A stretch of 64,000 nt of DNA from Ditylenchus dipsaci (Eukaryota; Nematoda; Chromadorea; Rhabditida; Anguinidae), in the NCBI GenBank assembly GCA_004194705.1, contig SADC01001377.1, positions 124,001 through 188,000 on the forward strand, given 5' to 3'. Of the stretch, positions 1 to 64,000 are shown in pieces. The translations under genes were made by a program, and so were the position numbers. The notes under the pieces are model-generated. The model was not told the origin of the DNA and did not search any database. It was given only the letters and a program-made list of their open reading frames with translations. The stretch's first letter is position 1. Every line of letters begins with the position of its first letter.

Positions 1-1675
1 TTGAACCTATACAAATTGAACCTCGTAAATTGAACCTGAGGTAAATTGAACCTGAGGTAAATTGAACCTGGGTAAATTGAACCTGAAAATTTGTCTTAAA
101 AGGATTTTTTATTCAAATGAGATTTTTTCCAGTCCGGTTGCCAGATCACAGTGCTTCAAGAGAGGCAGCATATTCCACCGTGGTCAATTCCCCGTTCGGT
201 AAATTTACCCGTGGTAAATCTGCACACTAAATTTCTGAAGTCACAGTTTCGAATCCTGGTTCTAGTCAACATAAATTTTTTCTGGGATAACTGTCCTAAA
301 CTAACTTTTATAAGACCAGTAAGCCTCTGTCGTGTAAACTATTTTCGTCCACTCAATCTATATCCGAGTACAGGTGGTGAATCAAGATGACCACCTGGAA
401 AATTTTTATATTATGTTTGCAAACTACTCTCTCTGTCCCTAATTTTTTTTAACCTTAATTCTAGGTTTTAATCGGTCGGCTTTTTGGATCGGTTGTTTTG
501 AAAAAAACCGGTTTTTTTCCGGTTCTGCTAATCGGCCGAATGCGACGCTACTTAACTTTTTCAAAAATAAGTTTTATTCAAACCACTTCTTAACATTCAA
601 ACATAAGGACAATCATCATCAAACAAATATTCGAAGTTAGAACAGTGTTCCACCTAAGAATTCTTTACAGAATCCTATCCAGTTACCAGGATTCAAAGTT
701 TCGTAGCCATCCTCGATCGCCTATTCTTGCAAGAACTCCCTAAATTATTGTTGGTCAAAGTAAACGCTTTCAAAAAAATTTACTTGATCAGGCTAGTGTG
801 TTCTGCGCTATCCCAAGGAGTGAACCATAATAACCCCCTAAACAAATCTATTATGCATATTATTATCTGAAAATGAACACCACTAGAGACCATTGACCCT
901 AGGATTTTTTTGGCTTGCTTCTGCACTGCCCCTTACATTATTTTTAGTTCCACCTTGATTTTGTCGGCGTAATGATTGTGAGACGTCGTTACTTTCACCA
1001 TGTCATCGAAAGTTGAAGCTCTTCCTATTCGGATATGCCATGAAAACCAAAAAACATAAATAAGGTTTTAAAAATACCTGGGCATACGCTCTCCACTTTT
1101 CAATCCACTCCAAGCTGGTAAAACATGCAGTGCCAGTAAGTTTGCTTTTCTATTTGCTCTTTTTGCCAGTATATATATTCCTCAAAAAGACCCATCGGTT
1201 CGTTCTTCTCGCTTAAAAGCATCTTCATTTTGAACTACTAAAACGAAGCTCAACAATTGGCCAAAAAGTGGAAAGGGAATATATGTACAAATGATGACCG
1301 ACACTTAGTTGCCAACACTTGGCGATCTACATATACCTCAACCACTAAACTACCACGAAGCTATCACCCAAGTAACACTATCCAGATGAGAGAGAACTGG
1401 GTAGCGCAACCACAAAAATGCTTTCAGATATTAGGTCGAGCTCATACTATGGAGTCGACCTAATATCCTTGTGGTTTCCTACCCTTTCCTGGTGCTTACC
1501 TATCACCGAGATGGTTACTTTTCATACGCCGGAAAAATTTAAAAAAGTTCTGATAAAAATAGTCTCAAGACAAATTTTCAGGTTCAATTTACCCAGGTTC
1601 AATTTACCTCAGGTTCAATTTACCGAGGTCCAATTTGTATAGGTTCAATTTGTATAGGTTCAATTTACCTAGAGC
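1..1675. mobile_element. Array-TIR element F1 (left end cut by window)
   Basis: The left edge holds five copies of a GGTAAATTGAACCT-like unit (1-90). The reverse complement of the same array lies at 1572-1675, so the two arrays form inverted ends around about 1.5 kb. The right tip reads ...TTTACCTAGAGC, the same tip as in the elements at 15877-16966 and 18004-19334. The true left tip is before base 1, so the target duplication cannot be checked; the right candidate is CGTCTATAA (1676-1684). No transposase is seen inside; the ORFs at 151-390 and 1257-1642 are short and resemble nothing known to me. Confidence 0.7.
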
Positions 1676-2041
1676 CGTCTATAACATAATTCTGTATAAC
1701 ATAAAACTCTATATAACATAACTTTACCTCTATATAACATAAAACTCCCAATAACATAAATTTTTTTCTGGCTCTTGCCAAATAAACGCCCCTCTATATA
1801 ACATAAATCTATTAAATTTCTCAAAAAATCAGTTTATTTCTCTAAAAATCAGATTTATTCAGTCTATATAACAAATTTGTTTACATTAAGATGGCGAGGA
1901 ATCAAAAATTACCATTTTCTTTCGAATCTATTGTTTTTGATGGTTGATTTTTTTTCGGGATGGCTACTTTATATAACACAACCTCTACATAACATAAATT
2001 TTTGGCGGTCCCTTGAATTATGTTATATAGAGGTTCGACTG
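1676..2041. mobile_element. Right part of a pogo-type MITE with TATAACATAA array
   Basis: The unit CTCTATATAACATAAA is repeated at least seven times. The right tip (2021-2041) is the inverted pogo-like end CAGTCGAACCTCTATATA, followed by TA. No matching left tip is seen; it was probably separated by insertion of the preceding element F1. Confidence 0.6.
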
Positions 2042-2352
2042 TACTTAATTAGGGGGGGGATATTATTATAGGTCATACGGTAAAACCACAACCATTCTGA
2101 ACATGACATTACACGGCAAGGCGAGAATTCCGTGGGAGACAAATCTGCGAAGATAATTTTTATTTTTGACGTCTGTGTTAGGTAAAAAGTGAATTCTGCC
2201 ACAAGATTTGCATATTCGATTTGCATAAAAAAGCGGGCACTACTCGGAAAACGAGTGGCGTCAAAAAGCGGTATTTTCTTTAAAAAAAACTCGCTGAAAC
2301 ATAATTTTTTCAAATGCTTTTTGTATTGGAAAGAATTTAAAATTTGATAGTA

Positions 2353-3260
2353 CAGTCAAACCTCGATATAGTGACACTCCAAAAAGTTTGTTTTCGTCTA
2401 GGGTCTGACACTTTTTTAACCCAATTTTTTGAGTCTTTCACTAGTCCTGTTCTGGCAGTCTGGTCCCAAGTATCATAAAGATTCTGATTTTGCCCATTGA
2501 TTTAAAAAAGAAAACAAATTTCGGGTCAAATTAGTAAAAACTCGATATAGTGACACCTGTTTTTAAAAAGAGGTGTCACTGTATGGATGTTTTACTTTTT
2601 TTAACCCGAAATTTGTTTTCTTTTTTTAAATCATTCGGAAAAATGATAATCCTTACGATACTTGGACTAGAGATGGAAATTTGACATTTCCATTTGACAT
2701 TCTGACAGTTTTGGATTATTTTTTACGGACAGATAGTCGGGACAGGAATTATACCGGGACGAGACACCGGGACGGGACAGTTAACGAAAAATTTCCGAAC
2801 GGGATGCCGCGACGGGAAAAATCTTCGGAACGGGACCGAAATTTTTGAAAAATCTGCAAATTTAAATGATTGATGATAGATTGTTCAGTGAACAGTTAAA
2901 AAAAGGTAGGCGGAACTACAAGGGTTTTTGTGTTTGAACAATTGCGGTGGGTGCAGATTTTTCGTCTCAAGACAAATGGATTTCCTAAAATCTATAAATT
3001 TTTCCGGGGTGGACAGGAATTATACCGGACGGGACAGTTAATGAACAATTTTCAGGCGGAATTCCGGAACTGGACAATTCCATAAAATTCAGCCGAGCGG
3101 GCGGGAATTGTCCCGACCCGTCCCGTCCCGTTTCCATCAATACTTGGGACCAGACTGCTAAAACAGAACTAGTAACAGACTCAAAAAATTGGGTTAAAAA
3201 AGTGTCGGACCCTAGGCCAGAACGAACTTTTTGGAGTTTCTCTATTTCGAGGTTTGACTG
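2353..3260. mobile_element. pogo-type MITE with nested hAT-like insertion
   Basis: The ends CAGTCAAACCTCGATATAGT and its inverted copy are each flanked by TA (2351-2352 and 3261-3262). The long inverted arms contain 'GGGTCTGACACTTTTTTAAC'. The right arm is interrupted near 2668 by a segment running to about 3141. That segment starts TAGAGATGGAAA, ends TTTCCATC, and is rich in CGGGACGGGA repeats in both orientations. The flanks ACTTGGAC / ACTTGGGA are a poor 8-bp duplication, so the hAT assignment of the nested piece is an inference. Confidence 0.75.
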
Positions 3261-3407
3261 TAAGTTTCGATTTTAAAAAAGTTGGTTTGCAAACCGACTA
3301 TGCTGAATACGGATCCGGTGTTGAAATTCGGTTTTTGCCTAGAAGGAAAAAATGAGAATTTGTCCCGGCGGAATTCTCCCCTTGCCCATTATACAGATGC
3401 TAGCATA

Positions 3408-3655
3408 CCGTATTCTCTATTAGTTCCACATGTGGGATTATTTTCAATCGTCCGAAAATCGGAAAAAACTTGGGGTCGATCTCGAGATTTTTGGGTGCTC
3501 AACCAAAATATAAAAAGTGGAATCAGTAGAGCTCGTGGAGTTAAGAAAATGCAGTAAATAGCTTTGTTAAATTTTTTCTCTGAGCTGAGATACAGGTTCT
3601 CAAAGTTGGGGGTGTGGGTTTAATAGAGAGTGTGGAACTAATAGAGAGAATACGT
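3408..3655. mobile_element. CCGTATTTCC MITE, copy 1
   Basis: Terminal repeats CCGTATTCTCTATTAGTTCC and inverted copy, flanked by TA (3406-3407, 3656-3657). The interior matches the copies at 6121, 36193, 36931 and 39235, including a shared stretch around 'GAGATTTTTGGGTGCTCAAC'. Non-coding. Confidence 0.8.
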
Positions 3656-4111
3656 TATTTTTTGGTCAAATCAACGGTTCGATCGTACTTAAATAACAAA
3701 AATAACATGTATTTATTGAACATAAATCATATACAACTCAATCACCCGTGCTCAGTTCGGCCAAAAATTCGCAAAAAAGCCTAGCAAATATGCACAAATG
3801 CTTTACATACATTACATACATTAGTTATCTTTCACGTATTGTTTGATTTCTTTGCACTCATTCAAGAGCAATTGTCCAGCACCCAGCAATTCTGTGATCT
3901 TGGAAGTTATCTTTTCATTAAAATTCTTCAACCATTCCATTCCTTTTAGCGAACTTTGGTTGAATGACTCCAATTGTTGGTTTGTTGAGTGGAGTGTCCA
4001 AACAACAGTTCAATGTCGTCTTGGTCAAATCTAGATTTTGAAAATAAGGTTATATATGTTTTTTCGTTTTGGTCGTTCTTGTTATAAATTTGTAAAAATT
4101 ATGGTGCAGTC

Positions 4112-4503
4112 GATACTCTATGTAATGAACCTTTCCGAAAATTCACTCGCATCTAGCGTCCAATACTTTTTAGCCTGATTTTTCAATAAATTGTCAATTC
4201 TGATTCGACAGTCCAGTCCTAAATATCCCAAGGATTACGATTTGATCGATCATTTTACCGTTTTAGGGAAAGATTGCCAAAAAGCTTAATATAATAACCG
4301 CTTTATCGGAAAACGATTTTAAAAAATTGTTGCCATTTGCAAAAACGACGGTCAAGTCGTAATCCCTGCGATATTTTGGACTGGACTGTCGAATAAGGTT
4401 TGGTAAAAAAAATTTTAAAACAGAGCTAAAAGGTATTGGATCCAAGGAGGGAACGAACTTTGGGAGGGGTGAGCGTCGCTCGTTATATCAAGCGTCGACT
4501 GCA
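4112..4503. mobile_element. Short pogo-like MITE
   Basis: Ends GCAGTCGATACTC and (inverted) GCGTCGACTGC, with a largely palindromic interior containing 'TCCAATACTTTTTAG' and its inverted partner. Non-coding. The tips resemble the pogo-type elements nearby but differ at the first base. Confidence 0.55.
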
Positions 4504-4512
4504 AAAAAAGAT

Positions 4513-5381
4513 TACCCTATACTACTTTTGAAAGCTAGGCAAAAACTTAAAAACTTGGATGAGAACGAATGTAAAACTTGATCAAGAAAGAAAAAGTGCT
4601 AATCCCCGCCTTTTCTCTTGGGTCATTTTTTTGCATATTTTTTTATTGTTTTTATGTTGTTGTCTTGAAGGGAAGGTCATTATTTTTAACTTTTTTTTAA
4701 CCGAAATTTGAATTTTTGCCTTCAGACATCAAGTTAAATGGCTGTTTAAGGGTAGTATCCACCTTATACTACCAGAACCATCTAAATTGTATCCGAACCA
4801 CCTGGATGGTACCCAAACCACTTGTATGCTGCTCCAACTATCAACTATAAAATTTTGAAATTTGCACAGAAAACCATGATACATTTTTCTGTGTTTCAAA
4901 ATTCTTTTATAGGATACTATTCAAATAGTTTAGTACAGTCCATATGGTTTAAATACTACTCAAGTGTCTTAAGTACCATATAGGAGTTTTAGGTACCCTC
5001 CAGGTAGTTTGGGTACCATCCAGGTGGTTTGGGTACCATCCAAATGATTTGGGTACCGTCCAGATGGTTTGGGTACTATCCAGGTGGTTCGGATACAATT
5101 TAGATGGTTCTGGTAGTATAAGGTGGATACTACCCTTAAACAGCCATTTAACTTGATGTCTGAAGGCAAAAATTCAAATTTCGGTTTAAAAAAAAGTTAA
5201 AAATAATGACCTTCCCTTCAAGACAACATAAAAACAATAAAAAATATGTAAAAAATGACCCAAGTGCCCGACACGGAGAAAAAACGGGGATCAGCACTTT
5301 TTTCTTTCTCGATCAAGCTTTATATTCATTCTCATCCAGGTTTTTAAGTTTTCTGCCTAGCTTTCAAAAGTAGTATAGGGT
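4513..5381. repeat. Fold-back element with 300-bp arms and central minisatellite
   Basis: The left arm (4513 to about 4815) reads ACCCTATACTACTTTTGAAA onward and is matched inverted by 5080-5381. The right side of the loop holds about six copies of a 20-bp unit, GGTACCATCCAGGTGGTTTG (4985-5110). The ORF across the array is an artefact of repetition. No obvious target duplication is seen. Confidence 0.75.
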
Positions 5382-5459
5382 CATCAAAATTAGATTTGAT
5401 GCAAAACGAGTGAAAAATTGAAGGATTCAAAAAAATCCTGGTACCCGCCTTAACTTTTT

Positions 5460-6441
5460 GAAACGTACGGGCATGCCCCTTTAAATAGACTTTTGAATCA
5501 TAAAAATATATCTTTAAATATTACTCAGGTAATTCCACATTTTGCGGTGAATATTCAGTGCTGCTTTTGGTTAACTGCAAAAGCTGATCATTGACTTCGG
5601 TGATCTTTGAGATGACTGACTGGATTGGGGAAGGGTCTTTGAGGCTGAAATGTTATTTTAACAAATAATAGCTCTATTTGAAAGCTTCTTTACATTAAAA
5701 GTCTGATTTTTTTCACTAATGCACCAAGAAAAATATTACGCTTGCAAATTCAGTTGTGCTTTTTGAAGCTTCCTCGTCATGTTTACAACATCTTTTCTTA
5801 GTTCAGAACTCAAAACTAGACTATGTATAGCCTCTCCATTGTCATGCTCATCAATGGCTTCTCGAAAATTGTGTTTGAAAATTTCAAACTAAAAAGCAAA
5901 AATAATAACTTTGGATGATTTTAAGCCAAAAAGTGCCTGTTGTCGCTGAAAATCGTGTCTGTCCATCTGCCGATCAGCATCTTGCACGTTTTCTTGCTCC
6001 AAATTATCCATTAGGAAATCAGCTTCAGATATCTATGCAAATTTTAAAAATTATCAAATTGAACTGCAACATCCAAAGTGAATTTCACCAGCTTTTTGCA
6101 TTTTTTCTCATCATCGTATACCGTATTCACTCTATTAACTCCCCATGGGAAGTTATTTTTCAACCCCCAAAAAATCGAAAAATTTTGAGGTCGATTCCGA
6201 GATTTCTGGATGCTTAACCAAAATCTGAAAAGTGGAATCAGGTGAGCTCGTGCTAATTAAAAAAACACAAAAAACAGACTAGCGAAATGCTTTCTCTAGG
6301 TTGTGATATGAGGTCCGTAAGAAGGGGAGTTAATAGAATGGATACGGTAGCCCTGGATCTGAGCTTTCTAAATGACAATATTTTTGGTGAAATCCAGACT
6401 TTTGCTGCTCCCCTCAACTAAAAGCGCATGCCCGTACGTTC
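5460..6441. mobile_element. TIR element tipped ACGTACGGGCATGC, with nested MITE
   Basis: GAAACGTACGGGCATGCCCC at 5460 is matched inverted at 6425-6441 (GCATGCCCGTACGTTC). The terminal match is only about 17 bp. The CCGTATTTCC MITE (6121-6347) is inserted inside, flanked by TA. No coding region is recognised. Confidence 0.5.
6121..6347. mobile_element. CCGTATTTCC MITE, copy 2
   Basis: CCGTATTCACTCTATTAACT and its inverted copy, flanked by TA (6119-6120, 6348-6349). Internal 'GGTCGATTCCGAGATTTCTG' matches the other copies. Confidence 0.8.
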
Positions 6442-6449
6442 AAAATTAG

Positions 6450-7515
6450 TCATCCTTAATTCAAAAAAATTCAAATTATTAAACTTTTGATATTTTATTA
6501 GTTATTAGATCTTTCAACTTGACTCTGACTTGAAAATCCTGAAGTACAGCTTTTAAAAAATATTTGTAAAAAACAAATACTTCGTGAAAACAAATAGTTC
6601 GTATGTTTTGAACGTATATTTTGCTTACAAAAATGATAAATAGTGTAAACACAATTTCAAAACAGTTTGTGTTGCCTTTCATTCAACTTATTTTGTAGAT
6701 TTATTTTTCTGGTCAGAGGTTTCATCACAATTTCGCGCACAAAAGCCTAAAATCGGCAAAGGCTTATTAGTGAGGACATAAAAGTAGCAGTTTAAACCGT
6801 TTTTGAGTGCACTGGTAGATGGTGATAGGGCGTAGTGGACCGGAGAAACTCGATCACGAAATCAAAGCAATTCCACGTGTGTGGTGCATATGTCTGAAAC
6901 AATTGGTCTGCGTGGAATGATAACAGAATGGCCACTTAGCCACGTTTATTTTTGAAATTTTCGCAGGAATCCAAATCACTAAGCAATATTTTAAAAATAT
7001 GCTAGGTTGCCAAAATATAGCCTAAAATTGGAGTGTTATAATTAAAATGACAATCACTTTACTTTACGTCATTACTAGGCATCTAAGTATTAGCTGAAAA
7101 TTCTGTTGTGTGATTCTGATTCCTGAGGAAATTCTAGTTACGAGGTGTATCAGATAAAGTATACATGTATTCTCATAAAAAGCGACTCAAAAATTTCAAA
7201 AATTATGTGACTCACTGGCCATTTACTGAAACCAGATAATAACAATAGCAAAATTTTGTTTTACCTTTTTGTTAAAAGCGTGATAGGAGCGCCTCATAAA
7301 GTCGTGAAGTGTGTGCACAGAAACATTGTGTAAACTAAGAATGTGTAGGGCTTTTTCCCATTTTCTTATAGTCTCTTTCGCCATACCAGAGTCACAAAAT
7401 GAAAAAACTGTGCTCTCGCCATCATAGATGCCTACATGCAAATCACTCTTGCCGATTTCGTATCTTAACGATAAATTTATCACATTGGTAGTTAAGAAAA
7501 CGGTAATACTTTCTT
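6450..7515. other. No gene recognised
   Basis: A minus-strand ORF of 102 codons (7223-7531) has a fairly coding-like composition (charged residues, a KWEKALHILSLHNVS stretch), but I can name no family and it has no clear splice partners. Nothing else stands out. Confidence 0.3.
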
Positions 7516-7519
7516 CTGT

Positions 7520-8030
7520 CACCGATTTCAAATGTCACAGATTCACTTTTTTGTCACAGATTTCCTCATTTTTGTCACAGATTTATCTGAAACCATAGGA
7601 AGAGACCAAGCACTTTCAAAATTGGTCAAAAATTTTCTTTCTAGTAACAGCCTAATATTTTCTCTATGACGTTTCTACCATTTTTGAGCATTTTGGTCGA
7701 AAATCATTTTTTTGCAGAAATTTTCGCCTTGGAAGACCAGGTATGCCAAAAAAATTGTTTGTAGCCTGAATTGTGACCTTAGCCACCCAAAGCAAAAAAT
7801 TTTGCACAAAAAATTGGTAAAAAAACATGGTAGAAACGTCATAGAAAAAATCTTAGGCCGTTATGAGAAAATAATATTTGACCGATTTTGAAAGTGCTTG
7901 GTTCACCCTGGGTTTCAGCTAAATCTGTGACAAAAATGAGGAAATCTGTGACAAAAAAGTGAATCGGGGACAGAAAAAAGTAAATCTGTGAAATTTGAAA
8001 TCTGTGATAAAAAAGTGAATCTGTGACAGA
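7520..8030. mobile_element. Array-TIR element F3 (AAATCTGTGACA unit)
   Basis: About four units of TGTCACAGATTTCAC-type sequence at 7520-7590 face inverted units at 7918-8030. Inner arms extend the inverted match: 'GCACTTTCAAAATTGGTCAA' at about 7610 has its partner at 7885-7905. The outermost tip is ambiguous and no target duplication was found. Confidence 0.7.
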
Positions 8031-8120
8031 AAAAAGTTTTTTCCTTTAAGAAAATCAAAGAACAAGCCGGTTGGGCATGATTTTAAGTCTATAATTATAC
8101 AATGACTCAACTTGATAGTA

Positions 8121-8633
8121 CAGTCAACTCTCGCTATAATATACACTCGCTATAGTATACATCTCGGTATAATATACACCTGAGCGGTATTTGGTTGACC
8201 AGCAAAGTAAGTCCAGAAAGTATACTCTCGCCATAGTATACACTCGATATAGTATACACTTCAAAAGTTACACTCTCCTTTATTTTACTCTTGCTATAAT
8301 ATACACTTGAGAAAAAACGATTTTGTCCTGACAAGAAAAAAATGACAGACAAATATCTGCTGTTTTTGTGTCAATTTGCTTGGATGAAGCCTTTTGTCAG
8401 CAGCGCAAAGAAAAGCAAACTGAACTAACATATTTCTTCCCTGTTAGTCATTGAATTTTTATCATGGATTTAATAAAGTGCCTTATGATTCGCTGTTACA
8501 CTCGATGTAATATACATATGAATATAGTTTGGTTTTTTACTCTCGCTATAATATACACTCGCCATAGTATACTCTCGCTATAATATACACCTAGACCGGT
8601 CACGAGGGTGTATATTATAGCGAGAGTTGACTG
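8121..8633. mobile_element. pogo-type MITE with TATAATATACACTCGC array
   Basis: CAGTCAACTCTCGCTATAAT and inverted copy, flanked by TA (8119-8120, 8634-8635). Both arms repeat the unit TATAATATACACTCGC three to five times. Non-coding. Confidence 0.85.
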
Positions 8634-8687
8634 TAGAAGAATACAGTGAAACATTGATGTAACACAGCCGTAGGGTTTCAGAATGAG

Positions 8688-10690
8688 GGTAAAATATCAA
8701 CTGGCAACCAATTTAACTGGCAACTATCAACTGGCAACCAATTCAACTGGCAGCTATCAACGGGGTATAGACGTTTGGCTACAAATGTAACATTTTTGGC
8801 GTTCTGCCCTATGTTCTGTTTTAGCCACTTAGGCCTACTTAGGCTTAGGCCTTAGGCTTAGGCTTAGGGACCAAAAAAATGTCTTACGAACTACAAAATG
8901 GCTGAAAAAATAAGCCTAAGTGGCTCAAACAGAACATAGGGCAGAACGCCAAAAATGTTACATTTGTAGCCAAACGTCTACTCACCCTATCAACTGGCAA
9001 CCAATTCAACTGGCATCTATCAACTGGCAACCAATTCAACTGGCAACTATCAACTGGCGACCAATTTAACTGGCATCTACCAACTGGCAACCTTTTTAAA
9101 TTTTATTAAAAGGGGGTTGCAAATCATAATGGCCCTGTTTATAGTCGGGGTCAACTTTTTCTTAAATTCGAAAAATGTCAATATTTATCGTTGTATTTCT
9201 TTATTTTGATGTTTATGACCCTAGGGCAACTTTTTGAGCTCTACACGAAAATATAGGCAGTTTTTCCGAGTGATTTATAAAAATTTGACGCAGAAAAATC
9301 GGTGGGTAAAAAAAGTTGAGGGGTCAACTGGGGTCAACTTAGGGTCAACTTTTGTCAAAATTTTGTAGAGACAAGATGTCAAATTTTTGTTAAAGCCATC
9401 TTGTAGAGCTCAAAAAGTTGAGTGGGGGTCATAAATATCAGATTTGGCATTTTCTCATCAAAAAATTATTATTTTAGCACTTTTGTAAAAAGTTGACCCC
9501 TAAAAAGTTGAGGGGTCAACTCGACTATAAACACTGCCAATGCGAATATTTTGAACTCTCAGGTTCAAATCCCCCTGGGTGAATACCCTTTTTAATGAAT
9601 AGCCTTTTAATTTACAAGTTTGTATTCAAAATGATCCTCATACTCTTGGCTATCTAACAAAATAATCAGATCGTGATTTCAAAATTCCTGTAACTGGTTT
9701 GCAGGCTAAGACCTGCTAAATTTACAAAATTCGTTCGTTCGGGGGTTTTTCTTTGACTGGTTTGATTTATGTTTTCCTACTTTTTTCTACAACTCACGCG
9801 TACCAAAATGTAGCTAAGATTCTAGGCTCTCATTTGAGCTATCAAACAGTGAAAAAATTATCATAAAGTTAAAACTAGGACTTAAAAAGGTTGGACGATG
9901 TCCACTTCCATGCTATTCTACCCTGGACTATGCCATAACTTTTTGGTATTATTTTGAAAGTGACGTTTTTTGGAATATTGATTTATATGATCATTTACAA
10001 CCTTATACTCAAAAGGTAGCCCTGCTTCCTACCGGCATTTCCAGCATACGGTTGTATAAAGCATGTAAATTAAATTTGCAAAAAATGTCAGTTTCGAAAT
10101 AATACCAAAATCTTACAATCAAAAGTACTCATGTCTTCCTTGGTCAAACCTTCACTAGCTACCTAAGTTTTTCTGCAAAGATTTTGGTGTGAAAATATTC
10201 TTAGCTGATTCCTCATGAAATTGTGACTCCAGAAAGTTACTAAACGCGTCTAAAAAACAAAATGGGTAAAGGTTTAGGCAATATAAAGCTAAGTGAGCAT
10301 CATTTTGGCTGATTCCCTTTCATTTTGATAGTCATTTGCTTGAAATCGCAAAATTTGGGGAGTAATTGACAGCAAATTAGTGCTGGAAATGATTACAATC
10401 GATTAGTCAATAGTTTTTGGCCCTAATTGTTAATGAACTTGATAAAATGTACGGTAAAAAATAGGTTATGCATCCGCTGGGAATCGAAGCTGAGAGATCG
10501 AAATATTCGCATTATGATTTGCAACCCTCCTTTAATAACATTGAAAAATGTTGCCAGTTCATAGATGCCACTTAAATTGGTTGCCAGTTGGTAGTTGCCA
10601 GTTGAATTGGTTGCCAGTTGATTGTTGCCAGCTGAATTGGTTGCCAGTTGATAGTTGCCAGTTGAATTGGTTGCCAGTCGATGGTCGTTC
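8688..10690. mobile_element. Array-TIR element F5 with 9-bp target duplication
   Basis: The unit CAACTGGCAACCAATT is repeated at 8697-8765 and 8995-9090 and, inverted, at 10548-10683. The element is bracketed by a perfect 9-bp repeat, CAGAATGAG (8679-8687 and 10691-10699). The tips are GGTAAAATATCAACTGG and GAACGACCATCGACTGG. Two fold-backs are nested inside: one tipped GGTATAGACGTTTGG (8776-8990, flanks TATCAACGG/TATCAACTG) and one tipped GTTTATAGTCG (9128-9531). A tRNA-like B box (GGTTCAAATCC) lies at about 9562. The core 9600-10480 has no recognisable gene. Confidence 0.85.
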
Positions 10691-11251
10691 CAGAATGAGT
10701 TGTGTGAGATTGAGTTGTGTGAGGCTGTTGCTTGTGTGTTTGACGTAATAAAGAAATTAGGGTTCTTTTGCATTATCGGGACCTCCAATATTTTTGAAAA
10801 AAAATGGATGTTAATCATGGTAATTATAGTGATCTTTTAATCACAATCACCATCATCACCGTAATCAACATCTAAAGCGTAATATTTTTTAGAACATTTT
10901 ACGGGCATTCAATTTTAGGTCATATATTGCTGCAGAACACGTAAAAGGAGGTCCCATAATGGAAAAGAACCGAATATTGAGTCGAAAATACCATTAGTGC
11001 TGCATATCCCTGAGTTGTGTGAGGTCGTAATAAAGAAATTAGTTTTTTTTTGCTTTTTGGTGCTTCTGGTATCTGCTCTTCCCGGTGTGAATATAGTCGA
11101 CCTGTGTGTGATTATTGATTTAGTCACTAATCGTGACTAATTGGTCTTACGGAAACAGAAAAGATATCTCCGCGGCAATTGTATTGCCAACCACAAGGTT
11201 CGTGTAATATAATCTCTATTTTTTCAAATTTTTATTTTGCCTTCTGATTTT

Positions 11252-12461
11252 GGGCAAAGCTTTTCCTTGCTGCTAAAAGACTTCTTTTTGCTCCCAAAGG
11301 ACTTTTTTTTGCTGCTAATTTTGTCTGCTGCAAAAAGACTTTTTTTTGCTCCAAGAAGACTTTTTTTGCTGCAAAAAGACTTTTCGTGCTGCAAAAAGAC
11401 TTTTTTTGCTGCTAAAATACTTTTTTTGCTGCTAAAATACTTTTTTTGCTGCAAATATTGTTTTGCTTCACATGCCTTCTCCGCAGCATTTTTCACTAGA
11501 AATATCAATTATTATACATATTTGCGGTCAATTTGTCCACAAAATTTTTATTATTTCCTAGGAACGAATAAACCATGCTATACAACCCAAAATTGTGTGC
11601 TGAAAACAGTTTGTTGAGACCGAAATTCTGTTTTGACTAACTAGAATCTCAATACTCTGGGTTATTCATGAAAAAAACAGTACCCACTTTAAGGTAGTCG
11701 CGACATATGCACTTGGACGGGGGGGGCGCACTTTATATTGATTTGAGAAAAGTGTTTAAACATCTGCTAAGTAACTTTTTTACGCTCAGAATGATTCAAA
11801 GCTATTTTCTGACACCTTCCTAAATGAAAAAATCAATTTTTTGGAAAAAAATTCAACCAAAATTTAAGTTTTTATTTAATTTTGCCCCTGAAATGCATAA
11901 ATACCAGGTAGTCGACCTTAAAATTAAGGGAATCATTCAGACTGAGGATGTATATAATTATATCATGCCTAGAGCAGTGCCTTGAGTGATTTAGTGTGTA
12001 TAAATTTAGTGTGTATGAAAAGTCGGTTTTTGCCGCGAAATTTTTAGGCGGTACTCAAGTTGTTCAGCCGGACCCCACCTGGAGAATAAGGAACTACCTA
12101 GGCTTCGAAAGTGTGATTAATTGATGTGTGGACGAATTGACGTGTGGACGAATTGGAGAATGCACGAATTGACTGTGGACGCATTGATTGTAGACAAATT
12201 GACCGCAAAATATGTATAATAATTGATATTTCTAGTGAAAAATGCTGCGAAGAAGGCATGTGAAGCAAAACAATATTTGCAGCAAAAAAAGTATTTTAGC
12301 AGCAAAAAAAAAGTATTTTAGCAGCAAAAAAAAGTCTTTTCGCAGCAAAAAAAGTCTTTTTGGCGCAAAAAAAAGTCTTTTTGCAGCAAAAAAATTAGCA
12401 GCAAAAAAAAGTCCTTTGGGAGCAAAAAGAAGTCTTTTTGCAGCAAGGAAAAGCTTTGCCC
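11252..12461. mobile_element. Array-TIR element F6 (GCAGCAAAAAAAGTCTTTT unit)
   Basis: About nine units (TTTTTTTGCTGCAAAAAGAC) at 11264-11460 are matched inverted at 12272-12450. Beyond the arrays, about 75 bp of unique inverted repeat continues inward (11465-11535 versus 12185-12270). Tip GGGCAAAGCTTTTCC at both ends. Flanks TCTGATTTT (11243-11251) and TTTGATTTT (12462-12470) agree at 8 of 9 bases. The Lys/Ser-rich ORFs here are translations of the array, not genes. Confidence 0.8.
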
Positions 12462-12842
12462 TTTGATTTTAATTAAAGCTTTTTTCCGATAACTTGAAAT
12501 CATATGGCATGGTAAAAGCACCCCTTGGGACCGGGCTAAGGTGTATTATATCAAGGACTATTGCGTCCTACTTTCGAAAATAATTTTTACTTAGGATTTC
12601 TTCGTACCTCATTAAGCTGAAAATTATCCGCCCTACTTCCGAAAACTGGCGATGGTCACCTTTATCAAGGTTGGCCTCATATTAAGGGCGAGATTTCTTT
12701 AATTTTGTATAATACATGACTTAATTCATTAGATTCGAGGCACTTTCATATCGATCATCCAATTGTATCGAGATGCAATTATATCGATAGTAAATTTCTT
12801 TGAGAAAAAAAATTCTACAAGTAAATTCTTTTGAATCAAATC

Positions 12843-14013
12843 CAGTGTTGTTCCGGCGCCGGCGCTAGCGCCGGCGCCGGCGCTGCCCCGGGAAAAAACA
12901 GCGCCGGCGCTGGGCCATTGAAAAATTTGGTCGGCGCCAGCGCTGGCGCCGGCGCTAAAAATTTTCGTCCCGGCGCTGGCCCCGGCGCTGTTTTTGAACG
13001 ATTATGCGCCGGCGCTGTTTCTAAAATTCAACAGCCTAAAATTGAGAAAAACAATTATTCTTAATTTTAAACTAAATTATCAGAACTTTTTTGCTGCAAT
13101 TTCTTTCGTTTCTTTAAATATTTTATTTATTTTCTTTAATTTTTTAGTTTATTTTTGTAACATAACCAGGGTATCATATGCTATTGTTGAAAAAGTAATT
13201 CACACAACTTTTATTTTCACAAGACTAATATGGATTACCCATTTCTTTCATGAATTTCCCTTTCTCTAATAACTTCACCTATATGGACTTATTTCTCAGC
13301 ATAACAAAAATACAGGGTGTTGCGAGAAGTCCACAGGATTTTAAATGGTTATTATTTGTTTTCGAGACCGAATTCCTAATTTCTGTTTCCTTCAACCATT
13401 TTCTCTTGACGGGCAATTCATTTGGTGTATAATGTCAAAAAAAACGGTTTTCGCTTGGTCCCTTTGTGGTCCTGGTCTGTGGGTGGCTCCTAGATGGCTT
13501 AAACCCGAAACAAAAGGGGGACCAAGCGAAAATCATACTTTTGACATTATACATTTAACGAAATTGCCCGTCAAGAGTAAACGATTAGTGAAAACAGAAA
13601 TTCGTTCTAGAAAAAGGTTATAGCCACCTCAAATTCTGCGGATTTTTTAAAACACCCTGTATTTCAAAATTCACTCATCATGAGGAACTAATAGAGCAAA
13701 TATAAACGGTATGCTGCTAATCGATATAGATAGCAAATAATAATTATCACTTTCACTGTAAAAAACATACTGTTGAAAAAAATAGGAATTTTTCATGAAA
13801 TTTACAGCAAAAGCAAAATTAAAAGCCGGCGCCGGCGTCGGCGCTGCCATGAACGCCGGCGCTGGCGCCGGCGCTGGGAATTTTTCAAAAGAGGTCGGCG
13901 CTGGCGCCGGAGCCAAAATTTTCAAGGGAGGCGCTCGGCGCTGGCGCTGGGGCCTTTTCTCTGAAAGGGTCGGCGCCGGCGCTGGCGCCGATCCCGGCGC
14001 TGGAACAACACTG
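12843..14013. mobile_element. hAT-type element with GGCGCTGGCGCC arrays
   Basis: Tips CAGTGTTGTTCCGGCGCC and inverted CAGTGTTGTTCCAGCGCC, with a perfect 8-bp target duplication ATCAAATC (12835-12842, 14014-14021). Both ends carry GC-rich arrays of GGCGCC/GGCGCT units, in sharp contrast to the AT-rich surroundings. The 8-bp duplication and CAGTG tip fit hAT. The Gly/Ala-rich ORFs are array translations. A Tc1-type MITE is nested at 13313-13659. Confidence 0.85.
13313..13659. mobile_element. Tc1/mariner-type MITE (CAGGGTGTT ends)
   Basis: CAGGGTGTTGCGAGAAGTCC at the left and its imperfect inverted copy ending AACACCCTG at the right, flanked by TA (13311-13312, 13660-13661). The interior is a palindrome around 'GGTCCCTTTGTGGTCC'. 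Inserted in the GC-rich hAT-type element. Confidence 0.75.
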
Positions 14014-14515
14014 ATCAAATCGCGCATTTAATTGTGAAAGAAGTCTAATAAAGTTTTTCACAAGACTTACGACGAAAATTCGCCATTGGATGGTTGCAGC
14101 AGAACCCTAAGCTTTGTTTGCAAAATCTCTTGATTGCGGTTACATTTTGCTTGCATAAGGTTACACACTATTGAAAATATGTACAAATCTAACAGCCACC
14201 AATATAGCTAAAAAAATTATTATTATTACCGATATTAAATTATCGAATTAAATTATTATAATTATTGAAATGTACCTTCAAGCAATATAATATTGGTATT
14301 TTTAAAAAAAATTCTGTCAATATTTCACTTTAGCGGTAAGTATTTATACAACCTTACAAAATACAACTGACACCACTATTTCAATAAATAAAAAAAATAC
14401 ATTTGGGTATTTAGCGACCTAAAAATTCCCTACCATAAGAAGGCCACCAGTTACAACACAAAATCATACACGAAAAAATACAATTCAAAACGGGCTTTTT
14501 AGACAGCCATTATAT

Positions 14516-17500
14516 TCATATCTTTGACTTGACCAATTCCTTTAACACTCCTTCTAATTGTAGAGCCTTAGCCATATTCCCTCGGATAGTCAGCTTTTTA
14601 GCCATGAACGCTTGAGTGGGGAAAATTTTCCATTAAACATGTCAACAAAGTCACCCAGTTCCATTTCGAATTGGACATCAGATCCTGGGGAATATTTTCC
14701 TCTCTGTACAGATCCATTGTCATTTTTTAGATCGATGTACAAATCAATGTTCTCTAGGTTGTCTAAATATTAAAAAATAATGAGCAGTCAAGATATGAAA
14801 CCAGAAAAAAACAACCTTTCAGAGCAAATTCATACACTGCACTAATGCTCTTGACATTGCTGGGACTAATGCCTTTCATAATCTGTGCCATAAGTGAGTC
14901 CAACTCAGACGACTTCATTGCCTTGCGACTCTTGGATCTATCTTTGTCCATCTTCACTAAAGAGTTGTAATCCACACCAGGAAGGAAGAAGTCGGGCATC
15001 AGAGGGGCGCCTGAAAATTGATGAGTTTTCTTTTAAGAACACACAAATCCGTTAAAATCTGACCTGGTTGGACAGCATACTGATCAAAATCAGTTACTCC
15101 CTCACTTTTGAGAATATCTTCATCGATGGCAAAGTTTCCAGTATATTGTTTGCTGTTTTTACTCTGAAAAAGTTCCCTTGTTTCTAGGACTCAGCAACTT
15201 TATAATTCTGGCTTAAGAAACAACCACTGGAGAGTTTACTCAAGCATATAATCGAAAAAATTTCTTAGCGCAACTTCACGCTTTCAATTAAATTGCAGAA
15301 ATACTAAAAAATCAATCTATTGAATAGTCGAACGCTTTTTACTAGGCTTGGCAGTTAGGGGTCCGGCGGGAAACGGGAATGGGAATTTGAAAAAAATTGC
15401 TCCTGCGGGAAACGGGAATGGGAATTCCAAAATTTCGGGAATCCCGACGGGAAACGGGAATTTGTAAAATAAGAGAGAAAATCCAAAATTCTGTGATTTT
15501 TTCTTCAAACAAATCAAAACAAACAAATCAATAAAGTCTATTCAGACTTCCCGAAGTCACGCTTGACTCCGGAGTCAAATCGATGACTCCGGAGTCAGCA
15601 TGAGTTCGGAGTCAACCCATTTTGGTCATGCAAAACTACTGTAATCATTTGTTTTGCATTTTTTCATCTTGTTTTCGATCGGGATCCTATTTTTTGAAAA
15701 AATATACTGTGACAGATGTCACAGGAGAAAAGTTATAGTATGTAGAGAGTGATCTTTAATTTTAAAAACCTTCACCGGAACAAACAAGTGGTACTGTCTT
15801 GGTTTTAGAAATGAAAAAAAGCTTGTGCTTACAGTAAGTAGATTCTTAAATTCTCAGCCGTTATGCTGTTGAAGAGGCTCTAGGTAAATTCGTCCCCAAA
15901 ACCGCTAATTCAAAAATTTCGAACAGGTTCGAAATTCGAATCCAATCGGTAGGAAACACAATTTTTTCTTGTTAAAGAGCCATATAGTCTTAGTAAAGCC
16001 GAATGTGGGTAGGAAGAGCATCAGGTAGGTACGGGCGGCGGTAAATTCAGATGTGCTAAAGAGGGTTTGACAGTAGTAAACACCGTTTTCTCGAGTATTT
16101 TTTTGAGTTTTGGTAAAATCGAGATTTGGTAAAATCAATTATTGCCCAATACTCAAGAAATACCATACAAAACCTTCTTTTACTATTATCAAACCATCTT
16201 CAGCATGCCCGAATCAGTCCAAAAAACAGATTTTGGAACATGAAAAATGTAAAAAATTTTTTGCTCCAAGTGGACAACCACTTGGTTTGTTGTACCCAGG
16301 TAGTCGTACCCAGATTGGGGAACTTAGTTAGTGTAGTGGTACACAGGTAGCAACATTTCGGTCTGTGATCCAAGCTATGATTTTTATATGATTTCTACGA
16401 TTCTTACGATCCAACGTCAGTTTTGCTGAATAATCCATGCACCAACAAAACCAAGTAGTCGTTCACTTGGAGTAAAAAATTTTCTACGTTTTTCATCTTA
16501 CAAAACATATTTTCTGGACTAATTCAGGCATGCTGAAGATGGTTTGATAGTGATGAAATGCCGTTTCGTCGAGTATTTTTTGAGTATTGGACAATAATTG
16601 ATTTTACCAAAACTGGTTTTTATCAAAGCTCAAGAAATACCCTACAAAACGGCATTTTAGCACTATCAAACCATCTTCAGCGTGTCCGAATTAGTCCATA
16701 AAATAGGTTTTAAGGTTAAAAAGTAAAAAAAATTAAAATATGTATTGTCTGTTCACCTGACCATGAGGGACCTACTCAAGGTATTGTGGTTGAGGTGGGT
16801 AAAGTCGTAATTTTGGTCCTAACAAACCTGATTTCCCACACAATTCTAAGTTAGAAAAATATTTGCTACTACCAGGATTCGAACCTGCTCGAAATTTTTG
16901 AATTAGCGGTTTTAGGGACGAATTTACCTGGGGACGAATTTACCGGGGACGAATTTACCGTCGCCCGTTGAAGAAGACGTTCCACCAGAAATGACAAGCA
17001 AAATTGCTTAGGATCAAACTTTTTTCGTTTTGACATTAAATAAATTTGAATTTGGATTTCGGGAAAATTTCGGGATTTTTGAAAGTGAACGGGCGGGAAA
17101 CGGGATTTTGAACTTTGAGCCGGTGGGAAACGGGAACGGGAAAGTGATTATTTTCGGGATTCCCAAACCGGGATTCCCGTGGGATTCCCGTCCCGCTACC
17201 AAGCCTACTTTTTACGTCACTGGCACTGATTTTTTGGATGTAATGTTCTACGAGTCTTAGCACTGACGTCCGACGCTAATTTTCGAAAAGCTACGGCGAT
17301 GTTTTTAGTGCTTTTTGGGTGTGGAATTTTCGGAATTTAGTCAAATGCGAATGTCTCGAATGCGAAACGGCCTTTTTCCTAAAAGCAATATTGCTGTCTG
17401 ACAATCCTTTTGAAAAGCGAAATTTTTCAGTTGGCACTGCATAGATGTTAGGATTCGATTGTTATTCTTTTCGACACTGAAAATAGCTCCTTCACTGCCT

Positions 17501-20176
17501 GATATTTAAAAAAATCTTTTCATTCTCGGGGTTTTCTTATCGCTTTCAATTTTTTTGACCAGCGCGTAGCCCAGGAATTCAGCTTTCTAACAAGCCATTA
17601 ATTGAATAAATGAGGTTTCAAAAAGTGACAATTTTTTTGATAAAATTAAACTTTTTTTATTCAGAAAGTGTTTAGAAATGTTTCTCGTACCTTGTCGTGC
17701 AGAAAAAATGAGTTTGGGGGTGATTTTGGGTCACTTTTCAAAAAATCCGAGTATGGGGGATCTAAAGAAGTGCCGACATGTCTTGATAATTACCATCACA
17801 TACCAGCATAGCATATGCAGCATCAGCAACGATTGATGGTTTCCTACAAGCTTCTTTGTTATGCTCTAAAAATTGTATCTTGTTTTGAACGGTTTCAGTC
17901 AATTCAATATGACCTCCGATCATCATCTCCATAGCCGAAGTCCATACACCCGTTTTCGGCCTTAAATATATATGGGAGTTTTTGTTTACGAGGTGAATAG
18001 CACGGGCGACGGTGAATTCATCCTCAACCAATTCATCCTCGGTGAATTCATCCTCGGTGAATTCATCCTCTAGCGAATTCATCCTCCGGTGAATTCATCC
18101 TCGGTGAATTCATCCTCCTTTTGTCTTGACAGGAAATATAGTTGTTATAATTTTTAAACTTAGGTGAAAGGGTTTTGTTCACCCCAAATGGTCCCAAACC
18201 ATCCGAAGCCACCCCAAACCACTCAAAACCACCTTAAACACCCCGAATGGTCTTAAACCATCCAAAACCAACTCAAACCTCTTAAAACAACCTCAAACCA
18301 GCTAAAGTGAATTTAACGCCATAAAATGGCTTTGAATCACACAAGTGCGGCCTTAATCACTTAAAACCCGATTTTAGCATACCAAAAATTTTATGCTTAA
18401 AATTGTTTGATAATACCAAATAATACCAACCACTCAATTTACGAACATTTACCAACCGAACCAAGTGGTCGTCCACTTGGATGAATTTTTTTTACGTTTT
18501 CGCGTCTCGAAACATTTTTTTCACTAGCAACCTCTACATCACCCCTGAGAATCCATGCACCAAACCAAGTGGTCGACCACTTGGATCAAAAAATTTTTAC
18601 GTTTTCGGGTTCCAAATTAATTTTTTGCGCTAATTCGAGCATGCTGAAGATGGTTTGACAGAGGTAAAATTACAGTTTATGAATAAATTTTTGAGTTATT
18701 GGTAATTCTTGATTTATCAAAATCAATCGTTAGCGATAAATCGAAAATTTCTTGATAAAACGTGATTTTACCACTGTCAAACCATCTTCAGCATGCTCTA
18801 ATTAGTGCAGAAATTTTTTTTGGAACTCTAAAAAGTAAAAAAAAATTTGAACCAAGTGGTCGACCACCTGGTTTACGACCACTTGTATAAATTGGGGAGG
18901 GGTTGCTGTCACCGAGGTTACTTGTTCGAGTCCCACTAAGTGTAAACATTTTTTTGCTTACATTTTTAGGCTATCCAGGTGGACACCCACCTGACTAGGA
19001 GTTATATACCAAGGAATTTTGGTTAGGGTGGGCAATTCTTAGGCCCTTGTTTGGTCCCGACATCAATAAGGGTGCTCTCTGAGGGTGCCCCACAAAATGA
19101 GGGTGCTCTCTTAATATATAAAAATCAGGTCTTTAACATATTCTGCCCAGGACAAAAAGGAGGATGAATTCACCGAGGATGAATTAGTTAGAGGATGAAT
19201 TCACCGGAGGATGAATTCACCGAGGATGAATTCACCGAGGATGAATTAGTTAGAGGATGAATTCACCGGAGGATGAATTCACCGAGGATGAATTCACCGA
19301 GGATGAATTGGTTGAGGATGAATTCACCTAGAGCGAATAGCACCTCACCAAAGAGCATTAACAGCAATGTTCATAGGGCGGAGTTCCTCGTGCATTCCTA
19401 ACACGCACATCGACATTCCATACTTGGCCATAGTGTAAGCGAAAATATTATCGGTGATTTCGAATCACACAGTAAAATATTTAAGTGACTCACCAACATG
19501 ATGAGCAAACCACTGAGACTCCATAACCAGAGGTGGACTTAGATTGAGAATGTGCGGGTTCTTCGCTTGCTTCAAGTAGGGAATGCACTTTTGGGACCTG
19601 GAAGAATAACTTTGGTGATAATAATCTTGAATTAAACTTAAAAAGCTTACATCATAAATGTCCCACGGGCGTTCACACCATTCATCAGGTCATATCGCTT
19701 CATAGGAGTCTTCAATAATTAACCTTAAAAATTATGCATAAAGACTAAAAATGAGCTAACCTCCATTGTTCCAGTTAAAGAAATGGCGCTAGCATTGTTT
19801 ATGAGGATATCAATGCCACCTACAATGGACTACCAAAACAAAGGGAATAAAAGTTTAATAAAATTATTACCAAATTTCTTGACTGCCGCCTCAACTGCCT
19901 CAGTGACAGATTGCTCTTCACGGATATCAACCATGCATGGTAGAGCTTTCCCTCCGCCTAATTATGTGAGGGGTCAGAAAATTGGACTGACCATAAGTAA
20001 TAACCTTCTCGACTTCCTCGGCAGCCGTATAAATAGTTCCAGGAAGTTTGGCATGAGCCGTGGTTGTCTTGGCACAAATCACGATGTTGGCTCCATCTTT
20101 GGCAAGCTTCAATGCAATTTCTTTGCCAATGCCTCTGGAGGCACCTGAGATCACCACAGTCTTGAGCTTGAATTTT
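14516..20176 (-). CDS. HSDL2: HSDL2: hydroxysteroid dehydrogenase-like protein 2 (SDR + SCP2)
   Basis: Peroxisomal/mitochondrial short-chain dehydrogenase with a C-terminal sterol-carrier (SCP2) domain. Exons on minus: 20176-20005, 19957-19871, 19819-19761, 19709-19651, 19597-19494, 19439-19349, 17960-17804, 15163-15064, 15010-14816, 14762-14516. Visible motifs: GASRGIG (NAD(P) loop), NNAS, active-site YTMAK (YxxxK), then TGNFAIDEDIL and an SCP2 domain with VDMFNGKFSP. These exons encode about 423 codons against 418 in human, so only the short N-terminal exon is missing; it should lie upstream, perhaps beyond the transposons. The C-terminus is SKI, a weak PTS1-like tripeptide. Three places need one extra base: exon 20005/19957 phase, the acceptor TTTTCG before 19439 (expected TTTTCAG), and a C4 run at about 14611 that otherwise truncates SCP2. 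Introns are about 50 nt except the two that carry transposons. Confidence 0.93.
15343..17207. mobile_element. hAT-type non-autonomous element in HSDL2 intron
   Basis: Tips TAGGCTTGGCAG and inverted CTACCAAGCCTA, with perfect 8-bp target duplication CTTTTTAC (15335-15342, 17208-17215). Subterminal units of GCGGGAAACGGGAATGGGAA occur in both arms. It carries the nested element F8 (15877-16966). No transposase. Confidence 0.88.
15877..16966. mobile_element. Array-TIR element F8 (GGTAAATTCGTCCCC), 9-bp duplication
   Basis: Left tip GCTCTAGGTAAATTCGTCCC, right tip (inverted) GGGCGACGGTAAATTCGTCC. Flanks GTTGAAGAG (15868-15876) and GTTGAAGAA (16967-16975) agree at 8 of 9. Inside the arms sits an inverted tRNA-like B box, GGTTCGAATCC (minus strand, about 16876). 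The core has three copies of a 'CCATCTTCAGCATGC' hairpin module (16195, 16530, 16672), also found in F9. Confidence 0.85.
18004..19334. mobile_element. Array-TIR element F9 (GGTGAATTCATCCTC), 9-bp duplication, in HSDL2 intron
   Basis: Left tip GGGCGACGGTGAATTCATCC, right tip (inverted) GCTCTAGGTGAATTCATCC. Perfect 9-bp target duplication GAATAGCAC (17995-18003, 19335-19343). Arrays at 18010-18112 and 19161-19330. The core repeats CCAAGTGGTCGACCACTTGG hairpins and the CCATCTTCAGCATGC module shared with F8, and an AGCAACCTCTACATCACCCC segment (18533) shared with the fold-back at 41090. No ORF of note. Confidence 0.9.
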
Positions 20177-20761
20177 CTGAAATATAAAAATCAAATTTAT
20201 AATTAAAATTTTGAAAATATGTTTTCTTTTTTACTGAGCAGTTTTTGTGGGAACAACTATGGTAGTTTGAGATCTTGCTAATATGAAGACGTCTTTAAAA
20301 AATTTAAAAAAAAACGCTAAAAATGACTGCCCTGCGATCGGATACAAATTGTGATCGGATACAGCGATCGGATACAATTGCGATCGGATACAGCGATTAG
20401 ATACAACTGCGATCGGATACAGCGATCGGATAAAAAATTAAAAAATATATTTGTTCTACATCCCAGCTTACGACTAGATTTATCCAGCGATGAAAACAAT
20501 GAAACAATTAAGAGTAACGGGAAGAAACGACAATAATTTATAACTGGACCAACAAACAAAAAGAAAACATTCAATATAGGTTAATAAATATAGGTTAATA
20601 ATATTAGCCGGGTCTTCTAGGATATTACTTTCCACAACTTCAGGATTTCCGGCAGTGCCTCTACATTTGATTCAAATTCAACATGAGCCATCTAATAAAT
20701 GAGAACAATTTCATGGAAATCATATTAAAATACGAACAAAAGAAGCAACAAAAAAATGAGC

Positions 20762-20999
20762 TTAAAGGGCTATTGCCGTCTCCGACAACGGTTGTCCCCG
20801 CCAATTCAAATTTTTTCTGAATCATTGAACTTCTGTACTGATTTTTCAACTTGGTTTCTATCACAACTATACCTAAAATTAAATTCTAAGCCTTGTTTTG
20901 TTAGAAACCAAGATAAAAAATCCGTGCAGAAGTTGAATGATTAGGCAAAAAAATTTGAATTGGCGGGGACAATTCAAAACAGGTGGCAATGGCCCTTTA
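20762..20999. mobile_element. TTAA-flanked palindromic MITE (piggyBac-like)
   Basis: TTAAAGGGCTATTGCCGTC at the left and its inverted copy GGCAATGGCCCTTTAA at the right. The body is a long palindrome around 'CCCCGCCAATTCAAA'. A second copy is nested in the pogo-type MITE at 23933-24174. The TTAA edges suggest piggyBac mobilisation; this is inference. Confidence 0.7.
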
Positions 21000-21071
21000 A
21001 GCACGTTCGCAATGAGTGTCGACCTGAGTGTGAGATTTGGGGTGTTTTTAACGCGGGAAGAGCTGTACTTT

Positions 21072-21249
21072 TGTTGTATCGCCCGTTCGAATCTCTTATT
21101 GTCTTGACACGACTACGATTCGTTGTCAGGCCTTTGTGCTCCCGCTGTTGTTATATAATTATTGTTGTGCTTGTAGAATAAAGCTGCCGTTAATTTCCGC
21201 TCTCCGCTCTCGCTCTCTCTGCTCTCTATCCGCCCTTCCAAGTACAACA
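21072..21249 (+). repeat. 5' LTR
   Basis: 178 bp, TGTTGTATC...AGTACAACA. Contains AATAAA at about 21177 as a candidate poly(A) signal. It differs from the 3' LTR by a handful of small indels. Confidence 0.92.
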
Positions 21250-21250
21250 T

Positions 21251-21262
21251 TGGCGCAGTCGC
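21251..21262 (+). promoter_or_regulatory. Primer-binding site
   Basis: TGGCGCAGTCGC begins 2 bp after the 5' LTR. It matches the complement of an animal tRNA-Ser 3' end (…CGACTGCGCCA) over 11 bases, as in the 17.6/297 group of Ty3-like elements (from general knowledge). Confidence 0.75.
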
Positions 21263-21264
21263 TA

Positions 21265-22720
21265 TGGATGTAAAAGAACTTAAAGCTCTGGTGGAAATTC
21301 AGCAAGCCTCAATCGCTCAGCAATCAGCTCAAATGGCTCAAATGTGGCTCTTCTTCAGCAAAACCGTGGTGTGGTGACAATGCACAGCCTGCTCCTCCTG
21401 CTGTCTCAACGTTGCCTCAATTGCCGGACATGGAAATCTTCTCAGCTGATGACAGTGATCCAAGCAAGTTCGAAGACTGGATTGCCCGCTTCAAATTCTC
21501 TCTCGACTGCACAGCTCCGAATATGGTGGATCCCTGCAAGGTGAAGCTCCTCATGACCAAGCTCTCGTCTGAAGCCTTCTCTGAGTACCGCAAAAGCTGC
21601 CTGCCAAGAGATGTTGTGGACTTCAATCTGGACGAAACAGTAAGTGGCCTTTCTAAATTATTTGCTCATTCTCGCTCGCTGTGGTGGATCGCTTCGAATG
21701 CCTCCGTCTGCTGAAAGAAGAAGGAGAGGAATTCCGCCACTACGTCAATCGTCTCAAAGGTCAGCTCCGTCTATTCAAGTTCAGCTCTCTCAAAGAGGAG
21801 AATTTAACTGCCTTCTCCTGCTGCTGGGTCTCAAGTCAAACCAAGATGCTGCTCTCCGAACTCGCCTTCTTCATCGAATCAACGAAAAGGAGAGGCCGTC
21901 AAGTTCGAAGAAGTTGTGGAAGAAGCTGCTGCCTATCTGTCCACAATTGCTGAAGCCAAACATCTGGAAAGAAAGCCCGATTCCTTCGCCATCAATGCCA
22001 TCGCCTTCCAAAGAGAGCGTCAACAACAATTTTCGCCGAAAACCGTGCTCCGCCGCCGTCTGCTGCTACCGCTGTGATCAAATGCATTGGTCCAAAGATT
22101 GTCCGCACGTCAATCACCGCTGCTCCAAGTGCAATAAGCCTGGACATCTGGAACGCCAGTGCCGCCGCTACCAAAACTGCCAGCCAAATGCCGCTAAGAA
22201 GAAGTTCCAGCCTCAGCGCCGAATCAATCTCGTCCAGCTGCCATCTATAATGCTCAATCAAGTCAGTTCCGCTATGCCTTTGCTATCCGCTTCCGTGATG
22301 GTGAATGGGACTGCTATCGACTTCATCCTGGATTCAGGGGCCCAAGTCAATACAATGAATGAGTCTGCTATCGCTGCCGTGGGTCAAATCAAGATAGCTC
22401 CAACTCAGTTCCGTGGTTGCCTGCCGGATGGTTCCAAGTGCAAATTCCTGGGGGAAAGCAATGCTCTCTTCCAAGCCAATGAAGTCTCATCCGTGCAAAG
22501 CTTTGTGGTGGTCAAATCAGGATGTCCTAATCTGCTTGACTGCCTGCGCTCTATGCTCTCAAGTTCATCTCAAAGCGCCTGGACTCTCTGCTGCCTACCG
22601 ATGGTTCTGCTGCTACCTCAAGTGCTGTGGAAATGTTCCAAATTTCCGAAGTTCCTGCTGCCAAAAAACAATGTCCTGATTGGTGCTCTCCAAATCTGCC
22701 AAGACGTTGCCAAATCTCCT
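21265..22720 (+). pseudogene. Decayed gag-protease of the LTR element
   Basis: The start MDVKELKALVEIQQ is 15 bp after the LTR. Gag continues in three alternating frames (segments at 21265-21375, 21412-21670, 21681-21830 and 21900-22060), so several 1-nt shifts have accumulated or been introduced. Near 22070-22180 there are two CCHC knuckles: CYRCDQMHWSKDCP and CSKCNKPGHLERQC. They are followed at 22290-22470 by a retropepsin motif, FILDSGAQVNTM, and a conserved LLD tail. Downstream (22700-23490) are degenerate Ser/Ala/Pro-rich repeats with no RT. Confidence 0.85.
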
Positions 22721-23495
22721 GCCGCTGCTACTATGTCGCCTGGACATACGCCAAATTCAGCCTCTTTTGCCGCTGCCGTGACGTCTCCCGGATGTCTGCT
22801 GGATTCCGCCGCTTCCGCCGCTAAGATACCTTGCAAAGATCTGCTGAAATCCGCTGCTCCTTCCCCGCTAAGATGCTCGCAAACATCTCCGAAAATCCGA
22901 TGCTCCTTCCGCTGCCAAGGTGCCTGCCGAACTTCTACCAAATCTGCTGCTGCTGTCAAGATGTCGCCGAAACATCCGCTGAATACTGCTGCTTCCGATG
23001 CTACTGCTACTCCTGCCGCTGCTATGGTGCCAATTAAGCCTCTGCTCCGAAATTGTCCAAGCCTCAGGAAACAAATCGCCTGGATTCCGCTGGACCGCAA
23101 AATGGTATCAATCTCTCTCTCAAAGATGAAGGGAAGGAAATGGACACGCCACTCAAGGATTCTTGCTGTGCCTCCGTAATGTCCTCAATGCGCCTTCCTG
23201 ATGTCCGAATTCCTGATGAATGCCGAATCACTGCTGAATACCTCTGGGATCTGTGCCTCATGGATGGACATGCCTTTGTCTACATGTGCTGCTCTGCCTT
23301 GTCTGTCTGCTGCCCTCTCAACTGCTGGCTGCCTTTCTATTGGAAGCTTTCCAAATTCCGCCCAAGTCCAAATCTGCTGCCGCTCTTCTCTCAGTACCTG
23401 TGCTGCTTTGGATGCTGTGGTGGTGGACTCTCCGTGCTCAACAAGGATTCAAAAAGATTGGACTCCAGCACCTCTCCCGCTAGACTCTTTTGACC

Positions 23496-23504
23496 GAGGG
23501 AAGG
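23496..23504 (+). promoter_or_regulatory. Polypurine tract
   Basis: GAGGGAAGG lies directly before the 3' LTR, where plus-strand priming is expected. Confidence 0.8.
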
Positions 23505-23683
23505 TGTTGTATCGCCCGTCGAATCTCTTATTGTCTTGACACGACTACGATTCGTTGTCAGGGCCTTTGTTGCTCCGCTGTGTGTTAATAATTATTGTTG
23601 TGCTTGTAGAATAAAGCTGCCGTTAATTTCCGCTCTCCGCTCTCGCTCTCTCTGCTCTCTATCCGCCCTTCCAAGTTACAACA
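23505..23683 (+). repeat. 3' LTR
   Basis: 179 bp, aligned end to end with the 5' LTR. It ends CCAAGTTACAACA before the target duplication ACTTT. Confidence 0.92.
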
Positions 23684-23872
23684 ACTTTTCTTTCTTGACC
23701 AAAACTTTTTTTTCTGTTGATGTCGACACTCACGCTTGGGTCGACACTTTTATGTGAACGTACCTTTAAAAAGAGAGCTCACGTAAATGCAAACAAATAA
23801 TATGAGAGCTTTTTGATTAAGGAAAATCGAGTAAAAAAAGAGTTGTGATACAAAATTAATTACAGTCGACTC

Positions 23873-24280
23873 TCTCGTTAACAAACCCGAAGGGACCGGA
23901 CGTATTACTTCGTTGACGAGAGAGTTCGTTAAAGGGCCTGGCCTCTTCCTACTCGGTGGTCCCCCGCCAATTCAAAAATTTTCCCTTGATCATTGGACTT
24001 CTGTACGATTTTTCCGCTAGATTTCTAACAAAACTAAGCCTAAAATTTGATTTCAGGCCTAGTTTTGTTAGAAACGTGGCGGAAAAATCCGTACAGAAGT
24101 CCAATGATCGAGAGAAAATTTTTGAATTGGCGGGGACCACCGAGTAGGAAGAGGTCAGGCCCTTTAACAAAGAGTTCGTTAACGACCAAACCAACCAAGC
24201 TAAACCAAAAAGTCTTGACCGAAAGTTCGTTAACGAGAGTAATTTGCTAACGAGAGATTCGTTAACGAGAGAGTCAACTG
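23873..24280. mobile_element. pogo-type MITE with CGTTAACGAGAGA array and nested TTAA MITE
   Basis: CAGTCGACTCTCTCGTTAAC and its inverted copy, flanked by TA (23871-23872, 24281-24282). The right arm repeats TTCGTTAACGAGAGA. The palindrome TTAAAGGGCCTGG...CAGGCCCTTTAA (23933-24174) is nested inside. Confidence 0.85.
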
Positions 24281-24399
24281 TAATCGCTGTATCCGATCGT
24301 TGTTCCGATCGCAGTTGTATCTAATCGCTGTATCCGATCGCAATTGTATCCGATCGCTGTATCCGATCACAATTTGTATCCGATCGCTGTTATACCCTA

Positions 24400-25855
24400 A
24401 AAATATCTCAAAAAAATATGTCTGTTTTTTTTGACTCTTGGCTCCTAGAATTTTTTCTCTCAAAAAGCTTTCTTATCTTGGCTCCACATTCACAAAAAAA
24501 CATTTGGACATTTTCAACTTGTAAAAAATTTCTCTGCTACAACCCTGCCCAATAGAATAAAGAAATGTCTGCAAAAGAGTTACAAAAAGGCGTTCGAATT
24601 CAGTAAAAAGACGAAAATGGAGTGCCCACCACTGAGGGGACCAAGCCACTTTTTAAGAAATAATGGAGGGCGACAAAGGCATATTTTGACACCACATAGT
24701 AAGATAGGATCATTTGAAATTTTCAAACAAATTTGAAAATTTGACAGCAAATTTTCATGTTTAAGGGCAGATTTCTAAGCAAATCGACCATGCTGAACTC
24801 GAATCCGGTGTTGGAAAATATGGTAAAATATGAGTTTTATGTCAAAATTCATTTTGAAATCTTTTTTAAGAGTCTTACTCTAGCTCACAGCTTTTTCTGG
24901 TGCAATTTTTCTTGCTCTGTCGAATTATATACACTGACAACTAAAAAATGACGTTATCTCACTTTTTGTTCGGTTCGTAATTATCAACACCGCTTTTGAA
25001 AAAGGATATAATTTTTTCTTTGAACTAAAATTTTTACACTGAATTGTCATAAATACTTCGATGATACCTTATTTTAAAACCCATGATCTACGCTTTCGTT
25101 TGAGTTATAAATCAGTAATGTTAATAACTAAATTTGACGAAATCTGCCCTATTGCAGTTACATACGCAAAAATGCTGACTTGGTTGGTTCGCAGGGGCAG
25201 CTGACCCGCAATAGTGATTTTTTAAAAAATTTTCTCACTATCGTGTTCAGCGTGAAATTCTGCACCAGGATGTACTCTAGTACAATCAGGCGTTCCAGTG
25301 TTAATATCTACACACCCTAAATACACATTGTAATATAACCACACATGTGGAGCTACCAAAGAGGATACGAAAAGTCGAAAATTGGGTATTGCATTCACAA
25401 TCTATTCGACTTACCCACTTTGTTTTGTATTCTGACTATTTATCTACCGTATTTCTTCTAATATACCGACATGTCGGTTATTTTTCGCGCGTCAAGATCC
25501 AGGTATACCTGTAGCGATCGGGCTTTGGAGTGTTAACCGCACTTTAATTTCCAGAATAATCGCAACCGCATTTGATTTCCCCAAAAAGTCGCAAACGCAC
25601 AACCGCATTTTGGCAAATCATCAGCCCTATTAAAAATACCAGTCAGCTTACAAGAAAGTCTCCAAAATACAAACGTAATATTTACAACTCTTCAGAAAAC
25701 TGAACTCACCCTGTATTGAACATGACTGTCTGATAAATGCACAGTCTGAAAAATCACAAAAATTTCAAATGGCTTCACCCATTCAAAGTATACGAAACAA
25801 CATATGCAAAATTCAAGCACCATCCCTGCCTCATTTTTATAATACAAGGCAAAAT
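24400..25855. other. No gene recognised
   Basis: One solitary CCGTATTTCTTCTAATA MITE end is at 25453. A motif TGCTGAACTCGAATCCGGTG at 24789 recurs at about 3299 and, inverted, near 38090. No ORF with recognisable features. Confidence 0.4.
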
Positions 25856-25859
25856 ACAT

Positions 25860-28536
25860 CTACACATCTTCGAATATAGGTTCTGTTTTAGACATTTTCG
25901 CAGTTGCACTCCGAATCAGATCTTCAGACTGAAGCTGAGACTGATTCCACGTCAAGATCCATTCCACTGAGGAGTCAACTCCGTGATTCCGAGCGTAATT
26001 CATAGCCAGTTTAGAGCCTTGCACAGCAATCGGCGACTTCTTCGCAATCTGTTCAGCTAAAAATTGATCAATAAAAGGTTTAACTATGTGTTTGGTGGTC
26101 GCCGAGAAATAATGTTTGAAGTTAGTCACATACAGTCAAACCTCGATAAGCCGGCACCCCAAAAGTTCGTTCCACCCTTGGGTCCGACACTTTTTTTAAC
26201 CCAATTTTGAAAGATTTTTCCATTTCTTACGGTCTCGCTGAAAACATCGTCAGGATTCTGATTTTACCGATCGTTTTTTAAAAATCCTGCAATTTCATCA
26301 TTAAAAAAGCAAAACCTCGATAAGCCGGCACCTCTTTTCAAAAAGGGGTGCCGGCTTATCGAGGTTTTACTTTTTTAACCCAAATTTTGTTTTCTTTTCG
26401 AAAAACAATCGGCAAAACCAAAATCCTGTCGATCTTTCCGACCATACTGTAAAAACCGAACTGGAAAAAGCTTTCAAAATTGGGTTAAAAAAGTGTCGGA
26501 CCCAAGGCTGGAACGAACCTTTGGGGTGCCGGCTTTTCGACGTTTGACTTTATACAGCGTGGAGACAGAGCACCAGGGACATAGGACAGTTGGCATGGGG
26601 AACAGTTGGCATCGATGCAAACCGTCAACTTGGTTTTGTTACTATGACGATTCCTACTAAACGATAAAAATACTCATTAAAACAAGACCACGTGGACAAC
26701 GACAACCAACGGAAATGATCTTCTATTCGCACTGTCCCATATATAACACGCCTCTATTTAATTTTTTTATTTTTTTTTTCGACTCAGGATGAACACCCAT
26801 TCATCCTAAGTCAGATTTTGCCCAGACTTTTATAACTAGAATTCTCGTATAATATACGAGAAGTTCTACAGTTAACGACGGGCAAAATCTGACTCGGGAT
26901 GAGTGGGTGTTCATTCTGAGTCAGAAAAAAACCATGGAAATTTATACTAAAATTTTTTTAAAAGGGCGAAAGTCGAAAATTTAAAAAAGTTTAAATGAAG
27001 GCGTGTTATATGCTGTCGCATATATAACTCAATGGCACACTGTCCCATGTACGGAACCCAAACACTGCCCTTTCACGTCAAATTTTGGTGTTTCTGAACT
27101 TTTCGTATTTGACTTTTAATCAAATATGTAATTACTCTTTGCACAAAAAGAGCTGCATGATGTGCACATGTGTGCAAATTTAATGGGTAAATGATATACG
27201 ATATAACATACCTAGACTCAGCGCAGCATTCACGCAATCTTGGTGATCTAAGGATCAAATAATAAGAGAGGAAAAACGAAAGTAATAATAAAAATCTCAC
27301 TATCCAAAACCCTTGAAACAAACCCTGAAAAAAATAATCGAAACTGCATAGCGTCTAGAAGATCGAGCTAACAATGCTGACTGAACGTACCATTATTTAG
27401 GGCCTCCGTAGCGCTGAAATCACGAGCTGTAAAGGTCACTTCTCGAGCCCAACTAGCATTTGCGGCTATTAGTTCCATACGCTGCAAGATACCAACATCT
27501 AAATTTCAATTAACTAGTCTGTTTTCATAAAATACCAGCATTCTTCCACAAAAGTTGGAATAATATCAAAACAATAACGGAAGGAATATTACCAGCAGCG
27601 ATTCCAATGTCAACCTCCTAAAATACCATTTAATTAAATTCCATTGTCCATCTTTAATTTTTACCTTGATCGAAAAAATAGTATCGTTGGAGCCTGAACC
27701 CACGCAGAATTTAGAATGAAATTAGTGAATAGGGTCACTTACAATATCGAACATCACAGCAGGAGGCAAGACTAAAAATCGTTAGTTTTAAGTGAACCTA
27801 ATTTAATAGAGACTGAAAACCTTATTCCGGCACCATAGCAATGACTGAAAAACGTTTACACAGAGATCACGTTTAATATCAATTACCTATGAATAGCTGC
27901 AATAACTGGTTTGTTGCATTTTTCTGCTGAAGCAAAGCTGTCCTGTAAAGTTACCGAATTGCTGTAAAGTTGGTACCTAAAGACTTATTACCTGACAAAT
28001 CTTTATCATCTTTCGCATTGCCCGAGCTTTTCGCGCTGTGTCCATTTCCTCATTCTTAACGATTTCCAAGAGACCCTAAATCACAAGTTTTTGAAAATTT
28101 TGATTCGATAAGGAAATTTGGTTACCGTGAGACCATTCTTTATGTCAATACCCGTACAAAAAGATTTTCCGCTTCCGGACAGAACAATAGAACGACACTT
28201 AGAGTTTTCCGAGAGATCATCAAAGATTATCTTCAGGTCCCTATAATTTTTACAAAAAATTACTTCAGGGTCTTCCTTGAACTTTTAACGCAACATACTT
28301 CCACAAATCCAAAGTAAACGAATTGCGATGCTCAGGTCGATTCAACTGCAGATGAAAAACGCCGTTTGCTTTGTCAGTAACCTTTAATAAAAGCAATTAT
28401 TAATAGCTGCAAAACTCAGATGTGAAAGACGAAGGCAATCTACCTCGATCTCTTTCGAAGAAAAAAGACAATGTTGCAGCTGATACTTGAACGCATTTCT
28501 GGAAAGCTGTTTGAACACCGAAGAGCGCAAAACCAT
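25860..28536 (-). CDS. ECH1: ECH1: delta3,5-delta2,4-dienoyl-CoA isomerase
   Basis: Crotonase-fold enzyme that isomerises 3,5-dienoyl-CoAs in beta-oxidation of unsaturated fatty acids. Thirteen exons on minus: 28536-28444, 28381-28299, 28240-28126, 28075-27992, 27942-27887, 27844-27821, 27771-27743, 27693-27665, 27618-27593, 27498-27391, 27324-27301, 27247-27212, 26056-25860; about 300 aa. The start MVLRSSVFKQLSRNAFKYQL is Arg/hydrophobic and lacks acids, like a mitochondrial presequence. Catalytic acids are visible in CCDVRYC, KEVDIGIAAD (Glu and Asp) and the SKLAMNYARNHG / TWNQSQLQSEDL tail. The C-terminus FEDV lacks the SKL peroxisomal signal of mammals. Exon 27618-27593 has one extra C (ATCCGC), which would shift the frame; all other phases agree. 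The long last intron carries a pogo MITE and a fold-back. Confidence 0.94.
26133..26550. mobile_element. pogo-type MITE in ECH1 intron
   Basis: CAGTCAAACCTCGATAAGCC and inverted partner, flanked by TA (26131-26132, 26551-26552). Inverted inner copies of 'GGTGCCGGCTTATCGAGG' give a strong hairpin. The right tip is mutated (GACTTTA instead of GACTGTA). Confidence 0.8.
26738..27030. repeat. Fold-back repeat in ECH1 intron
   Basis: CATATATAACACGCCTCTATTT and its partner GGCGTGTTATATGCTG bracket inverted copies of 'GACTCAGGATGAACACCCA'. Palindromic, non-coding. Confidence 0.6.
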
Positions 28537-28686
28537 TATTATCTTAACTTTCTGAAAAGTGAAAAGTAGACAAATAAATAGTTTTTAAATATTTCCGATT
28601 TGCGGCGCTGGATGTAATAAATGCCAAACAAAACAGCAGGATAATCACCAAGACACAGTGTTTCCATTACAGTCAAACCTCTATAT

Positions 28687-29345
28687 GATTGGGAATATGT
28701 CAACAGAAAGGGCTGGCATTCAATTAATATGCAAGGAGTGGTTGATCACAATGGTTTCTTCCAACAAGTAACTTGTGAGTGGCCTGGCTCAACACACGAC
28801 AGTTTTGTTTTGAAGTAAAAGTTTACATACGATCTGTACTGTACAATAATTCTACAGGTCAACTCCACTGTGGCAGTTTTTCGAGTATCAAGATCGCGGC
28901 TTGTTTGCTGGCAGTTTATATTAGGTGACAGCGGATACCCATTAAGGTATGCACTAAATGTAATTCGTGTTTCGTTTCAGCAAATAATTTTTAGAGACTG
29001 GCTTATGGTTCCTTATATAAGCCCAGTTAACTTCTCACAAGAAAGGTGATATTAAAATACATATATTTTTCGTCAAACTTTTGTTTTAAGATACAAGCGA
29101 TCATTGTCCCGAGGCAGAGTGATGTTGAGCAAGCTTTTGGTCAGCTTAAACGTCGATTCTATATTAATGTATCTGGATATAGACTTGATCTTAACACTAT
29201 CCCATCTTGTATTCTTGCGTGCTACGTCTTGCACAACATTGCAAAACTTATGAAATTACCCGACATAACAGACCAGGATCTAGAAGACATTCTGCATGGG
29301 CAACCTTTTCTAGATGATCAACCAGACCCCGAGATAATCAATGAG
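28687..29345 (+). pseudogene. Harbinger/HARBI1-type DDE transposase fragment
   Basis: Segments 28687-28814, 28858-28946, 28995-29045 and 29091-29345 join with GT-AG introns and encode the C-terminal two thirds of a DDE_Tnp_4 nuclease. Landmarks are WEYVNRKGWHSINMQGVVDH (first Asp), WPGSTHDSFV, LYLGDSGYPL (second Asp), WLMVPY, and VEQAFGQLKRRF (catalytic Glu), then ACYVLHNIAKLM. The N-terminus is absent and the fragment abuts a pogo-like half-end (TACAGTCAAACCTC, 28674). One base is missing between segments 3 and 4 (after ...FSQERY). Likely a dead copy, though the DDE residues are intact. Confidence 0.85.
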
Positions 29346-29838
29346 GTAAGAATAGTGGGGTACGCAATCATCACTTGTGATAAATACTATGATTTTTTTT
29401 ATCAAATTAACCAAATTTTGGATCCTGAGTCAAAATATAAAAAATACAGTCGTAAAATAATATTGATCGATTAGAGCTCTACACTATTCGAAAAAACGTG
29501 TTTTATAGGGGTTTACGTAAGTTTACGGTTTTCTCAGCCATTAAATACACCGGAACCCTCGCTTATGCTTGTAAAATATTAGAAAATAACTTTTCAGAAG
29601 CTATTTTAGGACGAAAGCATCATCGCAAGGAACTCACACAGATCACAAATTTCAGAGAGGCAAAAAATTCAAGCTGGAAAGCAGAAAAGAGTTGAAATAA
29701 CAGAAAGCCGCTTTGCTTAGTAAATCTTTGTAGCGTTTGAAAAAGTGTGCTTGTGATGTAAATATTATTTTATAAATATTTTGTAGCAATGCTAAACTAA
29801 AATAAATCTGAAAAACTTGACATAATAAAAATAATGTA

Positions 29839-30085
29839 AATTCACGCCTGAACCCAAGTTCAGACCAGAATCGGCACGAGAATTCACACGTAAAATTTTA
29901 GATGTGAATAATGCCATGTGAATTTACATCTGAATTCACGCCTGAACCCAAGTTCAGACCAGAATTGGCACGAGAATTTACACGTAAAATTTTAGATGTG
30001 AATAATGCCATGTGAATTTACATCTGAATTCACACCTGAACCCAAGTTCAGACCAGAATTGGCGCGAGAATTCACATGCATATAT
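29839..30085. repeat. 94-bp tandem repeat, about 2.6 copies
   Basis: Copies start at 29839, 29933 and 30027, each opening AATTCACGCCTGAACCCAAG. Only a few substitutions separate them. It directly follows the Harbinger fragment. Non-coding. Confidence 0.85.
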
Positions 30086-30334
30086 ATTCAGACGTGAATT
30101 TCAGGTGCCCAGCAATGGTCCTCAGAACCATGTGAATTCACATTTGGATCAGGTCGAGGCGTAAATTGACATGCGAGCCAGATTGAAGCGTGAAATAATA
30201 AATTATGCAAAAATATGAAACCACAAAATATGCAAAAAACGTGTGTCTAATGAAAAAAATAACGTCAGAATCGTGTTAAGCGTAATAGAAATGCCTTAGT
30301 AACACATTCCAACATATAATTTATGCGTAAAAGA

Positions 30335-30570
30335 ATCGGGTAAAAAAAGTTACCCTCAAAAGCTGAGGGTCGTCATTTTACCTGGGTAACTGGTAAGGTT
30401 ACCCGTTACCCCGATCTTATGGTACGGGTAAAAAGTTACCAGTTACCCGGGTAAGTTTACCCGGTAACCTTACCCGTTACCTGCGGGTAACTCTTATGGT
30501 ACGGGTAAGTGGTAAGGTTACCCAGGTAACTGGTAAGGTTACCCTTACCCTCATCTTATGGTACGGGCCC
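30335..30570. repeat. GGTAACGGGTAAGG cluster
   Basis: Imperfect units of TTACCCGGTAACC and TCTTATGGTACGGGTA alternate in both orientations, giving many small hairpins. No ORF. Confidence 0.6.
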
Positions 30571-30579
30571 TGAGCTCTG

Positions 30580-32010
30580 CACATGTTAACAATTTTGCTA
30601 AACGAAGGAAAAGACGTGATAATGAATGGTAGTTGGATAGATAGCCCAAGGATGATTATAAATCACATTATGAAGACTGAAGAATAAATGCATGTTGGAA
30701 ACAGACGGGTTGAAGATGATTGAAGGATGTAGTGAAGTAAGACATAATGCATGAAATATGAAACATGATACTTGAGTTGAGGGTTGACACGTTTGGATGT
30801 TGGAATGGAATGACTTAAAGAAGTGAATGATTGGTGTGGGGTGAAATTGTGATCCCCTGATTAGATGTATGTTGAATCGTAACTAAGGACCCTGCATTGA
30901 GTCCGGGGAACAATTTCTTCTCTTTCTTACCCTTCCCCACACTTCTACCCTTCCCCTTCCAGCTTCTCGTATTGAAGTAGCCTGATAATTGTATGAACTT
31001 AGATGGAGAGACCAAATGATGATCGGATGTTGAAAAATGAAAAGTTGTATTGTGAGGATTCAGTATGATTGACTGTTGAACTGTAGAGGGTCGTAGGCTT
31101 TAGAATATCGCATCGATGGATTAGATGTTGGAAATTTGAAGGCAAAAATGATTCAATGGTCAATTGAACAAATGTCTGAAAGCAAGTGCATGTCAGACGG
31201 TTGAGGAATGAGAATGATTGGATAAATAAATTTAATCCAACCAGTTGAGTCGATTCAAATGAAGGCATTGATTCAATCCAGCGAGTTGAATCAATTCAAA
31301 TGAATGAATTGATCAGTCCATCAAGACAAATCGATTCAAATGGATGAAGGCAACGCGGCGCATGGACATGCTGAATCAGTATATGGATCCTACACATGAA
31401 ATACAACACACAAATCAAAAACCCTCAGGCATAAACAATGAAAAAACCACTCAGATTTTATTGACAAAAAATACATACAATGAATATTATCGAGATTTTT
31501 GAACTTCTTTCTTGAGGCATTCAGGAGGAAAGCTTGCTACCACTAGAGACCAACAGGCATACATCAGCTCGAACACCCGAATAATGAGAATAGACGACTT
31601 TTACAAAAGCACCTGCAAAGTTGTAAATTTCAGTATGACTGACAATTAAAACGTTGAGAGTGGAGAACTTTGGATGATAGCAAATTGCATCTATGCATTA
31701 AATATGAGAATATTGAAGGCAAAAAATGGTTTAATGTTTCATTGAACAGATGCCAGAAGAGAAATAAATGTCAGAGCGCGAAAAAAATTTCATCCAGCAA
31801 GTCAAATCGAGTGAAATGGCTGAATGGATCAATCCAGCCAGTTGAATCGATTCAGGTGGATGAATTGACCAATTAAATCAAAAGAGGAGGCCAATTATTT
31901 GTAGTGATTAGGCAAAAAAAAACATTGAAAAGGCCAAATTTTAAGATCTTCAATATTTTTAGGCATGCGTTATCTTGAAAATGTTTTCTAAATATGCGCC
32001 GTTTCGGTGC
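30580..32010. other. No gene recognised; simple TGAATCGATTCAAATG-rich sequence
   Basis: Repeats of GTTGAATCGATTCAAATG occur at 31243-31340 and 31800-31870. The short minus ORF at 30815-31015 is Lys/Gly-rich and does not resemble a known protein. Confidence 0.4.
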
Positions 32011-32018
32011 GCCGGTTT

Positions 32019-33131
32019 TAGAGTTGCTGAATGGATAATTATCCGGACAATTATCCGGATAATTATCGGATAATTATCCGGCTAATTATTCATAATTAGC
32101 CGACTATATAAAATATGGCTAATTATAATTCGGTTGTTCGGAATTAACTAGTTGGGGTAATATTTAAAAATTAACGCAAATATGTGAAAAATGACCGCAA
32201 ATTTCTGAAAAATGACCACGAATCTCACATTACCGCAAATTTCTAAAAATTGACCGCAAATTTCTGAAAAATGACTGCAAATTTCTGACTTGCCTTGTAG
32301 GACCAAGGCATATTTTCATGGGATCACAGGTTAAAATTTTTCTCTCAGCAAACACTTTTTTCTTGAAAAATAGCCTTGAAATGATCTTAAAGGGGTCAGT
32401 AAAACTCAGGGTGGCTATATACACCGGTATACAGACTATTCGTTACAAAAACTGATTCGTTACACCGATTCGTTACATTGACGATTCGTTACAGAAAAAA
32501 TATTTTTTGACCAAAAATCGACTTTTTGCCTTGGAGGACCAAGGTAAACCACCTTATATTATGAGCAATCAAAGGGTCAGCCCTTGGCCCGGACCATGTA
32601 CCCCCAAAGGGGCTTCCTATTGAATTAGGGTGCCTGCCGAAGGCAGGCAGGTAAAAGAATACCTTTTTAATGAATAAAAAAGGTATCCAGGTGGTTTACC
32701 TTGGTCCCCAAGTCAAAAAGTCGATTTTTGGTCAAAAAAATATTTTTTCTGTAACGAATCGGTGTAACGAATCAGTTTTTGTAACGATTCGGTTGGCAGT
32801 CATATATACCAACAGGAAGCCAATCAGAAATTCGCGGTCAATTTTTAGAAATTTGTGGTTAATTTTCAGAAATTTGCGGTCATTTTTTAGAAATTTGAAG
32901 TTAAATTTGCGATTAAATACCACCCAAATAGTTACTCAAAATGTTATTGTTCTGATATGGGAACTTCGACTCGTTGTTATGTTTTTCCAAAATCATGTAT
33001 AAATTCAAGGATTTATGCAATTTTTGATCAATTACCGATATAAAATCATAATTAACCGGTTTTGGCTAATTATGGATAATTATCCGGATAATTATCCGAT
33101 TTTTAATTACCCGGCTAATTAAGCAACTCTA
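32019..33131. mobile_element. hAT-type non-autonomous element, copy 1
   Basis: Tips TAGAGTTGCTGAATGG and inverted TAGAGTTGCTTAATTAGCC. Perfect 8-bp target duplication GCCGGTTT (32011-32018, 33132-33139). Arms carry arrays of GGATAATTATCC units. It holds a nested 9-bp-TSD element (32426-32801). The target duplication shows cut-and-paste insertion; no transposase is inside. Confidence 0.9.
32426..32801. mobile_element. Array-TIR element F12 (GATTCGTTACA), copy a
   Basis: Tip GGTATACAGACTATTCGTTA. Arrays of GATTCGTTACA at the left and TGTAACGAATC at the right. Flanks ATATACACC (32417-32425) and ATATATACC (32802-32810) agree at 8 of 9. Core includes GCCTGCCGAAGGCAGGCAGG (32631-32650). Confidence 0.82.
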
Positions 33132-33353
33132 GCCGGTTTGATCAGTCTGTCAGACAGATTCTGTCTCTGTACAGTATTTGAGCTGGTTTCCGTCCCACTT
33201 TTTAACTTCGAAAGCTCATATTTTTCGTTGTTTTGCAATATTCAGCCCAATTTTCTTTCCGCAATATGCATACGTCTCCTTTTTCGAACGAGCATAAATA
33301 TTTTATATGAATTATACCCCAGTTTCGAGATTTCGGCATTTTTAAAGATTTTG

Positions 33354-35152
33354 ATGACTATCCTTTTAGAAATGATGATTAAGTTCAAAGGAAAGAAGCT
33401 GTTGGAAAAAATCAGTGTCTGGGAGACATCCAAACTAGTTCCGGAAGACGTATCTTTTTGCTTTATTATTAGTTTTCCAAATTAATGTGAGCTAAATTTC
33501 AGATCCATAACTTCGTCAACTTGGCATCTTCTCTGTATTGCCTCCATAAATTGTCGCAAAGCAATGAACTAGAAAAACTCTCTCAGATCAGTGTTCTTCG
33601 GAATGGAACCAAGCTTTCGCTCAAGGCAGAATCACCAATTCTCAGTCCAGATCGCTCTGTCAATTATTCTACAGCCTTTGGGAAACCATCATCTTCAAGA
33701 AGACCAATGAGACTAATGACAAAATGGATATCGAATACAAACACGAAGGAAAGGTCGAAACCTGGTGCTCAACTGTCAAGCTGGAGTCAGAAAAGAAGAC
33801 AAAGCAGGACCTTGTCCGTGGCGAATTGCAAGTAAAGGCTTCTGGTAGGCTGTTAAATAAGCGGACCATCTAATCCTCATCATTAATCGATCTTAGCACC
33901 GTGGGACGTGCTAAAGTCCGTGCAAGGACGTCTAAGCTCAGCAGTGCAGCATTCAAAGACCAAGGAGAATGTGGATTCGAGGAGCGATGAAGACAAAACG
34001 ATTCATAGCGTGACAGATTCGTCCATGCTCAAGGCTTCTGTTGATCCGGGTCACACAGCAATAGTGAAATGTGAAAAGCTCTACTTCCAATGCGATCAAA
34101 CTTATGTGGCAGTTGTGGGTGTTGAAGGCAGTGTAGACGTTGACTTGGGCATTTCGAAAACGTATGTCTTTAACAATTTTTCTGCATTCTCATTTTTTCT
34201 TTCAGACCATCGGTCACTCTCCTTACTGTGAAAGATTCGATTGTGAATATCCTTAATGAGCTAGATAAGCTGGATACCATCAAAGGCTATGAAGAACAGT
34301 TAAAAGATTACAAAACTCTAAAGGCCGGAATGAATGGGCGAGTGAATGACCAAAAGTTCCTTTTCGATGACTCACGTGTCCTTCGAACAGCAGTTAGTCG
34401 TTTCCTAAACTTCTCCATTAACTTGGTTTCAATCGGTATTTTAGACATGGTGTGATGCTCTGAAATTCGAAATGGAAAAAGTGACTGCGTATTCAGAAGT
34501 AAGATTTTGCATGAAAATAGCGTTGTTGACCACAAATTTCCCAACAAATTTCTTTCATGTGATTGACCTAACCAAATGAAGGAAGATCACATCTGTCAGT
34601 CAAGCACCTGTTTGATGTGTCTTCTTTTTGTTTGACACTTAGAAGACCATTATGTTCACAGACGATTTGTTCCTGCTTGAGTGTGCACCTAATCATATTA
34701 TAGTGACTATCAATATTGTGACCCACTCGTCTTGCATGCAAAATGCCCTTCATTACCAACGTACTACTCTATGAAATTGCCCAATTCATTTCTTTTAACA
34801 AATGTCCACAACTAATGCCAACATCGAGACTATTTTACCACACCCTAAAACAAAAGAGAACTGCACAACTAGCCAAGGTTTTAGTCAATGACTGAACAGC
34901 ACAAGTTACCTAGCTGTATTCATAATTGATTTGTTTCAGCAAAAGAAGTCTATTGAGAGTTTGCGAAAGGAGCTAAAAGACCAGAAGAAGGATTTCGCCT
35001 GCAAGCATACGATCGCCAAGAATGTCGACGACATTATGGATAAGCTGGAGAATCTCGGACTGGAAAAGGACAAGGTCAAACTACGCATGTCTCTGCAACG
35101 CCTGCTGGACGAGTGCGAGCTGGAGATCCTGGATGCCGAAAAGAATGATTAA
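33354..35152 (+). CDS. Unrecognised protein with C-terminal coiled coil
   Basis: Five exons: 33354-33449, 33503-33844, 33897-34161, 34206-34392, 34940-35152. Apart from one indel in exon 2, phases join cleanly. The start is MTILLEMMIKFKGKK or the internal MMIKF. It continues KLLEKISVWETSKLVPED and SSLYCLHKLSQSNELEKLSQ, then a charged middle and a segment with CEKLYFQCDQTYVAVVGVEG. The last two exons are Lys/Glu/Leu-rich (LNELDKLDTIKGYEEQLKDY, ESLRKELKDQKKDF, DKLENLGLEKDKVKLRMSL), a probable coiled coil of about 120 residues. No signal peptide or membrane segment is seen. Exon 2 needs one extra base near 33680 (TTT/GGG run). An AATAAA at 35207 follows the stop. I know of no family to name; upstream exons are possible but separated by a hAT element. 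Confidence 0.7.
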
Positions 35153-35534
35153 ACTCTTTGTTGCTCTGCTCTTTGTTGTTAATCTGTTGCTGTGGACGCT
35201 GTGGGCAATAAATTATGGACTTGGTTTACGTGATTAGTGGTGTGTAAAGGTAAGTGTAGTAATGATGTGTATGTTGGAGATGTGTAGAGAATATTTTCTC
35301 CAAAAGGTGGCAGAAAACGTACTTTTTCGGATTCCTCCAAAAGCCTAATTTTTGTGGATTTCGGGCACCTCCAACGATTGACGTGGGATATTTTGCCTTG
35401 TTTCGCGATCAAGAAGATCATAAATGCAGTAGATGGGATTTTCGGACATTTTTGGTAGATATTTTTCGGTTAGACTGTTTGATTGATCCACGGTATGCTT
35501 CAGACCTGCTTTCAGTGCTCTGGAAGGTTATGGG

Positions 35535-35900
35535 TATACCGTAAATCTTCTAATTAAAGCCCCTGGGCTTATATTTTTCAACCCTTCCAGACACATGGGC
35601 TTATATTAGAAGGTGGGCTTTTATTAGAAGCTTGGCTTATATTTTTCAACCTTACATAAATTGTATAAACTCTTCTTATTTTTATGGGCCAAGTGCGTGA
35701 AATTTTTTAATCTCTTGTCACTTTTACAGTGATTTTCAGTGATATTCACTGTCTTATAGAATTTCCAATGTAGAATTTCTAACAGAAGTGCAATTGAGAG
35801 AGAAATTTGAAAAAGGTGTGTCCTCTATATGATATTTGGTATAGCAACAACTCGCTACAACAAATGACTCGCTACAACGACTCGCTACAGCAATTTTTTT
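35535..35900. repeat. MITE-like and CTCGCTACAA repeats
   Basis: TACCGTAAATCTTCTAATTAAAG with inverted pieces at 35610-35640 looks like a degraded CCGTATTTCC-type MITE. At 35846-35890 the unit ACTCGCTACAAC is repeated four times. No gene. Confidence 0.45.
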
Positions 35901-36192
35901 AAATGTCTTATATTTTGCCAAAACAATTTATTTTTTTTTGTGGTTTGTAACCTTTGTTATCCAGCTGGATGGCCTTAAAAATAAATCAAAAATTAAATCA
36001 AAAACAAAGCATGCTATCAAATGAAAAAAACCGTGTGGTGAATTAGGTTTAATAAGACCAAAATACCGATTTCACCTACCCGACCCCAAAATCAGGGATA
36101 GGTACCCTTAGTCCAGGTGGATATCCAATTACGGCGTTAAGCGAATTGATCGACACCGAATTGGTTCATACCGAATTGTTATATAACGAATA

Positions 36193-36443
36193 CCGTATTT
36201 CCTCTAATATAACCACCCGCTCTAATAAACCCACCCCTCAACTTCCAGTGTCTGTATCTCGGAACAGAGTAAATATTCTGCAAAGCTGTTTTTTGCGTTT
36301 TCTTAGTTCCCACGAGCTCTACCGATTCTGCTTTTTGGATTTTGGTTGAAGCCACAAAAATCTCAAAATGACTCTAATAAACCCACCCCTCAGAAGGGGT
36401 TTGAAAAATAAACCCACCGGTGGTTATATTAGAGGAAATACGG
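36193..36443. mobile_element. CCGTATTTCC MITE, copy 3
   Basis: CCGTATTTCCTCTAATATAA and inverted copy, flanked by TA (36191-36192, 36444-36445). The core is inverted relative to copies 1, 2 and 5. Confidence 0.85.
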
Positions 36444-36930
36444 TAATATCCAAACCAGCTGGATAGTATTCTTCGCATCCACAGGGGTTCGAACCTTCAA
36501 CGTCAGTTTTGAGAAAATTTTGCGGGAATTTAATTTTTTTAGTCTGAACTAGAGTTGCTGAATGGATAATTATCCGGACAATTATCCGGATAATTATCGG
36601 ATAATTATCCGGCTAATTATTCATAATTAGCCGACTATATAAAATATGGCTAATTATAATTCGGTTGTTCGGAATTAAATAGTTGGGGTAATATTTAAAA
36701 ATTAACGCAAATATCTGAAAAATGACCGCAAATTTCTGAAAAATGACCACGAATCTCACATTACCGCAAATTTCTGAAAAATGACTGCAAATTTCTGACT
36801 TGCCTTGTAGGACCAAGGCATATTTTCATGGGATCACAGGTTAAAATTTTTCTCTCAGCAAACACTTTTTTTTTCTTGAAAAATAGCCTTGAAATGATCT
36901 TAAAGGGGTCAGTAAAACTCAGGGTGGCTA

Positions 36931-37178
36931 CCGTATTTCCTCTAAAATAGCCCTCCTTCTAAAATAGCCCTCCCCCTACTTGGAAGACCTATATCTCAAG
37001 CTAGAGTGAATATTTTGCAAATCTGTCTTTCGCATTTTTTTAACTCCTACGAGCTCTACCGATTCCACTTTTTCGATTTTGGATTTCCACCCGAAAATCT
37101 CGAAATCGAATCCAAATTTTTCTGAAAATTGGAGGTTTGAATAAAATAGCCCCGGGGGCTATTTTAGAGGAAATACGG
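36931..37178. mobile_element. CCGTATTTCC MITE, copy 4, with empty-site paralogue
   Basis: Flanked by TA (36929-36930, 37179-37180). Copy 1 of the hAT element has the uninterrupted sequence GGCTATATACACC at the matching place, which proves insertion with duplication of TA. Confidence 0.9.
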
Positions 37179-37188
37179 TATATACACC

Positions 37189-37634
37189 GGTATACAGACT
37201 ATTCGTTACAAAAACTGATTCGTTACACCGATTCGTTACATTGACGATTCGTTACACCGATTCGTTACATTGACGATTCGTTACACCGATTCGTTACAGA
37301 AAAAATATTTTTTTGACCAAAAATCGACTTTTTGACTTGGGGACCAAGGTAAACCACCTGGATACCTTTTTTATTCATTAAAAAGGTATTCTTTTACCTG
37401 CCTGCCTTCGGCAGGCACCCTAATTCAATAGGAAGCCCCTTTGGGGTACATGGTCCGGGCCAAAGGCTGACCCTTTGATTGCTCATAATATAAGGTGGTT
37501 TACCTTGGTCCCCAAGTCAAAAAGTCGATTTTTGGTCAAAAAAATATTTTTTCTGTAACGAATCGGTGTAACGAATCGTCAATGTAACGAATCGGTGTAA
37601 CGAATCAGTTTTTGTAACGATTCGGTTGGCAGTC
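37189..37634. mobile_element. Array-TIR element F12, copy b
   Basis: Same tips and array as 32426-32801 and a perfect 9-bp duplication ATATACACC (37180-37188, 37635-37643). It has two more GATTCGTTACA units per arm, and its core lies in the opposite orientation to copy a. Confidence 0.88.
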
Positions 37635-37975
37635 ATATACACCAACAGGAAGCCAATCAGAAATTCGCGGTCAATTTTTAGAAATTTGTGGTCAATTTTC
37701 AGAAATTTGCGGTCATTTTTTAGAAATTTGAAGTTAAATTGCGATTAAATACCACCCAAATAGTTGCTCAAAATGTTATTGTTCTGATATGGGAACTTCG
37801 ACTCGTTGTTATGTTTTCCAAAATCATGTATAAATTCAAGGATTTATGCAATTTTTGATCAATTACCGATATAACATCATAATTAGCCGGTTTTTGGCTA
37901 ATTATGGATAATTACTCGGATAATTATCCGGATAATTATCCGATTTTTAATTACCCGGCTAATTAAGCAACTTTA

Positions 37976-38820
37976 GGTATGCCCCTTTAAGCGACTGTTT
38001 TAAAAAAATTGACAAATATTTGAAAAAGCATTTGAACGGAAAATTTTTTCATCGTCAGACCAACCTGGACTTCTGACACCGGAATCCGGTGACCGGATTC
38101 GTGTTTAGCATGGTTGATTGCTATCACAGCCCACTGAAATTCGAATTTTAGTGCAATAGCGAAAAATTGCGCGAAATTCAAATTTTTTGAAACCAGACAC
38201 TTTTGAAGTACCTCAATGTCTTGCTTTTTATATAGATGTTTTATCTACTGCCTATGCAGGGCTTGTTTCTAAAAAACTCCCAACTTAAAGGGCTTTCGAA
38301 TAAGCCATCACTATGCCGTGAAGCAATCAAAATTTAAGAATTACAATTGATTTCCGTGAAAAAATTGTTAAATTTTCTTTATCTAGTCTACTTATTCGAG
38401 ATCATGGGAACTTTTTTCGTCAAGTTAATCTGAAACAAAACCGGAGACTCGATAACGAAGTAGATTTGCTACATTTTGGTACCAAGGACGTATACAAAAA
38501 TACAAATTTTTGGCGTTTTATACAAAAGTTAGATAGAAAACGCGAAACACCCTATTTTTATTCGGAAAAATGCCACTTGTTTGCTTTAAACGGTTTCTAG
38601 TTTTCTTAATTCTGAATTTAAAAAAATCGGTCTGATTATTCTTGTAGCCGAATGTCTGAGCTATCTTTTGGTATATGAGACGTCCTAAAAACGACAACTT
38701 TTTTAGATTTTTTGACGGAATGAAATTTTGGCTACCAGACAAATTCAAATATTTTGGAAAATGTCGCGCGACATTTTCCAAAAATATTGGAATTTGTCTG
38801 GTAGCCGAAATTTTGTTTAA
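37976..38820. other. No gene recognised
   Basis: A palindrome around GGAAAATGTCGCGCGACATTTTCC (38755-38780) continues outward as inverted 'CCAGACAAATTCAAATATTT'. Otherwise AT-rich sequence with no recognisable coding region. Confidence 0.4.
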
Positions 38821-38970
38821 TTTTCAGGTATGATGAGGACTCGCAATCCAAGCTATCAAAGAAGCAGAGAGCAGGACAGAAATCAAGAATCAATGAGGAG
38901 CAGGTTTCAGCAGGTGTAACAGGTTTGCGTTTGGTACCTCTTCAGTGATCACACTTATTTTTTACTTCAG

Positions 38971-39668
38971 CAAACTGCGCAAAAGATTGTGGCCGGAAAA
39001 GCTCCTAAAAAGTCTGTAGGTGTCAAGACATGCTCGTGCCGGAGTTGATGCTGGAATCAAGAAGGCGCTTCGCTATCGTCCTGGCACTGTTGCTCTTCGT
39101 GAGATGCTGCGCTATCAGTAGTTGACTGATTTGCTGCTCCGTAAGCTTCCGTTTCAGCGCCTTGTCCGTGAAATTGCGCAAAAGTTCAAGACAGTTCTTC
39201 GCTATCGGTGCGTTCCTTTTCCGATTATCATATACCGTATTTTCTCTATTAAACGGGCCGGCCCGTTTATTTTTCAACCCTCGAAAATCGGAAAATTTTA
39301 AGGTCGATCTAGAGATTTTTGGGTGCTCAACCAGAATTCAAGAAGTGGAATCGGTAGAGCTCGCAGGAGTTAAGAAAACGCAAATAACAGGTTTTCAAAA
39401 CATTTTGTCTGGGCTGAGATATGAGTCCTCAAAGCCGAGGGGCCGTTTATTAGAGAGGGCCCGTTTAATAGAGAAAATACGGTATGTCCTCCAATAACCT
39501 ATTTGTTTTAGGGCGTTTGCTGTTGTTGCTCTTCAGGAAGCCATGGAAATGTAGTTGACAGCCTTCTTCGAAAACAGCAATTTGTGCGCCGTCCATGCCA
39601 AGCGGGTCACCGTCATATGCAAGTATCTTCAGCTGGCTCGCCGTCTTTGTGGTCAATTTCATGCTTGA
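38971..39668 (+). pseudogene. Divergent, intron-bearing histone H3 relic
   Basis: An exon entered after TTTTTTACTTCAG reads QTAQKIVAGKAPKKSVG, matching H3 residues 5 onward (R8Q, S10I, K9/K14/K18 kept). After a scrambled stretch it continues KKALRYRPGTVALREMLRYQ, then [20 protein letters not shown]. An intron (39219-39511) then rejoins as AFAVVALQEAMEM and ends [20 protein letters not shown]. In-frame stops replace residues after RYQ and before LTAFF, and there is at least one frameshift near 39025. The intron houses a CCGTATTTCC MITE (39235-39482). The spliced structure argues against a processed copy. The N-terminal exon is uncertain. Confidence 0.88.
39235..39482. mobile_element. CCGTATTTCC MITE, copy 5 (in the H3 relic intron)
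   Basis: CCGTATTTTCTCTATTAAAC and inverted copy, flanked by TA (39233-39234, 39483-39484). The core matches copies 1 and 2. Confidence 0.85.
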
Positions 39669-39859
39669 GGCTTTGAAAGAAATCGCTTGCGGGAAAGAAG
39701 AAAGACTTTGACGAAAATTTTCGAGGAATCTTATTTGAGGAATATTTTGTTTGATCAGAAGAAACGAGCTAGTTCTAGTAGAGTTTTATTTGTTGTGTCC
39801 TTGGAATGTTGTTGAAAGACTTCAATTGAATAAAGTTAGCGTCGAGATACATATTCTAG

Positions 39860-40701
39860 GGGATCAGGACGTTTGAGTCCCGGGCCGTTTGGGTCCCACG
39901 GCCGTTTGTGTCCCGGCCGTTTGTGTCCCGGCCGTTTGAGTCCCGGCCGTTTGGGTCCCAGGCCGTTTGGGTCCCAGGCAGTTTGGGTCCCAGGCAGTTT
40001 GGGTCCCAGGCCGTTTTACTCCCCAGCCGAGCAATCAATGCTCCCCAGCATTGATCCCGCATTTGGGCCCCCGCATTTGGGCCCCGCATTTAGGCCCCAA
40101 TTATAAAATTTTATATTTTTCAACGCAGATGTGTTGTACGTATTAGAACTGGTGCTGCACCAAGAAAAAGCTATGTGGGTCATCAAAGGGTCAGCCATTA
40201 TCCCGTACCATGTACCCCCAAAGGGTTAGCCCTTATCCCGGACCATGTACCCTCAAAGGGCTTCCTATTGAATTAGGTTGCCTGCCGAAGGCAGGCAGGT
40301 AGAAAATCTAGAAAAGTCAAAATTTTCGATGGATTGTATGCGGAGGGGCCCAAACGCGTAGTAACCGGAAGTAGACCGTAAAGGCTGAACGGTAGCTTGC
40401 CGTTGATTTTCTTCATCGCTTGAATAGTCACTGAGGCCATTTACAATTCTTCGGGCCAGTTCTGTAGCAGCATCCAACATCAGATCTCTAGATAAATATC
40501 AGTTTAATTCACGAAACAATTTCTTTTAACAAAACAAAAACATTTTTTGGAAATGAATAATAGTTGTGCGGGGACTCAAACGGCCTGGGACCCAAACGGC
40601 CGGGACTCAAACGGCCGGGACACAAACGGCCGGGACACAAACGGCCGGGACACAAACGGCCGTGGGACCCAAACGGCCCGGGACTCAAACGTCGCGGACC
40701 C
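39860..40701. mobile_element. Array-TIR element F14 (GGCCGTTTGTGTCCC)
   Basis: About nine units of GGCCGTTTGGGTCCCA at 39866-40020 face inverted units at 40570-40695. Tips GGGATCAGGACGTTTGAG and inverted GGGTCCGCGACGTTTGAG. Target duplication TATTCTAG (39852-39859, 40702-40709), 8 bp (8 of 9 if extended). The core (40165-40300) includes the GCCTGCCGAAGGCAGGC module shared with F12, followed by a coding-looking minus segment (40330-40480). Confidence 0.82.
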
Positions 40702-40983
40702 TATTCTAGAGCAAAGATGCTGAATTATCACCTACACTGCAAGTTCAAAATCAGCATTCTGTTAAAAAGATTTAGTATTTGTTGAAAATATTGACCTTAA
40801 AAAATTTCGGTGTCGAGTTCACACAAAAATCGATTTTGAAAATCTTGGCGTTTTGTTGATTTTTAATTGCACTAAGATTTGAATTTCAGTGGGCTGTGGC
40901 TATATGAACTGCTCTTAAAAATAAAAATTCATCGTCAAGATTTGAATTCCTCTCGAGACATAATTATTCAAATATATTTGGAC

Positions 40984-41680
40984 GAGACTTTTTCTGCCAC
41001 CTTTTAATTTTGGTCATTATTCTTTTCGACCCACAGAAGTCTTCTTTCTTGCACCAAATCACCTTGTTTAACTTTAACCAGCAACCTCTACATCACCCCT
41101 TAAAATCGCTCAGAACCCCATCCAGAATGGCCAAAAGGCAAAAATAACTGGTTTTTAGGGGTTTACTGAAGGGGTGTAAACGTTTTGCAAAAAATCGATT
41201 GAGCGGATCAGATTTCGGGTCCGATACGCTTAATAGCTCAGCATCGTGTGGTTTGGTGTTATTTGAGGTGGTTTGGAATGGATAGTGAAGAATTTTGAGC
41301 GATTAAGCGTATCGGACCCGAAATCTGATCCGCTCAATCGATTTTTTGCAAAAAGTTTACACCCCTTTAGTAAACCCCCTAAAAACCAGTTATTTTTGCC
41401 TTTCGGCCATTCTGGATGGGGTTCTGAGCGATTTTAAGAGGTGATGTAGAGGTTACTGGTTCGAATCAACCTGGGTGCATACCTTATTTTTTATTGTTTT
41501 ATATGGTTTGGTTTAAACAAGGTGATTTGGTGCAAGAAAGAAGACTTCTGTGGGTCGAAAAGAATAATAACCAAAAGTAAAAGGTGGCAGAAAAAAGCAA
41601 AAGGTGGCAGAAAAAAGTAAAAGGGGGCAGAAAAAAGCAAAAGGTGGCAGAAAAAAGCAAAAGGTGGCAGAAAAAAGCAT
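40984..41680. mobile_element. Array-TIR/fold-back element F15 (AAAGGTGGCAGAAAAAAGC)
   Basis: One unit at the left (GACTTTTTCTGCCACCTTTT) and five at 41575-41680, with 80 bp of further inverted match inward (CTTCTTTCTTGCACCAAATC). A nested fold-back (41083-41470) begins AGCAACCTCTACATCACCCC and ends with a tRNA-like GGTTCGAATC B box; a related fold-back is at 53170-53440. No tip duplication found. Confidence 0.65.
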
Positions 41681-41689
41681 GGTTGTCAA

Positions 41690-42225
41690 AACCAACAAAA
41701 TAAGCAAACACCAATAAAAATTCAAACAAGAATTAATTTTTAACTGTAATTTTGTTGGTGTTTTGTTGGTCTTTTATTGGTTTTATCGATTTTATTGGTG
41801 TTTTATTGGTTTTAAATTTTGGTAGATTAAGACCCTTTTTACTCAATTTTTTGGCTGAAAGAGTCAGGGAAGGTATAATAACCATCACAAGAATCTATTT
41901 TACCACTCACAGAGCATAAGGTTCATTACATCACATCCTTGAATCATTGTTACATCATCCCAACCTAAATCTAACATATTGCCTTAACATCATATACCCT
42001 GTGCCATAGATCTTTTGCGGATCATCACGTATAAAACAAGCATGAGACGCATAAAATTGACATTAGACAATCTAGAAACGCACTGTAATCTGACAAATTC
42101 TCAGAATTCAAATTTCCATTCAAAAAACAAGTACACCCTATTACTATTTTTGAACTTAAACTATTCACATAAGAGAGTCTATATGTTCTTCAAGCTACAA
42201 CTTTATTGCAATCTATGCGACTAAA
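41690..42225. other. No gene recognised
   Basis: GTTTTATTGGT repeats at 41750-41815, then AT-rich sequence downstream of the hAT transposase stop. The left tip of that transposon is not found here. Confidence 0.35.
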
Positions 42226-42227
42226 AT

Positions 42228-43760
42228 TTACACAAATTCTTTCATAAAGCTGTTTCTCAGGTGAACTAAAGCAGCAATTCTTTCCGGATCCATTCGATTC
42301 CTTGTGAAGTCCGCCAACAAACATCTGAGCTCTTTGAAAGCGCGCTCACTAGGAGAACTGGAAGCTTGGACGGCAAGCAAAAGACGAGCAAGTGGAGCCA
42401 AAAATGGGAAACTCTTAATAAATAAAGTAGAATTCTTGTCATCCAGATATATTTGCTAACCTTGTAGTGGTTTCTCCAAAAAACAAGCGGATCTTCTTTC
42501 GTTAGAGGCAGCGAGCTGTAGGCGTTTATCTCGTTCTCCACTGATCTCGGCTGAAGACAAGTAAATGCAGATTTCCTCTTTGTCGGCGTCACCTCTAGCG
42601 TTTCTTCTGGGTCAAGTGTGCAGCTTCCGTAACGACCAAATTTCTTATCTGTAAATGAAGAGTCCAAAAAGGGAAAATGAATAAATCCTGACCTCATCGT
42701 AATTCAAACCAGGTATTTGGAAACAGATGCTTCGTAAGCGGCCGTGCATAAACGGGTCTACAAATGCCGAGCACACTACAAGCTTTTTATTGAGATTTCC
42801 ATCAGTAGCATGCAGCCAACTTGTACTTGACCAGTTTCCAACTTTCTTGTTGAAGCATTCCAGAGCTGCTGCAGCCAAAGCGATTCCATAGAGCGAATTT
42901 CCATCATGTATTTGAATCTTTTTCTGGAAATGAAGCCAAATAGATGCCAAGTGCTCCAGCATTCTGTTAGACGTAGATTCTGATTCACTCTGAAAATTTC
43001 AAAAGAAGGAGGACAAAAACGTTTCAATATTATACCTGCACATCGATTAACATACTTGCTACAGGCTCTAGAACAGATAAGTACTCCGAAAAACATCGCT
43101 GATTTGCAATCTCTCTCAGTTGAGCAGCATAAGAAGGAGAAAATTAGTCGACTGCTTCCTGTAGTATATCCAAGTTTTTGACCAGTGCATCCACCATATT
43201 GAAGTAGGAGAGCCACCGGGTTTCTACAGGAGATTTCAAAGCTTTTCCTGAAGCCAAGACAATGTTTTGAACTTTTCTGAAATCATCGATATAACTTTAT
43301 CGTGTTTCGTCAAAACTAACCTTAGTTTCCCTACAAGCTTTTCCATCTCTCGAAGCTGATATTCAACTCTTTCGCACACGTTCTTAATATCGTCTGGAAG
43401 CATAGAGTCTTGATAAAGACGAGTTGTTCGCTTACCAAGAGTGGCACCAACGTGAGCTAGGCAGGGCTGGTGATTTTGTCCACCAAGAGAATTGACGTTA
43501 CTGCCTTCATCAGTCGTGACGAAAATTTTGTTCCAATCTGCTCCGTGTATTCCAAGAAGATTCATCTGATCATCTACGAGAGAGTGAACATTTGCACTTG
43601 TCTTCTTCATGTCATAGGGTAGCGGAGAAAACAACAGTACAAAATCATTCCTGTTCCTGAAAAACCTCTATAAATAGAAAATAATTAAAAGCTAAGAAGA
43701 CAAACCAGTCAGAGTCAAGAAAGTGTGCAGTGACTGCAATGTAATCCACCTGCTTCTTTA
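42228..43760 (-). pseudogene. hAT transposase, 5'-truncated
   Basis: Exons on minus: about 43760-43706, 43656-43321, 43276-43036, 42989-42693, 42648-42461, 42413-42228. The reading starts inside the RNase-H fold (YIAVTAHFLDSDW), so the BED zinc finger and N-terminus are missing. Hallmarks are FVTTDEGSN (catalytic Asp), CLAHVG (CxxH), PVETRWLSYF (conserved Trp) and the C-terminal dimerisation block DPLVFWRNHYK / FPFLAPLARLLLAVQASSS / PSERAF (catalytic Glu), then NRMDPERIAALVHLRN. One in-frame TAA lies at about 43144 and exon 42693/42648 has a phase mismatch. The 5' side runs straight into a hAT-like tip (43798-43871). Confidence 0.9.
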
Positions 43761-43797
43761 TATTTTATATCCAATATATTTTTTTACAATACGACCG

Positions 43798-43871
43798 CTT
43801 TTCGGTCAATTGCTGTCAATTGACCGGTCAATTGACCGATTTTTATTTGACCGGTCAATTGTACAACTCTA
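43798..43871 (-). mobile_element. hAT terminal repeat with AATTGACCGG array
   Basis: Read on minus: TAGAGTTGTACAATTGACCG, then four further units of AATTGACCGGTC. The tip matches the TAGAGTTG tips of the hAT-type elements at 32019 and 36550, and the array sits immediately upstream of the transposase. The opposite end is not visible. Confidence 0.7.
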
Positions 43872-43899
43872 GTACTGTTGCAGAAACTTTGGCGCAACC

Positions 43900-44750
43900 A
43901 AGATTGCGCCATTTCAAACTAGGTCAATTTAAATTGGGCAAAAATCAAATTGGGCCAAATTCAAATTGGGTCACATTTTGACTGCGCAAAAAAGAATTTT
44001 CGCTCCTGAATATTATGAGTTTAATGATTCCAATGAATCCAATTGCAAATTTAAGACAGTTGTTGACTGAAAAAGCAATCCCGGAAATTTTTCCAATCGC
44101 TTCGTCGATATTTTTTTTAGCATGAATTCAGCTCAATTGCTGAAAAACTGCGAACAAAATTAAGTTCACACCCAGAGAGATTCGAACCAGAAAGCTGAGA
44201 AAGTGGTTTGATTTATTTAAACGATTTCCATGCCGGACCAGATACGGACAAGAGATACACTCCCCTTTAAGTACAAACACCACTTTTGAAAAGAATGACA
44301 TAATCGTTTCTTTTTATCGAAAATCTTAGATTTTGAATGAATAAATAAGAAAGCTTACACTTATCTGAAAGAGGAGATTCAGGAGATCCTTTTGACATTT
44401 AAGGTGTGAACAAGTTATTGCTACATAATTGAGATAAATTCAAAAGAAACAAAAAACATAGTTTTATGATACTCTGAAATATGCTCTATTTTCAATACGG
44501 TATATTGACCCCTCAGACACTTTTTCTCGGAGAAAAAGTGATATTCGTGTTCAGGTTGAATTCTTCACCGGAATATACCGACCTGCCGATCGGTCTCGGG
44601 AGTGTTAAATGAGTCTTATTGGGCACGCAAATGCAATTTAGAAAAATCGCACTATATTTATATTTTTAAAAATATGTACTCGAAAATGTGTGCAAGTTGT
44701 CACAAAAATTTTATTTGAAAAATTGTCAAGGTAACTTTTTGGCTTATCGG
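43900..44750. other. No gene; CAAATTGGGC repeats
   Basis: Four units of TCAAATTGGGCAAAAA-like sequence at 43918-43990, a B-box-like GGTTCGAATCTC on minus at about 44170, and an isolated ACGGTATATTGACCCC MITE-like end at 44497. Confidence 0.35.
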
Positions 44751-44765
44751 TTTCCACAGAAAAAT

Positions 44766-45793
44766 CGGCACTATTCCATTGTACCCCCCCCAAAAAGCTA
44801 TTCCAGTGTAACCACCCCCCCCCCCCCCAAAATAATGACCTATTCCATTGTACCCCCCCCCCCCAAAAACCGACTTTTTTATATGCACTCAAAAACCATT
44901 TTTATGTAATAATTTTGGGGTATAGACGTTTCGCAAAAATTTCAGAATTGAAATTTTTGCGAAACGTTTCGCAAAAATTTCAGTTTGGTATTTTTTTTGT
45001 TCTCGCGGGTTCAATTCCGCCAATAGTGTTTTCATTTTTTCTACGGCCAGTTCGCGACCCTTTTTCAATAAGTTATTAAGTTATTTCAACAAGTTATTAA
45101 ATTCAATAAGTTATCTTATAGCAACTTCACTGTTTAGTCAAACCAAAGCATACAATTTATTTCAACATAACGGACAAACAAAGCATAACAAATTCAACAC
45201 AAGCACAAACAAAGGATCAATCCTGAGCTATCCCCGGGATCCCCTGACCTATCCCCTGAGACGGTACTATATGTAGAAGTATGTGAGCCCTTGGGACGGT
45301 CATGTCAACTCCGGGACATCCTTTTTTAAGCAGCGTATAGCCGTTAGGCTTAGGACACCCGTCCTGGTCTAACCAGTATTTTTTTATCCCCTCAGGTATC
45401 TCCTCCATCCCCATGTATCTTAGATTCTGGGTGTGTCCCCTGACCTATCCCCTAAGATCTTCTGAGCTATACCCTGAGATTAGAAATATAAAACTGAAAT
45501 TTTTGCGAAACGTTTCGCAAAAATTTCAATTCTGAAATTTTTGCGAAACGTCTATGCACCATAATTTTGCCATAAGAAGGCCAGAACAGCCATTTAAATA
45601 GGGTTCAAGGGCTGTATTGGGAGGGAAGGGACAAAACAGGGGCCACTAATAAATAAGGATTTAAGGCACCCTCAAACCAGCAACTTGGGGTCCACCACTT
45701 AATATATACGTTTGAAGGCACGTCAAACCCAGCAACTTGTGGAGGACTGGAATAGCTTTTTGGGGGGGGGGGGGTACAATGGAATAGCGGCGA
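44766..45793. mobile_element. Array-TIR element F17 (CTATTCCATTGTACCCCC)
   Basis: Three units separated by poly-C tracts at 44766-44880 (CACTATTCCATTGTACCCCC) and inverted units at 45733-45793. AAAAAT sits outside both ends, but a full duplication is not clear. F18 is inserted inside. Confidence 0.65.
44918..45560. mobile_element. Array-TIR element F18 (TTTCGCAAAAATTTC), perfect 9-bp duplication
   Basis: Tips GGGTATAGACGTTTCGC and inverted GGTGCATAGACGTTTCGC. Target duplication ATAATTTTG is perfect (44909-44917, 45561-45569). Nested in F17. The core has GGGATCCCCTGACCTATCCC-type repeats and a minus ORF of 65 codons with no known family. The tip matches the fold-back nested in F5 (GGTATAGACGTTTGG). 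Confidence 0.9.
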
Positions 45794-45799
45794 AAAATT

Positions 45800-48700
45800 G
45801 ATGATAGTATTTCAGCTACCTGAGAGCTCTTCAATAAATGATTCATGCTAAAAGCGTGGAAACTATTTGAAAAAGCAGCTATTTTCTAAAAAGAAACGAC
45901 CAAAAATATATCGAAACCCCAAAAATTAGATTCTTACTTTTTTGAGAAATGTGTTTTTTAATTAAAACTGGTTTGAATTGCCCTGCAAAATTTTAAAACA
46001 TTTAACAAAAAACGTAAAAACAATTTCAAACGGCTTTACATCACACAATAACATGTTTCTAAAACTTTTTTGACTGACTTACAAATTTTAGACCCCCAAA
46101 AAATGAAAAAAAATAAAAATACTTTTGAGGGAGGAGTTCGTGCATTGAACTTTTCAAAAATTTTCCTTTTTAGCGCAAATTCAAAAAAAAAGGACAAAAA
46201 AGTACAAGAGGCAAAAATAAGTACAAATATTTTTAAAAAGTACAATTCCATCCCTGAGTTTAATGGTAGTTTTTTGTATTATTATTTTTATTCTTCTGCT
46301 GTTTATGGTGCGAAATGAGCAAAAACGACGAATTGTCTAATGGTGGAGCACGTTTTGTAAGAGGTTTTGTCACAAGCAACATCACAAGGTATGTACCCAA
46401 ACTGATAATTTTAAGAAAGATTGGGATGAGCGAGATGACTATTCAAGTACATACTGATTAATTGGCTTTAAAAAGATACTTTGATGGACAAATTTACAGA
46501 AAGTCACTCTTGTAAATGAAATTTATCAATTGAGGTTTCAAAAAATCGCTCTTCTCAAACTTTTTCAAACAACAAAAATTTGCACTTTGATCTATGCAAC
46601 TTTTATTCCCAATGCTCTGCACCCCATTCTATTGCCTTCAGCAGTGCTGACCTTATTTATGTCTGTTATTTTGCAGACTAATTATTTTAATCAAAGAATT
46701 TATTATTCTTTCACTTTTCTTCATGCACAAACCAAAACAATCAAGCAGCACAAATCACCGGAGGGGTATAGGATAGCATTAAAAAAACATACATACATCC
46801 TATTTAAAGCCAACTATTTATATGATAGCCCTAGAACCTGTGTCACAAACAAACAAAAAGAAGACAAAATTTTACAACTGTGCAAAGCAAATAGATTAGT
46901 TCGAGCAAGACGACAACCAGATCCATCACAAAAATCATTGATTCAGAGCTGAATTACTGACCAAACTTGCTTCTCCAGCTATCCAAATGGATTGCATGCA
47001 ATGAAAGACTATTTCTTGAGTTTCTGTGGTTGAAATGAACTTGATTTTAAAGCCCATGAGGTATTTTTGATGTGGCAGTGATGCAGCATAATTAGATGTG
47101 GAAATCACTTCTGCAAATAGGTTTTCTAAAAAAATTTAGATGGTTTGTTGGCTGACAAAGAAACTAACCTCAATTGAAAAATTGGTCTCAAAAGAGGGCA
47201 AAGATGAAGCACAATAGTTGGTTTTAATGTAACTCATGGAACATTTTTTCGTGCAACCTGCAAATTTACAGACTCAGTAAGAAATATTTTTTTTGCTTTT
47301 CTTGTAAATGGTTTTTAAAAATTGATGTGACCGAATTCCCCCTTTCATTAACCTGAGAAAAGGCCCGCTGATCACAATGTGGTCGTGTCGATTTGTGGGC
47401 TTTGGTTTGACTCTCAAAAAACACTTTTAGAAAAGCGGTAAACTAATGTAGGAAGGTATTGATCTGAGCTTGAAATGGCATATTTTGAAGGCTGATAAGA
47501 CAATATATGGCAGGAATATAACCTAATGTAAAGTGATGCACGTCCTGCGCCACGTGACCAGATTTCGGTCATATATCAACCAATTGAATTTAGAAATAAT
47601 AATGGGTTACAAATTTAGACAGTTTGAATATGTTCTTATTTTTATTTTGTTGATGAGTTACAACATGTGTTCATATGGCTTTTACTGTAATTCATCCAAA
47701 AAATAAAAATTTAAAATAATGAAACTAATGAAACTAACTGAGTTTGTCACCCATTATTCTTTCAAAGTTGAATTTTTTTTATTGTGACCACATTGTGGTC
47801 GCGTGGCTCAGGAGCGGCCATTTTACCGTGCTCTTTCTAAGGTTGACTAAAATTTGATCTTTCTGGGCCTTTTTTTAACTATGGTATGCCAAAAACTACC
47901 AATAGGAAATGGCAAGGAAAATGCGTGTACGTGAAAACACTCGTGAAAATGTGAATGTCCGTTCAAATTTCAAAATTTGCTTTCTCCGCCATTTTTGACA
48001 GCATGTAAAGCCACGATCCTAGTATCCAAGGAGTGAGGTATCTACTAAATCGGTGTCCTCGGAAAAATTGACAAAATTAGTTTTTGTTAACTATTTCTTT
48101 TTTCAGACCAATTTTTGCTAGTTGATACTTCATAAGAAACTAAAATCGTAGGGCTACATGCCGTTTTAAATAATATAATATATTATTTAACTTGAAGGGA
48201 TTTAAAAAGCAAAATACAAATATAAAAATTTTCTATCAAAACAACAAAAATGTTTTAATCAGCACAAATTTAATTTAGAAAAGCTAAGGTTGGATAACTT
48301 TTTGGAAATTTGGAAATATTTCTGAATACCATTTTGGGAATCTTCCCATAGCCTAACCCAAAAAAAGCCAAAAGTTAAGTTAATCATGTAGTCAAAAAAT
48401 TAAATAATTCTTTTGAAGTTCGACTGCGAGTAAACTTTTAAATAAGTTCTGCAAAACAAAACAAACTCACAGTCAAAGTTTATGCCTCTCTTGATAGAAA
48501 AACTCCTTTTGGCTCGCCTGTAGTAGTCGTCTCTGAGCTGTTCTGAATCAAAATCTTATTTATTTCAACATTTTCATGCCATCTTTTAAGCTTTTTATTA
48601 ATGAATCTTATTCAAATTTATTCGGTATTAGCAAAAAAAATCTTTTTGACCTTTCTTGAGAATTACGCAATCCAAAGGGCATCGAGCAAAAAACAAGCAA

Positions 48701-49630
48701 AGGGTGCTTACACCAAAACCCAATTAGCATTAATTATAGCTCCGAAGAAGAGCAGGTACTAATCCTTTATTACCCTCTTCATTTTTGTTGTTTGTTTTTG
48801 GTAGCAGTAGAACTACTAGAAAGGAGTCCCAATAATTTTGATGCTATGTGTATGTTTTTAAGTGTTTCCTGTTCCCATTTTCCAAACATCTTGAACCTTT
48901 GTATTTAAAAACCAAAAATTGCATTATAAATTGCAGCGCTGATTAGATCTCCGATTTTTTTCCATTTGCACTAATGCAAAATTACAATGAAAAATTACTA
49001 AATTTTTCGAGCATTGGAGATACTGCACCCGAGGTTATTTTTATAACAAAAAGTTAGGCAAAGAAGCTGAAGATCTGGAGTAGATTTGGCATATAATTAA
49101 GTTTTTGCTATTTTAGTCTAAAACCTAATGAATAATTTTTAAAAAATTCGGAAATTACAAGACGGATTTATGAAGTTCGGTCTCTTAAAATTATTATTTT
49201 TAAAAATTTAAAAATTCTCGGAAATTACAGGACCCTCTTTGGCCGAAGGGAAAATCCTAATTTAAGCCTAGAGTCTCAATAATTTTCAGTTATTTTACTT
49301 GAAACTTGTAGTTTCAGAGCTTTAGATTGTTTCATATCGAGATTTCTCCCTCCCAAAATTTTACTCACAATTTTGTTCAAAAACTCCAGATTTTACGCAA
49401 TCTTATGTTTTATGACTTATGCTACTAAACGTAATATGGGAAGTCCGATCTAAGAAAAACAGCTAGGATCACTATTTTGCAGAGCTATTCAAAAAGTGCT
49501 TCTATTATAGTCTAGGCCCAAGTTTTTTTATGATTACCGGAAATACCAGAATCATTTTCTCCCTTCTAAATTTGTGTACTTTAAAATTTTTGCACGTCTC
49601 GAGGCGTAATCTAATTGTTTCCTACAAAAA
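45800..49630. other. No gene recognised in 3.8 kb
   Basis: AT-rich sequence with long A/T runs. ORF 46530-46952 (140 codons) starts in a poor context and ends KANRLVRARRQPDPSQKSL; I cannot support it as a gene. Inverted ACAATGTGGTCGTGT (47375) and ACCACATTGTGGTCGC (47788) may mark a degraded element. No insulin A-chain CCxxxC motif was found on minus. Confidence 0.4.
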
Positions 49631-49641
49631 AGGCTACTCAC

Positions 49642-49813
49642 CTTCAGTCGGCCTAAGGTAATTGTGGTTACAGGCTGTCTTCAAAGCATTAATGAGTAGT
49701 CTGCCACACATTCGCCTCTCTTCAGAATCATTTTCAGTGGCTATTACACAGCACAACAGGTTGGATGCAACCAGAACTCCACACAAGTAGCAAACTACCG
49801 CCAATTTAGCCAT
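49642..49813 (-). CDS. Putative insulin-like peptide, signal peptide + B-chain exon
   Basis: ATG at 49813 opens a hydrophobic signal peptide (MAKLAVVCYLCGVLVASNLL, about 25 residues, ending ...VIA). It is followed by TENDSEERR and MCGRLLINALKTACNHNYLR. The two cysteines are 12 positions apart with CG..L...AL...C between them, which is the insulin B-chain pattern. The exon ends GAAG|GTGAGT in phase 1, the usual phase of the intron in insulin C-peptides. The A-chain exon was not found in the 3-5 kb downstream on minus, so the identification rests on one short exon. Alternatives are another small secreted Cys peptide or chance. Confidence 0.5.
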
Positions 49814-50279
49814 ATTTTCGGTAAAAGTTGCTGGTAGGAAGATGGTAGAAGTAATGAAGTAGCGAAAAAAGTGCACAAATATTAATACAACAAAGTGGAG
49901 ATAAACCAACGGGACTAGAAATCGGAAACTGGGATCTGAGCCAAGATGTTGCTATTTCGCTGAGATTTATATTGCACCACTACCAGAGCAACCACCCACA
50001 AATTTGTGTGTGTCTGAGCAAAGAATTTTTGACTGTAATATCGGCGGCGAAAGTCTCCTCCTTTTTTCTGCTCCTCTGCTTGCTTGCTGCTGGTGCAAAG
50101 GGGGATCGAAAAGAAAAGAATGATTGCTTGCAGAGGCGGGTCATTGAAAAGCTGAAGGGCAGATTTCTGCAAACAATTAAGAGCTTTTTTGTGAGCTTTT
50201 GCGGCAAAAATGTGAATGATTCAAGCTACAATTTGGTGTCTGCATATGCAGACTGTGAAAAAAACGTACTTTAAACTGA

Positions 50280-52545
50280 TCAAAATTGTAGTGAAATTTA
50301 GCATTAAAAATGACGGTTTGGTTGGGATCGTCTTAGACTGGAACTTTTGGCAATGATTTGCCGTATTTCATATTCCGACCACTGATTTCATATAGAGGAT
50401 ATCAAGGAAGATATATGGTCGTTTAAAAAAGCATGCCCGCCAACGATGGAAATGAATTTTGGATTCTTAACAGGCGGTACCAAGAGAATTTACCAAGGGA
50501 AATGAACAATTTTGTTTATGCTTTCAACCAACGGCTGGAATGGATAGTTGAATTAATAATAGCTCAAACTGATTTGGTTTGCGAAAAAGCTTTAATATGC
50601 CAGGAAAAAAATTATTTTAGCACAAAAATTGAAATGCCCAAAAAGGTTTAACTATGCCACGAAAAATTTTTTTTTGACACATTTCACCTTTTTCATGTCG
50701 AAAGTAATCTTTTTAATTTTAACTTTTTCACAAAATTTTGGTGTTTAGTCAGTTTGAGAGAAATTAGCATAAAAATACATTTTAGGATAAAAAGATTAGC
50801 AGATTGTTAAAAAATTGTTCTTTCTGTATATTTCTTTGTTATTTTGGATGCGCCGACAAAAACACTTATGCGAAGGAAATCATTATATCAAGTGTTTTCT
50901 ACTTGCATTTTAGAGTTGTGTTTTTGTAATATATAGCAAAATAAAATGCGACCAACGATTTGTTATAAAAGGTTTTCATTTGTAATTACCCGTAATTTCG
51001 AAGATTCCTAGTTGCACTACGTAGATAAAATTTTGTTATAAACTCATGAATCCCAGGTTGTCTAACCCATCCTTGACCAAACTTTTTTTAATGCCAGCAG
51101 AATGCCAAGACGTGGGCCGGTTGAAAAATATCAGAAAGCCATCATATAGTCAACCCTCGATAAAAGCAGCGCTAAGGGCTGCGCCGGTATTGTTTCTCAA
51201 GTTGGAAAAATGGTCGGTCATTTACATTCGACCGTATGGGCATGTCTTAACCATATCAACCCTTTTGATTTTGTCTAATATCTGGCCAAATCCGTCAGAT
51301 TGTAGGTGACATTCTATCGAGAGCTGACTATACACATGAAATAGAAATGATACTTTTAAAAATATCTGTACTTCTTTGTAATTCAAAATTTTTTCTTCAA
51401 AAATAGTCATAGTTGGAACTTTATTAAATTTTCATTTCCATCCTGTCTATATGCCGAAAATCAAAATTTTACCATTTATTAACTAACTTAACTTGCCCTT
51501 TTTTGCATACACTACCCTAGTTGCTGAAAAAAAGGCTCACAAAAAGGATAAAGATTTCTTGAAAAACGAAAAATTCTGGATGCTCCAAAATAGATGTTGA
51601 TAGACCTTTTAATAAGCCCCAAATTTTGAGATTTTTCAATGGCCTTTACGAGAATACTTCCTATTTTTTCTGCAACATATGCAAAAAACAGGTATTCTGT
51701 TGCCTGCACACCAAGGTCATTTATTTACTTTCGCTTTTTTTTATTGTGTTTTACATTTTTCAAAAGTTCCTTTTTCTGCAATTGTTTCAGCGGAAAAGTG
51801 TAATTGAGAATGAACTATAGCAAAGAAAAATTCTGTCTTGTAAAAAGAATGCTGATATTGCAAAGCGAAGAAAATACTACTACTATTAAAACGTCTTTTT
51901 TAAACTCTAACATTTTGATGCTAACTAAAGTGGACTATTGATACAGTTTTCGATACAAAAATATTCACTAATTTCATGTTTTTTTCAATAAACTTCATCT
52001 TTTGCTAGCTCTTTACTCTATTGCGATAGATTTTCGCATTTTCACGTGAAATTCACGTGAAAATTCTGTGAAAATTATTGGACTTATACAGTTTCATACA
52101 ACATCAATTTCCGCAATAAGCAGAATTCGGACGGCGTCCCATCCACCGTCTTAGCGGTTTTCTATATTTTTCGTCGTTTTTTCCCCGGTAGTCCACTTTT
52201 TCGCCGTCCTTGCGAAAATTTTAGCTGCCCGTCGAGCCTTTTGTCCATTTAAAATCTTTGCCTTCAGACGGCCGTCCGACCGTCTCACTTCGGAGACGGG
52301 CTCGGACGACAGCGCGATCACTATGATTCTTTTACCGTCGTCTTCTAGCACAGGCCTTCTATAATTTTCTCAGCCTTACACGTGTTAATGAGCCCTCCAA
52401 AAAATTAACTTTTATGCCCTCTGTTGATTTTTTTCGGCTTGTGTTTAGACTCTGAATAGGCGACATAAGTTCAAACGAACTAAAACACGTTTCATGAACT
52501 TGAATTCGTTTTAACATATGCTGGCTTAAGCCTTAACACAAATCA
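50280..52545. other. No gene; scattered repeats
   Basis: 50565-50690 is a partial copy of the GCCACGAAAAA element (GATTTGGTTTGCGAAAAAGC). A short pogo-type MITE tipped TAGTCAACCCTCGATAAA lies at 51147-51334. A direct/inverted hairpin TTTTCACGTGAAATTCACGTGAAAA is at 52039. No coding region recognised. Confidence 0.4.
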
Positions 52546-52552
52546 GAAAAAA

Positions 52553-52900
52553 AATGGCTCATACTGATTTGGTTTGCGAAAAGGCTGAAATCTGTCACGA
52601 AAAAGATTATTTCTGCCGAGAAAAAATTATTTCTGCCACGAAAAACAAGACGCCACGAAAGGCGGAATTATGCCACGAAAAACCCGTCAAAAAGCTGAAA
52701 TATGCCTCAAAAAATGTGAAATGTGCCACGAAAAAGCTTAAACCTGCCGCAAAAAGAATATTTTTTTGTGCATATTTCAGCCTTTATGACTGGTTTTTCG
52801 TGGCATAATTCTGCTTTTTCATGGCGTCTTGTTTTTCGTGGCAGGATAATCTTTTTCGTGGCATATTTCAGCCTTTTTGCAAACCAAATCAGTTCATGCC
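52553..52900. mobile_element. Array-TIR element F19 (GCCACGAAAAA)
   Basis: ATACTGATTTGGTTTGCGAA and inverted TTGCAAACCAAATCAGTTCA form the ends. Six to eight GCCACGAAAAA units at 52590-52750 face inverted TTTTTCGTGGC units at 52790-52865. Confidence 0.7.
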
Positions 52901-52961
52901 AAAAAGAATTCCAAATTCGAACATATTATTGGTTACATCGCTACTATGGTGTTCGAAAACG

Positions 52962-53595
52962 GGTAATACTTTTTTTGTACCAAATATACTTTTTTTTGTG
53001 CCAAATATATTTTTTCTGTACAAAATCTGATTTTGTACCAAATCTGATTTTCTCTCCAAGACCTACCAAATTCTGCAAAATTTCTCGAGAATTTAAAATT
53101 TTCGACATAAAATGGCTTGGATTGCACAGAACGCCACCCTGGAGTGGCCAAAAGCCTTGAAAGTTGATTTTTGGGGTTGATTGAAAATGGGGGTGGGGGT
53201 GAACTTTTTGAAAAATTCGATTAGGCGGATAAGAATTCCAGTCCGATGGGCTTAATCGCTCAGAATTCCAGGTTTATGGTGTTTTGAGTGGTCTAGGGTG
53301 AAATTCTGAGCGATTAAGCCATCGGACTGAAATTCTGATCCGCCCAATCGAATCTTTGCAAAAAGTTTACCCCCCCCCTTAAATAAACCCCAAAAAACCA
53401 ACTTTCAGGGGCTTCTGGCCACTGCAGGTAGGGTTCTGAGTAATCTAAGTCATTTTATGTCGAAATTTTGAATTCTCGATAAATTTTGCAGAATTTGGTT
53501 GGTCTCGGAGAGAAAATCGGATTTGGTACATAAAAAACTAAATTTGGTACAGGAAAAAAGTAAATTTGGTACAAAAAAGTATCGCCCTTTAAAAA
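52962..53595. mobile_element. Array-TIR element F20 (TTTGGTACAAAAAAGT)
   Basis: Tips GGGTAATACTTTTTTTGTAC and inverted GGGCGATACTTTTTTGTACC. Four or five array units per arm, then about 70 bp of unique inverted repeat (GAATTTAAAATTTTCGACAT). The flanks do not form a clean 9-bp duplication. The core is a fold-back related to 41090-41465. Confidence 0.7.
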
Positions 53596-53599
53596 AATT

Positions 53600-54260
53600 G
53601 GCGGAAAGCGTTTGTTTAAAAATTAAGATATAGGTTTTGGAAAAAATTGAAGAGTGGGACGGAATAAGGCACATATCTTTCGAAATCACCATCAAGACAC
53701 ATAAAGCCAACACGTTTTTGAGCTACAAAAAAAACTAGGAAAACATGTTTGAGTCCGTCTTAAGATGTGCTGGCCTACCATGCACCTAACCACAAGCTAA
53801 AGCAAAAAATTATGGATATTGCCATTCAGATTCACGACCAAATTTTCTAAAAAGCTATATTTATCACACATTACCACTTTGAACTTAAACTATTCGTATC
53901 AAAGTTTGTTTATTTGTTTTAAATTCTGCACCAGACGACAACAATAGCGGAAGGAATTTATCATGTCTATTAGATTAACCGGTGTTTGCTGTTTACCAGC
54001 TGGTGCTTATCCGCACTCTCGCTTACTAATTTCAACCATTACCAGCTGGAAAATAGTAGTGATCAGTTGTGCAACAACAACAAATTCCACTGCTTATTAA
54101 AATTCCGCTGGATTTAAGCATGCATGTAGCTATATGAGTACATATAAACAAATAAATAAAACAGTTCACTCGGTAATTCCTCAAATACCTTGTGACAAAT
54201 AATAGGAATTTTATTTGCATAGTGTACTTCAACAAATAGTTATGTCATTCACTTCACACC
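53600..54260. other. No gene recognised
   Basis: AT-rich intergenic sequence, downstream (3') of the SDR gene on minus. Confidence 0.35.
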
Positions 54261-54267
54261 GTAGTAG

Positions 54268-57200
54268 CTAGCCCATCCTTAGAACATTCTTCATCTCTTG
54301 CTTGGACTGAACTGGAGTGCAGACGAAAGAACTTGTAGCTGAGTCCCAGTTTTCTTTAATCCACTTTACCGTTCTGCTGAAATTTTCTTCTTGACTCGCT
54401 CCAGGCTGGTGATTAATGAGAAGGCACTAAATTTTATAAAATGATAATTTTTTATAAAATGTTATTTTATAAAATGTTAACAATAAGTTCTATACGTAAA
54501 AACTTGAAAGAACGCCTTATTGTAATAAAACAACCTCCCCTTTAAACCCCCCCCCCCAAAAAATAACCCGAAATAAGAGCAGGGCATTTGTCTGATCAAA
54601 AACATAGAAAAACCCCGTAATCGAACACTGCGTTTGAAAAAAACTAGTTTTTAACGCTGAGCGACCTAAATAAGTCAACCAAACCTGACATTAATTTTTT
54701 TAGCAATTATTTTTTTAAAGCTTAAAAAAGTTATAAAAGTTTTAGAGTTACTAATAGTTAAAAAAGCAAAAAAACATATGCTCTAGGTTAGCAAGAGCAT
54801 ATAACATTTTTTACCTGTTTTCTGTCTGAGAAACCAATGCCAAAGGCAAAAAACCATCTTAAAACTTCAGAAGAGAGATCTGCTTTGTTTGGCGCTTTTC
54901 CTTAATATTTTTGTTAAGTTTAGTACTCTATTTAACCAAGTGAAAAACCTGTAAAATATGCAATGTATTCCGTTAAAAGGTATGCTGCGTAACAATAGAA
55001 ATAGTTTCTAGGTGGTCCAACTTGGTAATTTAAAGCTTTGACCATTGGTGTAAGAAACTGGAAATTATAATAAACTGATTGAAAAATGTTTAAAATGGTT
55101 ACTTCGCCGAATCTGGTACAAAAAGTGCTGTCCATGCAGTAGAAAACTCACCCGTGCACTTTTTAGGGTTTGAAAACAATAATTTCATGGACTTTTCCTA
55201 GAATGAAGACATGTAAAATAGATTGTCATTTGTTAAAGACCGTAGCCGTCGCGACAACGAGAAGTTCACACGTTTAAATGTGCGTGTGGCACCTTTTTTA
55301 TTTTTTGTTGTTTTTGAAATAAAGTTACTCAGATTAAAATAAGGAAAGTTAAACAAGTAATATTTTAGTGCAGTGGTGAAGCGCCTCAACCGGTCTAAAT
55401 TGCTAGTGGGTTCGATTCCCATTGCCTGCTTTGCCCTTTTGATCATTGGATCATTAGTTTACTAAAAAATATTCCTGAATATTTTCGCAATAATTGTCGT
55501 GTCCCGCGCGCATTCAAACGTGTGAAATTCTCGTTGTCGGCGACGGCTATGGTCCTTTAAATAGACCAAATTACAGTCTAGTCTCTATACAAATATCCCC
55601 TGGGGACACATCGCAAGGTATGTCATATAGAGGGCTATGTTATATACAGACTAAGTTTGACGATTTTATTCGACCGCAATACCAAATGTGACTTTCAATG
55701 AAGATCATGTCGGGGTATGTTATGTAGACACTTGACTGTATATCGGAACACAAACTTTGTGAAATATAACTCCAAATTTATTTTTGCATGTTAATCAGCT
55801 ACTTTCGTTCAATTTTTTCTCGCATATTTTATGTCCGGGGCATCAAAAGCAGCCAATTCGCATGCGGAAACAGTGAAAAGTTAACAATATCGTAAAACAT
55901 CAATCCCTTTTCGGAAAAAAGTACCATAAATAACTATATTTCAAATTTCATCGAGTATTTACTTTATTTCCTCTAATAAATGATCCGGGTCTTATTTTTT
56001 GCAACCTTCTAAAAATCTTGAAATTCTCAATTAAAATGGCCTTAACTTTGAAACTTTGAAATATAGGGAGGGGGGTCTTTATTAGAACCTTATAATATCT
56101 AATTTTTTTACTGATCACACTGCATGCTGCTTGCTCTTCAAACTTCTTAGTATTTATACAGACAATCTTCATAGGAATTCCGATTGGTACTCTTCTGTTA
56201 TTCTATTCTATCAAACTATTTATCCATCCCTTCTGTTATCTAGGGACTTTTTTTAAATAAAACTTTCTCCGTTATTTTGACGCATTTTAGTGAAAAAAAT
56301 AGATCAAAGACTATAATCCGTTCGACCACACGAAACGGATTCTTTAATTTAATATGATTTCTCCACCAAAATTGCGTCAAAATAGTAAATAAACTTTAAT
56401 TATTAAAAACTCGAGAAAAAATCTATAGAGGTTATACAGTAACAAAAAACTCATTATGCATTTCCTAAACCAATTAGGTGTTAGATTCCACATGCAATTT
56501 AAAGGTGATGCAATTTCATAATGTTTGTTGAACTAACCATGATTGCAGCTAAGTCGCCTGCGTAGGTCTGAACACAATAAATAAGTCAAGTAAGAATAAG
56601 ATGGTAAGACCTCACATATTGAAGCAAACCCTAGAACTGCCTTGCAAATACACCGGAACACAACCATCATATTTTTCAGCCATTTTACTCAAAGCTAAAG
56701 GCAATTTAGTATCGCCTTCTCCATACACAAATGTGGGTCTTAGAACAGTCCTTGGAATGTTTCACCTAAACAATAAATAATATTTGAATTGTCTTACAAG
56801 GGAACATATAGTAGTGACGATGCGATATTGAAAAACCCTATAAAGTCGACTCTTGATTTAAGGACACCCAAAAAGTTCGTTCCCACCTAGGGTCCGACAC
56901 TTTTTTTTATAAATTTTGCAAATTTTTTGCCAGTTTTGTTTCGACAGTCTGGTTGCAAATATCGCAAGAATTCCGATTTTGTCGATCGTTTTTGAATAAC
57001 TAAATAATTTTACTACTCATAAATCTTTTTTGCACAATGTGTTTGAAGAATTTTCAGAGTATAACCTTCCCCTAGATAGATTTGTTTTCGGAATACTGTT
57101 TTGATGATCGCTAAGCATTTTCTCTGTGCTAAACAATAAAAAAATTATTTTTAATAATTTTTGAAGAAGAAATTTAATGCAGCAAAAACACGACTAAAAG

Positions 57201-59497
57201 AAATTTTTTAGACAAAATTTCTTTTTTAGTAGTATAGTACACCTATTCAAACGTATTCAAGCGTTTTTGGATAGTAATCGATTTTGAAATACTTAAGAAA
57301 ATATTTTTATCCGCGGATTTATCCTGCTCCCAACGGGCTAAGGAAAATATCCGCGGATACGGATAAATATCCGCGGATATTCGATTGTTACTACGGATTT
57401 TATCCGCGGACATTTATCCGTATCCGCGGATAAATATCCGCGGATTTTTTGATTGTTACTACCACCCCAGGTTCTCAGGTGGTGCGCCATGATTGCCATA
57501 TTGCACTCAGTTTAATAATATGCTGAAATGGCCGCCAGGAATTCAGCTTTCGAATGATATGGAATATAGGCGGTTTTGACTTGAAAAAATTAAGGTAAAT
57601 CACCACTTGTTTGCTGGGGTAGAAATTTTCAAATCTCCCGCTCTGACTTTTTACGAGCCATAACTTTGTGTAGACATAATACATGGCTAAATCATTAAAA
57701 CTAATTTTGACTGATTTTTTACCATTTTTAATCTCGAAAAATCAGCTTTTGTGACGAAGGCGTCCAAAAATAAAATGCGTGTGCTTAACCCATGGGCGGT
57801 TATTCACGTGTTTTTTGTATTTAGCACGTCGAAAAACTTTTTAAGATATCATAAGCGACTTAAAATATTGGGGAGGGACGGTTTTTTGCAATGGACTGTT
57901 AGAACGTGTTAACTTGTTAGTAAAACACTTTGTCTCATAAGGTTGCTGAACCCATTTTTGCCGGAATTTTTTTCTCGAAAATTTTATTTATCGATTGAGT
58001 ACAGTTGCTGTGGTTCGCTTGAATAACTAAGCCTAAGCCATGGATAAAAACACAACTTAAATTTTTACCATTTGGTAGCGTCTTGCCAACTTGTTTCCTG
58101 GCGCACATCTCTGCCCTGCTTACGCTCTCACCTAAAGTACGTCCATTAGTCTCAAATCTCGAATCTAACGCGAATAATACTACCATAGTGTCCAAGGAGG
58201 AAAGAGGATTCCAAATTGGTATGCATTACTTCTGACGGGCCAAAATTGTCTCCGGGCGGAAGGTTGGCTTTAACAAAAAAATATTTAATATTTTATCTTT
58301 AAATTCACACACCATATGCATCTCCTACAAATATCAGGTTTTGGACATTAGCAGAAAACATGGCATCGAGCAGCTTTTCTGTGGCTGAAACCACAAAATA
58401 GTTATTTCTTTATTGTAACACAGCCCACAAATACTGTATAACCTCCAATAATTCGTCTCTCCAAAGCTACAACCTGTGCTCCAAAAAAAAGTTTATTTTT
58501 TGTTTTTTCTTTATTCCACATTTTATTTTTGTACACAGTTGACTTGGTCCATCAAGTTTGTTCCCACCCAGGGTCTGACACCTTTTTACTACGAATTTTC
58601 AAGTCTTTTCCCAACTCTGTTTTGACAGCCTGGTTACGAAAACTGTGAAGATTAAAATTTTGCCGATCGAAAAAACCACTCTATGGTGACCCCTTTTTTT
58701 GAAAACAGGGGTCACTATGAAAGAGTTTGTTCTTTAAATGGCAAAATTTCATGATTTAAACAAATATCGTCAAAACATGAGTCCTTACGATTTTTGGACC
58801 AAACTGTTAAAACAGAATTACTAAAATACTTCCCAAATCGGTTTGAAAAATGTCGGATTCAGTGGAAGAACCAACAGTTTGAGGACATTATAAAGGGAGT
58901 CAATTGTGCAGATTAACTTTGTCGAAATTAAATTTGTTTGCTTTTCCGATTTGCTGCCGGTTTTCTTTTCACAATTTTCATAAACTTTTGAGTCATTATA
59001 AAATAAGTATATATTTCACCTATGGGGAGGTGGATTAGTAGAGGTTATATATTATTTCCCATACCATTGAGATTGTCCCGCATGTAATCCTCGTTTAACT
59101 TTTCCACATCCAATCTATACAAATATTCCACACGCTTTTTAGCCAAGTGCACCACAAAATGACAGCCGGCAAGAATTGTCTCCAATCGGCCAGAATCTTT
59201 GACCAAATCACAACAGTGATGCACCATGGGATTCGGTTAGCAAAGCCTGTGGATGAAAAATTGAGGCGTCGAACAAATGTAAAAATTCAACAAAATCTTA
59301 CTAAATATTGGGCTGAATGATTTACGATCAATGGTCCGTATTTCACTGATAGAATCTATGGAATTTTCTTGTAAACGCCGAATAAAGTGCTGAGCAACAA
59401 ATCCGTTTGCTCCTATTTAGAAAATTTTTGTAGTAAAAAAATTATGAATTTTCAAAAGTAATAACTGAAAGTTACCTGTTATAGCAATGGTCAGCAT
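54268..59497 (-). CDS. 3-beta-HSD/SDR42E-like short-chain dehydrogenase, catalytically degenerate
   Basis: Exons on minus: 59497-59476, 59412-59302, 59246-59065, 58384-58313, 58267-58185, 58131-58069, 56765-56616, 56567-56538, about 55197-54949 (internal limits unsure), 54900-54815, 54426-54268; about 385 codons, the usual size. The NAD loop is AITGANGFVAQHF. Then CCDLVKDSGRLETILAGCHF, VVHLAKKR, NLIFVGDAYA, NFGPSEVMHTN, HYGESVSRAE, TVLRPTFVYGEGD, TYAGDLAAIM, and a C-terminal AAYLLTEYIAYFTG / WFFAFGIGFSDRKQ block typical of 3-beta-HSD-like SDRs. The active-site YxxxK reads YGESV (Lys lost), and the usual TSS before it is VGD. One-base repairs are needed at CCC (about 59227), TTCC (about 56757) and the junctions after 56616 and in exon 9. 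The large introns contain MITEs. Confidence 0.85.
55233..55560. mobile_element. TTAA-type MITE carrying a tRNA-like A/B box
   Basis: Inverted arms of about 65 bp, from TTAAAGACCGTAGCCGTCGC to the mirror GGCTATGGTCCTTTAA. Between them TAGTGCAGTGG (A-box-like, 55366) and GGTTCGATTCC (B-box-like, 55407) are spaced as in tRNA genes, but the flanks do not form an acceptor stem. Inside an SDR gene intron. Confidence 0.65.
55574..55740. mobile_element. Short pogo-type MITE
   Basis: CAGTCTAGTCTCTATACAAA at the left and GTAGACACTTGACTG at the right, next to TA. Inner units of TATGTTATATA. Inserted in an SDR gene intron. Confidence 0.55.
56845..57000. repeat. pogo-type half element
   Basis: AAAGTCGACTCTTGATTTAA followed by the conserved AGTTCGTTCCCACCTAGGGT block seen in the MITEs at 2353, 26133 and 58537. 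No right half. Confidence 0.5.
57308..57460. repeat. ATCCGCGGATA palindromic array
   Basis: Eight units based on TATCCGCGGATA in 150 bp, with two GATTGTTACTAC direct repeats. Each unit is itself a palindrome. In the large SDR intron. Confidence 0.75.
58537..58911. mobile_element. pogo-type MITE in SDR intron
   Basis: CAGTTGACTTGGTCCATCAA to AGGGAGTCAATTGTG, with the GTTCCCACCCAGGGTCTGAC inner block and its inverted partner. Imperfect tips. Confidence 0.6.
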
Positions 59498-59529
59498 GTC
59501 AATAAATTACGCAAATCGCTATAAATAGC

Positions 59530-61555
59530 TACCAATTAATTCCACTTGAAATATTCTCTTGGATTTTTGGCAACTGAAAATTTTATTCACTTTATGGGAG
59601 CCTGAGTGCATTTGTACAAATTAGTTATTGGTGATACTGGGATATACCGTCGCCCTAATCGACTTAGGGTTAGGAGTGTGCTAGAAAAGCCTTTTATACT
59701 AAATTAATTCACTATGTAGATACACACAAAAGACGAAAAAGAGACATTTTGATACAGACATTTAACTCCGTCCTAATAATAAAACAAATAAAAAAAAAAC
59801 AAAAAAAGGCTGACTGTATAAGGTCACCAACCACCTCCCACTCTTCGAAGTGAACAAGTGCCGAAATCTTTATTGGGATAAAAAGGGACTAAAAAAGAGG
59901 CCACCTTGGTATAAAAATTAAGATGTTAAACATAGCTTTGTTTACTTAGGCCTGCTGATTATGCATGCTTTTTCATGCATCCAGAGTCACTTTCGAGTGA
60001 TGTGATCAAAATCTCGAGATATACCTGGATTTTTTTTCCGATTTTTAGATGGTTGAAAAATAGTCTCATGGGCCTATCACAGAAAAAGCAATGTCTATAA
60101 CATACTATTTTAAGGTAAAAAAGGTTATTACAAAAAAATATCATACTAAAACACCTCAGCGACATTTTCAGATATAATAACCAGCAAATAAATTTCTGGA
60201 AATAGTCCGCTGTGCTTGAAAAAAAAACGTAAATGCAGAGTCTGTGAGTTGACAAATGGTCAAAATTTTGTGCTATTGGAGCTAAAATAAGCATAAATGC
60301 CTTATCACTGGGAAAGGTAGTTGACTGCTACAGCGAAAGCTCTTCTACTCCTTCTAGACTAAAAAAACACCCAAAATACATATAGTTAGGCCTCGGTTGT
60401 CTGGCACCCTAAACCGGTCCCAAGGGGTGCAGACAACCGAGGTTTGACTGAACGCATTTCGGAATTTTTCAGACATTAAGCAAAACAAATCTTCTGTTTT
60501 TTTTGACTGACAGTAAATTTAACATAGCAAAACACATAAAAATTCCACAAAATCTTGTTTTCATTTGTGCAAAGTCAAAAGAAGTCAATCGATGGATTTG
60601 TGAAAGTGGATTGGAGGTCATTCACAAGAAGAGAGAGAGAGTCTATGAACCAAAAGAGGGGCTGGTTTCACAGTGCTCATGATGGAACTTTTCACAAACC
60701 ATACACACTCACACTTGTTTTCGGCTCGACCATTGCCAATTTTACAATACCCATAAAAAAGGAAATCTTGTTTCTTGACAAACCATAAACCAACTGTCTA
60801 CCCTAAAAACATCACTGCAGCAGCCGGTTTTGCAGAAATGGGCGCAAGATCTTGACTTGCTGAGCAAAAACTGCTGATCCTGAGTGTCGATAAGGCCCGA
60901 TTCTAATCGTCATTGATCCTCTGGTTTTATCCACCAAGAAACACAAAAAATCGACGTAGAATGTGCTTTTTCAGAATACAGACTACAAACATATCTTTTT
61001 ATAAAATAGAGAAAATTAATTGTAGTGATTGAATGTCAGAAAGATGGGTGACCACTCCCATTGAAACTGATTAAAATGGTGCTTCTGATAAAAAAAATTT
61101 ATCCATGTGTACATTTCTAACAACTTTGTGACCCAAAATGTTCCTTTCCCGTCAAATTTAAAATAAATAAATAAATTCCTTTCATACTTCACACATCTGA
61201 AACCACTAGAGATAGTATTGATCAACAGCAAATTTTCCATAAAATTCGAAATTGGCGGCTATCTAGCAATTTACATTGTTCACCCCGGTGCAAATGTGTT
61301 TTGTAAGTGGTGTATGTTTTCTATTTTCAAGTTTGTGAAGATTTAGAAAAACATATTTGCCATGAAAAAAACTATTTTATTTCCATAAAACATTTGAAAC
61401 AAACAATTCAAACAAATTAATCGGTTCAAAGACCTACCCGCATTGCCATCACAAGAAGTAGCTGGTTCAAAACTGGCTTTCAATAACAAAAAGGCACTAG
61501 TGTATGCAGCCAAACTTGCTTGTTTTATTCTAGAAAATGTTTGCAAGTTTTATAC
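59530..61555. other. No gene recognised; one small hairpin
   Basis: A 60-bp inverted repeat at 60391-60452 (CCTCGGTTGTCTGGCACCC ... GACAACCGAGGTTTGACTG) looks like a minimal pogo-type MITE. The ORFs at 59959-60294 and 60555-60788 have no family features. Confidence 0.4.
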
Positions 61556-61561
61556 TATTTT

Positions 61562-63796
61562 TCAGCTTTTCTCCATCTGAGAAGCCAGATATCGGACGGC
61601 ATTTTCGAGTGTGTGTAGCTCCAGCAATTTCCGTGCGTAAGACCCTAAATATAATAAAAAAAAAAACTATAATAAAAATTTTAGAAATGATCCAACCGTG
61701 TTCAGTACCATTACAAGAGAAGGGAATTTGTTCAAAAAAGTGGATAACAATTTCTTCGTCCGATAAACTATAATCTGAATCGTGTTGCCTAAAATTTGAA
61801 TGCATAAGCATGCTGTTGAGTATATTCAAAAATTAACCAAGGACAATCTTTGTCTGCGCAACGCCCTAAAATTGAAATAATAATATTTGGTACTGTCAAA
61901 AAATCCCAAAGAGTGAAAAAACAATCAAATTAATTTAATTTTCAAAAATTTCAAACAATTACCGTGAAGTTGGAAAGGACCTGCAAGGTGAATGCATTAG
62001 CAGAATATCAACAAATGAAGAAGGCTTACACAACGGTTTAGTTGGATCGATTTTGTTTGCAAAAGCTGGATGTTTGAGTAGTTTGAAGGGAAAACTCTGG
62101 TCTAGGCTGAAAGATGAAATGAATGAAAAATGAAAAATAAACATCTTATATTTTTCTGACCATTGACCCCGTTAAATGGAACGTCCATGTCGGATGTTGA
62201 AGTCATTGACTCTATATCTTGCAAGCTTTTTTTTAACACAAATAAATCGGATTCAGTATTGTAGAGTCGTCTACGCAATCGAAATAAATTCCGATCAGTA
62301 TAAATACCAATCGAAATTTCGGTTCTGGCCCTTAATCCGACCTCACCCAAATATAAGAAGGAAAAAAAAAGGATTTAGCAAGCTTTTGTTACCTGGGTTC
62401 TATTAGATAAGTAAATCTTGCATGTATACATGTTTACGTTATCCGAAGAATGCGATTGACTTGTTTATGTCAAAATTTGAAAAAGTTCAAACACGAAAAT
62501 TTGGGTCTGAGCCTGGACTCTGAGCCTATGCCAAAATATTGAGGAGGGGGGTGGTGAATTTACACATAAACAGCTTTAACTTTAGACTGCAGCATCTGAC
62601 TCCAACATTTAGTCATGACATCACGATTACATTTTTAGCAGAGTCTTCTGCTTATGCAGTAGTGCTAACATAATGACTAACCTGTAGGAGCGCAAGTTCA
62701 AGAAAGGAAACAGTAAACTGTTTTCCACATCTCCTTCAGTCACTTGAGCTCGCCTTCTTTTCCTCTGACAGTTGGTTTGGCAGCACTCAAGTTATTCGAA
62801 GTATCTACTAATTTTGGTCTTTCACTACTCCTTGGGATGTTGACTACTTTTTCTACTGCTACAAACTTTAAAATAAGATGAAAATTCAGAAGAAGAATAA
62901 ACCTTTGCTTTGCGCTATCTGAAAAATAATAAACTAAATGAAGTTAGATTTTGATATGGTGAAATCTCGGCGATTTATAACTATGAGATCTATAAATATA
63001 CCAAGTCCGATCCATCAAATTTTTTACGCCTCACTTTACTTACTTTATGTCAATGAAAATTCGAAATAAAAAGTAGGATTTTCAATTTGTATTTTTCTTT
63101 TGAAAAACTCAACAGCTGGATAAAGATTATTAGAGGAAACGCGGTGAGTTAAACTAGGGCTGAAAAATTGGTGAAACTTACAGGATCCTAACTTGAAAAC
63201 AGCTATTTAGATTAAAGAAGTGAGAAAAAATATCGTTTTCTTCAAATTTGCAAAGAAACCGTAGCGGGTTGATAATTTACCATTATTATACATCAAAATT
63301 TCCAAAACTCACCTTTTTAGGTGACGATTTATCAATGGAAACTTTTTCCACTCCTACTCCATTTTGTGCTCCTGAAAATTGAGCTTTTTCAGGTTTGTTG
63401 GGCACTGGTTTCACATTTTCAGCCATTTTTAGGGAGCTATGTTTTGTTTTCTTCACTTTTTCGGCACCTGAAACAAAGAAAATTGACTAAAAAATTATGC
63501 ATATTCATTGCGCCCAAATTACTATTTTTCCTGGATGGTGGAGCAGTCAACACAGCACTTGTGTTAACTGTAGCTTTTGGTTGAGGTGTTTGAGTAGCCT
63601 TGGTCATCAGGTCGGGTTTGGCATCGCGATTGTCATGCAGAGCTTGCTCGCATAAAGACTGGTAAGCCTCAACATCCCGCAACACAGCCACGTGGGAAGA
63701 AGCTGCGCTAAGTGAGCATTTGAATATAGATGCAATCAACTCGAACGATTGTTTTTGGTAGGAGTTAAGCAGGGAGTCACATTCTCGTAAAGAATT
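61562..63796 (-). CDS. Unrecognised nuclear-type protein, 3' part (5' end off window)
   Basis: Exons on minus: 63796-63523, 63467-63313, 62918-62903, 62865-62682, 62330-62161, 62106-62030, 61865-61838, 61788-61709, 61644-61562. The first exon is entered through an acceptor (TTTTCAG), so the gene continues beyond the right edge. It begins NSLRECDSLLNSYQKQSFEL and VAVLRDVEAYQSLCEQAL, then a Lys/Pro/Ser-rich stretch and a basic QRKRRRAQ (possible nuclear signal). TEISIGIYTDRNLFRLRRRL follows, then FPFKLLKHPAFANKIDP. The end is RCADKDCPW, EEIVIHFFEQIPFSC and ARKLLELHTLENAVRYLASQ. Frame changes within 62865-62682 (AAA run) and at 62161/62106 (GGGG run) need one base each. I cannot name the family. 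Confidence 0.6.
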
Positions 63797-64000
63797 CTGA
63801 AAATTGATCATATCATATGGATTTGGCTTTATTTATCCCAAAATCGAGATTTTATAGAAAAATGTTGGCTTAATTGTTGAGGTTTTTTTAACTTAAAACT
63901 AGGATTCTAACTGCAAGATTTGTTAACAAAATAGGGTCCACATGTCCAATTTTTGAGATTTGTTTTAAGCAAAAAAAATTTAAGTTGGAATCCAAATTAA

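What the first reader, a model, noticed from the sequence alone, without database searches (positions are those of the whole stretch)
8679..45569. A super-group of elements with tandem-array inverted ends, related tips and 9-bp target duplications (FoldBack/MULE-like)
At least six independent elements share one architecture but not one sequence. Their inverted ends are built from short tandem units, each family with its own unit, bounded by a 9-bp target duplication. Duplications: CAGAATGAG (8688-10690, perfect), TYTGATTTT (11252-12461, 8/9), GTTGAAGAR (15877-16966, 8/9), GAATAGCAC (18004-19334, perfect), ATATACACC (37189-37634, perfect; 32426-32801, 8/9), ATAATTTTG (44918-45560, perfect). Tips are variations on GGGCGACGGT, GCTCTAGGT and GGGTATAGACG. 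Drosophila FoldBack elements combine tandem-repeat TIRs with 9-bp duplications, and Mutator-like transposases make 9-bp duplications. I infer one mobilising activity acting on many divergent array families, possibly undescribed in this lineage.
Basis: partly seen in the sequence, partly recalled or inferred. Interest (0 to 1): 0.9.

Follow-up and report, generated by a model that had tools for sequence, protein, structure and literature searches.

The report
Array-ended Mutator transposons in a nematode
The window holds about ten insertions of several families of cut-and-paste "jumping" DNA elements whose two ends are mostly built from family-specific stacks of short repeats, and the same nematode genome carries Mutator-type enzymes between such stacks, so the kind of element is known but its diversity here is striking.

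Summary
Eleven copies (ten independent insertions) lie in or at the edge of the window; the genome fits the plant-parasitic nematode Ditylenchus dipsaci. Target duplications are 8 or 9 bp, not uniformly 9: mainly 9 for the 18004, 37189 and 11252 families, mixed for 8688, 8 for 44917 and nested 8762. Empty sites prove one insertion event.

In 21 of 30 best MULE transposase loci the domain lies between an inverted array pair, against 21 of 400 random window points. Three window families share arrays with MULE-bearing elements.

"One mobilising activity" is not supported: 29 loci give 17 transposase clusters with many different array units. Array and transposase divergence correlate weakly (rho 0.24, p 0.01). 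The outermost bases usually differ between an element's two ends.

The plan is published: Tm1 of Meloidogyne (PMC3169594) and Muta families of Aedes (PMC5225508). Verdict: new members of a known kind, and a rich natural series for testing whether the arrays are transposase binding sites.

The parts
1..1676 (.). Array-ended element (starts 12 bases before the window, at C1342:123988); tips GGGCGGC / GGCTCTA, unit GGTAAATTGAACCTGA; duplication GTCTATAAC 9/9 (right copy 1677-1685); holds at 906-1025 (-) a 40-residue remnant 75% identical to the N-terminal stretch of L059
8688..10690 (.). Array-ended element; tips GGTAAAA / GAACGAC, unit TCAACTGGCAACCAAT type; duplication CAGAATGAG 9/9
8762..8986 (.). 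Small element nested in the left array of 8688; tips GGGGTATAGACG / GGTGAGTAGACG; 8-bp duplication CTATCAAC
11252..12461 (.). Array-ended element with equal tips GGGCAAAGC; 20-bp unit; duplication 8/9 here, 9/9 in 4 of 6 other copies read
15876..16966 (.). Array-ended element; tips GGCTCTA / GGGCGAC, unit GGTAAATTCGTCCCC; 8-bp duplication GTTGAAGA
18004..19334 (.). Array-ended element; tips GGGCGAC / GCTCTA (GGCTCTA in most other copies), unit GGTGAATTCATCCTC; duplication GAATAGCAC 9/9; 98% identical over the first 336 bases to MULE-bearing L059
20325..24396 (.). Array-ended element; tips GACTGCC / GGTATAA, unit GATCGGATACA; 8-bp duplication CTAAAAAT; interior has reading frames that look like retrotransposon gag/protease (by eye)
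32426..32801 (.). Same insertion as 37189, in a second copy of its host repeat (tips GGTATAC / GACTGCC); duplication 8/9
37189..37634 (.). Array-ended element; tips GGTATAC / GACTGCC, unit CGATTCGTTACA; duplication ATATACACC 9/9; empty sites at C867 (two) and C32
39860..40701 (.). Array-ended element; tips GGGATCAGG / GGGTCCGCG, unit CAGGCCGTTTGGGTCC; 8-bp duplication TATTCTAG; ends 92-97% identical to MULE-bearing L033
44917..45560 (.). Palindrome-ended element, tips GGGGTATAGACG / GGTGCATAGACG; 8-bp duplication ATAATTTT

Best explanation
These are non-autonomous or decayed members of many coexisting families of cut-and-paste DNA transposons of the Mutator superfamily, of the FLYWCH-MULE (Phantom/Tm1-like) sort, in Ditylenchus dipsaci. 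Transposase lineages broadly carry their own inverted tandem arrays of a 14-20 bp unit. The most likely mechanism: the transposase binds the array units (inferred), cuts just outside a short G-rich tip, and inserts with an 8- or 9-bp stagger (shown from duplications and empty sites). In most families the outermost bases (about 5-8) differ between the two ends, so the ends are distinguishable; I infer that this favours pairing of two unlike ends. Units are alike at both ends of an element and turn over fast between families, in step with the transposase (weak correlation shown, cause inferred). Short copies such as 18004 and 39860 are moved by the enzyme of a full-length relative with the same arrays (inferred from shared ends).
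For: 115 PF10551 matches in the genome, 114 marked over the cut-off. Of the 30 best loci, 30 have an array of period 13-20 (243 of 400 random window points also do) and 21 an inverted pair around the domain (21 of 400). FLYWCH over the Pfam cut-off in 7 of 12 N-terminal stretches scanned, weaker in 2, none in 3; 28 of 31 loci match one of five in-genome N-terminal queries, one of them only itself. L059: 4166-bp element with the 18004 tips and arrays, GTTTCTCTC 9/9, MULE fragment. C1105: 37189 arrays 3.8 kb apart with MULE similarity between them (best E 1e-12). 39860 shares ends with L033. Of 21 MULE-bearing elements, 14 exact 8-9 bp duplications and 1 at 8/9; mismatched flanks 1 of 420. Empty sites with a single ATATACACC at three loci. 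Transposase versus array distance rho 0.24, p 0.010, n 17; reverse-complement control -0.13.
Against: No MULE partner shown for 8688, 11252, 44917, 8762, 20325 or 15876. 9 of 30 MULE loci have no array pair by the criterion (some run off the 3.2-kb stretch). The L059 MULE fragment is just below the Pfam cut-off (26.2 against 27.6) and its frames are broken. 4 of 21 MULE-bearing elements show no duplication and 2 only 7 bp. Clusters and units do not map one to one: L010 and L019 share a unit, and L025 and L027 share a cluster but differ in unit. The correlation is weak and shared descent alone could give it; FLYWCH versus array is weaker still (rho 0.19, p 0.046). FLYWCH is not supported by Pfam in L037, L038 or L059. 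Binding was not tested.
Confidence: 0.9

Rival explanations
1. One single transposase moves all these families.
For: Shared GGG tips, and the 7-mers GGGCGAC (GGGCGGC)/GGCTCTA on three different arrays in this window, make cross-mobilisation inside such a tip group possible.
Against: 17 transposase clusters among 29 loci with many different array units; duplication length differs by family.
Confidence: 0.07
2. The 44917 and nested 8762 families belong to another superfamily (such as hAT or Merlin, by recall) with 8-bp duplications, unrelated to the MULE group.
For: Exact 8-bp duplications in 8 of 10 (44917) and 4 of 6 (8762) other copies; no MULE partner; 44917 lacks a true array.
Against: Tips GGGGTATAGACGTTT resemble MULE-bearing tips GGGTACGCGACGTTT (L029) and GGGTATACGACATTT (L027); 8 of 21 MULE-bearing elements also have exact 8-bp duplications.
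Confidence: 0.3
3. The inverted arrays are satellites or assembly artefacts, and the direct repeats are chance.
For: The window is very rich in tandem repeats (106 rows; 243 of 400 random points have an array nearby).
Against: Empty sites, dispersed copies with unrelated flanks and edge-exact duplications.
Confidence: 0.01

Closest known systems
Tm1, Mutator/Foldback family of root-knot nematodes (PMC3169594; abstract, sections 5, 6, 9, part 1 of section 11 and passages read)
   Same: 8-10 bp, mostly 9-bp duplications; asymmetric 7-bp outer motifs outside the inverted repeat; tandem units most often 14 bp; FLYWCH-MULE (Phantom-type) transposase in a 2.6-kb element; MITE-like derivatives; host in the same infraorder, Tylenchomorpha
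   Different: Different tip and unit sequences; Tm1 is one family with a single transposase-coding element in the M. incognita and M. javanica isolates examined, here many families; Tm1's motif B (GGA) is not seen here and motif D was not looked for
Muta MULE families of Aedes aegypti (PMC5225508; abstract, section 11 and passages read)
   Same: 14 families in one genome; 8- or 9-bp duplications, both made by one transposase in yeast; 10 of 12 long-TIR families with 9-15 bp subterminal tandem repeats; FLYWCH in 13 of 14; Muta1 called a type 2 Foldback element
   Different: Muta1 has a palindromic terminal motif; no asymmetric tips are mentioned in what I read; host is a mosquito
Phantom (Marquez and Pritham 2010; not held; seen only through PMC3169594, PMC6446971 and PMC3688188)
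   Same: FLYWCH-MULE, 8-10 bp duplications, some with FoldBack-like or sub-terminal inverted repeats
   Different: Not compared directly
Drosophila FoldBack (FB) and Galileo (PMC3688188; abstract and sections 11, 13 read)
   Same: Inverted ends made of tandem repeats; in Galileo the transposase THAP domain binds sites inside the ends
   Different: Galileo has a P-element-type transposase; the FB partner protein was not compared here

Membership tests
Mutator superfamily (MULE) | MULE DDE transposase between the ends | tested here: met
   18004 (L059, MULE just under cut-off), 39860 (L033) and 37189 (C1105) families. Not shown for 8688, 11252, 44917, 8762, 20325, 15876
Mutator superfamily (MULE) | 8-11 bp target duplication | tested here: met
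   8 or 9 bp; single-copy empty site
Phantom / Tm1 | N-terminal FLYWCH plus MULE | tested here: met
   FLYWCH over cut-off in L009, L019, L020, L024, L029, L031, L033; below it in L011, L013; none in L037, L038, L059
Phantom / Tm1 | transposase groups with Phantom or Tm1-A in a tree | not tested
   reference sequences not held; named hits of one frame are MULE proteins of Ditylenchus, Galendromus, Diachasmimorpha, aphids and a few others
Tm1 | asymmetric 7-bp outer motifs outside the inverted repeat | tested here: met
   18004, 15876, first element, 37189, 20325, 8688; not met in 11252
Tm1 | Tm1's own motif sequences (A1 CGGTTAA, A2 CCTACCC, B GGA, C CGATTCAGTATCCGC) | tested here: not met
   tips and units differ, so Tm1-like, not Tm1; motif D not tested
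Drosophila FoldBack (FB) | tandem-repeat inverted ends and 9-bp duplication | tested here: inconclusive
   array ends met, but duplications are 8 or 9
Drosophila FoldBack (FB) | NOF-type partner protein | not tested
   no NOF sequence compared
Rehavkus | PHD finger in the transposase | tested here: inconclusive
   no PHD match in the 18 partial reading frames scanned

The most novel reading that the evidence does not exclude
The arrays are a fast-evolving address code: each FLYWCH-MULE lineage and its array unit co-diverge, with concerted homogenisation of both ends, so that one genome accumulates a series of mutually orthogonal transposition systems, while heterotypic outer tips (a GGGT-type with a GGGA-type end in 9 of 13 array families of MULE-bearing elements, grouped by eye) enforce pairing of unlike ends.
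Probability: 0.35. Interest if true: 0.65.

Novelty: new member of a known kind. Interest (0 to 1): 0.42.

Why it matters
A 2013 paper on Galileo states that, for FoldBack and Phantom elements, whether the tandem repeats act as transposase binding sites is untested (PMC3688188, section 13). This genome offers, in one host, a natural series of diverged MULE transposases with different repeat units, so the question can be asked with matched and mismatched pairs. It also warns repeat annotators that the two tips of such elements often differ, so searches that require equal terminal inverted repeats may miss or mis-bound them.

Tried and rejected
Rejected: the 32426 element as independent evidence (same insertion as 37189). 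Rejected: the ninth base of the 44918 duplication. Rejected: a single mobilising enzyme. A first Mantel run used hand-chosen units and a wrong frame for L059; it was replaced by the automated run. A Peptidase_C48 (Ulp1) reading of a second frame in L059 has no Pfam support (E 0.18 in an L027 stretch), so it is only noted. A test whether the C1105 interior is a MULE was weak on the first 1 kb and positive with the adjoining stretch. No non-MULE transposon control was run, so I cannot say that arrays are specific to MULEs in this genome; the window itself has an array-bearing repeat with CAGTC-like edges (see noticed). Tips of the MULE-bearing elements were delimited by eye from GGG plus the duplication, so the GGG rule is partly circular; the mismatched-flank control covers the duplications only. 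An early literature search assumed a springtail host and is not used. Structure prediction was not used.
Full report
WHERE. The window is C1342:124001-188000 of an assembly of 226,978,389 bases in 1359 contigs. Two UniRef proteins labelled Ditylenchus dipsaci match MULE loci of this genome at 100% over 98 and 74 residues (P0002 in L024, P0004 in L014), with lower identity elsewhere along them. The published D. dipsaci assembly has 227,234,012 bases, 1394 scaffolds and 37.5% GC (PMC6929663, whole text). I take the host to be D. dipsaci.

OBSERVATION. Edges and duplications were recomputed. One mismatch in nine: 11252-12461 and 32426-32801. Exact 8-mers: 8762-8986 (nested in the left array of 8688), 15876-16966, 20325-24396, 39860-40701, 44917-45560. 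The 32426 and 37189 elements lie at the same place in two copies of one host repeat, so they count once: eleven copies, ten insertions.

COPIES ELSEWHERE (readings were made by eye on the printed ends). 18004 family: of 20 loci fetched, 15 show both ends, one of them through the longer stretch L059. 12 have a 9-bp and 3 an 8-bp exact duplication; in 5 no right end was found. Two of the 12 (L054, L056) share their flanks, and the window copy is one of the 12. 37189 family: 10 pairs of ends read: 7 exact 9-bp, 1 exact 8-bp, 1 agreeing over the 7 letters visible, 1 without a right end. 8688 family: among 30 loci I read both ends of 4 other copies: 1 exact 9-bp, 2 at 8/9, 1 exact 8-bp. 11252 family: 6 pairs: 4 exact 9-bp, 1 off by one inserted base, 1 in a T run. 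44917 family: 10 pairs: 8 exact 8-bp (two of them with the same flanks, on C31), 2 at 7 of 8. Nested 8762 family: 7 loci, 6 printed: 4 exact 8-bp, 1 exact 7-bp, 1 degraded.

EMPTY SITE. A query made of the two flanks of the 32426 insertion with one copy of the 9-mer matches C867 (two places) and C32 over all 356 positions at 98-99%. The letters at the junction read GCTATATACACCAACAGG in all three, with a single ATATACACC. This shows insertion with duplication of nine bases.

TRANSPOSASE. PF10551 gives 115 matches in the genome. The 30 best were fetched (3.2 kb each), not chosen for arrays. All 30 have a tandem array of period 13-20 and at least 40 bases; in 21 an inverted pair flanks the domain. 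Of 400 random window points, 243 have such an array and 21 a flanking pair. The other 9 loci include some where the element runs off the stretch. Units differ by family (for example CGTTTGATCGAAAAC, CCGTTTGTGTCTAAA, GACATTTCTTTCCCG, CAGGCCGTTTGGGTCC). In 21 MULE-bearing elements with both ends (20 of the 30 loci, plus L059), duplications are exact 9-bp in 6, 8/9 in 1, exact 8-bp in 8, 7-bp in 2 and absent in 4. Mismatched flanks reach 8 or more in 1 of 420 pairs, namely L015/L014, which share a left flank. Pfam FLYWCH is over its cut-off in 7 of 12 N-terminal stretches scanned (L009, L019, L020, L024, L029, L031, L033), below it in L011 and L013, absent in L037, L038 and L059; MULE is over cut-off in L019 and L029 frames and just under it in L059 (26.2 against 27.6 bits). 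By tblastn with five in-genome N-terminal queries, 28 of 31 loci match at least one; the L059 query found only itself. Homologues of the L019 frame are MULE proteins of Ditylenchus, Galendromus, Diachasmimorpha, aphids and a few others (32 proteins).

LINKS TO THE WINDOW. 18004 matches L059 at 98% over its first 336 bases and 95-100% over its right array; L059 is a 4166-bp element with the same tips and GTTTCTCTC 9/9. 39860 matches L033 at 92% over 318 and 97% over 141 bases at its ends; L022 and L023 are similar. The 37189 arrays, and at one end its tip, recur 3.8 kb apart on C1105, and between them lies MULE-like coding sequence (best tblastn E 1e-12). The first element holds a 40-residue remnant 75% identical to L059's N-terminal stretch. 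No partner was shown for 8688, 11252, 44917, 8762, 20325 or 15876.

TWO DIFFERENT ENDS. GGGCGAC/GGCTCTA, GGTATAC/GACTGCC and GGTAAAA/GAACGAC are the unlike outer motifs of one element each. The pair GGGCGAC (or GGGCGGC)/GGCTCTA occurs on three different arrays in this window. In the 20 MULE-bearing loci with GGG tips, 16 pair a GGGT with a GGGA end, L029 pairs GGGT with GGGC, L025 GGGT with GGGG, and L013 and L038 have two GGGT ends; by array family that is 9 of 13 (grouped by eye). 11252 has equal tips. L011 and L036 are colinear at 89% over 2394 bases yet carry the two tips at opposite ends. I infer exchange or inversion relative to the tips.

ARRAY AND ENZYME. Among 17 transposase clusters (29 loci with a usable array), transposase distance and array distance correlate (rho 0.24, p 0.010; 0.33, p 0.006 without L016, L017, L059; reverse-complement control -0.13), and in 11 of 17 the nearest transposase and nearest array are the same family. 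Clusters and units do not map one to one: L010 and L019 share a unit; L027 falls in the cluster of L025 but has another unit. On 14 hand-picked families FLYWCH-region against array gives rho 0.19 (p 0.046) and MULE against array 0.24 (p 0.019). Left and right arrays of one element are alike (median 0.80 of 1 over 11 elements, range 0.35-0.95), whereas arrays of different families are near background (median 0.08, maximum 0.79). Common descent alone could produce the correlation; it does not show binding.

WHAT IT IS. Cut-and-paste transposons of the Mutator superfamily, FLYWCH-MULE sort. The same plan is printed for Tm1 of Meloidogyne, with asymmetric 7-bp outer motifs, mostly 14-bp tandem units, 8-10 bp duplications and a FLYWCH-MULE transposase (PMC3169594); Meloidogyne and Ditylenchus share the infraorder Tylenchomorpha. 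It is also printed for 14 Aedes families with 8-9 bp duplications, 10 of 12 long-TIR families with subterminal tandem repeats, and one transposase giving both 8 and 9 bp in yeast (PMC5225508). The tip and unit sequences are not those of Tm1, so I file these as Tm1-like, not as Tm1. No report on such elements in Ditylenchus appeared in the listings, which cover open-licence papers only. Binding inside the ends by the transposase's THAP domain is shown for Galileo and stated as untested for FoldBack and Phantom as of 2013 (PMC3688188).

LIMITS. No other superfamily was tested for arrays. Many transposase copies are broken; no activity is claimed.

Noticed in passing
window 8120-8634 and 2336-3277: Two other inverted repeats with ACAGTCAACTCTCG / ACAGTCAAACCTCG edges, the first with arrays of a TATAATATACACTCGC unit; they look like a different superfamily (pogo/mariner-like by recall), so array ends may not be confined to MULEs.
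   Followed up: no
window 20325-24396: A 511-aa frame at 21644-23179 with CCHC-like and aspartic-protease-like stretches (by eye), flanked by near-identical repeats around 21080 and 23510: an LTR retrotransposon inside an array-ended element.
   Followed up: no
L012 and L015 (contig C1343), L014 (C48): L015 has the left flank of L014's insertion site and a right flank like L012's left flank: looks like recombination between copies of one family.
   Followed up: no
L059:2526-2984, L026, L027, L035: A second reading frame of L059 has similar stretches in three MULE loci (35-48% over 28-63 aa) and a faint Peptidase_C48 (Ulp1) look, below any cut-off.
   Followed up: partly
window 12847-14010: Element with very GC-rich GCCGGCGCTGG-type inverted ends (seen by eye); superfamily not determined.
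   Followed up: no
window 14520-20000: Exons that look like an HSDL2-type gene (by recall, not searched); 18004 would lie just inside a splice donor in one of its introns.
   Followed up: no
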